Assembly: GCA_028693395.1 (NCBI GenBank)
Contig: JAQUVJ010000006.1
Location: 1 to 51,257 of the forward strand
Reading direction: 5' to 3'
DNA: 51,257 nucleotides
Origin: Candidatus Nanoarchaeia archaeon
GTDB lineage: Archaea > Nanobdellota > Nanobdellia > Woesearchaeales > JAQUVJ01
Part shown: positions 1-51,257 of the stretch, piece by piece
Position numbering within the stretch: the stretch's first letter is position 1
Layout: every line of letters starts with the position of its first letter
Program-made: the position numbers and the translations under genes
Notes under the pieces: model-generated
What the model was told of the DNA's origin: nothing
The model's database searches: none
What the model saw: only the letters and a program-made list of their open reading frames with translations

Positions 1-178
1 TATACTTGACCATCATTTTTTTTTCTTATTTTTTATATAAAATAATAATTCTATGAATAATTTTATAAAAATAAAAACAAAAATGAAATCAAAAAAAAAT
101 CAAAAAGAAAATACTTAGATTTTTTTTTGTAATTTCTTATAAATTTATTTTTTTAATTACTTCTTATAAATAAAAAGA

Positions 179-188
179 TTTATAAATA
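179..188 (+). promoter_or_regulatory. TATA box of the giant surface gene (leaderless)
   Basis: TTTATAAATA is centred about 26 bp before the ATG at 210. Archaeal TATA boxes direct initiation about 25 bp downstream, so the transcript should begin at or beside the start codon and lack a leader. No GGTG element lies before this ATG. The same geometry recurs at 36374 and 51175, which supports the call. Confidence 0.6.
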
Positions 189-209
189 TAAAATTCAAGT
201 ATATTTTAT

Positions 210-3200
210 ATGAAATTTTATAAAATGTTTTTAATTTTAATTTTTACATTTATATTTTTAAATACAAATATTGTTGCACAAAATGATAGTATAATTAATA
301 ATACTATTAATGAAACGTTTTTTGAAGAATTATATATATCAAATACAAGTGTAACAAACACAAGTGTAACAAACACAAGTGTAACAAACACAAGTGTAAC
401 AAACACAAGTGTAACAAATACAAATGTAACAACAATTTTAAAAGAAAATGAAACAATTTACTTAAATAAAGAATGTATTGATAATTTTGATTGTGGAAAT
501 TTTTCATGTGAATATCCTAAAAATATTGTTTATTATTATTCTTTTTATGACAATCAAATTTTAAATTATTATAATGATTCAAAATCTTGTTGTGTAGAAA
601 TTTGTACTGAAGAGATCCTTGAAGAATATACATGTGAAAAAGATATAATTTTTGAATACAAAAATGACTTAATAGACGCTTATTTAGAATCTTTAAATTT
701 AAAAAAAAATAATGAAATTTTATTTTATTCAAATACAAAAATACCATTAAATCTATTTTGTGTTGATATTCAAGATTATTTTTATGAAAGCCAAATAAAA
801 GTTGAGAAAAAAGTTTACGATATTGAATATAATGTTTTGTACACATTAATAAGATTATTATCTGAAAATAAAATATTATCAAATCAACCATTGGAATATT
901 ATTTAGAAAATTTTATTTCAAATATGACTAATGATTCAAAAGATATATTAAAAATTGGAAGTGATATTACAAATAATGAAGGATATTCAGAATTTGTATA
1001 TAAAATGGAAAATAAACCATTAAATAATTTTTATTTAACTGTTTCTTATAAAGGTAACAAATCAAATATGATATCTTCAGAAATTAGAAAAATATTATTT
1101 ATAGTTGAAAAAAATAATGAAATTGAAAAATTAAAAAATATTGATATTAACGATAGTAAAAAATTAAATGAAGATTTTGATTTTAAAGATGTCAGAATTA
1201 TTGATATAAATAATAATAAAGCAATATCAAATTTTAAAGATTTAGAATCTGAAGAAAATATTTATTTATCAAATGATTCGATAGAATATATTGAACCATT
1301 ATTTATTGGAAACAAAGTAAAAATTAACAAAATAATCTTTACAGAAAATCAAAAAGATTTTGTTGAAGTACCAATTGAATCTCAGAATGTTAAAATATCA
1401 AAAATAGAAAATGATTCAATTGAAATAATTAAGCAAGATGATAATGATTTTTTTAATCAATCAATAAAAGATCTTTTAGACAAATTCAAAAATGAAACTT
1501 CTCTTTTTATTGAAAATATAGAAAAACAAAAAGAATTAGAAAATGAATTAAGTGAATCATCAGGAATTTTAAATATAATAAAAAGATATAATTTAAAAAA
1601 AGACATAAAAATAGTTGAAGAAATTATTGAAAATTTTAAAAAAGAAGATGTAATTGATTTTATAAAATCAAGTATAAAAGAACATTCTTATGAAACAAAA
1701 AAAATAAATTTAGATGAAAATTTAAAAAATGATTCAATGTTGGTTGTTTCATATGAATTAAATGCACCAGAATTAATAGAATCTGTAAAAGTTGAAAATG
1801 AAAATATAGTTAAAAAAATTTTGGTATATTCAAATTCAACAATAAATTATGAAAACATAAGAAGTTTTACAACTATAAAAAATACCCATATAGATTTTAT
1901 AGATTTCTTTTATATTAACGAAAATCAAGAAAAAATTAGTATAAAAGAAAATGAAGATTATGACTTACAATTTATTGATACAGATAAAGATGGTCTTGTT
2001 GATTTAATATCATGGATTGTTCCACATTTATCATTTAAAGAATTTGAAGTAATTTCATATAAAGAAGATTTAAGATACAATACTAGTTATTCAGGAAATA
2101 CTTTTACAATTGATATGTTTATATTTGAAGATACAAATATATCAATAAATACAGATTCAAATAGTATATTAAATCAACCTGTTAAAGTTTTTTCAGGATT
2201 AGATCAAGATTCAATGATTGAAAGAGGATATAATATTGGAAGCAATCTATATAAACAAATAACAATTAATGATGTTTCAAAAAATAATTATTTAAGAATA
2301 GAATATAAGTTATCAGGAACAGAAGATGTTTTATTTAACATTCAAAGTTTAAATAATTTATTACAAGTAGAATCAAAAAGAAAATTTGTTCAAGAATCAT
2401 TTTCATATGATTTAGAATCAGAAAACAATAAAATAAGATTTAAAACTTGTTCTTTTGATGATTTTTTTATGGATTGTTTAAAAAGTGAAACATCAGTAAA
2501 TAATAAAGGATTAGAATTAGATTTTATAAATAATAATCAAATAACAAAACAAATTACAATACCTAAAAATATAGATATATTAAATTTCTTATTGAATTTA
2601 GATGTTAATTATGAAAAATCAATTTCAGAAATAAGTTATTCACCTTATTCAAGTTCCGATGTTGGATTTGAAATTTTTGAAGATCAAAACAAATTGGTGA
2701 TGTATAAATATAGAACATTGGAAATTTATGATTTAGTATCTAACTCATCAATTTATTCAGAATTAAAATCAAGTTCAATTAAAAAAATATTAAAATATTC
2801 AAATTATTTTTATTTAATAGATAGTGATGGAATATATTTTTATGATTTAAATGGAAATTTATTAGCATCTAATAATCAAGTTTCAATACCACAGGATTTT
2901 AAGATAGGAAAATTTGAAAATTTAATTTCAATATATAATTCATCTTCACAAAATAATATATTAAGTTTAAATAATAGTGAAGCAGTTTTTGATTTATCAA
3001 AAATTAATTCCTTTGATGATTATGGTAGATGTTATGTAGAATTTAAGGTAAATAATAACAATAATTTAATAAATTCTCAACTTCAAGTTAGTTTAGATTC
3101 TAACATTTACAACTTTAATTCTTTAATTAATTTAAGTAGTCAAAAAGAAATTTATTATGGATCAAATAATTTTTATCCATATTATTTTATAGATCAAGGA

Positions 3201-6200
3201 TTTAGTGCAAATTTATCGGTTAATAAAGATTTATTAAATCCTTCAGATTGTTTGTTAGGATTACCAATTTATAAAATAGGAAACCCTTCAACTTTTAATA
3301 TAAAAACAATTAATGATGATATTGTTGTTAATTCAAATCAAATACCAGAATTTAACAATAACAATATTTTAACAGCAAATAATTTTAGTGTAAATAAGTT
3401 TTCCACATCACAAGAATTAAATGTTGGTTATGACAATTCATTCTTTAATGATGCACAAAATTGTTATTTAGAATTTAATATAAATAAATATAACAATCCA
3501 TCTTCATTATCATTTGAATTAAATAATAATATATATAACATTAGTTTATTAAATTATAATTCGAATTCTATAAAAGAATTATTAGGTCATAGTCTTGAAA
3601 ATAAATTATTATCCTCAAACTTTTATGAAATTGAAATTAATGATATAGAAGATTTTTCAGGTTCAAAATGTTATCTTTATAGTTACATAAATTCATATGG
3701 AGATACAAATGGAAATTTATTTGAAATAAATATTAGTAATTCACAAAAAACAGAAAATGTTTTTTCATCTACAACATTAGAAGGTTTAGAGGATTACAAT
3801 AAAAATTTTATATTACTTAATTCAATAACAGAAACTGATTTTGTAAATTTTAAAATTGATAATTTAACAGAAGCACATTTTACATATGATATTTTAAAAT
3901 CAGGAATATATTCATTTAATAATGAAGTAAAATCAAATCAATGTTTTGTTTCTTTTGAAGTTTGTTCAAAAGGTAGTCCAGGAGAATTATCTTTGATTGT
4001 TAGTGGTCAAAAAAAATCAAGTAAAGAATATACTTCATTAGGAAATTGTGATGAATCAGATTTTAAAAAAGTTTATTATGAAGTTTCATGTAATGATCTA
4101 AAACAAGATACTGATTTGATTTTATCTTGTGCTTTAGACCAATGTAATTCTAATAACTATTATCAAATAAAATCATTTAAAAATTTAAATTACGGAAAAT
4201 CAAAAGAATTTATTAGAGGAAGTGGTCCTCAAGTTTATAATCATGAATTTAATATTGAAATATTAGCAAACGATTCATATTATTCTACAGAATTAATAAC
4301 AGAATTTGATTGTAATTTAATAGAAAATGAAAGTATTATTTCTTATTATTTTGAAAATAATCAAGATGGAGGTTATGGTTTAATTGGTTCTTCAAAAAGC
4401 ACATTAGATTATAATTTATATGAAAATGATATTTTGAAAACAGAAGGAATTAAATTTAAAATTTATACAAACAAATCTTTAGAAAAAGATAAAATAATAG
4501 AATATATTGATTGTAATGATTTAAAAAATGATAATGAAATAAGATTTTTAGAAAATTCGCAAAATTCATATGCAAACATATTAGGAGATAATTCAAATCC
4601 ATTTTTAAAGATTAATAAATACAATAATGAAATTTATACTTATTTTAAACTTTCATGTGATAATTTATTTATGAATAATTTTGAATTAAATTTTTCAAAT
4701 AATGATGAAGAAAACAAATATTTAGTATTATTTGATTATGAAACATCAGGAGTAAAAATTAATTCAAACCCTATAAATTATGGTGCAGATTTCAAAATAA
4801 AAACAAATAATACAAAAAATTATCAAAAAATATCATATGAACTTGATTGTAATCTATTGGATACTTCATCTAATCTAAAATTATCATGTCCAACTTGTGA
4901 TGATAATTCTTATTATAATGTAATTATGGATGAAGATGAACCTTCAATAAACTTTTATGGTATTCAAAGTCAAGGTAATGATAACATATTAATAAAAGAT
5001 TTATCAAATAATTTTTATTTATTAGATGCTTCTTTAAATAATTTAAAAAATTATTTAGGATTTTCATCAATTCAATATGAATTAGAGGATATTGACTCAA
5101 GTTCAGGTGATGAATTATTGATATTAGATTCTTCAGGTTTTAAATTATATGATAATAAATTAGAATTAAAAAATTCAATAACAGAAATGTATAATAATAA
5201 ACAATTTATTTTAGATCAAAACTATATATATATTTTAACAGGAAATAATCAAATACAAAAATATAACAAAACAACTTTTGAAAACGTAGCAAATTTTAGT
5301 ATTAATTCAGAATACAATATTAAAAAAATAAAACAAGGTTTTTTTAGAGGAAATAGTGGTTTTTTCATATCTTATCTAGCAATAGATAATTATTTAGGTT
5401 TTTTTGATAATTCTTTTAACGAAATAGAAAAAATAAATGTAGATATCTTAGGAGATTTTTATTCTTATTCAAATTCAAATAAAATTTTCTTTTTATCAGA
5501 TAAATTAAAACTTGTTGATTTTGGAAAAAGTGATGTAAATTTATCAATAAATGGTGATTTAATAAAGACTTATATAATGGATTCAGAAATATTAATTAAT
5601 GAAACTTACTCTGGATCTTTTATTTCAAATATTTCAAATTTTTTAGGAACGAATTGTATAAATGATTGGTGTACCATTGATTTTGAAATAGAATCAACAA
5701 ATAATTTAATTATAAAAGATTTTGAAATAAAATTTGATTATAAATTATATGATAAAATATTGTTAGAAGAGGCAGAATATAAATGGTCAAAAACTGATTA
5801 TGTATCAGAAGATGAAGAATTATTTTTTGAAGCGTATCCATTAAATTATTTATATTCTGAAATGCCAGTATTAATTAATATATTATATCATACATTTTTT
5901 TCTGAACCTTATTCACAATATGATATTTATGGTAGATTATTGTTTGAATTATCTAAATGTAATGTTAATAGTAGAACTATGTATTTAGAAACATGTAACT
6001 CACAATTTTATTTGAATAATCAAAATAGAAAAACAGACTATATTTGGTATAATATGAGTAACAAAGTAAAACCTTTTTCAATTGAGACATTCAATGGACA
6101 AGAAGGTTCTATGAATTATGTTGGAAAAATAATTAAAAGAATTACAAGTTATAATCAAGAAGTATTTACTAATGTAAAATTAAATATAGAATTAGAAAAT

Positions 6201-9200
6201 GAAAGTTTATATGAAGGTAAAAGAAATTTTTATATTAAATATAATGAAACAAATAAGATAAAAATAGAAGAAATTCAAAATTGTTCTATTGGTTTTGAAG
6301 AAAAAATATTTAACATAGATGGAATTGATTATAAATTTAAATTATGTGATAAAATTGAAAATAATAGTTATTTTGTTGAAATAATTCAACCAATTTTAAA
6401 TTATTCAAATGCTTTTTTATCAAATATGACTTATGCTCTTTATTATGAAAATAATTTAGCACCTGAAGTTATTGATTTTAATGTAAATGTAACGCAAGAA
6501 TATTATGGAAATGAAATAGGATTTAATGCATCAATTATGGATTTAGAATTAGATAATATTTCAATAAAATTACAATTTAACAGACAAGTCTTTGGAGATT
6601 TAGGATGGACAACAATTAAAGAATACAATTTTTCAAATCCTTTAGGTTTATTAAATATTTCAAATGAAGATATATTTTACAATTTATCTTCAAATTTAAT
6701 TGAAGAATCAAACGATGGAAATGTTAGATTTAGAATTATTGTAAATGACAGAAATGCAACAAATTACAAACATGATGAGTGGACAAATTCATCAGAAATA
6801 ATAGTTAAAGTTATTAAACATAATTTATCAATTAATGTAAATTTTGATTCAAAAAAATACCTTTATAATATAGAAGTATACGATGAAAACATAGGAGATT
6901 TAATTTCAAAACCACAAATAGTATCTTTATATAATAATAATGATTTATACAATTCCATAACACTTGTAAATGGTAATGGAAGTTTTAACATAAATTCAAC
7001 ATTTTTTGGAATATTTGATCCAAAAATAATAATAGAAAGTTCAAATGAATTTACTTATTATGAAAAAGAATTTGAAGATTTTAATGTTGTTAGAAGATTA
7101 GATCTAAGAGTAGAAAGTGACACTGATTTAATTATAGGTCAAGAAAATAATATTAAAATATCAATAAAAGATTATGACAATCAAAGTTTGGTTATTGAAA
7201 ATCAAAGCGAATTGGAAGGATTTATTTTGATGATTAGTAAAGTTGGAAATGCATCAAATTATCAATTAGTAAATATACCTTATAATATAACTACAGGTTT
7301 AGCACAAACAAATTTTAATCTAAGTTGTTTAGATAGTGGTCTTTATAGTATATCAATTAATTCTATGGTTGGTACAATTTTTACAAATTCAAGTTATAAT
7401 TTTGTAGATTTATCAAGTGATTTTTATAAATATTTAAAATTAAAATTAAACCTATCAAAAACAATTGTAAGATATCAAGATTCATATGGAGAAGGTATAT
7501 TATTAAAAAATGAAGATGAAATAGAAGTAAAAGTAGGTAATAGATATTATTTAACTATAACAAACTTAAATGATACAATAGAAAATTGTGATAATTATCA
7601 AGGAGATTTGAGTAGTTTTTATTGGAATATTATAACATCAGATTCAGAATCAAAGATAAATCAAAAAAATATTGAACAATATATTAGTGCAGAATCTTCA
7701 GGAAACATTAATTTAATTTTTAATAATTCAGATACAAACAGATATCAAATCATTGATTCATTCCAAACATCATTAAAATTATCTAGTTATATAAAATTAA
7801 TAATGGATTTACCTTCTCAATTAAATAGAAGTTTAAATTCTATAAATCCAAATTTAGATATAAATGTAGAAATTGTTACAGATGAAGGTTTAAAAATTAA
7901 TGAATCTCCAATAAAAGATAATTACAATTTATTAGAATGTAATTTCTATATAAAAAAGAATAATCAAGAATATGAAATATTAGGTCAAAGTAGTGTTGAT
8001 GATAATGGAGAATGTAGTTTATCAAAAACAATGGATTGTTCATTTATTCCTGAAGAATATAATATATATGTAAATATTTCTAATATAAGTTTACTAGAAA
8101 ACACTTCATTTGGTCTTGATATGGATGAAATAAATAAAGATTTTGTATTAAAAGATCAAAATTTAAATTTAACAATTGAGGGAATAAATGAAGAATATTT
8201 TTGGGGTGAAGAAATAAGATTAAATCAAATAGATTTTAAAGATTCTTGTAATTCATTTAATGATAGAATTTCTCCAAAATTATTAATAAGAGATTTAGAT
8301 ACAACTTCATCTTTTGATTTTTATATATCAGAAGATTCATCTTATATTATTAGTGATCAAATTTATGGAAATACAAATTTAAGTTTTACATTAAATGCTC
8401 CTTATTATAATTTTACAACATCAGAAAAAATTCCAATAAATGTAAGTAGATATTATAAAATAAAATCATTAACAGGACCTTATTATATAAATTTAGGAAA
8501 TAATCAATATTCATGTTCAATTTCAATTATTGATTCATACAATTCAAGACAAGATTTCAGAACAAGTAAAGAAAATATTTCAGTAAAATTTTATTTAAAT
8601 AATAATGAGTCTGATTATGTTATTTCGCAAACTAACAATTTAGGAGTTGCAACTGCAACACTAAATATTCAGAATTCAGGTATGAATAAAATATATTGTA
8701 AAATTGAAGATAATTCAACAAAGATGCTTTATATTTATGATAATGTTTCATCTATAAAAACATTTAATTCAGTAATAGCAGATAGTTTAATAATTGATGA
8801 TTTGTTTGCAAATAATAGAGAATATTCTTATTCATCAACGGTTGCAGATAGTTGTAGAAATTTTATTGCAACAAGTAAAGATGAATTTAATGAATTGACG
8901 GTTTTTAGACAAGATGTTCCTTATAAATTAAATGAAGTAGGAGAAGATTTGCATTATTATGATGAACCAAATGCAGTTTATATTGGAGCTAATGTTAAAG
9001 TTTTAAATGTAGAAACAATGCAACCAGAAGTAATTGATAATGTTACTTTATACTTAAACATAAGTAAAAATGGTGTTTTTTATAAACAATTAAGTTGTAA
9101 AGTTGATTTAGATAAATTTAATTCTAATCAACATATAAATTATACAAGAAGTCCAAATGAAATTGTTGCTAATTATTGTGATGACTATTATACAAATTAT

Positions 9201-12200
9201 TCTTGTATAATAAAATGGGAAATGGATAGTTCAATGAATGTTGGTTCATATAATTTATCTGTTTATGCTTATTTAAATGGAGTTCAATCTCCAGTTCATT
9301 ATTTAGACAAAACAGTTGATGTATATGGATATTTAATATCTTCAATAAATCAATCAACTAAAGACTATTTAACTCAAAAGACATTTACAAATTCAACAGT
9401 AAAATTAAATGCTATAATTTTTGATGATTCTGGATTAAATCTAATGAATCATCCAAACTTAACAATTCAATGGAGATACGCAATAGATGAAAATTCATTT
9501 TGGAATATCGGTCAAGGAGATGGTTTTGAATGGAATTTGTCATTACAACCTGCACAGGATTATAGATATTATGATATGGATACTTATAAAGGATCAGCAA
9601 GTACTGTTTGGTTATATTCTTATGCACCATATTATGTAAATACTGATTATTATATTAATGGAAGTACAAAACCTTATGAAACAATAAAATTTAAAAAATA
9701 TGATGAAGTTTATAGAATGGAATTAACAAAATATAGACCTTATCATTATTTATATCAATTTGTTGCAAAGCAAAATATTGGTGCATCATTTTATTCTTTA
9801 CCAGGACAAACAAAATTGGAATATGATAAAGATACAGGTGATTTAGATATATATTGTAGACCAATTTGGGTAAAATCAGATGGAACAAATAATTCAATAT
9901 CTTTGTCATATAATATGGCAATTAATTGTTTAAATTGTAATGAAAGTGGAAATAACGAATCATTATCAGTTCCAATTTTGAATGTTGATGGAATTTATTT
10001 AGCAAAGAGAACATTTAATTGGTCAAAAGAAGGAGATAATAAAGAATATAATTTCACTTGTGAATTTGTAAATAATTCAATATATTATTCAGTAGGTTCC
10101 AAAACACAACAATATAAAATATATAGTTACTTAGGAAGTGGAGAAGGAAATTGTAATAATGATAATTTTTGTAATATAACAATGGGAGAATCTTGCGGAG
10201 GATGTCCAAGTGATTGTGATATTGATATATGGATGACTAGTTTAAATAATACATTAGGAGAATCAGCAGGACTATTTTATAAATTTCCATTAGGCTATTG
10301 GAATTATAATAGAACAATTTGGAATAATTCTGCAGGACAAATAAATCAATTTGAAAATTTTACATATAGAACTGAAGAAGTAGGTATGGATTATTCTTGT
10401 GGATGTAATTTTGATGGAGTATGTAATCCAACTTACGAAAATGCACTAACTTGTGAAGATTGTACATCATCTTCAACTGTTTATGCAACAGGAGTTGGTG
10501 AAAATGGAATTTTTGAAATAAGAAAGAAAGTAAATGATGAAAGAGATCATTATTTAAAATCCACAGAAGAAGTTTATTTAAATTTGTATATGTCTTATTA
10601 TGAATTAGGAACAAAACCAAATAGATTAGAATTATTAGGAACAGAAAATTCTTTTAATCAAACCTTTACTATTACAGTTGTTGATAGTAAAATTAAAATA
10701 GAAAGAGATCAATTATTTTTCACAATACCATCCACAACTAATTTAACAATTAATTTGTATCATGATGTTGAAGGTCAGAAATTTTCATTAAATAGTTCAG
10801 AAGATATAAGGGTAATAATAGATGATGATATTCCAACAGTTGATAGTTTTAATATAATCGGAGGATTAGGAGATAATTCAAATGTTTTTGGATCTTTAAA
10901 AAGTACTTTTGGAATTGAAGTAAATGTAAATGAAACTCCTATCACAATTGAAAAAGTAGAAATTGATATTGGAAATGGTTATAATAATTTAACTTTTGAT
11001 TCAGCACGTGAACTTTATGAAAAAGAAAGTATAATAACTAATCAAACAGGTTCAAATGTTCCAGTTACATTAAGAATTATTGATCAAGCAGGAAATGTAT
11101 ATTTAAATAATATTTCTTATTATCAAATAGACAATATTCCACCTCAAATTACTAATTATTTTGTTGAATACAAAGGAATAATTTCTAGTTTTCAAAAAAA
11201 TGAAATAGACAATATTGTTATATGTGATGGTTGTAAAATAAATGTTTCATTTGATGCAATAGATACCCCTCAAGTATTATTAGATAGTACTTCGGCAAAA
11301 ATTAATAATAACATAGCTTTTCTTCTTGGAGGAAGTTATAGATATGAAAATATTTCATTATCTGGTGATGCATCAAAACCAATTACATTAAATATTAATG
11401 ATTTATTTGGAAATATTAATCAAACAATTTTTAATATAAAAATAGATACAGGATTACCTGTAATCAATTCTTTTGTAGCAAATTCAACAATTTTAAAATC
11501 TCATGATATGGTTTTAATTTCATATAATGTTCAAGAAGGAGCTTCTACTTATGTTACAAATTTAGATACAGTAATTATTTCAAATTCAACTCATGTATTT
11601 TATGAAAAAAATAATATAAACACTTTAAGTGATATAGATTCTTTCGTTTTCGAAATTAATAAAACAGAAACTTTAACTTTAACTGTTAAAGATGTTGCAG
11701 GAAATATAATAACATCTCAAAATTTAAATTTAGTTATTGATGATACCAAACCAGGATTTATAAATTACCCTACAAATAATTCTTGGATAATAAATAATAA
11801 TTCAAAATCAATAGATTTATCATTTACGATTTATGAATTTAATTTAAATATTTCATCAGTAAAATATAAAATAGATTCAGGAGAATTACAAACACCAATA
11901 TTAGTATCATCTAATAGTCCAAACATTAATTTTGAAATTCCAATTGTTCAATCAGAAGGTATTGAAAATACTAATTATAAGATTACAATTGTTGCAACAG
12001 ATTTAGCAAATAATCAAAATCAAACAGAATTAAATTATAAAATTGATACAAAACCACCAATATTATCTAGTGTTTTTCCAGAAAATTACACTACAAATCA
12101 AGCTAATTTTAACGTTGAAGTTAATTATACAGAAAATCAATTAAATAAAATAAAATTAAATACAAATACATTTACAGGATGTACAAATGGAACATCATCA

Positions 12201-15200
12201 TGTTCAATTTTATTTACTACATCAACAACAGATCGTGCAGATAGTTTTACAATAGAAGTTGAAGATTTAGCAGGTAACAAAGTTCAACAAACTATAAATT
12301 ATAAAAAAGATACAATGGCACCTCAAGTATCTATTCTTGAACCAGCTTGGAATTCATATTTAAGAGGTTCTTTTTTAATGAATTTCTCAATAGATGATGT
12401 TGGAGATGAATTTGATTCATATATATTAAAAATAAATGGAATTGAAAAAGATACATATAAAGGAATTGAAGGAAATTTTAATTTTCTTATAGATACAACA
12501 CTATACCCTTCAAATCAAAATAACATTTCAATAATTGCTAATGATTCATTAAATCAAATAGCATCAAATAATATGACTTACATATTTGATAATATAAAAC
12601 CAGAAATTAATCAATATTATATTAATGATTCAATTGTCAAAACAAATCAATCAGTAACAATTGGATTAAATTTAAGTGATAATATTTTATTAAAAACATT
12701 AAAGTGTAATGATATTATACAAAAAGATAACATTAATTCAAACACATTAAATTTTATAAATTCATCTTTTAAGATAACATCTAATCAAATAAATTGTATT
12801 GTTATAGATTATTCAGGTAATTCTGAAGAAGTAGTAATTAATTATGTTTTAGATGATATAATGCCATATTATTCTATTAAAACAAATATAACAAAAATAG
12901 ATAATAATTATTATTCAAGAAGTGATCAAAATATTGATTTTATTGTAAATATTAGTGATGATGATGGACTTACAGGAGGAATAAAATATGCAATATTAAG
13001 TAGATTATCTAATATTTATCCTTTTAGTGATTTTTCAGGAAGTGACTCTTCTGAAATTCAAAAGATTATGAGTAAAAAACTATCTGATTTTGATTGTAAT
13101 ATAGATGGTGATTGTGATATATTTTTTGAAATTTCTGATGAAGCTGATAATAGTTTAATGACTTTCATAACAAGAATTGTAGATAATACACCACCAAGTA
13201 TATCATCTGGTAGTTTTGTAGATAATTATATTAATTCAAGCCAATATGTAAATTTATCATTTACACTTCAAGAAACAAATTTTTATAACATGACAATAAA
13301 TGATGAGATAGTTGAAAAAACAATAGATAATACATATAATTATTATAAATTATCTTCATTAGTTCCAGGAAATTCCAATGAATCATTAGGAAAAAAAATA
13401 ACAGTAAAAGTTTTTGATAAAGCTTTTAATTATATGGAATATCAATTTAATTATACGCAAGAAGACACTTTACCACAAATTTCTGTATATCTAAATAAAT
13501 ATCTAAATCCAAATGATCAATATAGAATAAATGCTAATGTAACAGACACACCATCTAATAATGTTCATAATGTTTCATATTTAAATAATTTATTTACAAA
13601 AACAGAATCAAATTCATGGATATCAAATTTTTTAAAATTTAATTTTAGCCAATCAAATTATTACAACATTACAATAAAATCAAGTGATGCAGCTTCAAAT
13701 ATTAATGAAGTTAAATATGAAATATATTTTGATAAGGATAAACCAACAATTAATTCAATTCAATTTAGTAATGAATATAATATTTCAAGCACATTAAAAC
13801 CAATAAATATAACCGCAAGTTTTGATGATAATTTTGTAGATAATGAAAAAATATTATCAAAAGTTTATTTGTTAAAAAATGAAGTTACTGAAGTTGATAT
13901 AACTGATGACTTTAATCAAACTACAAAAGTATTGAAAAAAGAATTAAGTATGTCTTATTTAAATTGTCAACCAAATCAAAATTGTTATTTTAAATTAAAA
14001 ATATCAGATTTAGCAGGAAATAATGAAACATCATCAAGATTATCAGTGTATTTTGATAATGTTGCACCACTTATAGATTTGACAAGTTTTCAAATAGATG
14101 ATTTAACAAAAGTCGAAAATAATTATTACATGAAAACATCATCATCTCATAATATATCATTTAAATTAATAGGTGATGAAGATAATTCAAGTATAAAATA
14201 TTTTAAATTAAATCATTCAGGAAATCAATATCAATTAGAATATAAAAATTTAAGATGGCGTTTAGATAATATAAATATTCAAAATCAAAATTTTATATTT
14301 GATATAAGAGATTTAGCTGATTTAGATAATTTAGATAAATCCTCAAAAACATTTACACAAATAAAATTAGATGATACAAATCCAACTTTAATAAATTTTA
14401 GTGCTAAGAAAGAATCAGAAGCAGTATTTATTAATAATGGAACGCATTATTTCAATTCAAATTCAGATTATTTCTTTTCTGCATTAGTAAATGATAATAT
14501 TCAACCAAATCAAACATTAAATGTTTCATTAAATTATACTCAAGTAGTTAATTTTATACCAAAACCAGCAAATAATGGTGTTTATGAAATTTTTAATACA
14601 AAAATGTCACAATTAGGATTTGCAACAGATTTTAATGGATATCAAAATATTACAATATTAACAAAAGATTATGCAGGAAATTATAATATAACAAAAATAC
14701 CAGTATATATTGATAATACAAATCCAATAATAGATAGAAATTCATTTGTTTTAGGTTCATCAACTGCAATTTTTAATTCAGATCAATCACCTTTAGGATT
14801 TTCTATATTAAATACAACATTCCCTGATGCAAATGTAACATTTGAAATAAATGCAAATGATTTTTCAGGAATTAAAAAAATAGAAGGAGAAATTTATCAA
14901 TTTACAAATACATCAAATAATCATCAATTTGAATTTGAATTTGAAGATGGAAAATACAAATATATTTTTCAAGCAATAGAATATTTAAGTGCTCCAATAG
15001 AAGGTGTATTTATTTTAAAAATAAAAGCATACGATAATGTTTATAATTATATTGAAGAAAATTTTTCATTTGCTTATGCAATAGAACCACCAGTAGTTTC
15101 AATGTATGAATTTAGTCAAGAACATATTGAAACAAATAAAGAATTTAATTTTACAGCAATACAAGCAATTGATAATACAATAGCAATTAATAAATTTAGA

Positions 15201-18200
15201 TTTATAGTTACATATAATGGAACTGAAGAAATATTTTTACCAACACATATGAAAACAAGAACAGGTGAATTTGTTCCTTTTACCGATTTTATTTTAGATT
15301 CATATGCAAGAATAGGAACACCAATAACTCATTTCAAATTTAATTATACTCCAAAATATAATGGAGAATATGAAATAAAATATAACATGACAAATGTTGC
15401 AGAAGTACCAAGCGTTGATGAATTAAATAATAATTCATTATTTATATCTACAGGAAAAATAAATATAGATGAATTTATTGTTGACATTAATTTTGATAAA
15501 TGTAATAATATTAATTGTTATTATAACCAAGCAAATGATACGATTGTATTAAATAATATTACAAAATATGATTTATCAAATTTTTCAATAAATATGACTT
15601 ATGAAAACGATGCAAATGTAACAATGTATCAATTAAGTATGGATACATTAATGTCAACTGGTGTTGAAGTAAATGAATCTCAAAAAGAAATAGGAACTCT
15701 TTTAAGTAAATCAAACCAGAAAATATCATTAAATTATTTGATTGATAATAAAAAGATACCATCAACAAATGTTGAGGAATTTAACATTAAGTTTAAATGG
15801 TATAATCCTGATAAAACAAGTGTAGATATAATAAAAACATTTAAAGTTTTTATAAATAATAGTTATTTTTATGAAATCATAGGAAATAATTCAGAATATA
15901 ATATAGAAACAAATGAAGAATTTGAGATTGCAACATTAAGATTAGATAATATAGGAAATAGCCAATTAACTAATATAAAAATAGATTATAATAAAGAACA
16001 CGAAGATAAATTAAATGTTTCAGTATTAACAAAATCAATAAATCTTCCAAGATTATCCTCTAAGAATTTATCTATAAATATAACACCAAAAGAAGTTGGA
16101 ATATATAATATTTCATTTAATGTTACATATTTAGGAAAAGTAAATGTAATAAATGTAACAATAAATACAAAGTCTTTATCAAGGATTATTGTACAAAATT
16201 CATCATATGAAACAATAAATAGAACAAATAAAGAATATAATCTAACATGTGTTGTGCAAGATAATGTAACAAATAATAATATTTCAAATTATAATGTAAG
16301 TTTAAGATGGTTAGAAGGAGCAATTGCAAATTTAATCTCACAAAACAAATTAGAAACAAATGAATCAGGAGTTGCTGTTTTTAAAATAAATATTTCAGAA
16401 ATTCCAGTTGGAAATAACACATTTTTTTGTGAAATAGAAGATAATGATAGATATGAAGCAAATCCGGAATATAGTAGTGCTAATAAAACAATTAACTTTT
16501 TAGGAAATATTAGAGAAATCGAAATTAATAGAATTGTAAATTCGGAAAAAATATACTGGAGCGATTATAATACATATAATTATACAAAAATGAGAGTAAC
16601 AGTAAAAGATGAAAATTTAGATCCTATAATAAATTCCAATGTTACATTTAAATCAAATTTTTCAACAGGAATTTTTTCAGAATACTTTTCATGTATAACA
16701 AATTCCTTAGGACAATGTGATTATGATTTTAATCCTTCAATAAATCAATCAGGTTTATATTTATTCAATGTAAGTGCAAAAGCATTAAATTATAATTTAA
16801 ATTATTCAAACATAAGTATATATGTATCAGGAGGAATCCATATTGTATTAGATTCACCAATAGAAAAACAAAATTTAACTTATAATCAATCATATAATTT
16901 TTCAATTAGAGTTTTAGATGAAAATAATACAGAAATATTAAATCCATTATCAAATTCAGATATACTTTGGAAAATTTATAATCCATCAAATGATTCATCA
17001 TTTATTTTAAATAATTCATCACTTAATTTTACATGGAAAGTAAATGATTCAGCAATATTAGGATTAAATAAAATAAATATTACTGTTAATAACAGTGAAG
17101 AAGAGGACAATAAATTATTTGAAATTGGTTTTATAAAAGATTCAATAACTATGTTGTGGAAATTAAACAACACTATTTCAAGAGACGAAATAGATGGGTA
17201 TGATAATTTCATAAATTTGATTATGAATATTGGAGATTATTCAGATCCAATAAATAATTCAATTGTTAAATTATTATTTAAGAACAATAATTTTCAAATA
17301 ACACAAAACACAAATGAAGTTGGATTTGTAAATTTTGAAATAAATAATTCAGTAAATAACTTTAAAGATATATTTAAATTAGGAAATGAACAAGTAGATG
17401 TAGAAGTATCAAAAGAAAATTATGTAACAAAGAAATTTATTAATTTATTTAATTTATTAATTTATGGATATATAGAACCAAAATGGGTAAGTCCTATTGA
17501 ATCAAAATATTTAAATGAAATAAACACAGGATTTTTTAATTTAGATTTGAGATTGGAAGAATACACAAATAAAAATTTATTAAATAATAGTTATGAATTT
17601 AAATTATATGAATATTATCCTGCAGTATTACCATTTTATAATGTAACATTAGAAAATAATTTTAATAACATTGATAATATTAGTGAATTTAATGTATCTC
17701 CAGGTAATCATGTTTATGAATTAGATTTAGATTTAAAGGACATAAATTCATATGAATACTTTTTTGATTTTGATGATGATAAATTAAATGTTACATTAGA
17801 ATTTAGATATAGTAATATAAATTCATCATCAATAATGAAAGTTTTATCACAATTAACAAATTTTTCTCTTTCAAATAAAAATATAAATAAAATATACATG
17901 TATATTAATAACTCCTTATCAGAAGATTCATTAGTAAAAATAAATAAATTTAATATTTATTCAACAGAGTATAATAAAATAGTACCATATGGTTATACTC
18001 ATATATTAGGATTGAACGATTACAACTCTTTAGATGTATCTATGAGTTATAATAAATATAATAGACCTGTTAGTTTTTATTTAAATAAAGCACAAATAGA
18101 AAATGAAATAGAAGCTATTAATATTTACAGCAATATTCCTTCAGATAATAATTTTACATTTTCAAAGAATATATCATATAATTGTTATAATGATAATTGT

Positions 18201-21200
18201 TTAAATTTAACTTTAAATAATTATTCAAAAGGAAATCCTTCATTTAATTACGTTAACATTGTGAAATCCTTTGAAAATTCACTAAATTTATCAGAATATG
18301 AATATATCTATATTCCAATTAAATATGATAATGAATCTTTATCAAATTTCAATAGAATGTATGTTGAATTACAATTAGAAACAGATTTAGGTATTTATTA
18401 TACTAGTTCATTAGAAGAATATAGTATAAATGAATATTACAAAGATGGATGGTATTTATTTGGATTAAATATTTCGTCAAATTCAAATGGATTTATTGAG
18501 TATTTTGGTAATAAAAATATGAATAAAGTAACTAGAATGACAATTTCTCTATATGAAATATTTGAAGATAAAACAAACTCATCAATTTTAATTGACTCTC
18601 CAATATTAGTTGATACAGATATTAAGTTTGTTAATGGAACAATTAGTTTACCATATTATCCTGTAGATTATGTTGATGTATATATGAATTTATCAATAGA
18701 AGATAAAGATCATTTTATAATATATAATGAATCAAAAACAGATAATTTATTTAAAATTATAAATGCTGGAATAACTCAAGATGATGGAATGGTTAATCTT
18801 CCAGAAATAGGTTCAGAAGGTGGAGAAGAAGAATTGCAAACTACTGGAATTTCAGTAGAATCATTTGAATTAAATAAATTAGATTTAGATTATTATGTTG
18901 TTAAAAATACATCAGGACTATTGAGTCAAATAGAAATAACTAATTTGTTATCTAATGAACAAAATATAACACTTGATACATCAAAATCAAATGTAATTTA
19001 TACAGCTCTTGGAGAAAACATTACAACAATTTCTTTATATCCAGGTCAAAAAGGAATTGTAGATATCTTTTATAACATATCAAACAAATCTCAAAACGAA
19101 TATAAGGAACCAAGTGCACTAATAATAAGAAGTAGTGAAAATGAAAAACAAGTATTAGAATTAAATATGAAAACATTGGAGTTATATACAAATTTAACAA
19201 ATCCAATAAGTAATAATGAGGAGTCAAAATATTCCAATTTAAAATATCAAGATATTATAGAGTTAAAATTAAACACTCATTTTAATGGAAGTTTTTTAAA
19301 TATTACAGATAATGTAGAATATTCAATTTATTTAAATAATAATTTTTCACAAGAATGTTTAATAAAAGAAATAGGTGCTTCAACAGACTTATTTAGCAAT
19401 ATTTTAATAAATTGTACATTACCAAGAAATATAGAAAACATATTAATAAACAATATCTCAGTTTATTCAAAAATAAAAGACAATTTTGAAGATTTTGAAA
19501 CATCTGGATACAAAATATCAGATTCAATAAACTCAATTAGATACAAAGATATAAGAAAACCAAACATAAACAATGTTGATATTCAATATTTTAATGATAC
19601 GAGAATTAATGTTTCATATAATTTATCAGATAATTCAAAAATAAATAAAGTCTATTATCAGATATTAAATTATGCTGATACAAATAACACAAATATTGTA
19701 TATAATACTTCGATAGTAAACAATACAATAAAAGATGAAGATTTCATATATTTTGAATTAAACAAATCACAATCATTATATGATTTAGAATTAAAATTAT
19801 CAAATATAAATGCATCAAATCTTTCAATAAAAATTAATAATGAAGAATTTGAAAAATATTTAGGAAATTTAAGTAATAATATTAAATTTTATCATAATTC
19901 AGAAATTTTAGATAAAATAATATTTGATTCAAGAGAAGAATTATTTTATTTATTAGTTCCTGATTATTCAACAAAAATTAATTTTTCATTAAATATAAGA
20001 CCAATAAAAGAAAACATATTATTATCTAATTTTAATAAATATATAACGGATAATTATCTTTTATTATCTTCAAGATTTGAAGAAATATCATATTTGTATA
20101 AAAATGAAGATGTTTTTGGACAAAACGAATCAAAAGAACCAATAATTACATTTAATCAAAGATTTGATTCGTTAATTGAAAATCAAGATAAAATAATATT
20201 AATAAATGACAATGGTATTTTTGAATTAGATGTTTCAGAAGAAAATTTAATTAATTTAAATTTAGAAAATTATTATAATTATACAATTAATTTTTCAACA
20301 ATAAATGCTCAAAACATTACTGTTAATAATTTTACAACATATAATTCAAATATGTTAAATAATTTTAATTTTTCAAATTTAATTTTTAATTCAAGTATTT
20401 TAACAAGTGGATTAAATAATTTTTCACCAATTAGAATTAATAATACTTTCCAAAATATATCAAATACTTCAATCATAAAAATAAATGTAAATAAAACAAT
20501 TAGTAATAAAGATAGCTTAGTATTTTCGATAAACCTATCAAATCAAACTAAATTTAATATGACATTGAAGTATAATAATTGTAGTTATGTTACTTATTTT
20601 GAATTAGGATTTGAAAATATAAATAAAATATTAGATTATAAATTAGATTTAATTTCATTTAGAAATAAATGTAATATAAATACAAATCAAATATCAATAA
20701 ATTCAATAGAAATGATGTTGGAAAAAACAGTTAATAAAGTTACAATTGACAGATTTTTTACTAAAAATAATTTAATAAAATCACCAATTATAGAAAATAT
20801 ATCAATACCATTAAATTATCAAAATTACTCAATGAAATCAATAGAAACTAGTTTAGTAGATGATTTAGTATTTATAATTAATAATAAAAATGGAATAAAT
20901 TTTAATAATTCAGAATTATTAACATATAACTTAACATCAGAAGAATTTGGAATGTTGAAATTTAATTTTTCATTTTATCATATAAAGAAAATAATAAAAT
21001 ATAAAGATAATTATTTAATGTTAGATTCAGCAAGAAATTTAATCTATGAAACAAAATTAGATCAAACAAATGTATTTGAATTAGTTAATATGTTTGGACA
21101 AAATGTATTATATGAACCAGTTGATATTTATAATATAGATGACGAATTCTTTTATATTGTAGAATACAGTGCAAATAAGATTTCAAAATATAGATATGTA

Positions 21201-24200
21201 TCAAATAAATTATTTGAAATAGAATCAAATGAAATTACAAGGCCTACAAATATTATTAATTATTCAAATAATATTAATTTATTAACATACAATGATATTA
21301 TAGGATTAAATTCTTCATTAGAAAGAAATTATACTTTTGAGTTTGAAAATGAACAATATCCAATAAATTTTGTATTAGATATTGATAATGATAAAAGTAT
21401 TTTAAAGCAAAGATTTAATCAATATAATATTTATCCAGAGTATGAAATAAATTATGAATTTAAAGAATTAAAAGAAATAAACACTTATAATTATTCATTA
21501 AAAAATACAATTGAAATAGATAATGTTAGATATTTTACAATTCCAGTTGCATTACAAAAATCAAGTTTAGGATTAGTAGAAATAACAACAAATAGTATAC
21601 ATGAATCAATTTTTGATTTACATAAAATAAGAGATGAGATTATATCAATAGCATATAATGATGTAAGAGAAATTGTACCAATAAACATATCATTTGAGTT
21701 AGATGAAGAAATAAAAATGAATAAATTTAATATTTCTTCTAAACCAATTATTAAAACTGAAGATGTATTAATAGTTGCATCAGAAAATATATTAAAAACA
21801 TTAACAATTAATACTTCAAATCTATCAAATGGAGATTATTTATTAAATACATATGTTATTGATAATAGCAACAATGTAATTACAAATAATAAAATATTTG
21901 ATGTTAATAATAGAATTAATTTAATAAATCCAATTTCAGTTGAAGATTCAACAATTAATACTAAATTCGAATTATCAATTTCAACAACAAAAGAAAATTT
22001 AGATAACAAATTATTTTCAGATGAAATAAATAATTCAGATAATTCTACATTTAATAAAACAATTTCAAATAGAAAATTAAATTTGAATGTAAATTTAACA
22101 AAAGATATTTTATTTAACAATTCAATTAAAACAAATATTTCATTAGAATTTAAAAATATAACATTAAATGTAGTAAATGAAACAGCAGAAGAAATATTAA
22201 AAATAAAAGATGTTGATAAAGAAAAAATAATTCAAGCACCAAACGGAACTAATCCATATATATTTTTAGGTTTAAGTTTACATGCTAATTTTTCATTTGA
22301 TAAATCAACATTTGGATTTAATTATAATGAATCTTTTGAAAAATTAAAATCAATAGGATCAACACCTCAAGAAGACAGATTAAGAGTTTATACTTGTCAA
22401 TATTATGATGAATCATTATGCTTACAATCAGATTGGAAGATGGTAAGTGAATATGAAATTGATAAAGTTAATAAAATTATAAAAGCAAACACAACTCACA
22501 CATCATCTTGGTTAGTATTAGAACAAATTCCAGCTGGAGATGATGGAAAAACTGATTTAGATAAGGCAATAGAATGTGCAGGAATTGGAGGAACATGGAA
22601 TAGTGTTACTAAAATATGTTACATAAGTCCAAAAGATGATTCAAGTTCAGGTGGATCTAGTGGTTCAAGTTCAGGTGGAAGTATTGGTTCAAGCTCTGGA
22701 GGAGCAACAAGTCAAGATTTAAATGGATTATTAGAACAACTTGCAGGATTAAATTTATCAAATATTTATTCATATAGTTGTGGAAATGGAGTTTGTGAAG
22801 AATTTGAAACAATTGAAAATTGTCCATCAGATTGTTTACTTTCAGATTATAACGCATATTTAGATGTTTCAGACAATATATTATTAATAAATTCTTCAAA
22901 TTTATTTAAATTAAAATTAAAAAACAATTTAAATAAAGACTTAAATGTAACTTTAAGAATAGTTGGTGATTTATCTGAAATCGTATATAATAATTCAAAT
23001 ATAGTAAATTTAAAAGCAAATGAAGAAATTAATTATACAATAAATATAAAAGAATTAAATGAAACAAAATTCATTAATGGTTTAATAATATTAGAAAGTA
23101 AAAACAAAGAAACAAGATTACCATTAACTTTTGAAATATTAGATCTTTTTGAATACACATTTAGAAAATCCTCAAAAGAAATTACAATATTAAATAGGAA
23201 AATTAATTTAAATGAAACAATAGAGTTTAAATTATTTTTAAAATCTAGTATATATTCACCATCAAAACAAGCAGAATTTGAAATATACATAAAATCTCCA
23301 AATTCAACAGATATTATTAAAAGAATTAATCAAACAAAATTAATTGAATTTAATAAAGAAATATTGTTTAATATTTCAAATGAAGGAATTAGTGAAGGTA
23401 AATATATTTTATATTTAGAAGAAAAAGCTTCAAAACAAATTATTAATACAAATATTGAGATATCAAAACCAATAATATCTCAAAAAACATTATTAATATT
23501 AATATACATTTTTTCAGGATTATTTGGAATAGTAATTATAACAATTGCAGGAATTAAAATTAATAAATATAAAAAATCAAAAATTGTATTTATTAAACCA
23601 AGTTCAAAAGTTCCAAGAAATTTACCTGACAATTTTTGGATGGGTAAGATTGCTCAAACTCAAGAAAAGGCATATTTTGATCCAGATAAATTAACAACTC
23701 ACACATTAGTTGCAGGTTCAACAGGATCAGGTAAATCAGTTACAGCATCAATTTTTGCAGAAGAATGTCTAGAACATCAGATACCTGTAATTATATTTGA
23801 TCCAACAGCACAATGGACAGGTTTTGTAAAACCTTGTAGAGATGAAGTCGTTTTAAAAACATATTCACAATTCGGATTATCTGAAGATGATTCAAGATCA
23901 TATAGAGGATTAATCTATAATGTAGAAAATGAAAATATAGAAATTAATTTTGATAAATACATCAATCCAGGTGAAGTAACAGTATTTAACTTATCAAAAT
24001 TAGATACAAAACAATATAATTTAGCAACAGAAAAGATTATTCAACAATTATTCAAGTATGGATTTGAAGAAACTCCACATTTAAGAGCTTTAATTGTATT
24101 TGATGAAGTTCATAGATTACTAGATCAATACGGAGGACAAGGAGGATATCATTCATTAGAAAAAGCAGCAAGAGAATTTAGAAAATGGGGATTAGGACTT

Positions 24201-24659
24201 TTAATGATTTCACAGGTTTCAGCAGATTTCAAATCAGCAATTGGAGGTAATGTTTTAACAGAAATACAATTAAACACAAAATCTGTTACAGATATCCAAA
24301 AAGCTGAAAGTAAATACGGAGATGAATACTCAAGAGCAATCATTAAACAATCAATAGGAATGGGAATGATTCAAAACCCACATTTCAATGATGGACATCC
24401 TTGGTTTATTCATTTTAGACCACCTTTACACTCTCCACACAAGATTTCAGATGAAGAATTAGAGACATATGATAAATTAGCAAGAGAATTAGATTCAATT
24501 GAAGAAAAAGTATTAACAATGAAAGAAAAAGGAGAAGATGTGTCTGAAATTGAATTAGAATTAAATTTATCCAAGAAAAAATTAAAAGAAGGTAAATTCA
24601 AGATGACTACAATATACATCGACAATTTAAAAGAATCATTAAAGAATTTTAATCTTTAA
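210..24659 (+). CDS. Giant surface protein with cytoplasmic HerA/DUF87-type ATPase domain (8149 aa)
   Basis: One uninterrupted frame encodes a protein of roughly 0.9 MDa. Residues 1-24 form a Sec signal peptide (basic start, hydrophobic core, ending VAQ). The ectodomain is rich in Asn, Ser and Thr with many N-x-S/T sequons. In order it has NTSVT repeats (about 45-74), propeller-like stretches (about 870-960 and 1630-1790), Cys modules (about 1290-1660), CxxC-type Cys clusters (about 3310-3430), around 14 Ig-like cassettes with D-x-x-P junctions (about 3535-4960), invasin-like Ig domains (about 5330-5560), another propeller-like stretch (about 6870-7050), a Ser/Gly linker (about 7480) and a CGNGVC...CPSDC motif from C7524. 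A membrane helix lies at about 7758-7780. The cytoplasmic domain has Walker A GSTGSGKS at 7836-7843 and Walker B FDE at 7964-7966, as in HerA. The ATPase class is secure; an adhesive or contact role is inferred. Its C-terminal 620 residues match the protein encoded from 27763. Confidence 0.9.
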   Translation: MKFYKMFLILIFTFIFLNTNIVAQNDSIINNTINETFFEELYISNTSVTNTSVTNTSVTNTSVTNTSVTNTNVTTILKENETIYLNKECIDNFDCGNFSCEYPKNIVYYYSFYDNQILNYYNDSKSCCVEICTEEILEEYTCEKDIIFEYKNDLIDAYLESLNLKKNNEILFYSNTKIPLNLFCVDIQDYFYESQIKVEKKVYDIEYNVLYTLIRLLSENKILSNQPLEYYLENFISNMTNDSKDILKIGSDITNNEGYSEFVYKMENKPLNNFYLTVSYKGNKSNMISSEIRKILFIVEKNNEIEKLKNIDINDSKKLNEDFDFKDVRIIDINNNKAISNFKDLESEENIYLSNDSIEYIEPLFIGNKVKINKIIFTENQKDFVEVPIESQNVKISKIENDSIEIIKQDDNDFFNQSIKDLLDKFKNETSLFIENIEKQKELENELSESSGILNIIKRYNLKKDIKIVEEIIENFKKEDVIDFIKSSIKEHSYETKKINLDENLKNDSMLVVSYELNAPELIESVKVENENIVKKILVYSNSTINYENIRSFTTIKNTHIDFIDFFYINENQEKISIKENEDYDLQFIDTDKDGLVDLISWIVPHLSFKEFEVISYKEDLRYNTSYSGNTFTIDMFIFEDTNISINTDSNSILNQPVKVFSGLDQDSMIERGYNIGSNLYKQITINDVSKNNYLRIEYKLSGTEDVLFNIQSLNNLLQVESKRKFVQESFSYDLESENNKIRFKTCSFDDFFMDCLKSETSVNNKGLELDFINNNQITKQITIPKNIDILNFLLNLDVNYEKSISEISYSPYSSSDVGFEIFEDQNKLVMYKYRTLEIYDLVSNSSIYSELKSSSIKKILKYSNYFYLIDSDGIYFYDLNGNLLASNNQVSIPQDFKIGKFENLISIYNSSSQNNILSLNNSEAVFDLSKINSFDDYGRCYVEFKVNNNNNLINSQLQVSLDSNIYNFNSLINLSSQKEIYYGSNNFYPYYFIDQGFSANLSVNKDLLNPSDCLLGLPIYKIGNPSTFNIKTINDDIVVNSNQIPEFNNNNILTANNFSVNKFSTSQELNVGYDNSFFNDAQNCYLEFNINKYNNPSSLSFELNNNIYNISLLNYNSNSIKELLGHSLENKLLSSNFYEIEINDIEDFSGSKCYLYSYINSYGDTNGNLFEINISNSQKTENVFSSTTLEGLEDYNKNFILLNSITETDFVNFKIDNLTEAHFTYDILKSGIYSFNNEVKSNQCFVSFEVCSKGSPGELSLIVSGQKKSSKEYTSLGNCDESDFKKVYYEVSCNDLKQDTDLILSCALDQCNSNNYYQIKSFKNLNYGKSKEFIRGSGPQVYNHEFNIEILANDSYYSTELITEFDCNLIENESIISYYFENNQDGGYGLIGSSKSTLDYNLYENDILKTEGIKFKIYTNKSLEKDKIIEYIDCNDLKNDNEIRFLENSQNSYANILGDNSNPFLKINKYNNEIYTYFKLSCDNLFMNNFELNFSNNDEENKYLVLFDYETSGVKINSNPINYGADFKIKTNNTKNYQKISYELDCNLLDTSSNLKLSCPTCDDNSYYNVIMDEDEPSINFYGIQSQGNDNILIKDLSNNFYLLDASLNNLKNYLGFSSIQYELEDIDSSSGDELLILDSSGFKLYDNKLELKNSITEMYNNKQFILDQNYIYILTGNNQIQKYNKTTFENVANFSINSEYNIKKIKQGFFRGNSGFFISYLAIDNYLGFFDNSFNEIEKINVDILGDFYSYSNSNKIFFLSDKLKLVDFGKSDVNLSINGDLIKTYIMDSEILINETYSGSFISNISNFLGTNCINDWCTIDFEIESTNNLIIKDFEIKFDYKLYDKILLEEAEYKWSKTDYVSEDEELFFEAYPLNYLYSEMPVLINILYHTFFSEPYSQYDIYGRLLFELSKCNVNSRTMYLETCNSQFYLNNQNRKTDYIWYNMSNKVKPFSIETFNGQEGSMNYVGKIIKRITSYNQEVFTNVKLNIELENESLYEGKRNFYIKYNETNKIKIEEIQNCSIGFEEKIFNIDGIDYKFKLCDKIENNSYFVEIIQPILNYSNAFLSNMTYALYYENNLAPEVIDFNVNVTQEYYGNEIGFNASIMDLELDNISIKLQFNRQVFGDLGWTTIKEYNFSNPLGLLNISNEDIFYNLSSNLIEESNDGNVRFRIIVNDRNATNYKHDEWTNSSEIIVKVIKHNLSINVNFDSKKYLYNIEVYDENIGDLISKPQIVSLYNNNDLYNSITLVNGNGSFNINSTFFGIFDPKIIIESSNEFTYYEKEFEDFNVVRRLDLRVESDTDLIIGQENNIKISIKDYDNQSLVIENQSELEGFILMISKVGNASNYQLVNIPYNITTGLAQTNFNLSCLDSGLYSISINSMVGTIFTNSSYNFVDLSSDFYKYLKLKLNLSKTIVRYQDSYGEGILLKNEDEIEVKVGNRYYLTITNLNDTIENCDNYQGDLSSFYWNIITSDSESKINQKNIEQYISAESSGNINLIFNNSDTNRYQIIDSFQTSLKLSSYIKLIMDLPSQLNRSLNSINPNLDINVEIVTDEGLKINESPIKDNYNLLECNFYIKKNNQEYEILGQSSVDDNGECSLSKTMDCSFIPEEYNIYVNISNISLLENTSFGLDMDEINKDFVLKDQNLNLTIEGINEEYFWGEEIRLNQIDFKDSCNSFNDRISPKLLIRDLDTTSSFDFYISEDSSYIISDQIYGNTNLSFTLNAPYYNFTTSEKIPINVSRYYKIKSLTGPYYINLGNNQYSCSISIIDSYNSRQDFRTSKENISVKFYLNNNESDYVISQTNNLGVATATLNIQNSGMNKIYCKIEDNSTKMLYIYDNVSSIKTFNSVIADSLIIDDLFANNREYSYSSTVADSCRNFIATSKDEFNELTVFRQDVPYKLNEVGEDLHYYDEPNAVYIGANVKVLNVETMQPEVIDNVTLYLNISKNGVFYKQLSCKVDLDKFNSNQHINYTRSPNEIVANYCDDYYTNYSCIIKWEMDSSMNVGSYNLSVYAYLNGVQSPVHYLDKTVDVYGYLISSINQSTKDYLTQKTFTNSTVKLNAIIFDDSGLNLMNHPNLTIQWRYAIDENSFWNIGQGDGFEWNLSLQPAQDYRYYDMDTYKGSASTVWLYSYAPYYVNTDYYINGSTKPYETIKFKKYDEVYRMELTKYRPYHYLYQFVAKQNIGASFYSLPGQTKLEYDKDTGDLDIYCRPIWVKSDGTNNSISLSYNMAINCLNCNESGNNESLSVPILNVDGIYLAKRTFNWSKEGDNKEYNFTCEFVNNSIYYSVGSKTQQYKIYSYLGSGEGNCNNDNFCNITMGESCGGCPSDCDIDIWMTSLNNTLGESAGLFYKFPLGYWNYNRTIWNNSAGQINQFENFTYRTEEVGMDYSCGCNFDGVCNPTYENALTCEDCTSSSTVYATGVGENGIFEIRKKVNDERDHYLKSTEEVYLNLYMSYYELGTKPNRLELLGTENSFNQTFTITVVDSKIKIERDQLFFTIPSTTNLTINLYHDVEGQKFSLNSSEDIRVIIDDDIPTVDSFNIIGGLGDNSNVFGSLKSTFGIEVNVNETPITIEKVEIDIGNGYNNLTFDSARELYEKESIITNQTGSNVPVTLRIIDQAGNVYLNNISYYQIDNIPPQITNYFVEYKGIISSFQKNEIDNIVICDGCKINVSFDAIDTPQVLLDSTSAKINNNIAFLLGGSYRYENISLSGDASKPITLNINDLFGNINQTIFNIKIDTGLPVINSFVANSTILKSHDMVLISYNVQEGASTYVTNLDTVIISNSTHVFYEKNNINTLSDIDSFVFEINKTETLTLTVKDVAGNIITSQNLNLVIDDTKPGFINYPTNNSWIINNNSKSIDLSFTIYEFNLNISSVKYKIDSGELQTPILVSSNSPNINFEIPIVQSEGIENTNYKITIVATDLANNQNQTELNYKIDTKPPILSSVFPENYTTNQANFNVEVNYTENQLNKIKLNTNTFTGCTNGTSSCSILFTTSTTDRADSFTIEVEDLAGNKVQQTINYKKDTMAPQVSILEPAWNSYLRGSFLMNFSIDDVGDEFDSYILKINGIEKDTYKGIEGNFNFLIDTTLYPSNQNNISIIANDSLNQIASNNMTYIFDNIKPEINQYYINDSIVKTNQSVTIGLNLSDNILLKTLKCNDIIQKDNINSNTLNFINSSFKITSNQINCIVIDYSGNSEEVVINYVLDDIMPYYSIKTNITKIDNNYYSRSDQNIDFIVNISDDDGLTGGIKYAILSRLSNIYPFSDFSGSDSSEIQKIMSKKLSDFDCNIDGDCDIFFEISDEADNSLMTFITRIVDNTPPSISSGSFVDNYINSSQYVNLSFTLQETNFYNMTINDEIVEKTIDNTYNYYKLSSLVPGNSNESLGKKITVKVFDKAFNYMEYQFNYTQEDTLPQISVYLNKYLNPNDQYRINANVTDTPSNNVHNVSYLNNLFTKTESNSWISNFLKFNFSQSNYYNITIKSSDAASNINEVKYEIYFDKDKPTINSIQFSNEYNISSTLKPINITASFDDNFVDNEKILSKVYLLKNEVTEVDITDDFNQTTKVLKKELSMSYLNCQPNQNCYFKLKISDLAGNNETSSRLSVYFDNVAPLIDLTSFQIDDLTKVENNYYMKTSSSHNISFKLIGDEDNSSIKYFKLNHSGNQYQLEYKNLRWRLDNINIQNQNFIFDIRDLADLDNLDKSSKTFTQIKLDDTNPTLINFSAKKESEAVFINNGTHYFNSNSDYFFSALVNDNIQPNQTLNVSLNYTQVVNFIPKPANNGVYEIFNTKMSQLGFATDFNGYQNITILTKDYAGNYNITKIPVYIDNTNPIIDRNSFVLGSSTAIFNSDQSPLGFSILNTTFPDANVTFEINANDFSGIKKIEGEIYQFTNTSNNHQFEFEFEDGKYKYIFQAIEYLSAPIEGVFILKIKAYDNVYNYIEENFSFAYAIEPPVVSMYEFSQEHIETNKEFNFTAIQAIDNTIAINKFRFIVTYNGTEEIFLPTHMKTRTGEFVPFTDFILDSYARIGTPITHFKFNYTPKYNGEYEIKYNMTNVAEVPSVDELNNNSLFISTGKINIDEFIVDINFDKCNNINCYYNQANDTIVLNNITKYDLSNFSINMTYENDANVTMYQLSMDTLMSTGVEVNESQKEIGTLLSKSNQKISLNYLIDNKKIPSTNVEEFNIKFKWYNPDKTSVDIIKTFKVFINNSYFYEIIGNNSEYNIETNEEFEIATLRLDNIGNSQLTNIKIDYNKEHEDKLNVSVLTKSINLPRLSSKNLSINITPKEVGIYNISFNVTYLGKVNVINVTINTKSLSRIIVQNSSYETINRTNKEYNLTCVVQDNVTNNNISNYNVSLRWLEGAIANLISQNKLETNESGVAVFKINISEIPVGNNTFFCEIEDNDRYEANPEYSSANKTINFLGNIREIEINRIVNSEKIYWSDYNTYNYTKMRVTVKDENLDPIINSNVTFKSNFSTGIFSEYFSCITNSLGQCDYDFNPSINQSGLYLFNVSAKALNYNLNYSNISIYVSGGIHIVLDSPIEKQNLTYNQSYNFSIRVLDENNTEILNPLSNSDILWKIYNPSNDSSFILNNSSLNFTWKVNDSAILGLNKINITVNNSEEEDNKLFEIGFIKDSITMLWKLNNTISRDEIDGYDNFINLIMNIGDYSDPINNSIVKLLFKNNNFQITQNTNEVGFVNFEINNSVNNFKDIFKLGNEQVDVEVSKENYVTKKFINLFNLLIYGYIEPKWVSPIESKYLNEINTGFFNLDLRLEEYTNKNLLNNSYEFKLYEYYPAVLPFYNVTLENNFNNIDNISEFNVSPGNHVYELDLDLKDINSYEYFFDFDDDKLNVTLEFRYSNINSSSIMKVLSQLTNFSLSNKNINKIYMYINNSLSEDSLVKINKFNIYSTEYNKIVPYGYTHILGLNDYNSLDVSMSYNKYNRPVSFYLNKAQIENEIEAINIYSNIPSDNNFTFSKNISYNCYNDNCLNLTLNNYSKGNPSFNYVNIVKSFENSLNLSEYEYIYIPIKYDNESLSNFNRMYVELQLETDLGIYYTSSLEEYSINEYYKDGWYLFGLNISSNSNGFIEYFGNKNMNKVTRMTISLYEIFEDKTNSSILIDSPILVDTDIKFVNGTISLPYYPVDYVDVYMNLSIEDKDHFIIYNESKTDNLFKIINAGITQDDGMVNLPEIGSEGGEEELQTTGISVESFELNKLDLDYYVVKNTSGLLSQIEITNLLSNEQNITLDTSKSNVIYTALGENITTISLYPGQKGIVDIFYNISNKSQNEYKEPSALIIRSSENEKQVLELNMKTLELYTNLTNPISNNEESKYSNLKYQDIIELKLNTHFNGSFLNITDNVEYSIYLNNNFSQECLIKEIGASTDLFSNILINCTLPRNIENILINNISVYSKIKDNFEDFETSGYKISDSINSIRYKDIRKPNINNVDIQYFNDTRINVSYNLSDNSKINKVYYQILNYADTNNTNIVYNTSIVNNTIKDEDFIYFELNKSQSLYDLELKLSNINASNLSIKINNEEFEKYLGNLSNNIKFYHNSEILDKIIFDSREELFYLLVPDYSTKINFSLNIRPIKENILLSNFNKYITDNYLLLSSRFEEISYLYKNEDVFGQNESKEPIITFNQRFDSLIENQDKIILINDNGIFELDVSEENLINLNLENYYNYTINFSTINAQNITVNNFTTYNSNMLNNFNFSNLIFNSSILTSGLNNFSPIRINNTFQNISNTSIIKINVNKTISNKDSLVFSINLSNQTKFNMTLKYNNCSYVTYFELGFENINKILDYKLDLISFRNKCNINTNQISINSIEMMLEKTVNKVTIDRFFTKNNLIKSPIIENISIPLNYQNYSMKSIETSLVDDLVFIINNKNGINFNNSELLTYNLTSEEFGMLKFNFSFYHIKKIIKYKDNYLMLDSARNLIYETKLDQTNVFELVNMFGQNVLYEPVDIYNIDDEFFYIVEYSANKISKYRYVSNKLFEIESNEITRPTNIINYSNNINLLTYNDIIGLNSSLERNYTFEFENEQYPINFVLDIDNDKSILKQRFNQYNIYPEYEINYEFKELKEINTYNYSLKNTIEIDNVRYFTIPVALQKSSLGLVEITTNSIHESIFDLHKIRDEIISIAYNDVREIVPINISFELDEEIKMNKFNISSKPIIKTEDVLIVASENILKTLTINTSNLSNGDYLLNTYVIDNSNNVITNNKIFDVNNRINLINPISVEDSTINTKFELSISTTKENLDNKLFSDEINNSDNSTFNKTISNRKLNLNVNLTKDILFNNSIKTNISLEFKNITLNVVNETAEEILKIKDVDKEKIIQAPNGTNPYIFLGLSLHANFSFDKSTFGFNYNESFEKLKSIGSTPQEDRLRVYTCQYYDESLCLQSDWKMVSEYEIDKVNKIIKANTTHTSSWLVLEQIPAGDDGKTDLDKAIECAGIGGTWNSVTKICYISPKDDSSSGGSSGSSSGGSIGSSSGGATSQDLNGLLEQLAGLNLSNIYSYSCGNGVCEEFETIENCPSDCLLSDYNAYLDVSDNILLINSSNLFKLKLKNNLNKDLNVTLRIVGDLSEIVYNNSNIVNLKANEEINYTINIKELNETKFINGLIILESKNKETRLPLTFEILDLFEYTFRKSSKEITILNRKINLNETIEFKLFLKSSIYSPSKQAEFEIYIKSPNSTDIIKRINQTKLIEFNKEILFNISNEGISEGKYILYLEEKASKQIINTNIEISKPIISQKTLLILIYIFSGLFGIVIITIAGIKINKYKKSKIVFIKPSSKVPRNLPDNFWMGKIAQTQEKAYFDPDKLTTHTLVAGSTGSGKSVTASIFAEECLEHQIPVIIFDPTAQWTGFVKPCRDEVVLKTYSQFGLSEDDSRSYRGLIYNVENENIEINFDKYINPGEVTVFNLSKLDTKQYNLATEKIIQQLFKYGFEETPHLRALIVFDEVHRLLDQYGGQGGYHSLEKAAREFRKWGLGLLMISQVSADFKSAIGGNVLTEIQLNTKSVTDIQKAESKYGDEYSRAIIKQSIGMGMIQNPHFNDGHPWFIHFRPPLHSPHKISDEELETYDKLARELDSIEEKVLTMKEKGEDVSEIELELNLSKKKLKEGKFKMTTIYIDNLKESLKNFNL
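342..431 (+). repeat. 15-bp tandem repeat, six copies, coding for Asn-Thr-Ser-Val-Thr
   Basis: Five nearly identical 15-bp units encode NTSVT and a sixth, diverged unit encodes NTNVT. They lie just after the signal peptide of the giant protein. Each unit carries an N-T-S or N-T-N triplet, and the N-T-S ones are potential N-glycosylation sequons. Because the unit is a multiple of three, copy-number change would keep the frame, so length may vary between strains. Confidence 0.9.
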
Positions 24660-24690
24660 TTTTTACTTTTTATTTTTTTTATTTTTAATA
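24655..24690 (+). terminator. Oligo-T terminator region after the giant gene
   Basis: Several runs of five to eight T begin directly at the stop codon on the coding strand. Archaeal transcription ends at such T-tracts without a hairpin. The spacer then turns A-rich up to the next gene. Confidence 0.5.
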
Positions 24691-24914
24691 CATTTATTAA
24701 ATAAAAGAATTAAAGAAATGAAAAACAATAAAACAATAAAAAATTATAAAACATAAAAATAATAAAAATAATAAGAATAATAAAAAAATAAAAATCATAA
24801 AAATAATCAAAATAGTAAAAAAATCAATTTAAGATAATAATTTATTTTAAAAGTGACAAAATAATAAAAAGAAATATAACAAAATAATAATAAAGGCAAT
24901 TTAAGGTGTTAAAA
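24660..24914. other. Spacer between the giant gene and the downstream operon
   Basis: The first about 40 bp are T-rich and the rest is A-rich low-complexity sequence of AATAAA-like words. No hairpin and no convincing TATA box stand out, so it is unclear whether the coiled-coil gene has its own promoter or depends on read-through from the giant gene. A GGTG ribosome-binding element ends the spacer at 24905-24908. Confidence 0.6.
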
Positions 24915-27032
24915 TTGGCAATGAAAGAAGAATTTAAAAAACTGGAAGATTATATTAAAGAAAAAAAAGGATACGAATTAATTCACAAACAATACTTAGA
25001 ATTAAAAGAGATCGTATATGCACTTCCAAGAACAGATGAACTTAGAGATAAATATATTAATTTATTAACAGATTTAATGTTAAAAAGAAGTTCACAAGGA
25101 GGACTTGTAGATTATTTTTTCTCTATAAATAAAATAAAAGAACCTGTAAAAGAAAAAATAGAAAATAATTCACAAGATAATTCACAAGATGATTTAAAAG
25201 ATAATATTGAAAAACAATCTAAGAATGATTCAGAAAAAGATTTAGAAAATAAAGAAAATAAAGATTCAAAAAAAATAATTAAATCAGAAAATAAATTAGA
25301 AACACCTATATTAAATCCTATAAAAAACATTCAAGACATAAATAAAAATGAAAATAAAAATTCAAATATATCATTAACAAAAGAAGAATTAAAACCACCA
25401 ATAAATATACCTGAATTTAATAGTAATTTTAATGATAATATCAACAATTTTAATAATAATAATAATAATGAGAATATCAGTGAAGATTATGATGTAAAAA
25501 ATCAAGAAAATTTATCTAAGATTAATAAATCAAATTTAAAAGATAAATTGAAAATATTTGGAAAAAATAAAAAGGAAATAAAAGATAATGCAAGTAATAA
25601 TAATCAAGAAATTTCTGTTGATTTTAATGAAGAATCAAGTTTTAATGAAAATTTTAATAAAAATAATATGAATGATTTTGATAATACTAATGAAATTGAT
25701 TTTAAAGAAAATTTTAAAGGAAATGAAGCTTTAAATGAAAATAAATTTTCACAAAATAATTTTGAAAGAAATAATTTTAAAAATATTTCACAAAATAAAA
25801 TAAAAGAACCTTTAAAACAAAAAGTAGAAAATAATTTACTATATAATAATAAAAATATAGAAGAAGAAAATTCTAAAAAAATAGAAAATTCATTTTCAAA
25901 AACTATTTCCCAAAATTCAAAATTCGATATAAAAGACATAAGAGAAGAAATTAAAAAAATAATAAAAGAAGAATTTAAAGATGTTGAAGATAGATTAAAT
26001 GATTATTCAATGAAAATTGAAAAAAATGAAGGAAAATGGGAAAGACAACAAGGAGTAAATGATTCAATGCAAGAAACAATAGGAAATTTAAGAGAAGATA
26101 TTGGATCAATGAGAAGTACAGTAAGTTTGTCTGAAAAAAGTGTAGATAAAATGTCTATGACATTTGAAAAAATGAAAGATCTTTTAGAAGATATAACTCC
26201 AGAAAAAATAAAAAAGAGATTTGAAAAATTAGACCAGAAAAATGAAATGCAAGATGCTAATATAGAAAAAATTGAAGCTTTGCATCAAAAAGTTTCAAAA
26301 GATTTGAAAGAATATCTTGAAATTATGTCTCATATTAAGAGTTTTAATACATTATTCGAAACATTAAAAAATATAAAAGAAGAACATAAAAAAATTTTAT
26401 CAACAAAAGAAGATGTTTCAAGAATAGCAGCAAAAGTTGAAGAAATCTTTAAAGAAGTTAATAATAAATTAATTGTTTTAGATGAAGATAATAACGAACT
26501 TGCTTCAATGAAAGAAGTTGTAAAAGATGTAATGAATGAAGTTACTCAATTAGAAGTAAAAATAAATAATTTAGTTTCTGTTGACAAATTCGATAATGAG
26601 ATTGTAAAGATAAAAAATAATACAGATAATATTACAAAAATAGACAATCATTTATTAGAATTATCAAAAGATGTTTTAAAATTAGAAAAATATGAAAATA
26701 ATTTTAATAATAAGTTAAAACAAATTTCAAATGATATTTATGAATTTAAAATATCAAAAGTAAGAAAAGTTGATAATATTCAATTTCAAGATACAAAGAA
26801 AGAAACAATTGAAAAAGTAAAAGATGATAAAAGAGATTACATTAATACATTATTAAATGAATTAAATTTGAATATTAGAAGAAAAGATGTTGAAGATGCT
26901 GTTGAATTATCAAAAGAAATTTCAAAAATTATTAAAGAAAATGCAAATCAAAAAGATTTAAAAGAAGAAATTGATAAATTCAGTAAATTGTACAATGGTT
27001 TATTGGAATTGATAAATCAAAAGAAAAAGTGA
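24915..27032 (+). CDS. Cytoplasmic coiled-coil protein of the surface locus
   Basis: About 705 residues, with no signal peptide or membrane helix, so probably cytoplasmic. An N-terminal helical domain (about 1-75) is followed by a long low-complexity linker rich in Asn, Lys and Glu (about 75-330). Then comes an extended heptad-like coiled coil (about 340-620) and a short helical C-terminal domain (about 640-705). I do not recognise the family with confidence. The coiled-coil style recalls accessory proteins of archaeal pilus or archaellum motors (ArlC/D/E), but no diagnostic motif was seen. It is the first gene of a tight operon, only 4 nt before the next gene. Start choice: GGTG at 24905-24908 lies 6 nt before TTG 24915. 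ATG 24921 and GTG 24906 are alternatives. A scaffold or adaptor role for the two ATPases is an inference from position. Confidence 0.75.
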   Translation: MAMKEEFKKLEDYIKEKKGYELIHKQYLELKEIVYALPRTDELRDKYINLLTDLMLKRSSQGGLVDYFFSINKIKEPVKEKIENNSQDNSQDDLKDNIEKQSKNDSEKDLENKENKDSKKIIKSENKLETPILNPIKNIQDINKNENKNSNISLTKEELKPPINIPEFNSNFNDNINNFNNNNNNENISEDYDVKNQENLSKINKSNLKDKLKIFGKNKKEIKDNASNNNQEISVDFNEESSFNENFNKNNMNDFDNTNEIDFKENFKGNEALNENKFSQNNFERNNFKNISQNKIKEPLKQKVENNLLYNNKNIEEENSKKIENSFSKTISQNSKFDIKDIREEIKKIIKEEFKDVEDRLNDYSMKIEKNEGKWERQQGVNDSMQETIGNLREDIGSMRSTVSLSEKSVDKMSMTFEKMKDLLEDITPEKIKKRFEKLDQKNEMQDANIEKIEALHQKVSKDLKEYLEIMSHIKSFNTLFETLKNIKEEHKKILSTKEDVSRIAAKVEEIFKEVNNKLIVLDEDNNELASMKEVVKDVMNEVTQLEVKINNLVSVDKFDNEIVKIKNNTDNITKIDNHLLELSKDVLKLEKYENNFNNKLKQISNDIYEFKISKVRKVDNIQFQDTKKETIEKVKDDKRDYINTLLNELNLNIRRKDVEDAVELSKEISKIIKENANQKDLKEEIDKFSKLYNGLLELINQKKK

Positions 27033-27036
27033 TATT

Positions 27037-27744
27037 ATGATGGATTATTTGTTAGAAATTTTATTAGTTTTATTACTTGTAGTAATATATTATTTTAAAA
27101 GTAATTATTTTAAGATAGGGAAGTTTAAGAATATAATAGGTTTTTCTTCAGGTTTAATTATAGGTATAATTTTTATCTATTTTTTAAATTTAATGATTAA
27201 AAATTATTCAGTTTTAGAGCATTTTAATTTAACATTGTTATTATGGGGATTTGTTTTGATTTTTGTTTTAAAACAATACGTATTAACAGAAATAAATAAA
27301 TATTGGGAAATTGATTTAATGTTAAACAAAATAAAATTTATTGAATATGGTTTGTCAAGTATTTTTTTGGTTTTCATTATATTTATAACAACATATTTAT
27401 CAAAACAATTAAATTTTAGAATATCATTTGCATTTATGGCTTTCTTAGTATTTTATACAATATTACTAGAAATAAATTTTTCAAAGATATTGGAAAAAGC
27501 ATATTTCAAACCACAATATAAATATGTTATTGCATTAACTATGATATTTTCATTAATTTCATGCATACTTGTAAAAATGTTTATACCAAATTTCTTAGAT
27601 TATATGTTCCCATTTATTATAGGTTTTTTTATTAATTCAATGTTTGATACAATTATTGATAAGAATAAAACATATAATATAATTTGGTTTGTTAGTGGAA
27701 TTGTTGTAGCAAATTTATTATTAATTTTAGAATTTATTTTTTAA
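27037..27744 (+). CDS. Polytopic membrane protein, paralogue of the one at 46950
   Basis: 235 residues with about seven hydrophobic segments and short loops. No catalytic motif was seen. The layout, with a G-F-x-S/A-G-L segment near residue 35 and a C-terminal FPFIIGFxxNSMFD segment, faintly recalls ZIP-type transporters, but the metal-binding His and Glu residues of that family are missing, so I do not assign that function. Blocks such as HFNLTLL-WGFVLIF-LKQY and FIEY-LS-IFLVF are nearly identical in the protein encoded from 46950. The gene starts 4 nt after the coiled-coil gene, with GTG five nt before the ATG. Its place in the operon suggests a membrane partner of the HerA-type ATPases. 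Confidence 0.8.
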   Translation: MMDYLLEILLVLLLVVIYYFKSNYFKIGKFKNIIGFSSGLIIGIIFIYFLNLMIKNYSVLEHFNLTLLLWGFVLIFVLKQYVLTEINKYWEIDLMLNKIKFIEYGLSSIFLVFIIFITTYLSKQLNFRISFAFMAFLVFYTILLEINFSKILEKAYFKPQYKYVIALTMIFSLISCILVKMFIPNFLDYMFPFIIGFFINSMFDTIIDKNKTYNIIWFVSGIVVANLLLILEFIF

Positions 27745-27762
27745 AAGAAAATGGTGTTAATT

Positions 27763-29838
27763 TTGAATTTAATAAAAAGTAAAGAAAATAAAAATGGAAA
27801 TTTAATTAGTTTATTTGGAAGGCCATTTTTATCTATTTTTATTTTGTTTTTTTCTTTTGTATTTTTTATTGTTTTATTAAGTTCAAATACTGTTGCACAA
27901 TCTTTTTTTTGTGGAGATTTTAAATGTCAATTTAATGAAAGTTTGTATTGTGATGTTGATTGTGGAACAAAAGTTTCTGCAATTTTAGATAGTAGTTATT
28001 ATAATTTTCCTTATGCTTATGATTCAAAGATGACATTACAATTGAGAAACCAATTGAATTATGATGTATTATTAAGATTTTATACTGATTTTTCAAATAT
28101 AGAATTACCTGAAACATTGATTTTAAGAGCTAATGAAGAATATTTTTTAGATATAAAAATGAATACATTGGTAGATTTAGGTTTTCATAGTGGAGATTTT
28201 ATGATTGAAGGAAATTTGTATAATCCAAATTTCTATATTCATGATATAATTTCAAAATACAATGTTTCAAATGTTTCAATTCAATTAACAAATGAATCTG
28301 TTAATTCAATCAATTCAATAATTTTTAGAAAAACTCTTCCTTTTAATGTGAAAATCTATTCTGTAAATGAAACAGAAATTGTTTATTACAAAATGAATTT
28401 AAATCATGATAGAGTAAAGAAAACAGATAAAATATTTTTTTCAATAGAAACAAATGATAAAACAAATCAATCTTTAAGTTTTTCTTTGAAGAACAATAAA
28501 ACAAATTTAGAATTAAATTATACAGTGGAAGATAATTTATATATTATAGATTTAAATAAATATAATGTGTCAGAAGGAGAATATAGAGTTGTTTTGAATT
28601 ATAATTATAACAACTATAATCTTGAATCAACAGAATCAATTGAGGTATATCTTTCTTTAATTAGTCAAAATGTATTATATTTAATTTTAAGAATATTTAT
28701 TGTATTTTTACTTGTATTTATTGTATTTATTGCTATATTAAAAATTAAAAAATATAAATTATCAAAACAAACTTTTATTCATCCTAATTTTTCAAAGATT
28801 CCAGATAATAAAGAAACTAATTTTTTAATGGGAAAAATTCCTGAAACAACAAAAAAAGCATATTTTGATCCAGATAAATTAACAACTCATACGCTTGTTG
28901 CTGGATCAACTGGTTCAGGTAAGTCTGTAACTGCATCAATATTTGTTGAAGAATGTCTTTTACATAATATTCCAGTAATTATTTTTGACCCAACAGCTCA
29001 ATGGACAGGTTTTGTAAAAGCTTGTAGAGATGAAGTTGTTTTAAAAACATATTCTAATTTTGGATTAACTGAAGATGATGCAAGATCATTTAAAGGATTA
29101 ATTTATAATGTAAATGACGAAAATATTGTTGTTGATTTCAAGAAATATATAAATCCAGGAGAAGTAACTGTTTTTAATCTTGCAAAATTAAATACAGAAC
29201 AATATAATTTAGCAACTGAAAATATTATTAAACAATTATTTCAGTTTGGTTTTGATGAAACACCACATTTAAGAGTTTTGATTGTCTTTGATGAAGTTCA
29301 TAGGTTATTAGATCAATATGGTGGACAAGGAGGTTATCATTCATTAGAAAAAGCAGCAAGAGAATTTAGAAAATGGGGTTTAGGTCTTTTAATGATATCT
29401 CAGGTTTCCTCAGATTTTAAAGAAGCAATTGGAGGTAATGTTTTAACAGAAATACAATTAAACACAAAATCAATTGAAGATATAAAAAAGATGGAAAGCA
29501 AATATGGAAAAGAATATTCAAAGGCAATAATTAGATTAAAAATAGGAATGGGTATAATCCAAAATCCACATTTTAATTTAGGTAATCCTTGGTTTATTCA
29601 TTTTAGACCACCTTTACATTCTCCACATAAAATTTCAGATGATGAATTGATAATGTATGATACATATGCTAGACAAATTGATGAAATGGAAGCAAGATTA
29701 ATTAAATTAAAAGAAACTAAGGATGTTTCAGATGTTGAATTAGAAATCAATTTAGCTAAAAAGAAATTAAAAGAAGGAAAATTCAAGATGGTTAAAATAT
29801 ATTTAGAAACTCTTGAATCATCAATAAATTCATTATAA
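27763..29838 (+). CDS. Membrane-anchored HerA/DUF87-type ATPase with short ectodomain
   Basis: About 691 residues. An N-terminal hydrophobic segment ends in VAQ and acts as signal peptide or anchor. A CGDFKC...CDVDC motif and two beta-rich, Ig-like domains follow. Counted from the ATG at 27751, a membrane helix lies at about 306-330 and the cytoplasmic ATPase has Walker A GSTGSGKS at 385-392 and Walker B FDE at 513-515. A charged helical tail ends the protein. The whole architecture matches the last 620 residues of the giant protein, and the ATPase halves are highly similar at protein level. GGTG at 27753-27756 sits 6 nt before TTG 27763, the preferred start; ATG 27751 is the alternative. It may form mixed hexamers with the giant's ATPase, as HerA proteins are hexameric; this is inferred. 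Confidence 0.88.
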   Translation: MNLIKSKENKNGNLISLFGRPFLSIFILFFSFVFFIVLLSSNTVAQSFFCGDFKCQFNESLYCDVDCGTKVSAILDSSYYNFPYAYDSKMTLQLRNQLNYDVLLRFYTDFSNIELPETLILRANEEYFLDIKMNTLVDLGFHSGDFMIEGNLYNPNFYIHDIISKYNVSNVSIQLTNESVNSINSIIFRKTLPFNVKIYSVNETEIVYYKMNLNHDRVKKTDKIFFSIETNDKTNQSLSFSLKNNKTNLELNYTVEDNLYIIDLNKYNVSEGEYRVVLNYNYNNYNLESTESIEVYLSLISQNVLYLILRIFIVFLLVFIVFIAILKIKKYKLSKQTFIHPNFSKIPDNKETNFLMGKIPETTKKAYFDPDKLTTHTLVAGSTGSGKSVTASIFVEECLLHNIPVIIFDPTAQWTGFVKACRDEVVLKTYSNFGLTEDDARSFKGLIYNVNDENIVVDFKKYINPGEVTVFNLAKLNTEQYNLATENIIKQLFQFGFDETPHLRVLIVFDEVHRLLDQYGGQGGYHSLEKAAREFRKWGLGLLMISQVSSDFKEAIGGNVLTEIQLNTKSIEDIKKMESKYGKEYSKAIIRLKIGMGIIQNPHFNLGNPWFIHFRPPLHSPHKISDDELIMYDTYARQIDEMEARLIKLKETKDVSDVELEINLAKKKLKEGKFKMVKIYLETLESSINSL

Positions 29839-29855
29839 TTTGAATAGTGGGGAAT

Positions 29856-32800
29856 ATGAAATTTAAAAAGATTAAATTAGGAATAAATAAAATTATTATT
29901 ATGTTTTTATTTTTATTAGTTTTAATTCCTTTTTCTTTTTCTTTTAATTTTGAATGTTTAGATGTTTCAAATTTTGATATAGATAATTCAACAAGTTTTA
30001 GTGTTTTTGAAAATACATCTTTTAAGAATGAAAATCTAAAATTATTTATTAAACCATTTTTTGAGCAAAATTATTCATCTTTTGATTTTTATAATATAAA
30101 AACATTAAATGAAAGTACTTTTAAAATACCAACAAATTATTATTATTATATTAATAATTCAATATATTCTTCAAGTAATTTTTGCATACATAAAGAAAGT
30201 TATAAAAGAAATGATTCTATTTTAACGATTTTAGAAAAATTCATCACATATGATGATGCATCTATATACAATATTGCAGGAGATGTATATTATAAAGATT
30301 CAGTTATAAATTTAATGGGAATAATTAACTATTTAGATTTATACGAAGTAACTTTGAATTCTTCTTATTTAGATATTGCAATAGAATTGGAAAATTCAAT
30401 AGAAGAAAATTTTGGAATAGATTCACATATTGACATATTTGTAGATGGAAAATATAATATAAAAGCTAAAACGTCTAATTATTATTCTTGGGAGTATATT
30501 GACAGAGCAAAAATAGAAGTTTCTGAAATTCATGCATTTTTAATTAAATCTTTTTTAAAATTATATGAAGATACATATAATAATACTTATTTACAAAAAG
30601 CAATAAATGCAGGAAATTCTATAAATAATGATTGTAATTTTACTAGTGGTGATTTTAATTGTAATCATCCAATTTCTCAAGAATTATTGGTTAATTCATA
30701 TTATGATTTGTATACAAAAACTCATAATCAAACATATTTTGATATTTTTAAAAATTTAACAAAGTTTATGTATGAACAAATGAATTTTCAAAAGGATTCA
30801 ATAGATTATAATTATTCATTTTATATTGCAAGTAAATTGTGTAATATGTTTAATTTTAATTGTTCAAGATCAGATTCTCAACAAATATTAGATTCTTTAG
30901 ACAATCAAATACCTGTAAGTTTTTTTCAAATATTTCAAAAGATATCATATTTAAATGACAAATTTAAATTTGATGGAGATATTGAAAATATAAGAGAATC
31001 ATTTAGAATCTTTCAATATTTAAATTTTTCAAATTATTATGATGAAAGTGTTGATTTTGGAGTAAATCCATTTAATAATGCATATGGCTTTGAACAAAAT
31101 TTAATATCAATGTCTTTAATGAAGATATATGAAAATTATGATTCAAGTGATATCGTTTATGATTATGAGATTATAGGTGAGTTAGAATATAAAAAAAATA
31201 TAACAATTTTAGTAAAATCATTTTTTTCTAATGATTTATCAATGAAATATTATAAATTAGATAGTCCAGAAAGTGTATTTATTGCTAATCATTTACAAAA
31301 TCAAGATTATCATTATTTCACAATTGATGAAAGTAAAATTAGTCCAGGTATAATTGTTTTACAATTTAAAGATAATTTTTTGGAAGTTGAAACTAATAAT
31401 TTATCTTATAGATTTTCTTATGGAATAAAAAAAGCAAATATTAATGATGCAATATCAGCATTCAAACAAGATGATAAAATAACAGGTCTAACTTGTAACT
31501 TATTTGATGTTTCTACATACGAAAAGTGTAAAATAGAAAATAACAAAGGAAATGCAATAAAAATGCTTTATAAAATGGGAAACTATTTTTTTAATACTAG
31601 TTCTTATTATGTTTCATATTTAAATAATTTTTATGTGAGTTTTGTTGATGTTGAAAATGCATATAATACTTGTGATTATAATAGAAATGATTTTATTTGT
31701 CAAGATGTATCTAAATATGATTACATAAATTATTTTAACACAAATAAAGTTCTTAGATTTGTAGATTTAGTTGATGGATTATTAAATTATTATTCATTAA
31801 ATGGATCGAATAATATAAAAATTAATATTTATAAATATTTAAATAATAATTTTGAAAATGATTGTGATTTAAAATCAAATTTTTTATGTAATGTTAGTTT
31901 TGAAGATAATTCAAAAATTGTAAATTTATTTTATAAGATTTTTGAAAAAACAGGTGATTATTTTTATTTAGAAAAAGCAAATTTAGGTTATAATCAATTA
32001 AAGCTAAATAATTCTAATTGGAATTCTAGTGCAAATTTTGCAATACTTGAAAATAATTTAAGAAAATATTATAGTAATATTAGTATAACAAATTTAGAGC
32101 AAAGTTATGAAGAACAAATAAATTATTGTAATAAAAATAATTGTGATTATTATTACTATTATGATTCTTTTAATTTTTTATATAATTTTTATCTTCAATC
32201 AAATCAACCATTGGTTTTAAAAAAGGTCTCCACATATTTTCAAAGTTTGGAAAATATAAATTTTGAATGTAATCCAATGGCTAATAAATATAATTGTATT
32301 GATGCATCACAAAGTTTTAAAGCTTTTGATACATTAAGAATTGCAAGTTATGTCGATTATATTGCAGGTGATTTAAATTTATCATTAAAATTACATTATA
32401 ATGATAGTGATATTAAAAATTATTCAGATATTGTTAATTTAACTTGTGAATATTATAATACAGATGTTGTTGCAACTGATGTAATCGTTTTTTCAAGATT
32501 GTCTAAATTATCTTCTGGTTCTTTACTAAATGTTTATATTAATAATAATACAGAAGTTGTTAATAATACAAGATATTCTTATATGATTCCTGTATTTAAT
32601 ACAAATGAATATGTGAATGTAACCTTTGAAGTTAATTTATCATATCCATTAGAAAATATATTTGAATGTGTTGCTGAAAATTTCACAGTAAATAAGACAA
32701 TAATTGTAGAAAATTTTACTGAAGAATTAGATGTAACATTTAAAGATAAAAATTATTTTTATAATATAAATGATTCATATATTTTTTTAAATTCAAGTGA

Positions 32801-35800
32801 GAATACAACAAATTTAACAATAAATGATTCATTTATCAATATTTCATTTTTATTAAAAAATCCATTTTATTTTTCAATTGATAATTTAATTTTAAATATA
32901 AGTACTATAAAGAATATTTCAAATGTATCTTTAAAAAATACTAAAGAATTTGATGAAGAAATCGATTATTCTTTTGATTATGAAAACAAAACAATGAATA
33001 TATCAAAATTATTATCAAATAAAATTGTAAATATTACATTCAGTTTTAACAAAACAAATATTTTAGATGATGAATCTATAATTTTTAATATAACAGAAAG
33101 ATTTGGTTCATTAACAAATTTTAATACTTCAATTTTAATATACAATGAATCAAATTTATTCTTCGAAAAGATTCCAAAAGATGTTAATTATTATTTAGAT
33201 ATTAGTAATAATGATTTTATTTTTTATAATATAAATAATTATTCAATCGAAAAATTAAATTTTTATATAGAAAGAAATAATAATTTTGAGATAGTAGATC
33301 ATTACATTTTGAACAATAGTAAATATATTGAATATAATAATACAATAAATAGTTTAAAAAATAAAACAAATGATTTATATGCAGAATTAATTAATTTAGA
33401 TAATTTAACAATTCAATTTGAAAGTTCAATTTTAGATTCAGATATTTTATTTTTTAATTTCTCAGGAAATTTTTCAAGAAATAATATAACATTATTAAGT
33501 TATATGAATTATTCATTTGGGAAAATTGATTTTATTTTTGATTATGATTTAGAAAATTCAATAAATGAAAATTGGATATTATTAATTAATGTAACAAATA
33601 ATACAAATGAAATTAATATATATAATTCAACATTAAATAAAACAATTTCAATAATTGAATCATTAAATGAATCTATTTTTGAAGATTTATCTAATCTAAG
33701 TTTTAATATATATCTAAAAAGAAATTTTAATTATTATAATTTATCAAAAGAAGTTATAAATAATTCAAATATTATTTTAAATTTTTCAAATAATCAAACA
33801 ATTTATAATCTAGATTTTAATTTATCATCATCTCCTAATAATCATACATATTTTAATGATTCAATTATTATTGAATATGATTTTTTAACAAATTTTTACT
33901 CAAATTCATCTTTAATCATTTATAAAAATATAAGTAATTCATTTGTAGAATTATGTAGTCAAGAAATAAATAATATAACAGGAATAATAAGATGCAATAA
34001 TGATAGTTTTTCAAAAGATTTTAAAATATTTTTTAATCAATCAAATATAAATATAACAAGAGAAGAAAATATATCTAATTATTATTATAATTCAATTAAT
34101 TATAACAAAGATACTTTTGTTTATTCAGATGAAAATGCATCACAAATAAAATTATTTATAGAAAAACAAAATGATAGCATTATTTTTGTAAATGATAGCA
34201 CTATTTATTTTAATTTTTCATCAAAAAATGAAACTAATTTTTTAATATATTTTAATGAAGATATAAACAATAATTGTTCATTTGTTGATACAAAATTGGA
34301 ATCAAAATGTAATTTTAATTTATCTTATAATGTTTATAAAAATGGATTTAATATAACTTTTTTATTTTTAAATGATTCAAATTATACATTAAATAATGTT
34401 TTTTTAAATCAAAATATAACTCATTTAATTTATTCTCAAATAAATTTAAAATCTTTTAAAACGAATTATAATTATGAATTTAAAGAATTTGTAAAATCAA
34501 ATATAACATTTGATTCGATAAATTTAAAGAATTATGAAGAAGAAAGAAGAATTTTTAATAATTCACAAAAAATAAGCTATTTACCATCTAAGATTTTTTA
34601 TGAAATAGGCCCAATATTAGAAAATGAGAATTTTACTTTTAGATTGGTTAGTTTTCCATCAACTTTAATTGAAAATTTTGATATTAATTTTTTTTATTTT
34701 ATAAATGATTCATATTATATAAATACAACAAAAAGTGATTATTATTTGTTAAATAAAACATTTAATTACACAAATGATTTTAACATTTTAGATATAAATA
34801 CATTTGTTCCTTCATTAAAATATTTAAATGAGGAATTTGAAGTAAATATATCAATTAATAATTTAATTAACAATGATTTAAATAATTCAAAAGTAACAAT
34901 AAATACAAATGCAAATAATATAACATGTAATAAAAATTTATCAAATTCTAATTTATTTTCAAAAGAATCTTTTGATATAGTTTGTATTTTAAATCATAGT
35001 TCAAATATTGTTTTTGAAGTTGTTTTTAATAATACAAAATTTAATTATTCAAAAACTTTTAATTATAATTTATTATCAAGAATTAAATTACCATCAGATT
35101 CAGATGGAGGTGCGTCAGGAAGCACGTCAGGAGGGTCTTCAGGAGGATTTACACCACCAAAATCAAATCAAACAAATATAAGCAATCAAACAAATCAATC
35201 AACAATATCTGAAATAATAGATATGATTTTAAGAGAAATAAATGAATTTAGCTCAAAAGAAATTATTAAATTATACGAAAAAAAAGATTTAGAAAATCTA
35301 TCAATAAATTATAAAGATAAAATAATAGAAGAAATAAAAAAAGAAGGAAATATTAGAATTAATTTCTTTGAAATTATATTTATAACATTAATTTCAGCAA
35401 TGATTATTGGACAATTAGCAAAAGGATTTTTAGGAGTAACATCTGAATTTTCTATTGAATCAATTCAGAAAATTATTTACAATTCGATATCAGAATTATT
35501 AGTTAAACATGTTGATAATCCAGATTTATTTTTTAAAAGATATTTAGGAATAAAAAAGAAGATTGCTAATATTGAAAAGAAAGGATTAAAAATAAATCCA
35601 ACATTAATAAATTCATCAAAGTTTAAATTATTAAAATATGAATTAATGAAAGCAACAGATTATATTAAATATTTTAATTATAAAAATGAGATGAGAATAA
35701 AATATCAAGACAATATAAAAGAAGCATTTGATGTAATGCAAGAAAATATTAGTAAATTTTCCAATATGAACGCAAATATAAATGAAAAGAAATTTTTAAT

Positions 35801-36014
35801 AGATGAAGCCAAAAAAGAATATATTGAGAAAATAAGACATGAAAAGATATATTATAAATCAAATATAAAAGGATATATAAATGATTTAGTTCAAAGAATT
35901 GAAAATAGAACATTAAAAGATTTTTTTAAAACAGAATATAATAAAATAGATGGAGTAACAATAAAGAATATTGATAAATATATTAATGAAGCAAATAAGC
36001 ATTATGATTTTTAA
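29856..36014 (+). CDS. Large surface protein with helical-toroid-like repeats, one C-terminal membrane helix and cytoplasmic tail
   Basis: About 2052 residues. A signal peptide (about 1-31) is followed by two stretches (about 60-450 and 530-860) of helix pairs of the kind L-x-x-LYE-x-T-x-x-x-YL-x-A. These are typical of alpha/alpha toroids such as six-hairpin glycosidases or sugar epimerases; no active-site residues could be assigned. Long Asn-rich beta segments with many sequons come next, then a Ser/Gly linker at about 1750-1766, a membrane helix at about 1838-1860 and a basic helical cytoplasmic tail of about 190 residues. The linker uses G/C-ending codons (GCG, ACG, GGG) that are rare nearby. 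It closes the operon that starts at 24915. GTGGGG lies before ATG 29856; the in-frame GTG at 29847 is the likely ribosome-binding site rather than the start. A glycan-binding or glycan-processing role is conjecture. Confidence 0.85.
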   Translation: MKFKKIKLGINKIIIMFLFLLVLIPFSFSFNFECLDVSNFDIDNSTSFSVFENTSFKNENLKLFIKPFFEQNYSSFDFYNIKTLNESTFKIPTNYYYYINNSIYSSSNFCIHKESYKRNDSILTILEKFITYDDASIYNIAGDVYYKDSVINLMGIINYLDLYEVTLNSSYLDIAIELENSIEENFGIDSHIDIFVDGKYNIKAKTSNYYSWEYIDRAKIEVSEIHAFLIKSFLKLYEDTYNNTYLQKAINAGNSINNDCNFTSGDFNCNHPISQELLVNSYYDLYTKTHNQTYFDIFKNLTKFMYEQMNFQKDSIDYNYSFYIASKLCNMFNFNCSRSDSQQILDSLDNQIPVSFFQIFQKISYLNDKFKFDGDIENIRESFRIFQYLNFSNYYDESVDFGVNPFNNAYGFEQNLISMSLMKIYENYDSSDIVYDYEIIGELEYKKNITILVKSFFSNDLSMKYYKLDSPESVFIANHLQNQDYHYFTIDESKISPGIIVLQFKDNFLEVETNNLSYRFSYGIKKANINDAISAFKQDDKITGLTCNLFDVSTYEKCKIENNKGNAIKMLYKMGNYFFNTSSYYVSYLNNFYVSFVDVENAYNTCDYNRNDFICQDVSKYDYINYFNTNKVLRFVDLVDGLLNYYSLNGSNNIKINIYKYLNNNFENDCDLKSNFLCNVSFEDNSKIVNLFYKIFEKTGDYFYLEKANLGYNQLKLNNSNWNSSANFAILENNLRKYYSNISITNLEQSYEEQINYCNKNNCDYYYYYDSFNFLYNFYLQSNQPLVLKKVSTYFQSLENINFECNPMANKYNCIDASQSFKAFDTLRIASYVDYIAGDLNLSLKLHYNDSDIKNYSDIVNLTCEYYNTDVVATDVIVFSRLSKLSSGSLLNVYINNNTEVVNNTRYSYMIPVFNTNEYVNVTFEVNLSYPLENIFECVAENFTVNKTIIVENFTEELDVTFKDKNYFYNINDSYIFLNSSENTTNLTINDSFINISFLLKNPFYFSIDNLILNISTIKNISNVSLKNTKEFDEEIDYSFDYENKTMNISKLLSNKIVNITFSFNKTNILDDESIIFNITERFGSLTNFNTSILIYNESNLFFEKIPKDVNYYLDISNNDFIFYNINNYSIEKLNFYIERNNNFEIVDHYILNNSKYIEYNNTINSLKNKTNDLYAELINLDNLTIQFESSILDSDILFFNFSGNFSRNNITLLSYMNYSFGKIDFIFDYDLENSINENWILLINVTNNTNEINIYNSTLNKTISIIESLNESIFEDLSNLSFNIYLKRNFNYYNLSKEVINNSNIILNFSNNQTIYNLDFNLSSSPNNHTYFNDSIIIEYDFLTNFYSNSSLIIYKNISNSFVELCSQEINNITGIIRCNNDSFSKDFKIFFNQSNINITREENISNYYYNSINYNKDTFVYSDENASQIKLFIEKQNDSIIFVNDSTIYFNFSSKNETNFLIYFNEDINNNCSFVDTKLESKCNFNLSYNVYKNGFNITFLFLNDSNYTLNNVFLNQNITHLIYSQINLKSFKTNYNYEFKEFVKSNITFDSINLKNYEEERRIFNNSQKISYLPSKIFYEIGPILENENFTFRLVSFPSTLIENFDINFFYFINDSYYINTTKSDYYLLNKTFNYTNDFNILDINTFVPSLKYLNEEFEVNISINNLINNDLNNSKVTINTNANNITCNKNLSNSNLFSKESFDIVCILNHSSNIVFEVVFNNTKFNYSKTFNYNLLSRIKLPSDSDGGASGSTSGGSSGGFTPPKSNQTNISNQTNQSTISEIIDMILREINEFSSKEIIKLYEKKDLENLSINYKDKIIEEIKKEGNIRINFFEIIFITLISAMIIGQLAKGFLGVTSEFSIESIQKIIYNSISELLVKHVDNPDLFFKRYLGIKKKIANIEKKGLKINPTLINSSKFKLLKYELMKATDYIKYFNYKNEMRIKYQDNIKEAFDVMQENISKFSNMNANINEKKFLIDEAKKEYIEKIRHEKIYYKSNIKGYINDLVQRIENRTLKDFFKTEYNKIDGVTIKNIDKYINEANKHYDF

Positions 36015-36405
36015 TTGAGTATTTTTTTATTTTTGTTTTTTATTTTTTGATTTATTTTATATTTTTTATTAATTTTCATTTTTCTTTTTTATCTTTTATA
36101 TTTTTCATATTTTGTTTTTTAATGTTTTTCATTATTCTTTTAATATTCTTTTTTATTTTCTTTTTTATTTTTTTGTTTAATTTTTAGCTTTTTATTTCTA
36201 TATTTTATTATTAATATAATAATGATAATAATAGTAATAATAATAATTTATTTAATTTTTATTTTTATTTTTGTTTTTTATTTTTCTTTTTCATATTTAT
36301 TCTTTAATCATTTAAATTTATATATTATTTAATGAAATTTAAAAAAATCTTTTATTATCATAATAATAAAAATCTTTATAAAGTCAAATTAATATATTTT
36401 TTAAA
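36015..36405. other. T-rich spacer with terminator tracts and ackA promoter
   Basis: Dense T-tracts follow the stop codon at 36014 and continue for about 180 bp, enough for archaeal oligo-T termination of the surface operon. An AT-only stretch with short AAT repeats follows. The last 35 bp hold the promoter of acetate kinase. No open frame of note and no RNA gene were seen. Confidence 0.6.
36374..36383 (+). promoter_or_regulatory. TATA box of acetate kinase (leaderless)
   Basis: CTTTATAAAG, itself palindromic, is centred about 27 bp before the ATG at 36406. This predicts a leaderless transcript. No GGTG element precedes the ATG. Confidence 0.6.
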
Positions 36406-37668
36406 ATGGTAAAAAGTATATTAGTAATAAACACAGGAAGTTCTAGTATGAAATTTAAATTATTTACAAAAAATTCAGATGTCTTATTAAGTGGAATCTT
36501 TGATTCAATCGGATTTAAAAAATCTTTTGTAGAATATTCAATTTTTGATAATTTAAAATTAAGTGATGAATCTAATAATAAATCTAATGATAATTTTAAT
36601 AAAAAATCTAATAAAAAATATGATGAAAAATCAATTGAAAATAAAAAAAATATAGAAATGAAAATAGAATCACACAAAAAAGCATTTGATTTATTATTAA
36701 AAATTATTTATGAAGAATTAAAAATAAATAAAGAAGATATATTAGGAGTAGGTCATAGAGTTGTTCATGGTGGAAACTTTGAAAACACATCAGAAATGAC
36801 AGAAGATAATTTAGAAAAATTAAAAAAAATTTCATCTCTAGCACCACTTCATAATCCAAATGCAGTAATTGGAATTGAAGAAAGTATTAAAGTATTTGAT
36901 AAATCAAAAATATTTGCATGTTTTGATACAATCTTTTTTAAAGATATGCCTGATGTTTCTAAGAAATATGCAATTTCAGATATTGAAATGGTTAGGAAAT
37001 ATGGTTTTCATGGTTTAAGTTATTCTTATCTTTATGATTATATAAAAAAGAAATATAAATCAAAAAATTTAATAATTTGTCATATAGGAAATGGTTCATC
37101 AATAGTCGCAATAAAAAATGGAAGAGTAATTGATACAACAATGGGACTTTCACCATTAGAAGGATTAATTATGGGAACAAGATCTGGAGATATTGATCCA
37201 GAAGTTGTATTTTTTTTGCAAAGAGAAAAAAATATGACTTATCAAGAAGTAAGTGATTTCTTAAATAAAAAATCAGGATTAAAAGCCATGTGCGGAACAA
37301 ATGATATGAGAATTATTTGGGAAAATGTTAAAGATGTTTATAAAAACAATCTCTTTGATGATCCAAAAAATAAATATGATTATGCTTATAAGAAATATGT
37401 AAAATCAATAATAAAATATGTTTCCTATTATAAAACTGAGATTGGTAAAATTGATGCAATTGTTTTTAGTGGTGGAATGGGAGAAAAAGCATATTATTTA
37501 AGAGAAAGTGTTTTACAATATTTTGATGATATAAAAATTGATAAAATAAAAAACAAAAAAGGAGAAGAAATTTTTTCAAAAGAAGATTCAAAAATTAAAG
37601 CGATGGTTATAGAAACAAATGAAGAGTTTTTTATTTTTAACGAAGTCAAAAAATATTTAAAATTTTAA
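36406..37668 (+). CDS. ackA: Acetate kinase
   Basis: 420 residues. It interconverts acetate plus ATP and acetyl phosphate plus ADP in the cytoplasm. Family motifs appear in order: INTGSSSMK (8-16), GHRVVHGG (about 117-124), APLHNP, FDT in FDTIFFKDMP, YGFHGLS (about 198), HIGNGSS (about 226), MGTRSGDIDPE (about 256), SGGMGEK (about 356) and TNEE near 405. The His of YGFH, the APLH and HIGNG His residues and the TNEE Glu are kept. FDTAFHxTMP has changed to FDTIFFKDMP, and the His of GTSH is Tyr. A Lys/Asn/Ser-rich insertion occupies about 49-87. No phosphotransacetylase gene is next to it, so the partner reaction is unknown. Acetate kinase is mainly bacterial, so ancient transfer is likely. It stands alone with its own promoter. 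Confidence 0.93.
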   Translation: MVKSILVINTGSSSMKFKLFTKNSDVLLSGIFDSIGFKKSFVEYSIFDNLKLSDESNNKSNDNFNKKSNKKYDEKSIENKKNIEMKIESHKKAFDLLLKIIYEELKINKEDILGVGHRVVHGGNFENTSEMTEDNLEKLKKISSLAPLHNPNAVIGIEESIKVFDKSKIFACFDTIFFKDMPDVSKKYAISDIEMVRKYGFHGLSYSYLYDYIKKKYKSKNLIICHIGNGSSIVAIKNGRVIDTTMGLSPLEGLIMGTRSGDIDPEVVFFLQREKNMTYQEVSDFLNKKSGLKAMCGTNDMRIIWENVKDVYKNNLFDDPKNKYDYAYKKYVKSIIKYVSYYKTEIGKIDAIVFSGGMGEKAYYLRESVLQYFDDIKIDKIKNKKGEEIFSKEDSKIKAMVIETNEEFFIFNEVKKYLKF

Positions 37669-38148
<480 letters not shown>

Positions 38149-39171
38149 ATGAATAAAACAATAAAAATAACAAAAAAAACAAAAAATAAAAAATCTCAAT
38201 TAGGAGTAGTTGCATCAATCTTAATTACATCTTTAGTTCTATTATTAATGTTTTTTTTTCTTAGCAATTATAGATCACAATCAGAATCAAGTATCGATGA
38301 TCAAAATTGTAAAAACGCTCTTGAAATGTCACGAATAACTCAAAGAAATGATATGTCAGAATGTAAAATGCATACAATAAAAATCAATCAAAAAACATTA
38401 GATAAATTGTACATAAAAAGTAATTTAAATCTACATTCAAAATTAAAAGATGAAGAAGGTCAACCTTATTTTTCTCAAGAAGAAATAAAATCAAATACTT
38501 TCAAGATAAATAAGATAATTGCTGATGAAATGGCTAGAACATGGGCTTTAGTAAATGAAGGAGAAATGAATCCATTTAACAAAAAAGATCTTTTATCTGA
38601 TAGAAATGAAACAAGATATTGTCTTGTTAGTAGTGCAATATATTTTGATGAAGAAGATTTTAAAGACGATAAAAAAATAGAAATACCTTTGGCTTTAAAT
38701 AGTGAATTATTTGGTACTGAATTATTAAAAAATTCTTTTTTTTATTTTCTTTTATATAATAATTATAAAGAAGATAAAGATTTATCATATTTTGATTTCT
38801 TATCAGACGTAGATTCTACATTAGGAAACTATGCAAATGTTGTTTTACCAATATTTCCAGAAAAAAACATTAATACAGATAGAATGTATTATATAATTTA
38901 TAGAAAAACATATTATAAAGAAAACACATTAGATGATGCATTAATTACAGGAATTGTTGGAACAATGATGTTTTCTCAATTAGGTGGAATTGCAGGTTTT
39001 TTAACAAAAGGAGCAACAGCAATAACTTCTGCTACTCAAGCAGTAAAATCTAGTGTTGATATTTTTTTTGAAAAAGGAGTTGATAATTTAATTTTAATAG
39101 ATAATTCATCATATAATGAAAATAAGTTTAAAGAAAGTTCGATATGTGATATTTTTGTAAATATGAAATAA
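38149..39171 (+). CDS. Exported pilin-like protein, paralogue A
   Basis: 340 residues. The N-terminus has a basic stretch, then KKSQLG and a hydrophobic helix (about 20-43), the layout of class III (type IV pilin-like) signal sequences common in DPANN archaea. The bulk should lie outside the cell. It shares with the protein encoded from 39494 a paired-Cys start (CKNAL...C), the block FKINKIIADEMARTWALVNEG-MNPF, a central YC-V motif and YYIIYRKTY. Near about 260-300 is a Gly/Ala-rich hydrophobic segment, possibly a second membrane helix. The family is recognisable as a recurrent uncharacterised Woesearchaeota-type protein, but the function is unknown. It stands in a cassette with other exported proteins, each separated by repeat-rich spacers. 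Confidence 0.82.
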   Translation: MNKTIKITKKTKNKKSQLGVVASILITSLVLLLMFFFLSNYRSQSESSIDDQNCKNALEMSRITQRNDMSECKMHTIKINQKTLDKLYIKSNLNLHSKLKDEEGQPYFSQEEIKSNTFKINKIIADEMARTWALVNEGEMNPFNKKDLLSDRNETRYCLVSSAIYFDEEDFKDDKKIEIPLALNSELFGTELLKNSFFYFLLYNNYKEDKDLSYFDFLSDVDSTLGNYANVVLPIFPEKNINTDRMYYIIYRKTYYKENTLDDALITGIVGTMMFSQLGGIAGFLTKGATAITSATQAVKSSVDIFFEKGVDNLILIDNSSYNENKFKESSICDIFVNMK

Positions 39172-39232
39172 TTTTATTGATATATTTAAATATAATAATA
39201 ACAATTATAAATTATATAAATTATGTAAATTT

Positions 39233-39286
39233 TATTAATGATATTAATTATATTAATGATATTAATTATATTAATGATATTAATTA
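39233..39286 (+). repeat. 18-bp tandem repeat, three exact copies plus one diverged
   Basis: The unit TATTAATGATATTAATTA occurs three times exactly, then once with changes. The unit contains the inverted pair TTAAT and ATTAA, so each copy can fold on itself weakly. Confidence 0.85.
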
Positions 39287-39287
39287 T

Positions 39288-39361
39288 ATTAATGGTATTA
39301 ATAGTATAATAATGAATTAATAATATTAATGGTATTAATAGTATAATAATGAATTAATAAT
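39288..39361 (+). repeat. 37-bp direct repeat, two copies
   Basis: A 37-bp unit beginning ATTAATGGTATTAATAG is repeated in direct orientation with a period of 37 bp. It follows directly on the 18-bp repeat block and probably arose from it. Confidence 0.75.
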
Positions 39362-39493
39362 AATATTGATAATAGTTACAATAAAATAATAAAGATAATT
39401 ATGCAGTATAAAAATATAATAAAAAAAAATATATAAAAAAATATAAAAATAATATTAATAAAGCAATTTAAAAAATAAAAAAATAAGATAAAA

Positions 39494-40504
39494 ATGAAAA
39501 GTAAGAAATCAATGAATTTAATGATTGGAGTTTTAATTGCAATTGCAACAGCAGTAGTTTTATTATCAATTATGAAAGTAATAAGTGACGGATCAAAAGA
39601 TGCTTCAAAAGATGCACTTTGTAAAACAGCTCTTTATAGTTCACAGATTTCTCAAGATTCTTTACTTGTAAATTGTCAAACAAATGTAATTACCATAGAT
39701 CAAGAAATGTTAAATAAAATAAATTTAGATAAATATTTTCAATTACATGAAAGATTAAATAATGAATATTATAATTCAGATAAAAAAAATGGAGATATTA
39801 ATAAAAATGAATTTAAAGTAAATAAAATAATTGCTGATGAAATGGCGAATTTATGGTCAATTGTTTCAGAAGGAAAATTAAAACCTTTTAATAAATTAAC
39901 AATGGAATTATTTGATTTAAGAAATGATGCAGTTAAATATTGTTATGTTAGAAGTTTTATTAGATTTAGAAAATTAAATGATAGAAGTTTATTTGATGAT
40001 AATAAAATTGATTATTCTTTTCCTGAAGATGGTAGCTTAAATAAAAATTCATTAGTTTATTTTATGAATTATAATCCTGTAAGTACAAACAATGACCAAT
40101 CTTATTATAATTATTTAAAAGATGAGGACTCTCCAATTGCAAATTATTTAAGTGTAGTTGTCCCAATAATTAATGAAACAGGAGAAGATCAAATAAGTGA
40201 ATCTGAAGAGTATTATATAATATATAGAAAAACATACATAAATAACAAAGGTGTTCTCTCAGGAAGTGTTTTTGCAGGTTTAGCAACAGCATTAGTTGGA
40301 GGTTTATCTAATAATAAAATAATAAAAACCGCATTAAAAATAGGTGGAAGTGCAATAGCAGTAGAAGGATTATATAGTAATATTAAAGATAGATTAACAG
40401 AAGAAGGAATTGATGAAATCATATTAATAAGTAGTGATTTATTTCAAAAAAATATGAATGAAATTTCATCAGATAATCTTTTATGTACTCATTTCATAAG
40501 TTAA
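39494..40504 (+). CDS. Exported pilin-like protein, paralogue B
   Basis: 336 residues. A short basic start (MKSKKSMN) leads into a hydrophobic helix (about 9-28) and an extracellular domain. The SQ/SN and Lys pattern before the helix fits a class III-like signal, less clearly than in paralogue A. Shared blocks with A are CKTAL...C, FKVNKIIADEMANLWSIVSEG-L-PF, the central YC-V motif, the SPIANYLSVVVPI region and YYIIYRKTY. A Gly/Ala-rich hydrophobic stretch (about 255-285) precedes a C-terminal tail ending near a Cys. The overall identity with A looks moderate, so the duplication is not recent. Function unknown; probably a minor pilin or surface protein. Confidence 0.82.
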   Translation: MKSKKSMNLMIGVLIAIATAVVLLSIMKVISDGSKDASKDALCKTALYSSQISQDSLLVNCQTNVITIDQEMLNKINLDKYFQLHERLNNEYYNSDKKNGDINKNEFKVNKIIADEMANLWSIVSEGKLKPFNKLTMELFDLRNDAVKYCYVRSFIRFRKLNDRSLFDDNKIDYSFPEDGSLNKNSLVYFMNYNPVSTNNDQSYYNYLKDEDSPIANYLSVVVPIINETGEDQISESEEYYIIYRKTYINNKGVLSGSVFAGLATALVGGLSNNKIIKTALKIGGSAIAVEGLYSNIKDRLTEEGIDEIILISSDLFQKNMNEISSDNLLCTHFIS

Positions 40505-40789
40505 TGTTTTTGATAAATAAGAAAAATTAATAATAAACAAACAAAAAATAATAAATAATAATAATAAATAATAAACAATTAATAATAAACAATAAATAAT
40601 AAACAATAAATAATAAACAAAAAAGAAATATAATAAAAAGAAAATAATAAATAATAAACAATAAATAATTATATAAATAAAAAAATAAGAGATAAATAAA
40701 TAAAAAAATAAAAGATTAATAATAAATAAATAAGAAAATAAATAAGAAAATAAATAATAAATAAAAATAAATTATAATAGGTGTTGATA
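40505..40789. other. A-rich low-complexity spacer
   Basis: The spacer is built of repeated AATAATAAACAATAAAT-like words on the plus strand over about 150 bp. Only the GGTG at 40780-40783, six nt before GTG 40790, stands out. I see no gene in it. Confidence 0.55.
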
Positions 40790-40963
40790 GTGAATATTAT
40801 AAAAAAAATAAACAATAAAAAATCTCAGATTTTAGCATGGGACAATCTAGGAAAATATATTATAGGTGCTATAATTATATTAGTATCATTAATAATCATA
40901 GGAATTGTATCAGGAATACTTAGAGGAAACACTAATTTTGCTTTTGATTTATTTAAATGGTAA
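40790..40963 (+). CDS. Small pilin-like single-helix membrane protein
   Basis: 57 residues. After a basic start comes NKKSQILAWDNLGKY and then one hydrophobic helix, the same KKSQ-type start as the protein encoded from 38149. It resembles a minor pilin-like subunit made almost only of its signal and helix. GGTG at 40780-40783 lies 6 nt before GTG 40790, which I prefer as the start; GTG 40781 is the longer alternative. It lies 15 bp before another tiny membrane protein, probably in one transcript. Confidence 0.7.
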   Translation: MNIIKKINNKKSQILAWDNLGKYIIGAIIILVSLIIIGIVSGILRGNTNFAFDLFKW

Positions 40964-40978
40964 AGTGGATGATCATAA

Positions 40979-41095
40979 ATGGATGATGATTTTAGTATAA
41001 TGACTTGGTTGAGTAATACAAATTCAATTATTTTTTGGATTTTATTTTTAGTTGTTATTGCGTTTATAGTTTTAAGAAAGATTTTCTTTATTTAA
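40979..41095 (+). CDS. Tiny single-pass membrane protein (38 aa)
   Basis: The frame starts at ATG 40979 and reads MDDDFSIMTWLSN, then a hydrophobic helix rich in Ile, Leu, Val and Phe, then a short LRKIFFI end. GTGG at 40965-40968 is a plausible ribosome-binding site about 10 nt upstream. It follows the 57-residue pilin-like gene after 15 bp. The acid N-terminus and positive end suggest the N-terminus lies outside. Its size makes the call tentative, but the hydrophobic pattern and spacing support a real gene. Confidence 0.55.
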   Translation: MDDDFSIMTWLSNTNSIIFWILFLVVIAFIVLRKIFFI

Positions 41096-41160
41096 TGTAA
41101 TATTTATTTATTATTATTTATTTATTATTATTTATTGTTTATTTTTATATAATTATTTTA

Positions 41161-41262
41161 TTATTATTTATTTATCATTATTTTATTTTTGTTTTTATTA
41201 TTTATTTATCATTATTTTATTTTTGTTTTTATTATTTATTTATCATTATTTTATTTTTGTTT
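41161..41262 (+). repeat. 34-bp tandem repeat, three copies
   Basis: The unit begins TTATTATTTATTTATCATTA and includes TTTTATTTTTG. It recurs with an exact period of 34 bp three times, and a fourth copy begins. It is intergenic and T-rich, and could multiply transcription-termination tracts. Confidence 0.85.
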
Positions 41263-41401
41263 TTATTATTATGTTAATTAATTTATTTTATTATTATGTT
41301 AATTATTTTTATATAATTATTATTATATTAATATTAATTTAAGCATTATATTCATTAAGTTTCAAATATATTAAAAAAGTTGCAATCATTAAAAATAAAT
41401 C

Positions 41402-41410
41402 TTTATATAT
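41402..41410 (+). promoter_or_regulatory. TATA box of bud32
   Basis: TTTATATAT is centred about 26 bp before 41432, so the transcript would start just before the GGTG at 41433-41436 and have a leader of only about 10 nt before TTG 41443. Confidence 0.5.
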
Positions 41411-41442
41411 AATGTTAAATTTTATTTGTATAGGTGAAATTT

Positions 41443-42279
41443 TTGGAAAAAATAGGTCAAGGTGCAGAAGCAGAAATTTATAAGATATCTATATCAGAAA
41501 TAGATGATATTTCTAAAAGAGATGCCTATGAAAAATTGATTGATGATTCTAAAAATATTTATCTAAATAGTGAAAATTTTGATAATACTGATGATATTAA
41601 TAATGATAATAATATTAATAATAATCATAATAAAAATAATATTGATAACAAAAATAGTAATAATAATGATAACAACAATAATTTAAATAATCAGAAAGAA
41701 TTAACGAATAAAAATAAAAACATAAATCTAGAAAAATATTTTATAAGAAAAACAAGAATTAAAAAAAATTATAGAATAGAAGAAATTGATGAAGAACTAA
41801 GAAAATCAAGAACAAAAAGAGAATATAATATTTTAAATAAAATCTCTAAATATGAATTTTCTCCTAAAGTTTATTCAAAAAGTGATTATGATATTGAAAT
41901 GGAGTATATTTTTGGAGAAAAATTAAAAAAGGAAATCAATTTTAATAATTATAAGTCTTTTATGAAAAAAATCGGTGAAGATGTTGCAATATTACATAAC
42001 AATGATATAATTCATGGAGATTTGACAACAAGTAATATGATTTTTAATAATGGAAAATTATTTTTCATAGATTTTGGATTATCAATAGTTTCAAAAAAAA
42101 TAGAAGATAAGGCAGTTGATATTCATTTATTTAGACAAAACTTTGAATCAACTCATAATGAATTATTTAAAGAAGGTTTTGATATATTTTTAAAAAATTA
42201 TTATAAAAACGTAGAAAATTCACAAGAAATAAAAAATAGATTCGAAGAAGTTGAAAAAAGAGGAAGAAATAAGCATTAG
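41443..42279 (+). CDS. bud32: Bud32 / Kae1-associated protein kinase
   Basis: 278 residues. Bud32 (PRPK) is an atypical kinase/ATPase of the KEOPS complex, which with Kae1 makes the t6A modification on tRNAs. The N-terminus MEKIGQGAEAEIY is the family's Gly-rich start. KKNYR, EEIDEELRKSRTKRE and the catalytic HGDLTTSNM (from H191) follow, then FIDFGLS (D210), EDKAVDIHLF and the terminal KRGR. All kinase residues visible are intact. An Asn-rich low-complexity insertion fills about 46-93, in the N-lobe before the KTRIKK segment. Start choice: GGTG at 41433-41436 lies 6 nt before TTG 41443, and the protein then begins like other Bud32 proteins; GTG 41434 is the alternative. It is the first gene of a unit with valS. 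Kae1 is not in the window and not fused. Confidence 0.92.
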   Translation: MEKIGQGAEAEIYKISISEIDDISKRDAYEKLIDDSKNIYLNSENFDNTDDINNDNNINNNHNKNNIDNKNSNNNDNNNNLNNQKELTNKNKNINLEKYFIRKTRIKKNYRIEEIDEELRKSRTKREYNILNKISKYEFSPKVYSKSDYDIEMEYIFGEKLKKEINFNNYKSFMKKIGEDVAILHNNDIIHGDLTTSNMIFNNGKLFFIDFGLSIVSKKIEDKAVDIHLFRQNFESTHNELFKEGFDIFLKNYYKNVENSQEIKNRFEEVEKRGRNKH

Positions 42280-42289
42280 TGGTGATAAA

Positions 42290-44758
42290 ATGGTAAGTTA
42301 TGAAGCAAGAGATGTAGAAAAGGAAGTTTTAGATTTATGGCAAAATAAAAAGATTTTTTCTTTTGATAAAAATAATAATGGAAAAGTCTATTCAGTTGAT
42401 ACACCACCACCAACAGTCTCTGGTAAAATGCATATTGGTCATGCTTTTGGATATATTCAACATGATGCAATTATTAGATTTAAAAGAATGAAGGGATATA
42501 ATGTTTTCTTCCCATTTGGAACTGATGATAATGGTCTTCCTACAGAAAAACTTGTTGAAAAAGAAAATAAGTTAAAGGCTTCTTTGATGGATAGACAAGA
42601 ATTTATTAAATTGTGTAATAGTTATTTAGAAAATCATTTAGGTGAATTTGTTCAAGATTGGAAAAATATAGGTGTTAGTGCAGATTTCGATCTTTGTACA
42701 TCAACTATTTCAAAAGATGTAATAAAATTGTCTCAAAGATCTTTTATTGATTTGTATGAAAAACAAAGAGAATATAGAAAAAAGGCTCCAACTATGTGGT
42801 GTCCTGTTTGTGAAACTGCTATTTCTCAAGTTGAATTAGAAGATGTCGAAGTTGATTCTACATTTAATGATATTGTTTTTAAAGTTGAAATGCAAGAAGG
42901 AAAATTTGAAGATTTGATTATTGCAACAACAAGACCAGAATTATTACCTTCAATTGTTGCTGTTTTTGTTAATCCACAAGATAAAAGATATGAAAAATAT
43001 GTTGGAAAGAATATAATTAGTCCGTATTTTAATGATAAAGTTGTAATTATGTCTGATGATAAAGTTGATATGCAAAAAGGAACAGGAGTTGTTATGTGTT
43101 GTACTTTTGGAGATCAAACTGATATTGAATGGTATAGAAAATATAATTTAGAATTAAAGGTTTCTTTTACAAAAGATGGAAAAATGACATCTTTAGGTAG
43201 AGAATTTGAAGGATTAAAAATAAAAGATGCAAGAAAAGCAATAATTGAAAAATTGAAAGAAGAAAAATTATTAGTAAATCAAAAACCTATAAAACATATG
43301 GTTAATGTTCATGAAAGATGTGGAACAGAAATTGAGATATTAGATTCTTATCAATGGTTTATTAAATACTTAGATTTAAAAGAAAAATTTTTAGAAATTG
43401 GAGAAGAGTTAAATTGGTATCCATTACATTTGAAAAATAGATATGATAATTGGGTAAAAGGACTCCAATGGGATTGGTGTATATCAAGACAAAGATTTTT
43501 TGGAATTCCATTTCCTGTATGGTATTGTCAAGATTGTGAAGAAGTAATAATTGCTCCAAAAGAAAACCTTCCAGTTGATCCAACAAAAGACAAATGTCAT
43601 TTAGATAAATGTCCTAAATGTGGTTCAAAAAATATTGTAGGAGAAAAAGATGTTTTAGACACATGGGCAACATCATCATTAACACCACAGATTTATAAGA
43701 GTTTAATAGGAAAAGATTTTAACGATGTAGAAATATATTCTCAAAGATTTCAAGGACATGATATAATTTCTTTTTGGTTATTTAACACTATTGTAAAATC
43801 ATATTTACATAATCAACAAAGACCATGGGACAATGTTGCAATAAATGGATGGGTTTTAGATAGTCAAGGAAAAAAGATGGCAAAAAGTAAAGGAAATGTT
43901 ATTGATCCAAGAATTTATTTAGAAAAATATAGTGCTGATATGATGAGATATTGGGCATCTAGTAATAAATTAGGAGATGATGTTCCTTTTAAAGAAAATG
44001 AATTTATTGCAGGTAAAAAAACATTAAACAAATTATGGAATGCTTTAAATTTTGTTTTCATGAACGTAGATGCAAGTATTGGAATCTTTGATTATAATCA
44101 AAATGAAGAATTCGAAAAACTAGAGTCATATAATAAATGGATTATATCAAATCTTGAAAAAACAATAAAAGAAATGACTTTATATTATGAAAATTTTGAA
44201 TTATCAAAAGCAAAAGCATCATGGGAAAAATTCTTTTGGACATATTTTTGTGATAATTATTTAGAAATGGTAAAAGATTTCTTTTTTAATCCTGAAAAAT
44301 ATAAATCAAAAGAAGTAGAAGAAACAAAAAAGATATTAATAACAATTTCATATAGAATAGTTCAATTAGTATCTCCAATTTTATCTTTTATTACTGAAAA
44401 GATTTATCAAGAATATTTTTATAAAAAAGCAAATGATTTTACAAAAGAATCTATTCATTTAACATTGATTCCTGAATATAATGAAGTAATTATTGGTAAT
44501 GAAATGATTGATGATGAAAATATATTAATAAATTTCATTAGTGAAATTAGAAAATATAAAAATAACAATAAATTATCATTAAAAGAAGAATTGAAAAAAG
44601 TAAAAATAAAAACAGGAGAAAAAGAAATTAATTTTTTGAAATTGTTTGAAGAAATTTTAAAATCAACTTTAAAAATAAATTCAATTGAATTTGAGATAAT
44701 ATCAAACAAACAAAGAGATGAAATGGAAAATAAATTTATGATTGATGTTGATTTATAA
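42290..44758 (+). CDS. valS: Valyl-tRNA synthetase
   Basis: 822 residues. A class I enzyme that charges tRNA-Val in the cytoplasm. The catalytic HIGHA motif lies at 48-52, inside PPPTVSGKMHIGHAFGY, which is typical of ValRS. The KMSKS loop reads KMAKS at 529-533, followed by KGNVIDP. The CP1 editing domain carries TTRPELLPS. Cys pairs at MWCPVC and at WYCQDC...CPKC form zinc-ribbon-like elements, and DTWATSS matches the ValRS tryptophan region. The C-terminal anticodon-binding domain is short compared with bacterial enzymes, as in other archaea. GGTG at 42281-42284 lies 5 nt before ATG 42290 and just after the bud32 stop, so the two genes are probably co-transcribed. An in-frame ATG at 42251 inside bud32 is less likely. 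Confidence 0.95.
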   Translation: MVSYEARDVEKEVLDLWQNKKIFSFDKNNNGKVYSVDTPPPTVSGKMHIGHAFGYIQHDAIIRFKRMKGYNVFFPFGTDDNGLPTEKLVEKENKLKASLMDRQEFIKLCNSYLENHLGEFVQDWKNIGVSADFDLCTSTISKDVIKLSQRSFIDLYEKQREYRKKAPTMWCPVCETAISQVELEDVEVDSTFNDIVFKVEMQEGKFEDLIIATTRPELLPSIVAVFVNPQDKRYEKYVGKNIISPYFNDKVVIMSDDKVDMQKGTGVVMCCTFGDQTDIEWYRKYNLELKVSFTKDGKMTSLGREFEGLKIKDARKAIIEKLKEEKLLVNQKPIKHMVNVHERCGTEIEILDSYQWFIKYLDLKEKFLEIGEELNWYPLHLKNRYDNWVKGLQWDWCISRQRFFGIPFPVWYCQDCEEVIIAPKENLPVDPTKDKCHLDKCPKCGSKNIVGEKDVLDTWATSSLTPQIYKSLIGKDFNDVEIYSQRFQGHDIISFWLFNTIVKSYLHNQQRPWDNVAINGWVLDSQGKKMAKSKGNVIDPRIYLEKYSADMMRYWASSNKLGDDVPFKENEFIAGKKTLNKLWNALNFVFMNVDASIGIFDYNQNEEFEKLESYNKWIISNLEKTIKEMTLYYENFELSKAKASWEKFFWTYFCDNYLEMVKDFFFNPEKYKSKEVEETKKILITISYRIVQLVSPILSFITEKIYQEYFYKKANDFTKESIHLTLIPEYNEVIIGNEMIDDENILINFISEIRKYKNNNKLSLKEELKKVKIKTGEKEINFLKLFEEILKSTLKINSIEFEIISNKQRDEMENKFMIDVDL

Positions 44759-44780
44759 AATAATCATATTTTGTTTTTCA

Positions 44781-44790
44781 TAAATATTTA
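44781..44790 (+). promoter_or_regulatory. Possible TATA box of pcn
   Basis: TAAATATTTA lies about 63 bp before the ATG, which would give a leader of about 35 nt holding the GGTGGG site at 44840-44845. The AT-rich background makes the call weak. Confidence 0.3.
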
Positions 44791-44848
44791 AATAATAAAT
44801 GTGTTAAATAAAATTAATAACAAAAATAATAATTAATAAGGTGGGAAA

Positions 44849-45601
44849 ATGAAAATAGTAATAAGTGATTCAAGGGTTTTTAGAGAATCCATATATATTA
44901 TATCAGAGATTGTAACAGAGGCAAGATTCTTGTTTAAAGATGAAGGAGTTGAATTAATAAGTACAGACCCAGGAAATATTTCTATGGTTGAATTTAAGGC
45001 TCCAAAATCATTTTTTGATGTCTATGAAATAAATAAGACTGATGGAAATGAACAAGAAGAAGTTTGTTTTGATATTTCAAGGTTAAAGGAAATTTTTAAA
45101 AGAATAAAAACAAATAATTCTTTAACTTTAGAAACTACTCAAAATAAATTACAAATAATTATTGAAGGTGCTTCTAAAAAGACATTTAGTTTACCATTAT
45201 TAACTTTAGATGTTGCAAATAGAAAAGTTCCAGATTTAAGTTATAATTATTCTATAAAAATGCCATCAAGTTTATTAACTGAGAGTTTGGAAGATATTTC
45301 ATTAATGGGAGATGTTATTGTTTTTGAAGTAAATGATAAGAAAATTTATTTTAGAACACCAGAAAATTCAATGAGCTCAGGAAAAATTGAATTTGAACAA
45401 AATGATGTAATAAAGATTTTAGGAGATGTTGAAGATAAAAACGAAGCTTATTTTTCAATTGAATATTTAAAAAAGATGGTTGGTGCAAGTAAAATTAGTC
45501 CAACTGTCGAAGTCAAATTTAAAGATTCTTATCCTTTAACATTGGTTTATAAAGAGGATGTAAGTATTAGATTTATTCTTGCTCCAAGACAAAAAGATTA
45601 A
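44849..45601 (+). CDS. pcn: DNA polymerase sliding clamp PCNA
   Basis: 250 residues, the normal archaeal PCNA length. A ring of three subunits encircles DNA and tethers polymerase, FEN1, ligase and other PIP-box proteins. Seen features are the N-terminal clamp domain with FLFKDEGVELISTDPGNISMV, the interdomain region SLPLLTLDV followed by PDLSYNYSIKMPSS, and the C-terminal LAPRQKD, which matches the LAPR end that binds PIP boxes. GGTG lies 5 nt before the ATG. The gene has its own short upstream spacer and a T-tract end, and faces the reverse-strand radical-SAM gene. Some insertion of acidic residues (TDGNEQEE) occurs near 73-80. Confidence 0.95.
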   Translation: MKIVISDSRVFRESIYIISEIVTEARFLFKDEGVELISTDPGNISMVEFKAPKSFFDVYEINKTDGNEQEEVCFDISRLKEIFKRIKTNNSLTLETTQNKLQIIIEGASKKTFSLPLLTLDVANRKVPDLSYNYSIKMPSSLLTESLEDISLMGDVIVFEVNDKKIYFRTPENSMSSGKIEFEQNDVIKILGDVEDKNEAYFSIEYLKKMVGASKISPTVEVKFKDSYPLTLVYKEDVSIRFILAPRQKD

Positions 45602-45680
45602 TTATTTTTTTATTTTTATTTTATAATTTTTAATATTAATCATTATTTTTCTTTATTTTTATTTTCTTGATTTTTATTTT
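45600..45680 (+). terminator. Oligo-T terminator region after pcn
   Basis: Several T-tracts of four to seven follow the stop codon on the coding strand. The spacer to 45896 separates two convergent genes and holds nothing else I can identify; A-tracts near 45850 may serve the reverse-strand gene. Confidence 0.45.
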
Positions 45681-45896
45681 TTTATAAATTTAAAAATGAA
45701 TTATTATTATTTTTATATTAATTATGTTTTTTTTTTATTTTTATTTTAATTATGTATAATTTTTTTATATTTTTATTTTAATTACAAAAAGAGTTATTAT
45801 AATTTTTTATGATAACATTATTTTTTATATATTTACTTTTTATTTTAATAATAAAAAAATAGATTTATTTTATTAATTTTTTTCAATATTTTTTTA

Positions 45897-46595
45897 TTAA
45901 AAATACTTTCTAATTTCAGTATTTATATTGTAAGAATTTGCAATTTCTTTTAATTCATTTAATAATTTTAAACTTGTATTTGGAATTTTTTTAAAGTCAG
46001 GATCTAAAGTTTCTTTGTTTAAGAATTGTTGTAAATAAAGTGTTTTTTTTGTTGATTTTATTAAATTGAATATTTTTTTGTAAAATTTAATATCATCAGA
46101 AAAACAAGTTAATCTATATTCTCCTTTTATATTTGATTTTTCAAATATTTCTATAGATTCTAATTGTTTGTTGTATAAATCTATACCGCAGATTTTTTTA
46201 TAATTATTTGAATCAGATTTTAAATCCATTGCAATATAATCTATCATATTTGAATCTATGATTTTTTTTAATTGAATAGGAAGTGATCCATTCGTGTCTA
46301 ATTTTATATCAAGATTTAGAGCTTTTAAAGGTTTTATGTATTCTATTAAATCATTGTTTAATAATGGTTCGCCGCCTGTAAAAGTTACTCCATTTATCAT
46401 TTTAAGATTTTTTTTTATGTATTCTAAGATTTTATTGAAATCAATTTCATCAATTTTGTTATTATTTTCTGGTAAAACAAGTTCTTTATTATGACAAAAA
46501 CCACATCTAAGATTACAACCAAAAGTAAAGATTATTGGAGAGATATGGTTTGGAAAGTCCATTAATGATGAGTTTTGAAAGTATGCGATTTTCAT
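45897..46595 (-). CDS. Radical-SAM activating protein of anaerobic ribonucleotide reductase (NrdG-type)
   Basis: 232 residues. Radical-SAM enzymes of this type generate the glycyl radical on the anaerobic (class III) ribonucleotide reductase. The Fe4S4 motif CNLRCGFC has Cys at 27, 31 and 34, preceded by MDFPNHISPIIFTFG, close to the usual DYPGKISAVIFTQG of the archaeal/bacterial NrdG2 group. CHNKELV and GVTFTGGEPLL (SAM-binding GGE) and LDTNGS follow. The barrel is complete and the length is normal. The reductase gene itself is not in the window. On the reverse strand a TATA-like AAATATTATAAAA lies about 22 bp before the start. It indicates anaerobic dNTP synthesis. Confidence 0.9.
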   Translation of the reverse strand: MKIAYFQNSSLMDFPNHISPIIFTFGCNLRCGFCHNKELVLPENNNKIDEIDFNKILEYIKKNLKMINGVTFTGGEPLLNNDLIEYIKPLKALNLDIKLDTNGSLPIQLKKIIDSNMIDYIAMDLKSDSNNYKKICGIDLYNKQLESIEIFEKSNIKGEYRLTCFSDDIKFYKKIFNLIKSTKKTLYLQQFLNKETLDPDFKKIPNTSLKLLNELKEIANSYNINTEIRKYF

Positions 46596-46949
46596 ATATT
46601 TTTTTTATTTTTTTATAATATTTAAGATTATAGGATATAAGAAATATAATATTAAGATTGTATTTTTTAGGATATAGTATTTTTGTATTGTTATTCTTTT
46701 TTAATTTTATATTTTTATGTTTTTTAATTGATTAATATAAATATTAATATTTTTTATTTTTTTAATTTTATTTTTTATTTTTAATATTTATTTATTGATT
46801 ATCCTATTATTGTCATATATTTTTTAGTTTTATATTATTATTATTATTATTATTATTATTAAGAAAATAAAAAAAAGAAGTAGTAATCATTAATAAGTAA
46901 TGAAACAAAATTATAAAAAGGGATAATATAATAAGAATTAGGTGTTAAG
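46596..46949. other. Divergent promoter region
   Basis: This spacer separates the reverse-strand radical-SAM gene from the forward membrane-protein gene. It holds a weak reverse-strand TATA element at about 46611-46623 and a forward one at 46910-46918. Between them is AT-rich sequence with a repeated AGGATATA word (about 46632 and 46668). No gene was seen. Confidence 0.55.
46910..46918 (+). promoter_or_regulatory. TATA box of the 46950 membrane protein gene
   Basis: ATTATAAAA is centred about 36 bp before ATG 46950, so transcription would begin near 46940, right at the GGTG at 46941-46944. The GGTG is 5 nt from the ATG. Confidence 0.45.
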
Positions 46950-47663
46950 ATGTTATATGAGATATTGATTGTTTTTCTTTTAGCAATTGTCATGATAGGA
47001 ATTTTTTATATGAAATTCAAAGATTTGCGAACTGAAAAATACAAAAAATTAATAGGTTTTGCTTCAGGACTTGCAATGTGTATGATATTTGTTTACTTTG
47101 TAAACTTATTAATTATGAATTATTCTTATATTAGTCATTTTAACTTAACTTTACTTATGTGGGGTTTTGTATTAATATTCATTTTAAAACAATATATAAT
47201 GACAGAATCTGGAAAATTTTGGGAAGTAGATTTTAAGATGAACAAAGTAAAATTCATTGAATATTCCTTATCAGCAATTTTCTTAGTATTCTTAATTTTC
47301 ATAGTAAAATCATTTGCTTTATCTGAAGGATTTGAATTATTCATTCCATTTTCATTTTTCTTGATATTTTACTCATTATTGATTAAAGTAAAATCATCAG
47401 AAATATTAGATAAAGCCTATTTTAAAGAACATTACATTCATGTAATACCAATATCAATTTTAGTATCAGTTATATCATGTTTTATATTACAAGCATTTTA
47501 TCCTGGATTTTTTTATTTCATGTTACCATTTATCATAGGATTTTTATTAAATTCAATGTTTGATGTAATAATAGATAAGAATAGAAGTTATGATATGATT
47601 TCTTTTATTTTAGGGATTTTATGTGCTAATTTTGTTTTATTAGTTTCTTTTATCTTGTTTTAG
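46950..47663 (+). CDS. Polytopic membrane protein, paralogue of the one at 27037
   Basis: 237 residues with about seven hydrophobic segments. Blocks HFNLTLLMWGFVLIF, LKQYIMTE, KFWEVDFKMNKVKFIEY and LPFIIGFLLNSMFDVIIDKN match the protein encoded from 27037 position for position. The duplicate stands alone here, 17 kb from the surface operon, with its own promoter. No catalytic residues are apparent, and the conserved His, Trp, Lys, Glu and Asp residues in loops are candidates for function. It could serve as a partner of another ATPase elsewhere, or replace the operon copy under other conditions; both are guesses. Confidence 0.82.
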   Translation: MLYEILIVFLLAIVMIGIFYMKFKDLRTEKYKKLIGFASGLAMCMIFVYFVNLLIMNYSYISHFNLTLLMWGFVLIFILKQYIMTESGKFWEVDFKMNKVKFIEYSLSAIFLVFLIFIVKSFALSEGFELFIPFSFFLIFYSLLIKVKSSEILDKAYFKEHYIHVIPISILVSVISCFILQAFYPGFFYFMLPFIIGFLLNSMFDVIIDKNRSYDMISFILGILCANFVLLVSFILF

Positions 47664-47966
47664 ATTTTAGATTATTTTTTATTGATTTCTTTTATTTTTG
47701 ATTTTAGATTATTTTTTTTTTTATTATTATTAATAATCTTTTTATCTTTTATTATTTAATATTTAATTTATAAATATTTTTCTTTAATTATTACTATCAT
47801 TATTATTATTATTATTATTATTTGTTTATATTTTTTTAAAGATTTTCTTTTATTTTTTTAAATTTTGTTTTCATATATTTATTATATTTTTATTAAAATC
47901 TTTCTTAATTTTTTTTTGTAATTTTTAAAAAATATAGATTAATATAATATATATTTGTCAATGTTA

Positions 47967-47983
47967 ATACATATGTATACATA
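47967..47983. promoter_or_regulatory. Overlapping palindromes upstream of TATA box, possible operator
   Basis: Two perfect 12-bp palindromes overlap here: ATACATATGTAT (47967-47978) and TATGTATACATA (47972-47983). They end about 14 bp before the TATA box, a usual place for a dimeric archaeal transcription factor. AT-rich background produces palindromes by chance, but G and C at matched positions make this less likely. Confidence 0.45.
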
Positions 47984-47996
47984 CAAAACGCATAGA

Positions 47997-48005
47997 TTTA
48001 TATAA
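47997..48005 (+). promoter_or_regulatory. TATA box of the 48162 gene, implying a long leader
   Basis: TTTATATAA is preceded by an AAACG-type upstream element and would start transcription near 48027-48031. That leaves a leader of about 130 nt, unlike the leaderless genes around it. A second TATA-like site near 48017 cannot be excluded. Confidence 0.45.
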
Positions 48006-48121
48006 GATTTATTTTATTATAAAATTATTAATCATTTAGATTTTGATTATATATTTTTACATTTTTTATTAGAGATTTTATTAGAGATGATTATGATAGA
48101 GATATTGAAGATTGTTATAAC

Positions 48122-48137
48122 GAGGACTAAGGTCCTC
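48122..48137 (+). promoter_or_regulatory. Perfect 6-bp hairpin in the leader
   Basis: GAGGAC, a TAAG loop and GTCCTC form a perfect hairpin with four G-C pairs, followed by TATTTATTTT. It ends about 24 nt before the start codon. It may be an attenuator, an RNA stability or processing element, or a translation control element. No complementarity with the GGTGG site was found. Confidence 0.5.
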
Positions 48138-48161
48138 TATTTATTTTAAAAGGTGGTATTA

Positions 48162-48365
48162 ATGGATGAAAAAGAAAAACAAAGAAAATTACAAGCAATG
48201 TTATATGACTTGGAAAGATGTGAGAATGAAGGATTAAAGAAGATTATACAAAAAGAGTATGATTATTTGTTGAATGATGGATATAAGGATAGTATTGGAG
48301 AAGAAGAGATGTTAGATGCTTTTGATGAAGCACAAGATAATCATAAAAAATCATTAGATGATTAG
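48162..48365 (+). CDS. Small charged helical protein, unknown (67 aa)
   Basis: MDEKEKQRKL opens a highly charged, probably all-helical cytoplasmic protein with the acidic tail EEEMLDAFDEAQDN. No family was recognised. GGTG at 48152-48155, six nt before ATG 48162, decides the start; an in-frame GTG at 48153 is part of that site. Its last 8 bp overlap the next gene, so translation is probably coupled and the products may act together. The long leader suggests regulated expression. Confidence 0.75.
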   Translation: MDEKEKQRKLQAMLYDLERCENEGLKKIIQKEYDYLLNDGYKDSIGEEEMLDAFDEAQDNHKKSLDD

Positions 48366-48765
48366 AATGTATTTACAGGGTTTATTAGGATTTGAAGAGT
48401 TAGAAGAGAAAAAAAAGATATTGTGTGTAATAGATAATAAGATGGATATTGTAACTTATATTAGTGAGAAGTATAATATACCAATAGTAAAGACATATAC
48501 AAATAGAGCTCCTTTATATGATGAAGAGAGTAGTGATTATTTCTTAACAAAAGAAAGATTAGAAAATATACCTGAAAGAGATTTTTTGTTAAAATTAAAA
48601 TATAAAGGAGATAATTATTATAGTTTAGTAGGAGATTTAGAAGATAGAAATGTATGCCTAACAGATAGAGATGGATTACAACGAATGAAAGATTTGTTTG
48701 GGAATTTAGAAGCATGCTTTAATTTCTATTATTGTAAATCTTTTATTTTTTCTATTTTCCTATGA
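48358..48765 (+). CDS. Guanylate-kinase-like protein without a P-loop
   Basis: 135 residues. The segment from YTNRAP through SSDYFLTKERL, the DFLLKLKYKGDNYYSL block and LEDRNVCLTDRDGLQRMKDLFG resembles in order the GMP-binding lid of guanylate kinases (S-T-T-R-x-P, D-Y-x-F, F-L, Y-x-G-x-x-Y) and the core strand after it, most like short phage- and Firmicutes-type members. The expected P-loop GxSGxGK after the first strand is absent: KKKILCVIDNKMD goes straight to the helix. The C-terminal lid and helices are also missing or replaced by a hydrophobic end. It is therefore either a nucleotide-binding protein without kinase activity or a decayed gene. It overlaps the 67-residue gene by 8 bp. The family resemblance was judged by eye. 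Confidence 0.55.
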   Translation: MIRMYLQGLLGFEELEEKKKILCVIDNKMDIVTYISEKYNIPIVKTYTNRAPLYDEESSDYFLTKERLENIPERDFLLKLKYKGDNYYSLVGDLEDRNVCLTDRDGLQRMKDLFGNLEACFNFYYCKSFIFSIFL

Positions 48766-48793
48766 AATCTTAATCCTCCAGAAAAAATATAAA

Positions 48794-48802
48794 TTTATAT
48801 AA
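48794..48802 (+). promoter_or_regulatory. TATA box of the ROK kinase gene
   Basis: TTTATATAA is centred about 32 bp before ATG 48830, predicting a leader of only about 5 nt. There is no GGTG before the ATG. Confidence 0.5.
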
Positions 48803-48829
48803 TATTCCATACAAATAATTATTGATCTT

Positions 48830-49801
48830 ATGAACTACATCATTGTTGATATCGGAGGAACTAAAACCTTGTTTGTTTACCTTAAAAAATCTATGAAAAA
48901 AACAAAAATTATTTTATCTAAAAAAGTAAAAACTCCTCAAAAAGATTTCTTCATAATTAAACATCTAAAACAATTAGACGAATTCATAAAAGAAACTAAT
49001 ATCAAAAATTTTAAACTTAGATATAGCGTTTGTGGTCCAGTAAAAAATAATGTAATTCTATCTCTTCCTAATCTTCAAATCTATGACCTTGATCTAAGAA
49101 AATATATCGAAGATTTTTTCTCTAAGAAAATCGATATAAAAATTGAAAATGATGTTAATTGTTTTGCCATTGGAATAAAAAATCTATACAAAAATCAAAT
49201 ACTAAATTCATCCTTTTTTTGTTTAAATATTGGAACAGGAATTGGAGGATCTTATGTTAATCATCAAAAATTATTTTTAGGTAATAATGGAAATTTTGCA
49301 GAAATAGGAAGAGAAATATTTAACCAAAAAATAAGAGAAGATTTCTTTTCAAAAAGCTTAGACTTGATTCATAAATTAAGACTTGAAATAATCAAAAAAA
49401 ATGAAATCCAATTAAACAATTTTCAAGATTATTTAGAATTCATAAAAAAATATAATCTAAAAAATAATGATACCATTGAAAAAATAGATGATTATTTCTT
49501 TGAAAATTTCTTAGAATTAATCTCATCAATTGAAAAATTATATGATCCAAAATATATTTTCATAGGAGGTAGTTTAGTTTATTATTTAGAATATTTACTC
49601 GAAAAATATAAAAATAAAATAGAAGAAAAATCAGTAGGAGATTTTTATAAAAAAATAAAATACAAAGATTTTAATAAATTAAAAAATTTATTAGAAAACA
49701 ACAAAGTAAATATATCAGAAAAATTAAATTACATAAATTACACTAACATAAATTACAATGTTTATGGAGCAATTTATTTAAATGAAAAGAAATGGTTATA
49801 A
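48830..49801 (+). CDS. ROK-family sugar kinase
   Basis: 323 residues. ROK proteins phosphorylate glucose, fructose or N-acetylhexosamines with ATP, or act as repressors. Seen are the phosphate-binding start DIGGTKT (7-13), VCGPV-N, ENDVNCFAIG with the catalytic Asp, NIGTGIGGS (adenosine-binding region), NFAEIGREIF and the C-terminal IFIGGSL strand. There is no DNA-binding domain, so a kinase is likelier than a repressor. The zinc site found in many ROK proteins is missing: the usual His after GEIG is Arg and no CxCGxxGC follows. A Lys/Asn-rich region fills about 255-300. The substrate cannot be read from the sequence. The next gene overlaps the end by 20 bp. Confidence 0.85.
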   Translation: MNYIIVDIGGTKTLFVYLKKSMKKTKIILSKKVKTPQKDFFIIKHLKQLDEFIKETNIKNFKLRYSVCGPVKNNVILSLPNLQIYDLDLRKYIEDFFSKKIDIKIENDVNCFAIGIKNLYKNQILNSSFFCLNIGTGIGGSYVNHQKLFLGNNGNFAEIGREIFNQKIREDFFSKSLDLIHKLRLEIIKKNEIQLNNFQDYLEFIKKYNLKNNDTIEKIDDYFFENFLELISSIEKLYDPKYIFIGGSLVYYLEYLLEKYKNKIEEKSVGDFYKKIKYKDFNKLKNLLENNKVNISEKLNYINYTNINYNVYGAIYLNEKKWL

Positions 49802-49805
49802 AAAA

Positions 49806-50228
49806 ATGAAAAAAAAAGCAATCATAGGATCAGTTTTATCAACTTTGATGTATACAATTTTATTTTTAGCAGTAGTCATAATTCTAATTCTTTTTTTTAG
49901 CAATAAAAATACTAATCAAAATACAATTCAAAGAGAATATGAAAACACAAATAGATTGCTATACGATGGAATAATGCATATAGATAGAATATTTATAAAT
50001 CAACATGGAGAAATCGAAATACATTTTTTTAAAAAGAATATTATAGATAAAGATTATATTCTTGTAAGTGAAAATTTCAATAAAGAAAAAAAATATCAAT
50101 TTACATACGAAAACAAAGAATATATTATATCAAGATCAAATGCTTTTGAAGATTACCAATTAAATATATATAATTATAATACAAATTCACAAGATTTCAT
50201 TTATATATATACAAAGAAATTAGATTAA
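49806..50228 (+). CDS. Small exported or membrane-anchored protein, unknown
   Basis: 140 residues from ATG 49806; the in-frame ATG 49782, overlapping the kinase gene, would give 148. MKKKAIIGSVLSTLMYTILF and the following residues form a basic start and one hydrophobic helix (about 5-30). A hydrophilic domain of about 105 residues then lies probably outside the cell, with beta-rich patterns (GEIEIHFF, KYQFTYENKEYIISR). The start recalls pilin-like signals, but no clear processing site is visible. No family was recognised. It is probably co-transcribed with the sugar kinase, with no obvious functional link. Confidence 0.75.
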   Translation: MKKKAIIGSVLSTLMYTILFLAVVIILILFFSNKNTNQNTIQREYENTNRLLYDGIMHIDRIFINQHGEIEIHFFKKNIIDKDYILVSENFNKEKKYQFTYENKEYIISRSNAFEDYQLNIYNYNTNSQDFIYIYTKKLD

Positions 50229-50237
50229 TAGCAAAAA

Positions 50238-50247
50238 TTTATAAAAT
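50238..50247 (+). promoter_or_regulatory. TATA box of the 50284 gene
   Basis: TTTATAAAAT is centred about 26 bp before 50268, giving a leader of about 16 nt that would include GTG six nt before ATG 50284. Confidence 0.5.
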
Positions 50248-50283
50248 TAATATACTTAATTTTTATATAAAAAAGTGAAAATT

Positions 50284-51093
50284 ATGGCAAAAGATATTTT
50301 TGATAGGAATTATTTTTCTCCTGTAAAAGAAAAAGAAATAGGAAATGTGGATGATATGGATAATAAAAAAAAAGATGATGGAGATTTTATATTAAATGAT
50401 TTTGTAGAGGAAAATGATTCAAAAGAATCAAAAATGAATAAAAAAAGAATAAAATCAGATTTTAAATTAAAAAAAGAACAAAAACCAAATAAGATAAATA
50501 TTTTTGAAATATTAAAAAATTCAAAATTAATTTTTACAATTTTAATTATTTTATTAGCAATTTTTAATTCATTAATGCTATTTAATGAATATAGCAAAGA
50601 AGCAAAAATGATTGCAAATCAAATAAATTTAAGCACAGATGGAAAATATTTTTTTTCAATGTTTGAAGTGAAAAATGAATCCATTGATACAAAAGTAACA
50701 AGTTTAGAATTTGTTAGATTTTATTTCATACAAAAGCCTATTGCAATTGTTCAGTATGGAGATTATAATACCTTAGAAACATTTTTAGAAAAATATTTAA
50801 TGATTAATTATTTAGGTTTTTTATTATTAAATGTAATAATTTATGTTATAGGTTTTAAATTATTAGAATATTTTTTAACAGGATTATTTTTATTATATTC
50901 AATAATTGCGACAAAAAACACATTTAAAAATATTAGAGTAGTAAATGTAGTAATTAAAAGATCAATATTTATGATGTTTATAACATTATTTCCTTTGATA
51001 TTACTACCACAATCTCTTTATGGATATTTATTTTACACATTGATTGTAATTATCCATGTTTTAATTGTGCTTGAGAGGAAAGTCCTGAAGTAA
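50284..51093 (+). CDS. Multi-pass membrane protein with charged cytoplasmic N-terminus, unknown
   Basis: 269 residues. The first about 75 residues are acidic and basic low-complexity sequence with no hydrophobic part. A first helix lies at about 80-100, a soluble segment of about 65 residues follows, and at least three hydrophobic segments fill about 170-260. No motif was recognised. GTG at 50275-50277 lies six nt before ATG 50284 and is probably the ribosome-binding element rather than the start. The gene ends in T-tracts and stands alone before the RecA-like gene. Confidence 0.78.
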   Translation: MAKDIFDRNYFSPVKEKEIGNVDDMDNKKKDDGDFILNDFVEENDSKESKMNKKRIKSDFKLKKEQKPNKINIFEILKNSKLIFTILIILLAIFNSLMLFNEYSKEAKMIANQINLSTDGKYFFSMFEVKNESIDTKVTSLEFVRFYFIQKPIAIVQYGDYNTLETFLEKYLMINYLGFLLLNVIIYVIGFKLLEYFLTGLFLLYSIIATKNTFKNIRVVNVVIKRSIFMMFITLFPLILLPQSLYGYLFYTLIVIIHVLIVLERKVLK

Positions 51094-51130
51094 TTATATT
51101 TTAATTTTTTTTATTTTTTATATTATTATT
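51094..51130 (+). terminator. Oligo-T terminator after the 50284 gene
   Basis: Runs of five to eight T begin about 16 bp after the stop codon on the coding strand, the usual archaeal termination signal. The remaining 75 bp lead to the next promoter. Confidence 0.5.
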
Positions 51131-51174
51131 ATAAAAATCTTAATAACAAAAAATACAAAACAAAATCAATTATT

Positions 51175-51185
51175 TTTATATATTA
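51175..51185 (+). promoter_or_regulatory. TATA box of the RecA-like gene (leaderless)
   Basis: TTTATATATTA is centred about 27 bp before ATG 51207, predicting a leaderless transcript. Confidence 0.5.
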
Positions 51186-51206
51186 GCTTCAATATTAATA
51201 TATAAA

Positions 51207-51257
51207 ATGGAAACAGGAATTAAATTTTTTGACAATTATATTGGCGGAATTGAAGAT
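51207..51257 (+). CDS. Start of a RecA-superfamily ATPase gene, possibly RadB or KaiC-like (partial)
   Basis: Seventeen codons are visible before the window ends: METGIKFFDNYIGGIED. The pattern T-G-I-x-x-x-D-x-x-x-G-G-I matches the start of the RecA/RadB/KaiC fold, which reads TGIxxLDxLLGGGI before the Walker A motif. With no linker or HhH domain before it, RadB or a KaiC-like protein fits better than RadA. Walker A lies beyond the edge, so the exact family is open. Confidence 0.55.
   Translation, partial: METGIKFFDNYIGGIED

Follow-up and report, generated by a model that had tools for sequence, protein, structure and literature searches.

A giant archaeal surface protein with a cytoplasmic HerA-type ATPase belongs to a widespread gene cluster with a coiled-coil partner

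How DPANN archaea attach to their hosts and exchange material with them is an open question. The stretch of DNA analysed here (51,257 nucleotides of contig JAQUVJ010000006.1 from Candidatus Nanoarchaeia archaeon, hereafter the window) comes from an archaeon that is small and probably host-dependent, and opens with a gene for a very long surface protein that ends in an ATPase. What might a cytoplasmic motor do beneath a surface chain of thousands of residues, and does it act alone?

An intact gene for a giant surface protein

The giant gene comprises 8,149 codons in one open frame, which runs from an ATG at position 210 to a stop at 24659 with zero internal stops, a length that would arise by chance with a probability of about 10^-399 at the window's 20% GC. 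Its 5′ end is complete because an in-frame stop lies upstream of the ATG. GC content at codon position 3 is flat, at 0.06-0.10, across ten consecutive slices of the gene, and because it is uniform a frameshift or chimeric join is unlikely; the earlier reading of one intact frame thus withstood the codon-signal analysis that might have split it. The source genome is a 48-contig draft, which is the kind of setting in which a misassembly or fused pseudogene could arise, but dozens of other genomes have the same layout and a paralogue with identical domain order lies on the same contig, and with the uniform codon signal we reject this explanation as scarcely credible.

Hydropathy analysis of the protein found only two hydrophobic helices, at about residue 6 (signal peptide MKFYKMFLILIFTFIFLNTNIVAQ) and about residue 7761. 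The architecture given in the preliminary description, with signal peptide, ectodomain, one membrane helix and HerA-type ATPase in one frame, accordingly stands, with an ectodomain of about 7,730 residues (Table 1). N-glycosylation sequons number 303 in the ectodomain versus 164 expected from composition, and 2 in the 364-residue cytoplasmic part; the ectodomain is probably N-glycosylated. An iterated search among the fetched proteins found no relatives of the ectodomain outside the Ig-like part and the two ends, and because most of it is thus without a detectable relative, it is on the Ig-like part that an adhesion reading rests. Other family members carry a subtilase in some ectodomains and beta-helix repeats in others. 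The copy number of the tandem repeat that follows the signal peptide could differ among strains. Rfam searches found no RNAs in the window.

Table 1 Features of the giant gene and its cluster. Positions are those of the window, except for loci marked L, which are other clusters of the family.
Position	Strand	Feature	Evidence
210-24659	+	Giant surface protein, 8,149 aa: signal peptide, ectodomain, membrane helix, HerA-type ATPase	Frame, Pfam, hydropathy, codon signal
210-281	+	Signal peptide (predicted), residues 1-24	Sequence, hydropathy
340-432	+	In-frame 15-bp tandem repeat, 6.2 copies, TNTSV units, sequon-rich, directly after signal peptide	
1722-2129	+	Module of about 135 aa (WIVPHLS..FEV) common to other surface proteins of these genomes	
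10779-15197	+	About 11 detected Ig-like repeats, about 100 aa each, residues 3524-4996	Iterated profile; Pfam Big_13 match
22848-23465	+	Two juxtamembrane Ig-like domains, residues 7547-7752	AlphaFold2 model; Foldseek RbmA/WxLIP
23481-23576	+	Single transmembrane helix, residues 7758-7789	Hydropathy, AlphaFold2 model
23634-24416	+	HerA-type RecA ATPase core, residues 7809-8069	Pfam, PDB profile, model, Foldseek
23715-23738	+	Walker A GSTGSGKS	
24102-24113	+	Walker B DEVH	
24171-24191	+	REFRKWG motif, aligns with RE-RK-G segment of HerA; putative arginine finger	
24450-24653	+	C-terminal helical hairpins, residues 8081-8148	AlphaFold2 model
24906-27032	+	708-aa cytoplasmic coiled-coil protein, member of conserved partner family	Profile E 3.9e-87; co-occurrence
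27037-27744	+	235-aa protein, about 7 membrane helices; relative not seen in other clusters	
27751-29838	+	Short paralogue, 695 aa: signal peptide, ectodomain of about 270 aa, membrane helix, intact HerA-type ATPase	
29847-36014	+	2,055-aa surface protein: signal peptide, ectodomain, membrane helix at about residue 1840, cytoplasmic tail of about 200 aa	
L038 11476-11949		HTH protein	
L044 9453-10076		HTH protein	
L047 1779-2336		HTH protein	
L049 18160-18675		HTH protein	
L052 10919-11371		HTH protein	
L054 4138-4719		HTH protein	

A HerA-type ATPase at the C terminus

The C terminus of the giant matches Pfam DUF87, the HerA central domain, above the cut-off (E 2.7e-10), and cross-matches the type III restriction model ResIII (PF04851, E 1.7e-6). 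Comparison of a 23-member profile with solved structures recovered HerA proteins, including Sulfolobus HerA (E 1.4e-14), and gave weak matches to FtsK and DotL. An AlphaFold2 model of residues 7494-8149, the last 656 (43 aligned relatives; mean pLDDT 88.1), contains in order two Ig-like domains, a helix, a RecA-type ATPase core and helical hairpins; its top PDB match in Foldseek is again Sulfolobus HerA (E 1.9e-12), with the coupling proteins DotL and TcpA among the weaker matches by sequence and fold. The HAS-barrel that is N-terminal in soluble HerA is absent from the model, in which the membrane helix leads into the RecA core. Walker A (GSTGSGKS), Walker B (LIVFDEVH) and REFRKWG are intact in both the giant and a short paralogue downstream; of 101 family domains, 98 keep REFRKWG. 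Searches by Pfam, by PDB profile and by fold agree with the initial assignment of the domain as HerA-type with Walker A and B motifs, and profile searches failed to replace it with a non-HerA identity. A further HerA-like protein, soluble and 668 aa long, is encoded elsewhere in the same genome. Assignment to a defence system was rejected, the PADLOC matches being to generic models of HerA and to a single BREX-like/Mads ATPase model.

These searches bear on two accounts of what such a motor might carry. A type IV secretion-like straw injecting effectors into the host has been proposed for the same layout in nanohaloarchaeal SPEARE proteins (PMC10266531), and the DotL and TcpA matches are in keeping with it. 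However, profile matches favour HerA over VirB4 and the CagE_TrbE_VirB N-terminal domain of VirB4 (PF03135) was not found in the window's genome, which is 88% complete, and on these grounds VirB4 membership is not supported; nor was an effector identified, and we consider such a straw improbable here. A DNA uptake motor, in which a HerA ring would import the DNA of neighbours for nucleotides or genes with a purpose comparable to that of crenarchaeal Ced, could draw on the HerA lineage and on a weak NCBIfam match to CedD (E 3e-9). That match scores 36 bits against a cut-off of 600, by which CedD identity was rejected, and we give uptake similarly little credence.

A conserved gene cluster with a coiled-coil partner

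The giant is followed by four genes (24906-36014) spaced 4-8 bases apart; the preliminary description overlooked that one of them repeats the whole layout in short form, and that three more are packed beside it. The ATPases of the short and giant chains are 73% identical over 392 residues of the helix-plus-ATPase part. We recognised no channel component among the clustered genes, which also include no NurA or SIR2 partner. Structure prediction of the 2,055-aa surface protein reached a pLDDT of 47, with a possible alpha/alpha toroid near the N terminus whose GH76/epimerase-like matches would be a weak lead only. The membrane protein at 27037-27744 has no Pfam match and shares 52% identity with another at 46950-47663, both having 7-8 helices. 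Further along the window lie an acetate kinase gene (36406-37668; Pfam E 4.8e-102), an enzyme uncommon in archaea, and paralogues at 38149-39171 and 39494-40504 that are 35% identical, have a helix like that of pilins at the N terminus and lack Pfam matches.

Recurrence of the architecture in related DPANN genomes, for which a search had been suggested at the outset, proved extensive. Of 371 genomes searched from the phylum, 67 carry the family by a helix-plus-ATPase profile (E <= 1e-40), both within the window's order and in other parts of the class, in frames of 568-12,056 aa; among the 87 frames listed, 16 are at least 3,000 aa long. One named relative is Nanoarchaeota archaeon PBR18_bin24. 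A 15,809-aa frame in contig G022:C41 was rejected as a size record, as most of the fetched N-terminal stretch reads N. Relatives of the family were not found in viral contigs, and a viral origin was rejected on this ground. At locus L055, a surface-ATPase gene (6830-10804) is broken by a stop near the membrane helix, which may be genuine or a sequencing error.

The coiled-coil protein is a conserved companion of these ATPases. Using a profile built from 20 neighbouring proteins and counting E < 1e-20 as a strong match, we found its family in 60 of the 67 genomes with the surface ATPase versus 8 of the 304 without it, and in 45 of 52 when the 15 surveyed seed genomes were left out. Within ATPase genomes, 54 of 70 coiled-coil genes lie at most 8 kb from an ATPase domain, and at many loci the genes overlap or sit close together. 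Fisher's test for this association (p 5e-52) ignores relatedness and is read only as indicating a very strong association. Weak matches (E 1e-12 to 1e-18) occur in twelve genomes without the surface ATPase (genus g166, family f82). No named Pfam family could be assigned to the protein, which gave scattered coiled-coil cross-matches only.

Six clusters contain a sigma-70 region-4-like HTH protein of 150-207 aa, a possible regulator (Table 1); the corresponding position of the window is off the contig. Mutually related small proteins, one with a DUF5752 match, are encoded at L043 9588-10814, L046 8474-9187, L052 3426-4220 and L055 5962-6792; such proteins and similar C-terminal tails are found alongside many mid-size family members.

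Paired long and short chains

A tree built on 46 domains pairs long chains with short ones of the same genome as sisters five times, with support of 99-100: the window locus, both G022 loci, PBR18/G330 (two contig ends of one genome) and G048. Identity between long and short DNA in 120-base windows reaches 0.97 in G022:C41 and 0.96 in G048; at the window locus, identical codons make up 0.71 of the pair versus 0.66 expected from usage, little excess. Recent tandem duplication or gene conversion could produce such pairs even if the two chains share no complex.

A different lineage shows long and short chains as distinct, old clades of the domain tree. Its six long chains all replace the Walker B Glu by Gly or Ser (genomes G014, G072, G201, G233, G304 and G318), whereas the short chain of each genome keeps it. 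This is the pattern expected of a ring in which short subunits are active and fibre-bearing ones inactive, although the Glu loss may trace to one ancestral event in that lineage. At the window locus a mixed ring is plausible because a tandem short chain is present, and one with fewer giant strands is at least as likely as the six giant strands first envisaged; mixing cannot be universal, because many giants elsewhere have no adjacent short paralogue. Tentatively, these pairs could represent a distinct, non-type-IV contact machine of DPANN archaea, a hetero-oligomeric HerA ring in which the long chain provides the fibre (and is catalytically dead in one lineage), the short chain provides ATPase activity and the coiled-coil protein is a dedicated cytosolic component.

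Proposed mechanism

Our preferred reading, which we judge to be about evenly balanced between right and wrong, is an adhesive fibre attached to a HerA ring in the cytoplasm, which would carry DNA or protein across the membrane where cells touch. The Sec pathway would export the long ectodomain, which would extend as an adhesive fibre to a partner or host cell; one helix would anchor the fibre, and the HerA-type ATPase would form a ring beneath the membrane, at the window probably mixing giant chains with the short paralogue. The 708-aa coiled-coil protein would bind this ring on its cytosolic side, and ATP hydrolysis would power passage of macromolecules across the archaeal membrane at the contact site. 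The cargo may be DNA, by HerA ancestry, or protein; like the cargo, the direction of transport is inferred. This reading is supported because the domain is HerA-type, its motifs are conserved, the layout and the coiled-coil partner recur, and SPEARE offers an analogue; the missing VirB4 N-terminal domain and channel component count against it.

Those same gaps would suit a chain that serves as an adhesion anchor or as a force or signal transducer, whose ATPase moves no cargo, as would the single helix per chain and a coiled-coil partner fit for scaffolding or signalling. ATP-driven changes in the ring would then alter the fibre (its tension, shedding or orientation) or report contact to the cytosol through the coiled-coil protein. 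However, the full HerA catalytic set is conserved and solved relatives among HerA, FtsK and coupling proteins include DNA translocases, and we regard the cargo-free reading as rather unlikely.

Comparison with known systems

The preliminary description found it striking that a surface protein of this size is fused directly to an ATPase. The fusion has a precedent in the nanohaloarchaeal SPEARE proteins, which share the layout: a signal peptide, an ectodomain of thousands of residues, a single membrane helix and an ATPase in the cytosol (PMC6642349, PMC10266531). Hamm 2019 interpreted the cytosolic domain as a restriction enzyme, pointed out that Woesearchaeota and other lineages have cytosolic sequences resembling it, and included at least one laminin-G domain in the definition of SPEARE (PMC6642349); Reva 2023 reinterpreted the domain as an ATPase of the VirB4/TraG kind and put forward the idea of a secretion straw, in a paper whose account of SVXNc_0300 does not mention laminin-G (PMC10266531). 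A 12,127-aa example has been reported from lineage EX4484-52 (PMC8470020). On a version of this system in the window's own lineage, our literature search returned nothing beyond the SPEARE papers.

Like SPEARE, the window protein has a signal peptide, a very long ectodomain with adhesion domains (here tandem Ig-like), a C-terminal helix and a cytosolic ATPase that is its most conserved part and cross-matches ResIII models, and a second ATPase gene adjoins it. By contrast, the ATPase of the window protein is scored as a HerA, and its neighbour is a short HerA-type copy with its own ectodomain, whereas the second ATPase beside SPEARE is a VirB4 with PF03135. The window also encodes a separate, conserved coiled-coil protein, and Pfam finds no laminin-G domain in the giant at E 0.001. 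Compared by architecture only, the window protein probably works like SPEARE and is probably its kin; because laminin-G was not found and the likeness is architectural, we call it SPEARE-like rather than SPEARE.

HerA ATPases (archaeal HerA-NurA and the defence ATPases HerA-SIR2 and HerA-DUF4297) share the RecA fold, Walker A and B motifs and RE-RK-G segment and supply the best PDB matches in sequence and fold, but the window ATPase is membrane-anchored at its N-terminal side, lacks a HAS-barrel and is not clustered with a NurA or SIR2 gene. Type IV coupling proteins (VirD4/TraG, TcpA, DotL) likewise place a membrane segment directly before the RecA motor; they differ in that the window's matches to them are weak, its ectodomain outside the cell is huge and secretion-system partners were not recognised. 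Giant adhesins with Ig-like repeats share the long tandem Ig-like ectodomain but are not known to carry a cytosolic ATPase. Relative to SPEARE, the new finding is that the layout forms part of a gene cluster that is widespread and includes a second motor gene as well as a conserved coiled-coil partner. With its fixed partner and its pairs of ATPases, in which one member is in some cases catalytically dead, this module resolves a vaguely defined giant protein into defined, testable components.

Follow-up and report, generated by a model that had tools for sequence, protein, structure and literature searches.

Gene content of the locus

The window analysed here is a 51,257-nt stretch of archaeal DNA, the entire contig C17 of a 1.12-Mb genome (88% complete), with a GC content of 20%; gene content and one relative named as a Nanoarchaeota archaeon point to a DPANN source. 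A giant gene at its start is accompanied by a four-gene block (24906-36014, all on the + strand, internal gaps of 4, 6 and 8 nt) that encodes a coiled-coil protein, a seven-TM (7TM) protein, a short ATPase and a surface protein, SURF (Table 1). At such a low GC content the five ORFs remain stop-free for hundreds to thousands of codons and are thus not chance frames, and homologues were found for four of the five proteins. The original prediction had described four same-direction ORFs beside the giant, and these are present with products of 708, 235, 695 and 2055 aa. Its start of the block, 24915, belongs to a real ORF but lies 9 nt inside it, as the coiled-coil ORF begins at 24906. The proteins also represent every compartment, as had been claimed, with TM segments and signal peptides called by hydropathy and inspection.

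Table 1. Coordinates of the genes, motifs and flanking tracts described in the text (positions in the window)
Feature	Position	Strand	Length	Remarks
Giant gene (long motor subunit)	210..24659	+	8149 aa	Predicted signal peptide, ~7700-aa ectodomain, TM, HerA-type ATPase
C-terminal part of giant matching the 695-aa ATPase	22692..24656	+	~650 aa	Cys-rich knob, beta-rich ectodomain, TM, ATPase
Intergenic spacer	24660..24905	+		T-rich tract right after the giant's stop (possible terminator), A-rich further on
Coiled-coil protein	24906..27032	+	708 aa	GTG start; predicted cytoplasmic, without TM; conserved IGxLR region
Seven-TM protein	27037..27744	+	235 aa	Seven hydrophobic segments; lineage-specific
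Short motor subunit	27751..29838	+	695 aa	Predicted signal peptide, ~250-aa ectodomain, TM, HerA-type ATPase, C-terminal helical hairpin
Walker A of short motor	28903..28926	+		GSTGSGKS
Walker B of short motor	29278..29307	+		LIVFDEVHRL, including the catalytic Asp-Glu
SURF surface protein	29847..36014	+	2055 aa	GTG start; predicted signal peptide
SURF regions				Cys-motif helical region (residues ~146-943); Asn/Ser-rich region; TM near residue 1840; ~190-aa cytoplasmic helical tail
T-rich stretch 3' of the four-gene block	36015..36215	+		Possible terminator
Second 7TM protein	46950..47663	+		Outside the operon; 52% identical to the 27037-27744 protein

The giant and the coiled-coil gene are separated by 246 nt. 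The T content rises to 77% over 24660-24690 and to 73% over 36015-36215, compared with 36% in the whole window. Tracts placed in this way, before and after the block, are what archaeal oligo-T terminators on either side of a four-gene transcript would look like, so the block may be transcribed apart from the giant. A scan for sigma-70-type promoters gave 165 sites against 146 expected and was uninformative, as its consensus is not archaeal; archaeal promoters use TATA/BRE. No known RNA elements were detected in the window. The genes downstream of the block, for acetate kinase, a Bud32-like kinase, valyl-tRNA synthetase, PCNA and a ROK-type kinase, look like housekeeping genes, so the locus does not lie within an obvious mobile element. 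A virus or plasmid origin was rejected because viral contigs contained no relative and plasmids contained generic HerA only.

Two paralogous motor proteins

The 695-aa ATPase has a paralogue in the C-terminal ~650 aa of the giant; the two align end to end (52% identity over 665 columns), their ATPase domains being 76-77% and their ectodomains about 30% identical. Common to both are a CG[DN]xxC...DC knob, a beta-rich ectodomain, a TM, the ATPase and a C-terminal helical hairpin. Walker A, Walker B, the Arg finger and the sensor Gln are intact in both motors. The short motor matched DUF87 above the Pfam cut-off (E=1e-11), the nearest solved proteins by profile were HerA hexamers (4d2i, E=9e-16), and the best NCBIfam equivalog was CedD (E=3e-9), at 36 bits versus a cut-off of 600. 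The T2SSE domain (PF00437) was absent from the 695-aa ATPase; T2SSE-family ATPases are present elsewhere in the same genome. These sequence matches place the motor within the FtsK-HerA superfamily, on its HerA side. This bears out the original prediction of a second membrane-anchored ATPase of HerA rather than PilT/GspE type, and the giant likewise ends in a TM and a HerA-type ATPase. A separate 670-aa frame on contig C9, a better DUF87 match than the 695-aa motor, is probably the genome's canonical HerA.

Within the window's order, motor-family ectodomains vary from 250 to >15000 aa on a constant motor; the longest open frame, of 15809 aa, was taken from a draft assembly. The Ig-like repeats of the giant were assigned from a sub-threshold Big_13 match and sequence reading only. 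AlphaFold models of the short motor (mean pLDDT 45) and of the 7TM protein (mean pLDDT 46), both built on two-sequence alignments, were too poor for a fold search.

The motor and a coiled-coil protein share an operon

We surveyed draft assemblies, which are mutually related. The motor family was found in 78/288 genomes of the window's order and the coiled-coil family in 86/288. Both occurred together in 73 genomes, that is, in 73 of the 78 that bear a motor (Fisher p=4e-48, a value that overstates independence since the genomes are related). The two families are also linked. Of the 98 coiled-coil loci, 65 have a motor within 6 kb, and 64 of the 65 stand downstream of it on the same strand. The coiled-coil profile had been seeded from 24 motor loci; when the seed loci were removed, 41 of 74 coiled-coil loci were still adjacent to a motor. 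In five "motor-less" genomes with partner genes, the motor was cut at a contig end, clearly so in G094, G005 and G063 and with a short remnant in G180 and G122. If assembly merges near-identical motor copies, contig breaks of this kind are to be expected. At least two motor genes were present in 22/78 motor genomes and one was found in most, some copies being hidden by contig breaks. The motor family is also present in other orders of the same class, where the coiled-coil gene stood behind the motor in 8 of the 10 loci read.

The operon has the arrangement RHH - ECTO - motor - DUF5752-like - coiled coil in the majority of the order. The ribbon-helix-helix (RHH) protein has ~90 aa and matches RHH_1 just below the cut-off, and the match of the DUF5752-like protein is also below cut-off. 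ECTO is a protein of ~1100 aa with a predicted signal peptide, TM and helical cytoplasmic tail. It was found (E<1e-60) in 60/78 motor genomes, and 51 of 73 ECTO loci lie directly upstream of the motor.

In the window's clade (G000, G022, G210, G083 and G212) the ECTO profile gave no strong match, and SURF stands by the operon in place of ECTO in G000, G210 and both G022 loci. Relatives of SURF lie beside motors in G210, in G022 on contig C41 and, on the opposite strand, in G022 on contig C97. Their homology is distant (profile match over 733 columns, E=2e-14, 98% probability), with shuffled and unrelated control proteins at <1% probability. Among 500 ORFs, the motif C[DNSE]-x(n)-[DN][FYL]-x-C occurred at least three times in the four SURF proteins only. 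The 2073-aa surface protein of locus L063 was rejected as a SURF homologue. A glycosidase function of SURF is a lead only, from matches to GH76-type toroids (E 0.1-0.7); the SURF homologue of G210 matched Pfam GH127/C5-epimerase families (E 0.001-0.005).

For the 235-aa 7TM protein, the remaining 287 genomes of the order yielded no close homologue. Five weak matches were obtained (E 2e-5 to 3e-4), none of them in a motor-carrying genome, and Pfam/NCBIfam searches gave no family match, CedA included. As it is not conserved with the motor, we rejected this protein as a core component, a place that the original prediction had given it. The co-occurrence of five families, proposed there as a check, is seen in part: it holds for motor and coiled coil, extends for SURF to three related operons and does not hold for the 7TM protein.

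Signs of two cooperating motor subunits

The tree of 51 motor domains falls into two regimes. All five loci of the window's clade had their long and short motors as sisters (100% bootstrap), with motor domains that were 75-90% identical within a locus versus 50-66% between loci. The juxtamembrane ectodomains of the same pairs are 23-32% identical and differ as much within a pair as between genomes. By sequence, either the motor domains were homogenised or long/short pairs arose repeatedly, repeated domain duplication being a possible alternative source of the within-pair similarity. Recent gene conversion between the window motors is not supported: their synonymous codon identity is about that expected from codon usage (0.67); synonymous sites of the pair are near saturation, so any homogenisation would not be recent. 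In this clade the two motor domains appear to evolve in concert, which we take as a sign of joint action of the subunits.

In the other regime, long and short motors form separate old clades. Seven long motors carry DG or DS instead of the Walker B DE and have also lost a nearby Arg; they keep Walker A, the Arg finger and the sensor Gln, and their short partners keep DE. The tree shows a single Walker B loss, which therefore counts as one observation that was retained many times. The retention in seven genomes of a subunit that is predicted to bind ATP and supply a finger while being inactive is what would be expected in a mixed ring. Since one motor gene was found in most motor genomes, a mixed ring would not be needed everywhere.

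Relation to SPEARE proteins

Among described proteins the nearest kin of the locus are the SPEARE giants, which are said to let parasitic archaea grip their hosts. The claim that no described system has this gene set did not survive comparison, since a giant adhesin-ATPase fusion with a second ATPase is known as SPEARE in Nanohaloarchaeota (PMC6642349, PMC10266531). Nanohaloarchaeal SPEARE comprises a signal peptide, an Ig-rich ectodomain of up to 9409 aa, a single TM close to the C-terminus and a VirB4/TraG-like ATPase of the HerA/VirB4 superfamily, with a second ATPase just downstream (PMC10266531). Hamm 2019 detected a SPEARE protein by proteomics and reported a conserved or related cytosolic part also in Woesearchaeota (PMC6642349). 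By sequence-based topology, the giant of the window likewise combines a signal peptide, outside adhesion repeats, one TM and a cytosolic ATPase. A second ATPase is near the giant too, with two genes between them in the window and directly adjacent in G022 and G210. Likened by architecture to the published descriptions, the locus would be a SPEARE-type surface motor.

It differs in its second ATPase, which repeats the giant's motor in short form and is not a VirB4 protein with the N-terminal domain PF03135, a domain that was reported for two strains and perhaps does not mark all SPEARE loci (PMC10266531). The operon of the window also adds the coiled-coil and SURF genes, and across most of the order motor proteins reach only about 700-1700 aa. 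The operon partners are not named in the open-access SPEARE descriptions PMC10266531 and PMC6642349, and an earlier description elsewhere is possible. Measured against this open-access literature, the conserved operon, its partners, its spread and the two signs of paired motors are new.

A putative contact-dependent surface machine

The locus bears on how DPANN archaea hold on to other cells and trade material with them. We propose, with a probability of roughly 0.6, that the locus encodes a membrane-anchored HerA-clade motor with adhesin arms, of the SPEARE kind, that moves a substrate at cell contacts. Two proteins, which bear a giant and a short ectodomain respectively, would each cross the membrane once and carry the same HerA-clade ATPase domain at their cytoplasmic end. 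The long and short motor domains would co-assemble into one mixed, probably hexameric, ring under the membrane, with the coiled-coil protein as its cytoplasmic partner. A separately anchored surface protein, SURF here and ECTO in most relatives, would complete the outer part. The giant arms would make contact with another cell, such as a host, where ATP hydrolysis would drive the transfer of DNA or protein through or past the ring. The layout, which the original prediction likened to secretion or pilus motor loci, may point to such a function. Set against the proposal is that no substrate, channel or effector was identified; HerA-clade motors usually act on DNA, and this fits badly with a pure adhesin.

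Among other explanations is Ced-like DNA uptake, in which the HerA-clade pair would pull in DNA from a host or neighbour cell and the 7TM protein might serve as the membrane channel. The Ced system has a pair of HerA-clade ATPases, CedB and CedD, of which CedD has a TM; both are required for DNA import (PMC11868833). The likeness to the window's pair extends to CedD being the motor's best curated match and to DNA-translocating HerA being its nearest solved relatives, and nucleotide synthesis is frequently missing from DPANN genomes (for nanohaloarchaea, PMC6642349). We consider such uptake unlikely, however, as the CedD match is far below cut-off, Ced ATPases have no large ectodomain, and the sole candidate channel is neither conserved with the motor nor matched to a family. 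Secretion of effectors into a host by a type IV system, as proposed for nanohaloarchaeal SPEARE proteins, has in its favour the same architecture of giant plus second ATPase (PMC10266531). It is improbable here, because PF03135 was absent in 16/16 system-carrying genomes, so that membership in type IV secretion systems fails, and because the second ATPase copies the giant's motor, whose sequence is nearer to HerA than to VirB4. Within the operon, no protein matched VirB6-, VirB8- or VirB10-like families. Type IV pili, the archaellum and T2SS also combine an ATPase with membrane partners, but the window's motor is HerA-type and not PilT-GspE.

ATP hydrolysis could instead alter the pose of the adhesin arms for mechanical adhesion or signalling, with nothing translocated. 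The wide range of ectodomain lengths on a constant motor would suit such a device, as would the fact that a conserved channel was not seen; HerA/FtsK-clade motors of known function, however, translocate DNA or protein, and we regard this explanation as quite doubtful. A HerA-type anti-phage defence or DNA-repair locus is very improbable. Canonical HerA, which shares the ATPase core and, by sequence, the hexamer-forming family (4d2i), is soluble and comes with a HAS barrel and NurA, whereas the window's motor has a TM anchor, a signal peptide and a large ectodomain. The matches to defence HerA and MADS mad8 models were weak and generic, and on these a defence system was rejected: no nuclease or other defence partner is present, the probable canonical HerA lies apart on contig C9, and the viral and plasmid comparisons given above point the same way.

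Returning to a contact-dependent motor, we tentatively suggest that it forms a distinct ATP-driven surface machine, neither a type IV secretion system nor a pilus, conserved throughout one class of DPANN archaea and acting at cell contacts. Its ring would carry adhesin arms on mixed long and short HerA-clade subunits, inactive and active ones in one clade, with a dedicated coiled-coil partner. With a class-wide motor, its partner genes and their order, what was one giant SPEARE protein would become a machine whose components can be defined and named. The two-subunit signature predicts a mixed ring that tolerates the loss of catalysis in one kind of subunit.

Long motors in relatives

Motor-containing open frames, that is, frames that hold the membrane-anchored HerA-type ATPase domain, were found at giant length in related genomes (table below); among cultivated archaea, the published record for protein length stands at 9409 aa (PMC10266531). 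In one clade (loci L044, L048, L053, L070, L071, L072 and L073), the Walker B glutamate is gone from the long motor paralogue, whereas the short paralogue of the same genome retains it. At L095, L097, L100, L101 and L103, the motor domain is cut by the contig end within its first 20-60 residues, as if the assembly had been disrupted by repeated motor copies.

Motor-containing frames in compared genomes (genome:contig) and genes in the window
Feature	Location	Remark
Motor-containing open frame	G022:C41	15809 aa
Motor-containing open frame	G022:C93	11928 aa
Motor-containing open frame	G022:C97	9175 aa
Motor-containing open frame	G332:C23	12056 aa
Motor-containing open frame	G071:C2	8189 aa
Motor-containing open frame	G053:C4	8055 aa
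340-aa protein	38149-39171	35% identical to its paralogue
340-aa protein	39494-40504	
Valyl-tRNA synthetase-like gene	42251-44758	
Seven-TM protein, second copy	46950-47663	52% identical to operon copy; distant from operon

Neighbours of the motor and other genes

The short motor occurs with ECTO, the ~1100-aa surface protein, and without the coiled-coil gene at L049, L050, L052 and L045. Downstream or upstream of these loci lie the gene for an ArsR-type regulator and a group of genes for secreted/membrane proteins of about 250, 308, 555, 397 and 367 aa, for which the family search gave no match. A second, weaker ECTO-like family (~850-1050 aa) is present in many genomes across the order, apart from the motor (e.g. 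G006:C23, G148:C33 and G105:C19).

A KaiC-family ATPase gene lies close to the motor or the coiled-coil gene at six loci (L042, L044, L049, L055, L059 and L077), and three different families (represented by the window, L065 and L078) have a valyl-tRNA synthetase-like gene in the vicinity of the motor. The window also encodes a paralogous pair of 340-aa proteins, each with a single N-terminal hydrophobic segment preceded by a KSQ/KS motif; the family search returned no match for the pair, which is pilin- or FlaG-like in look.
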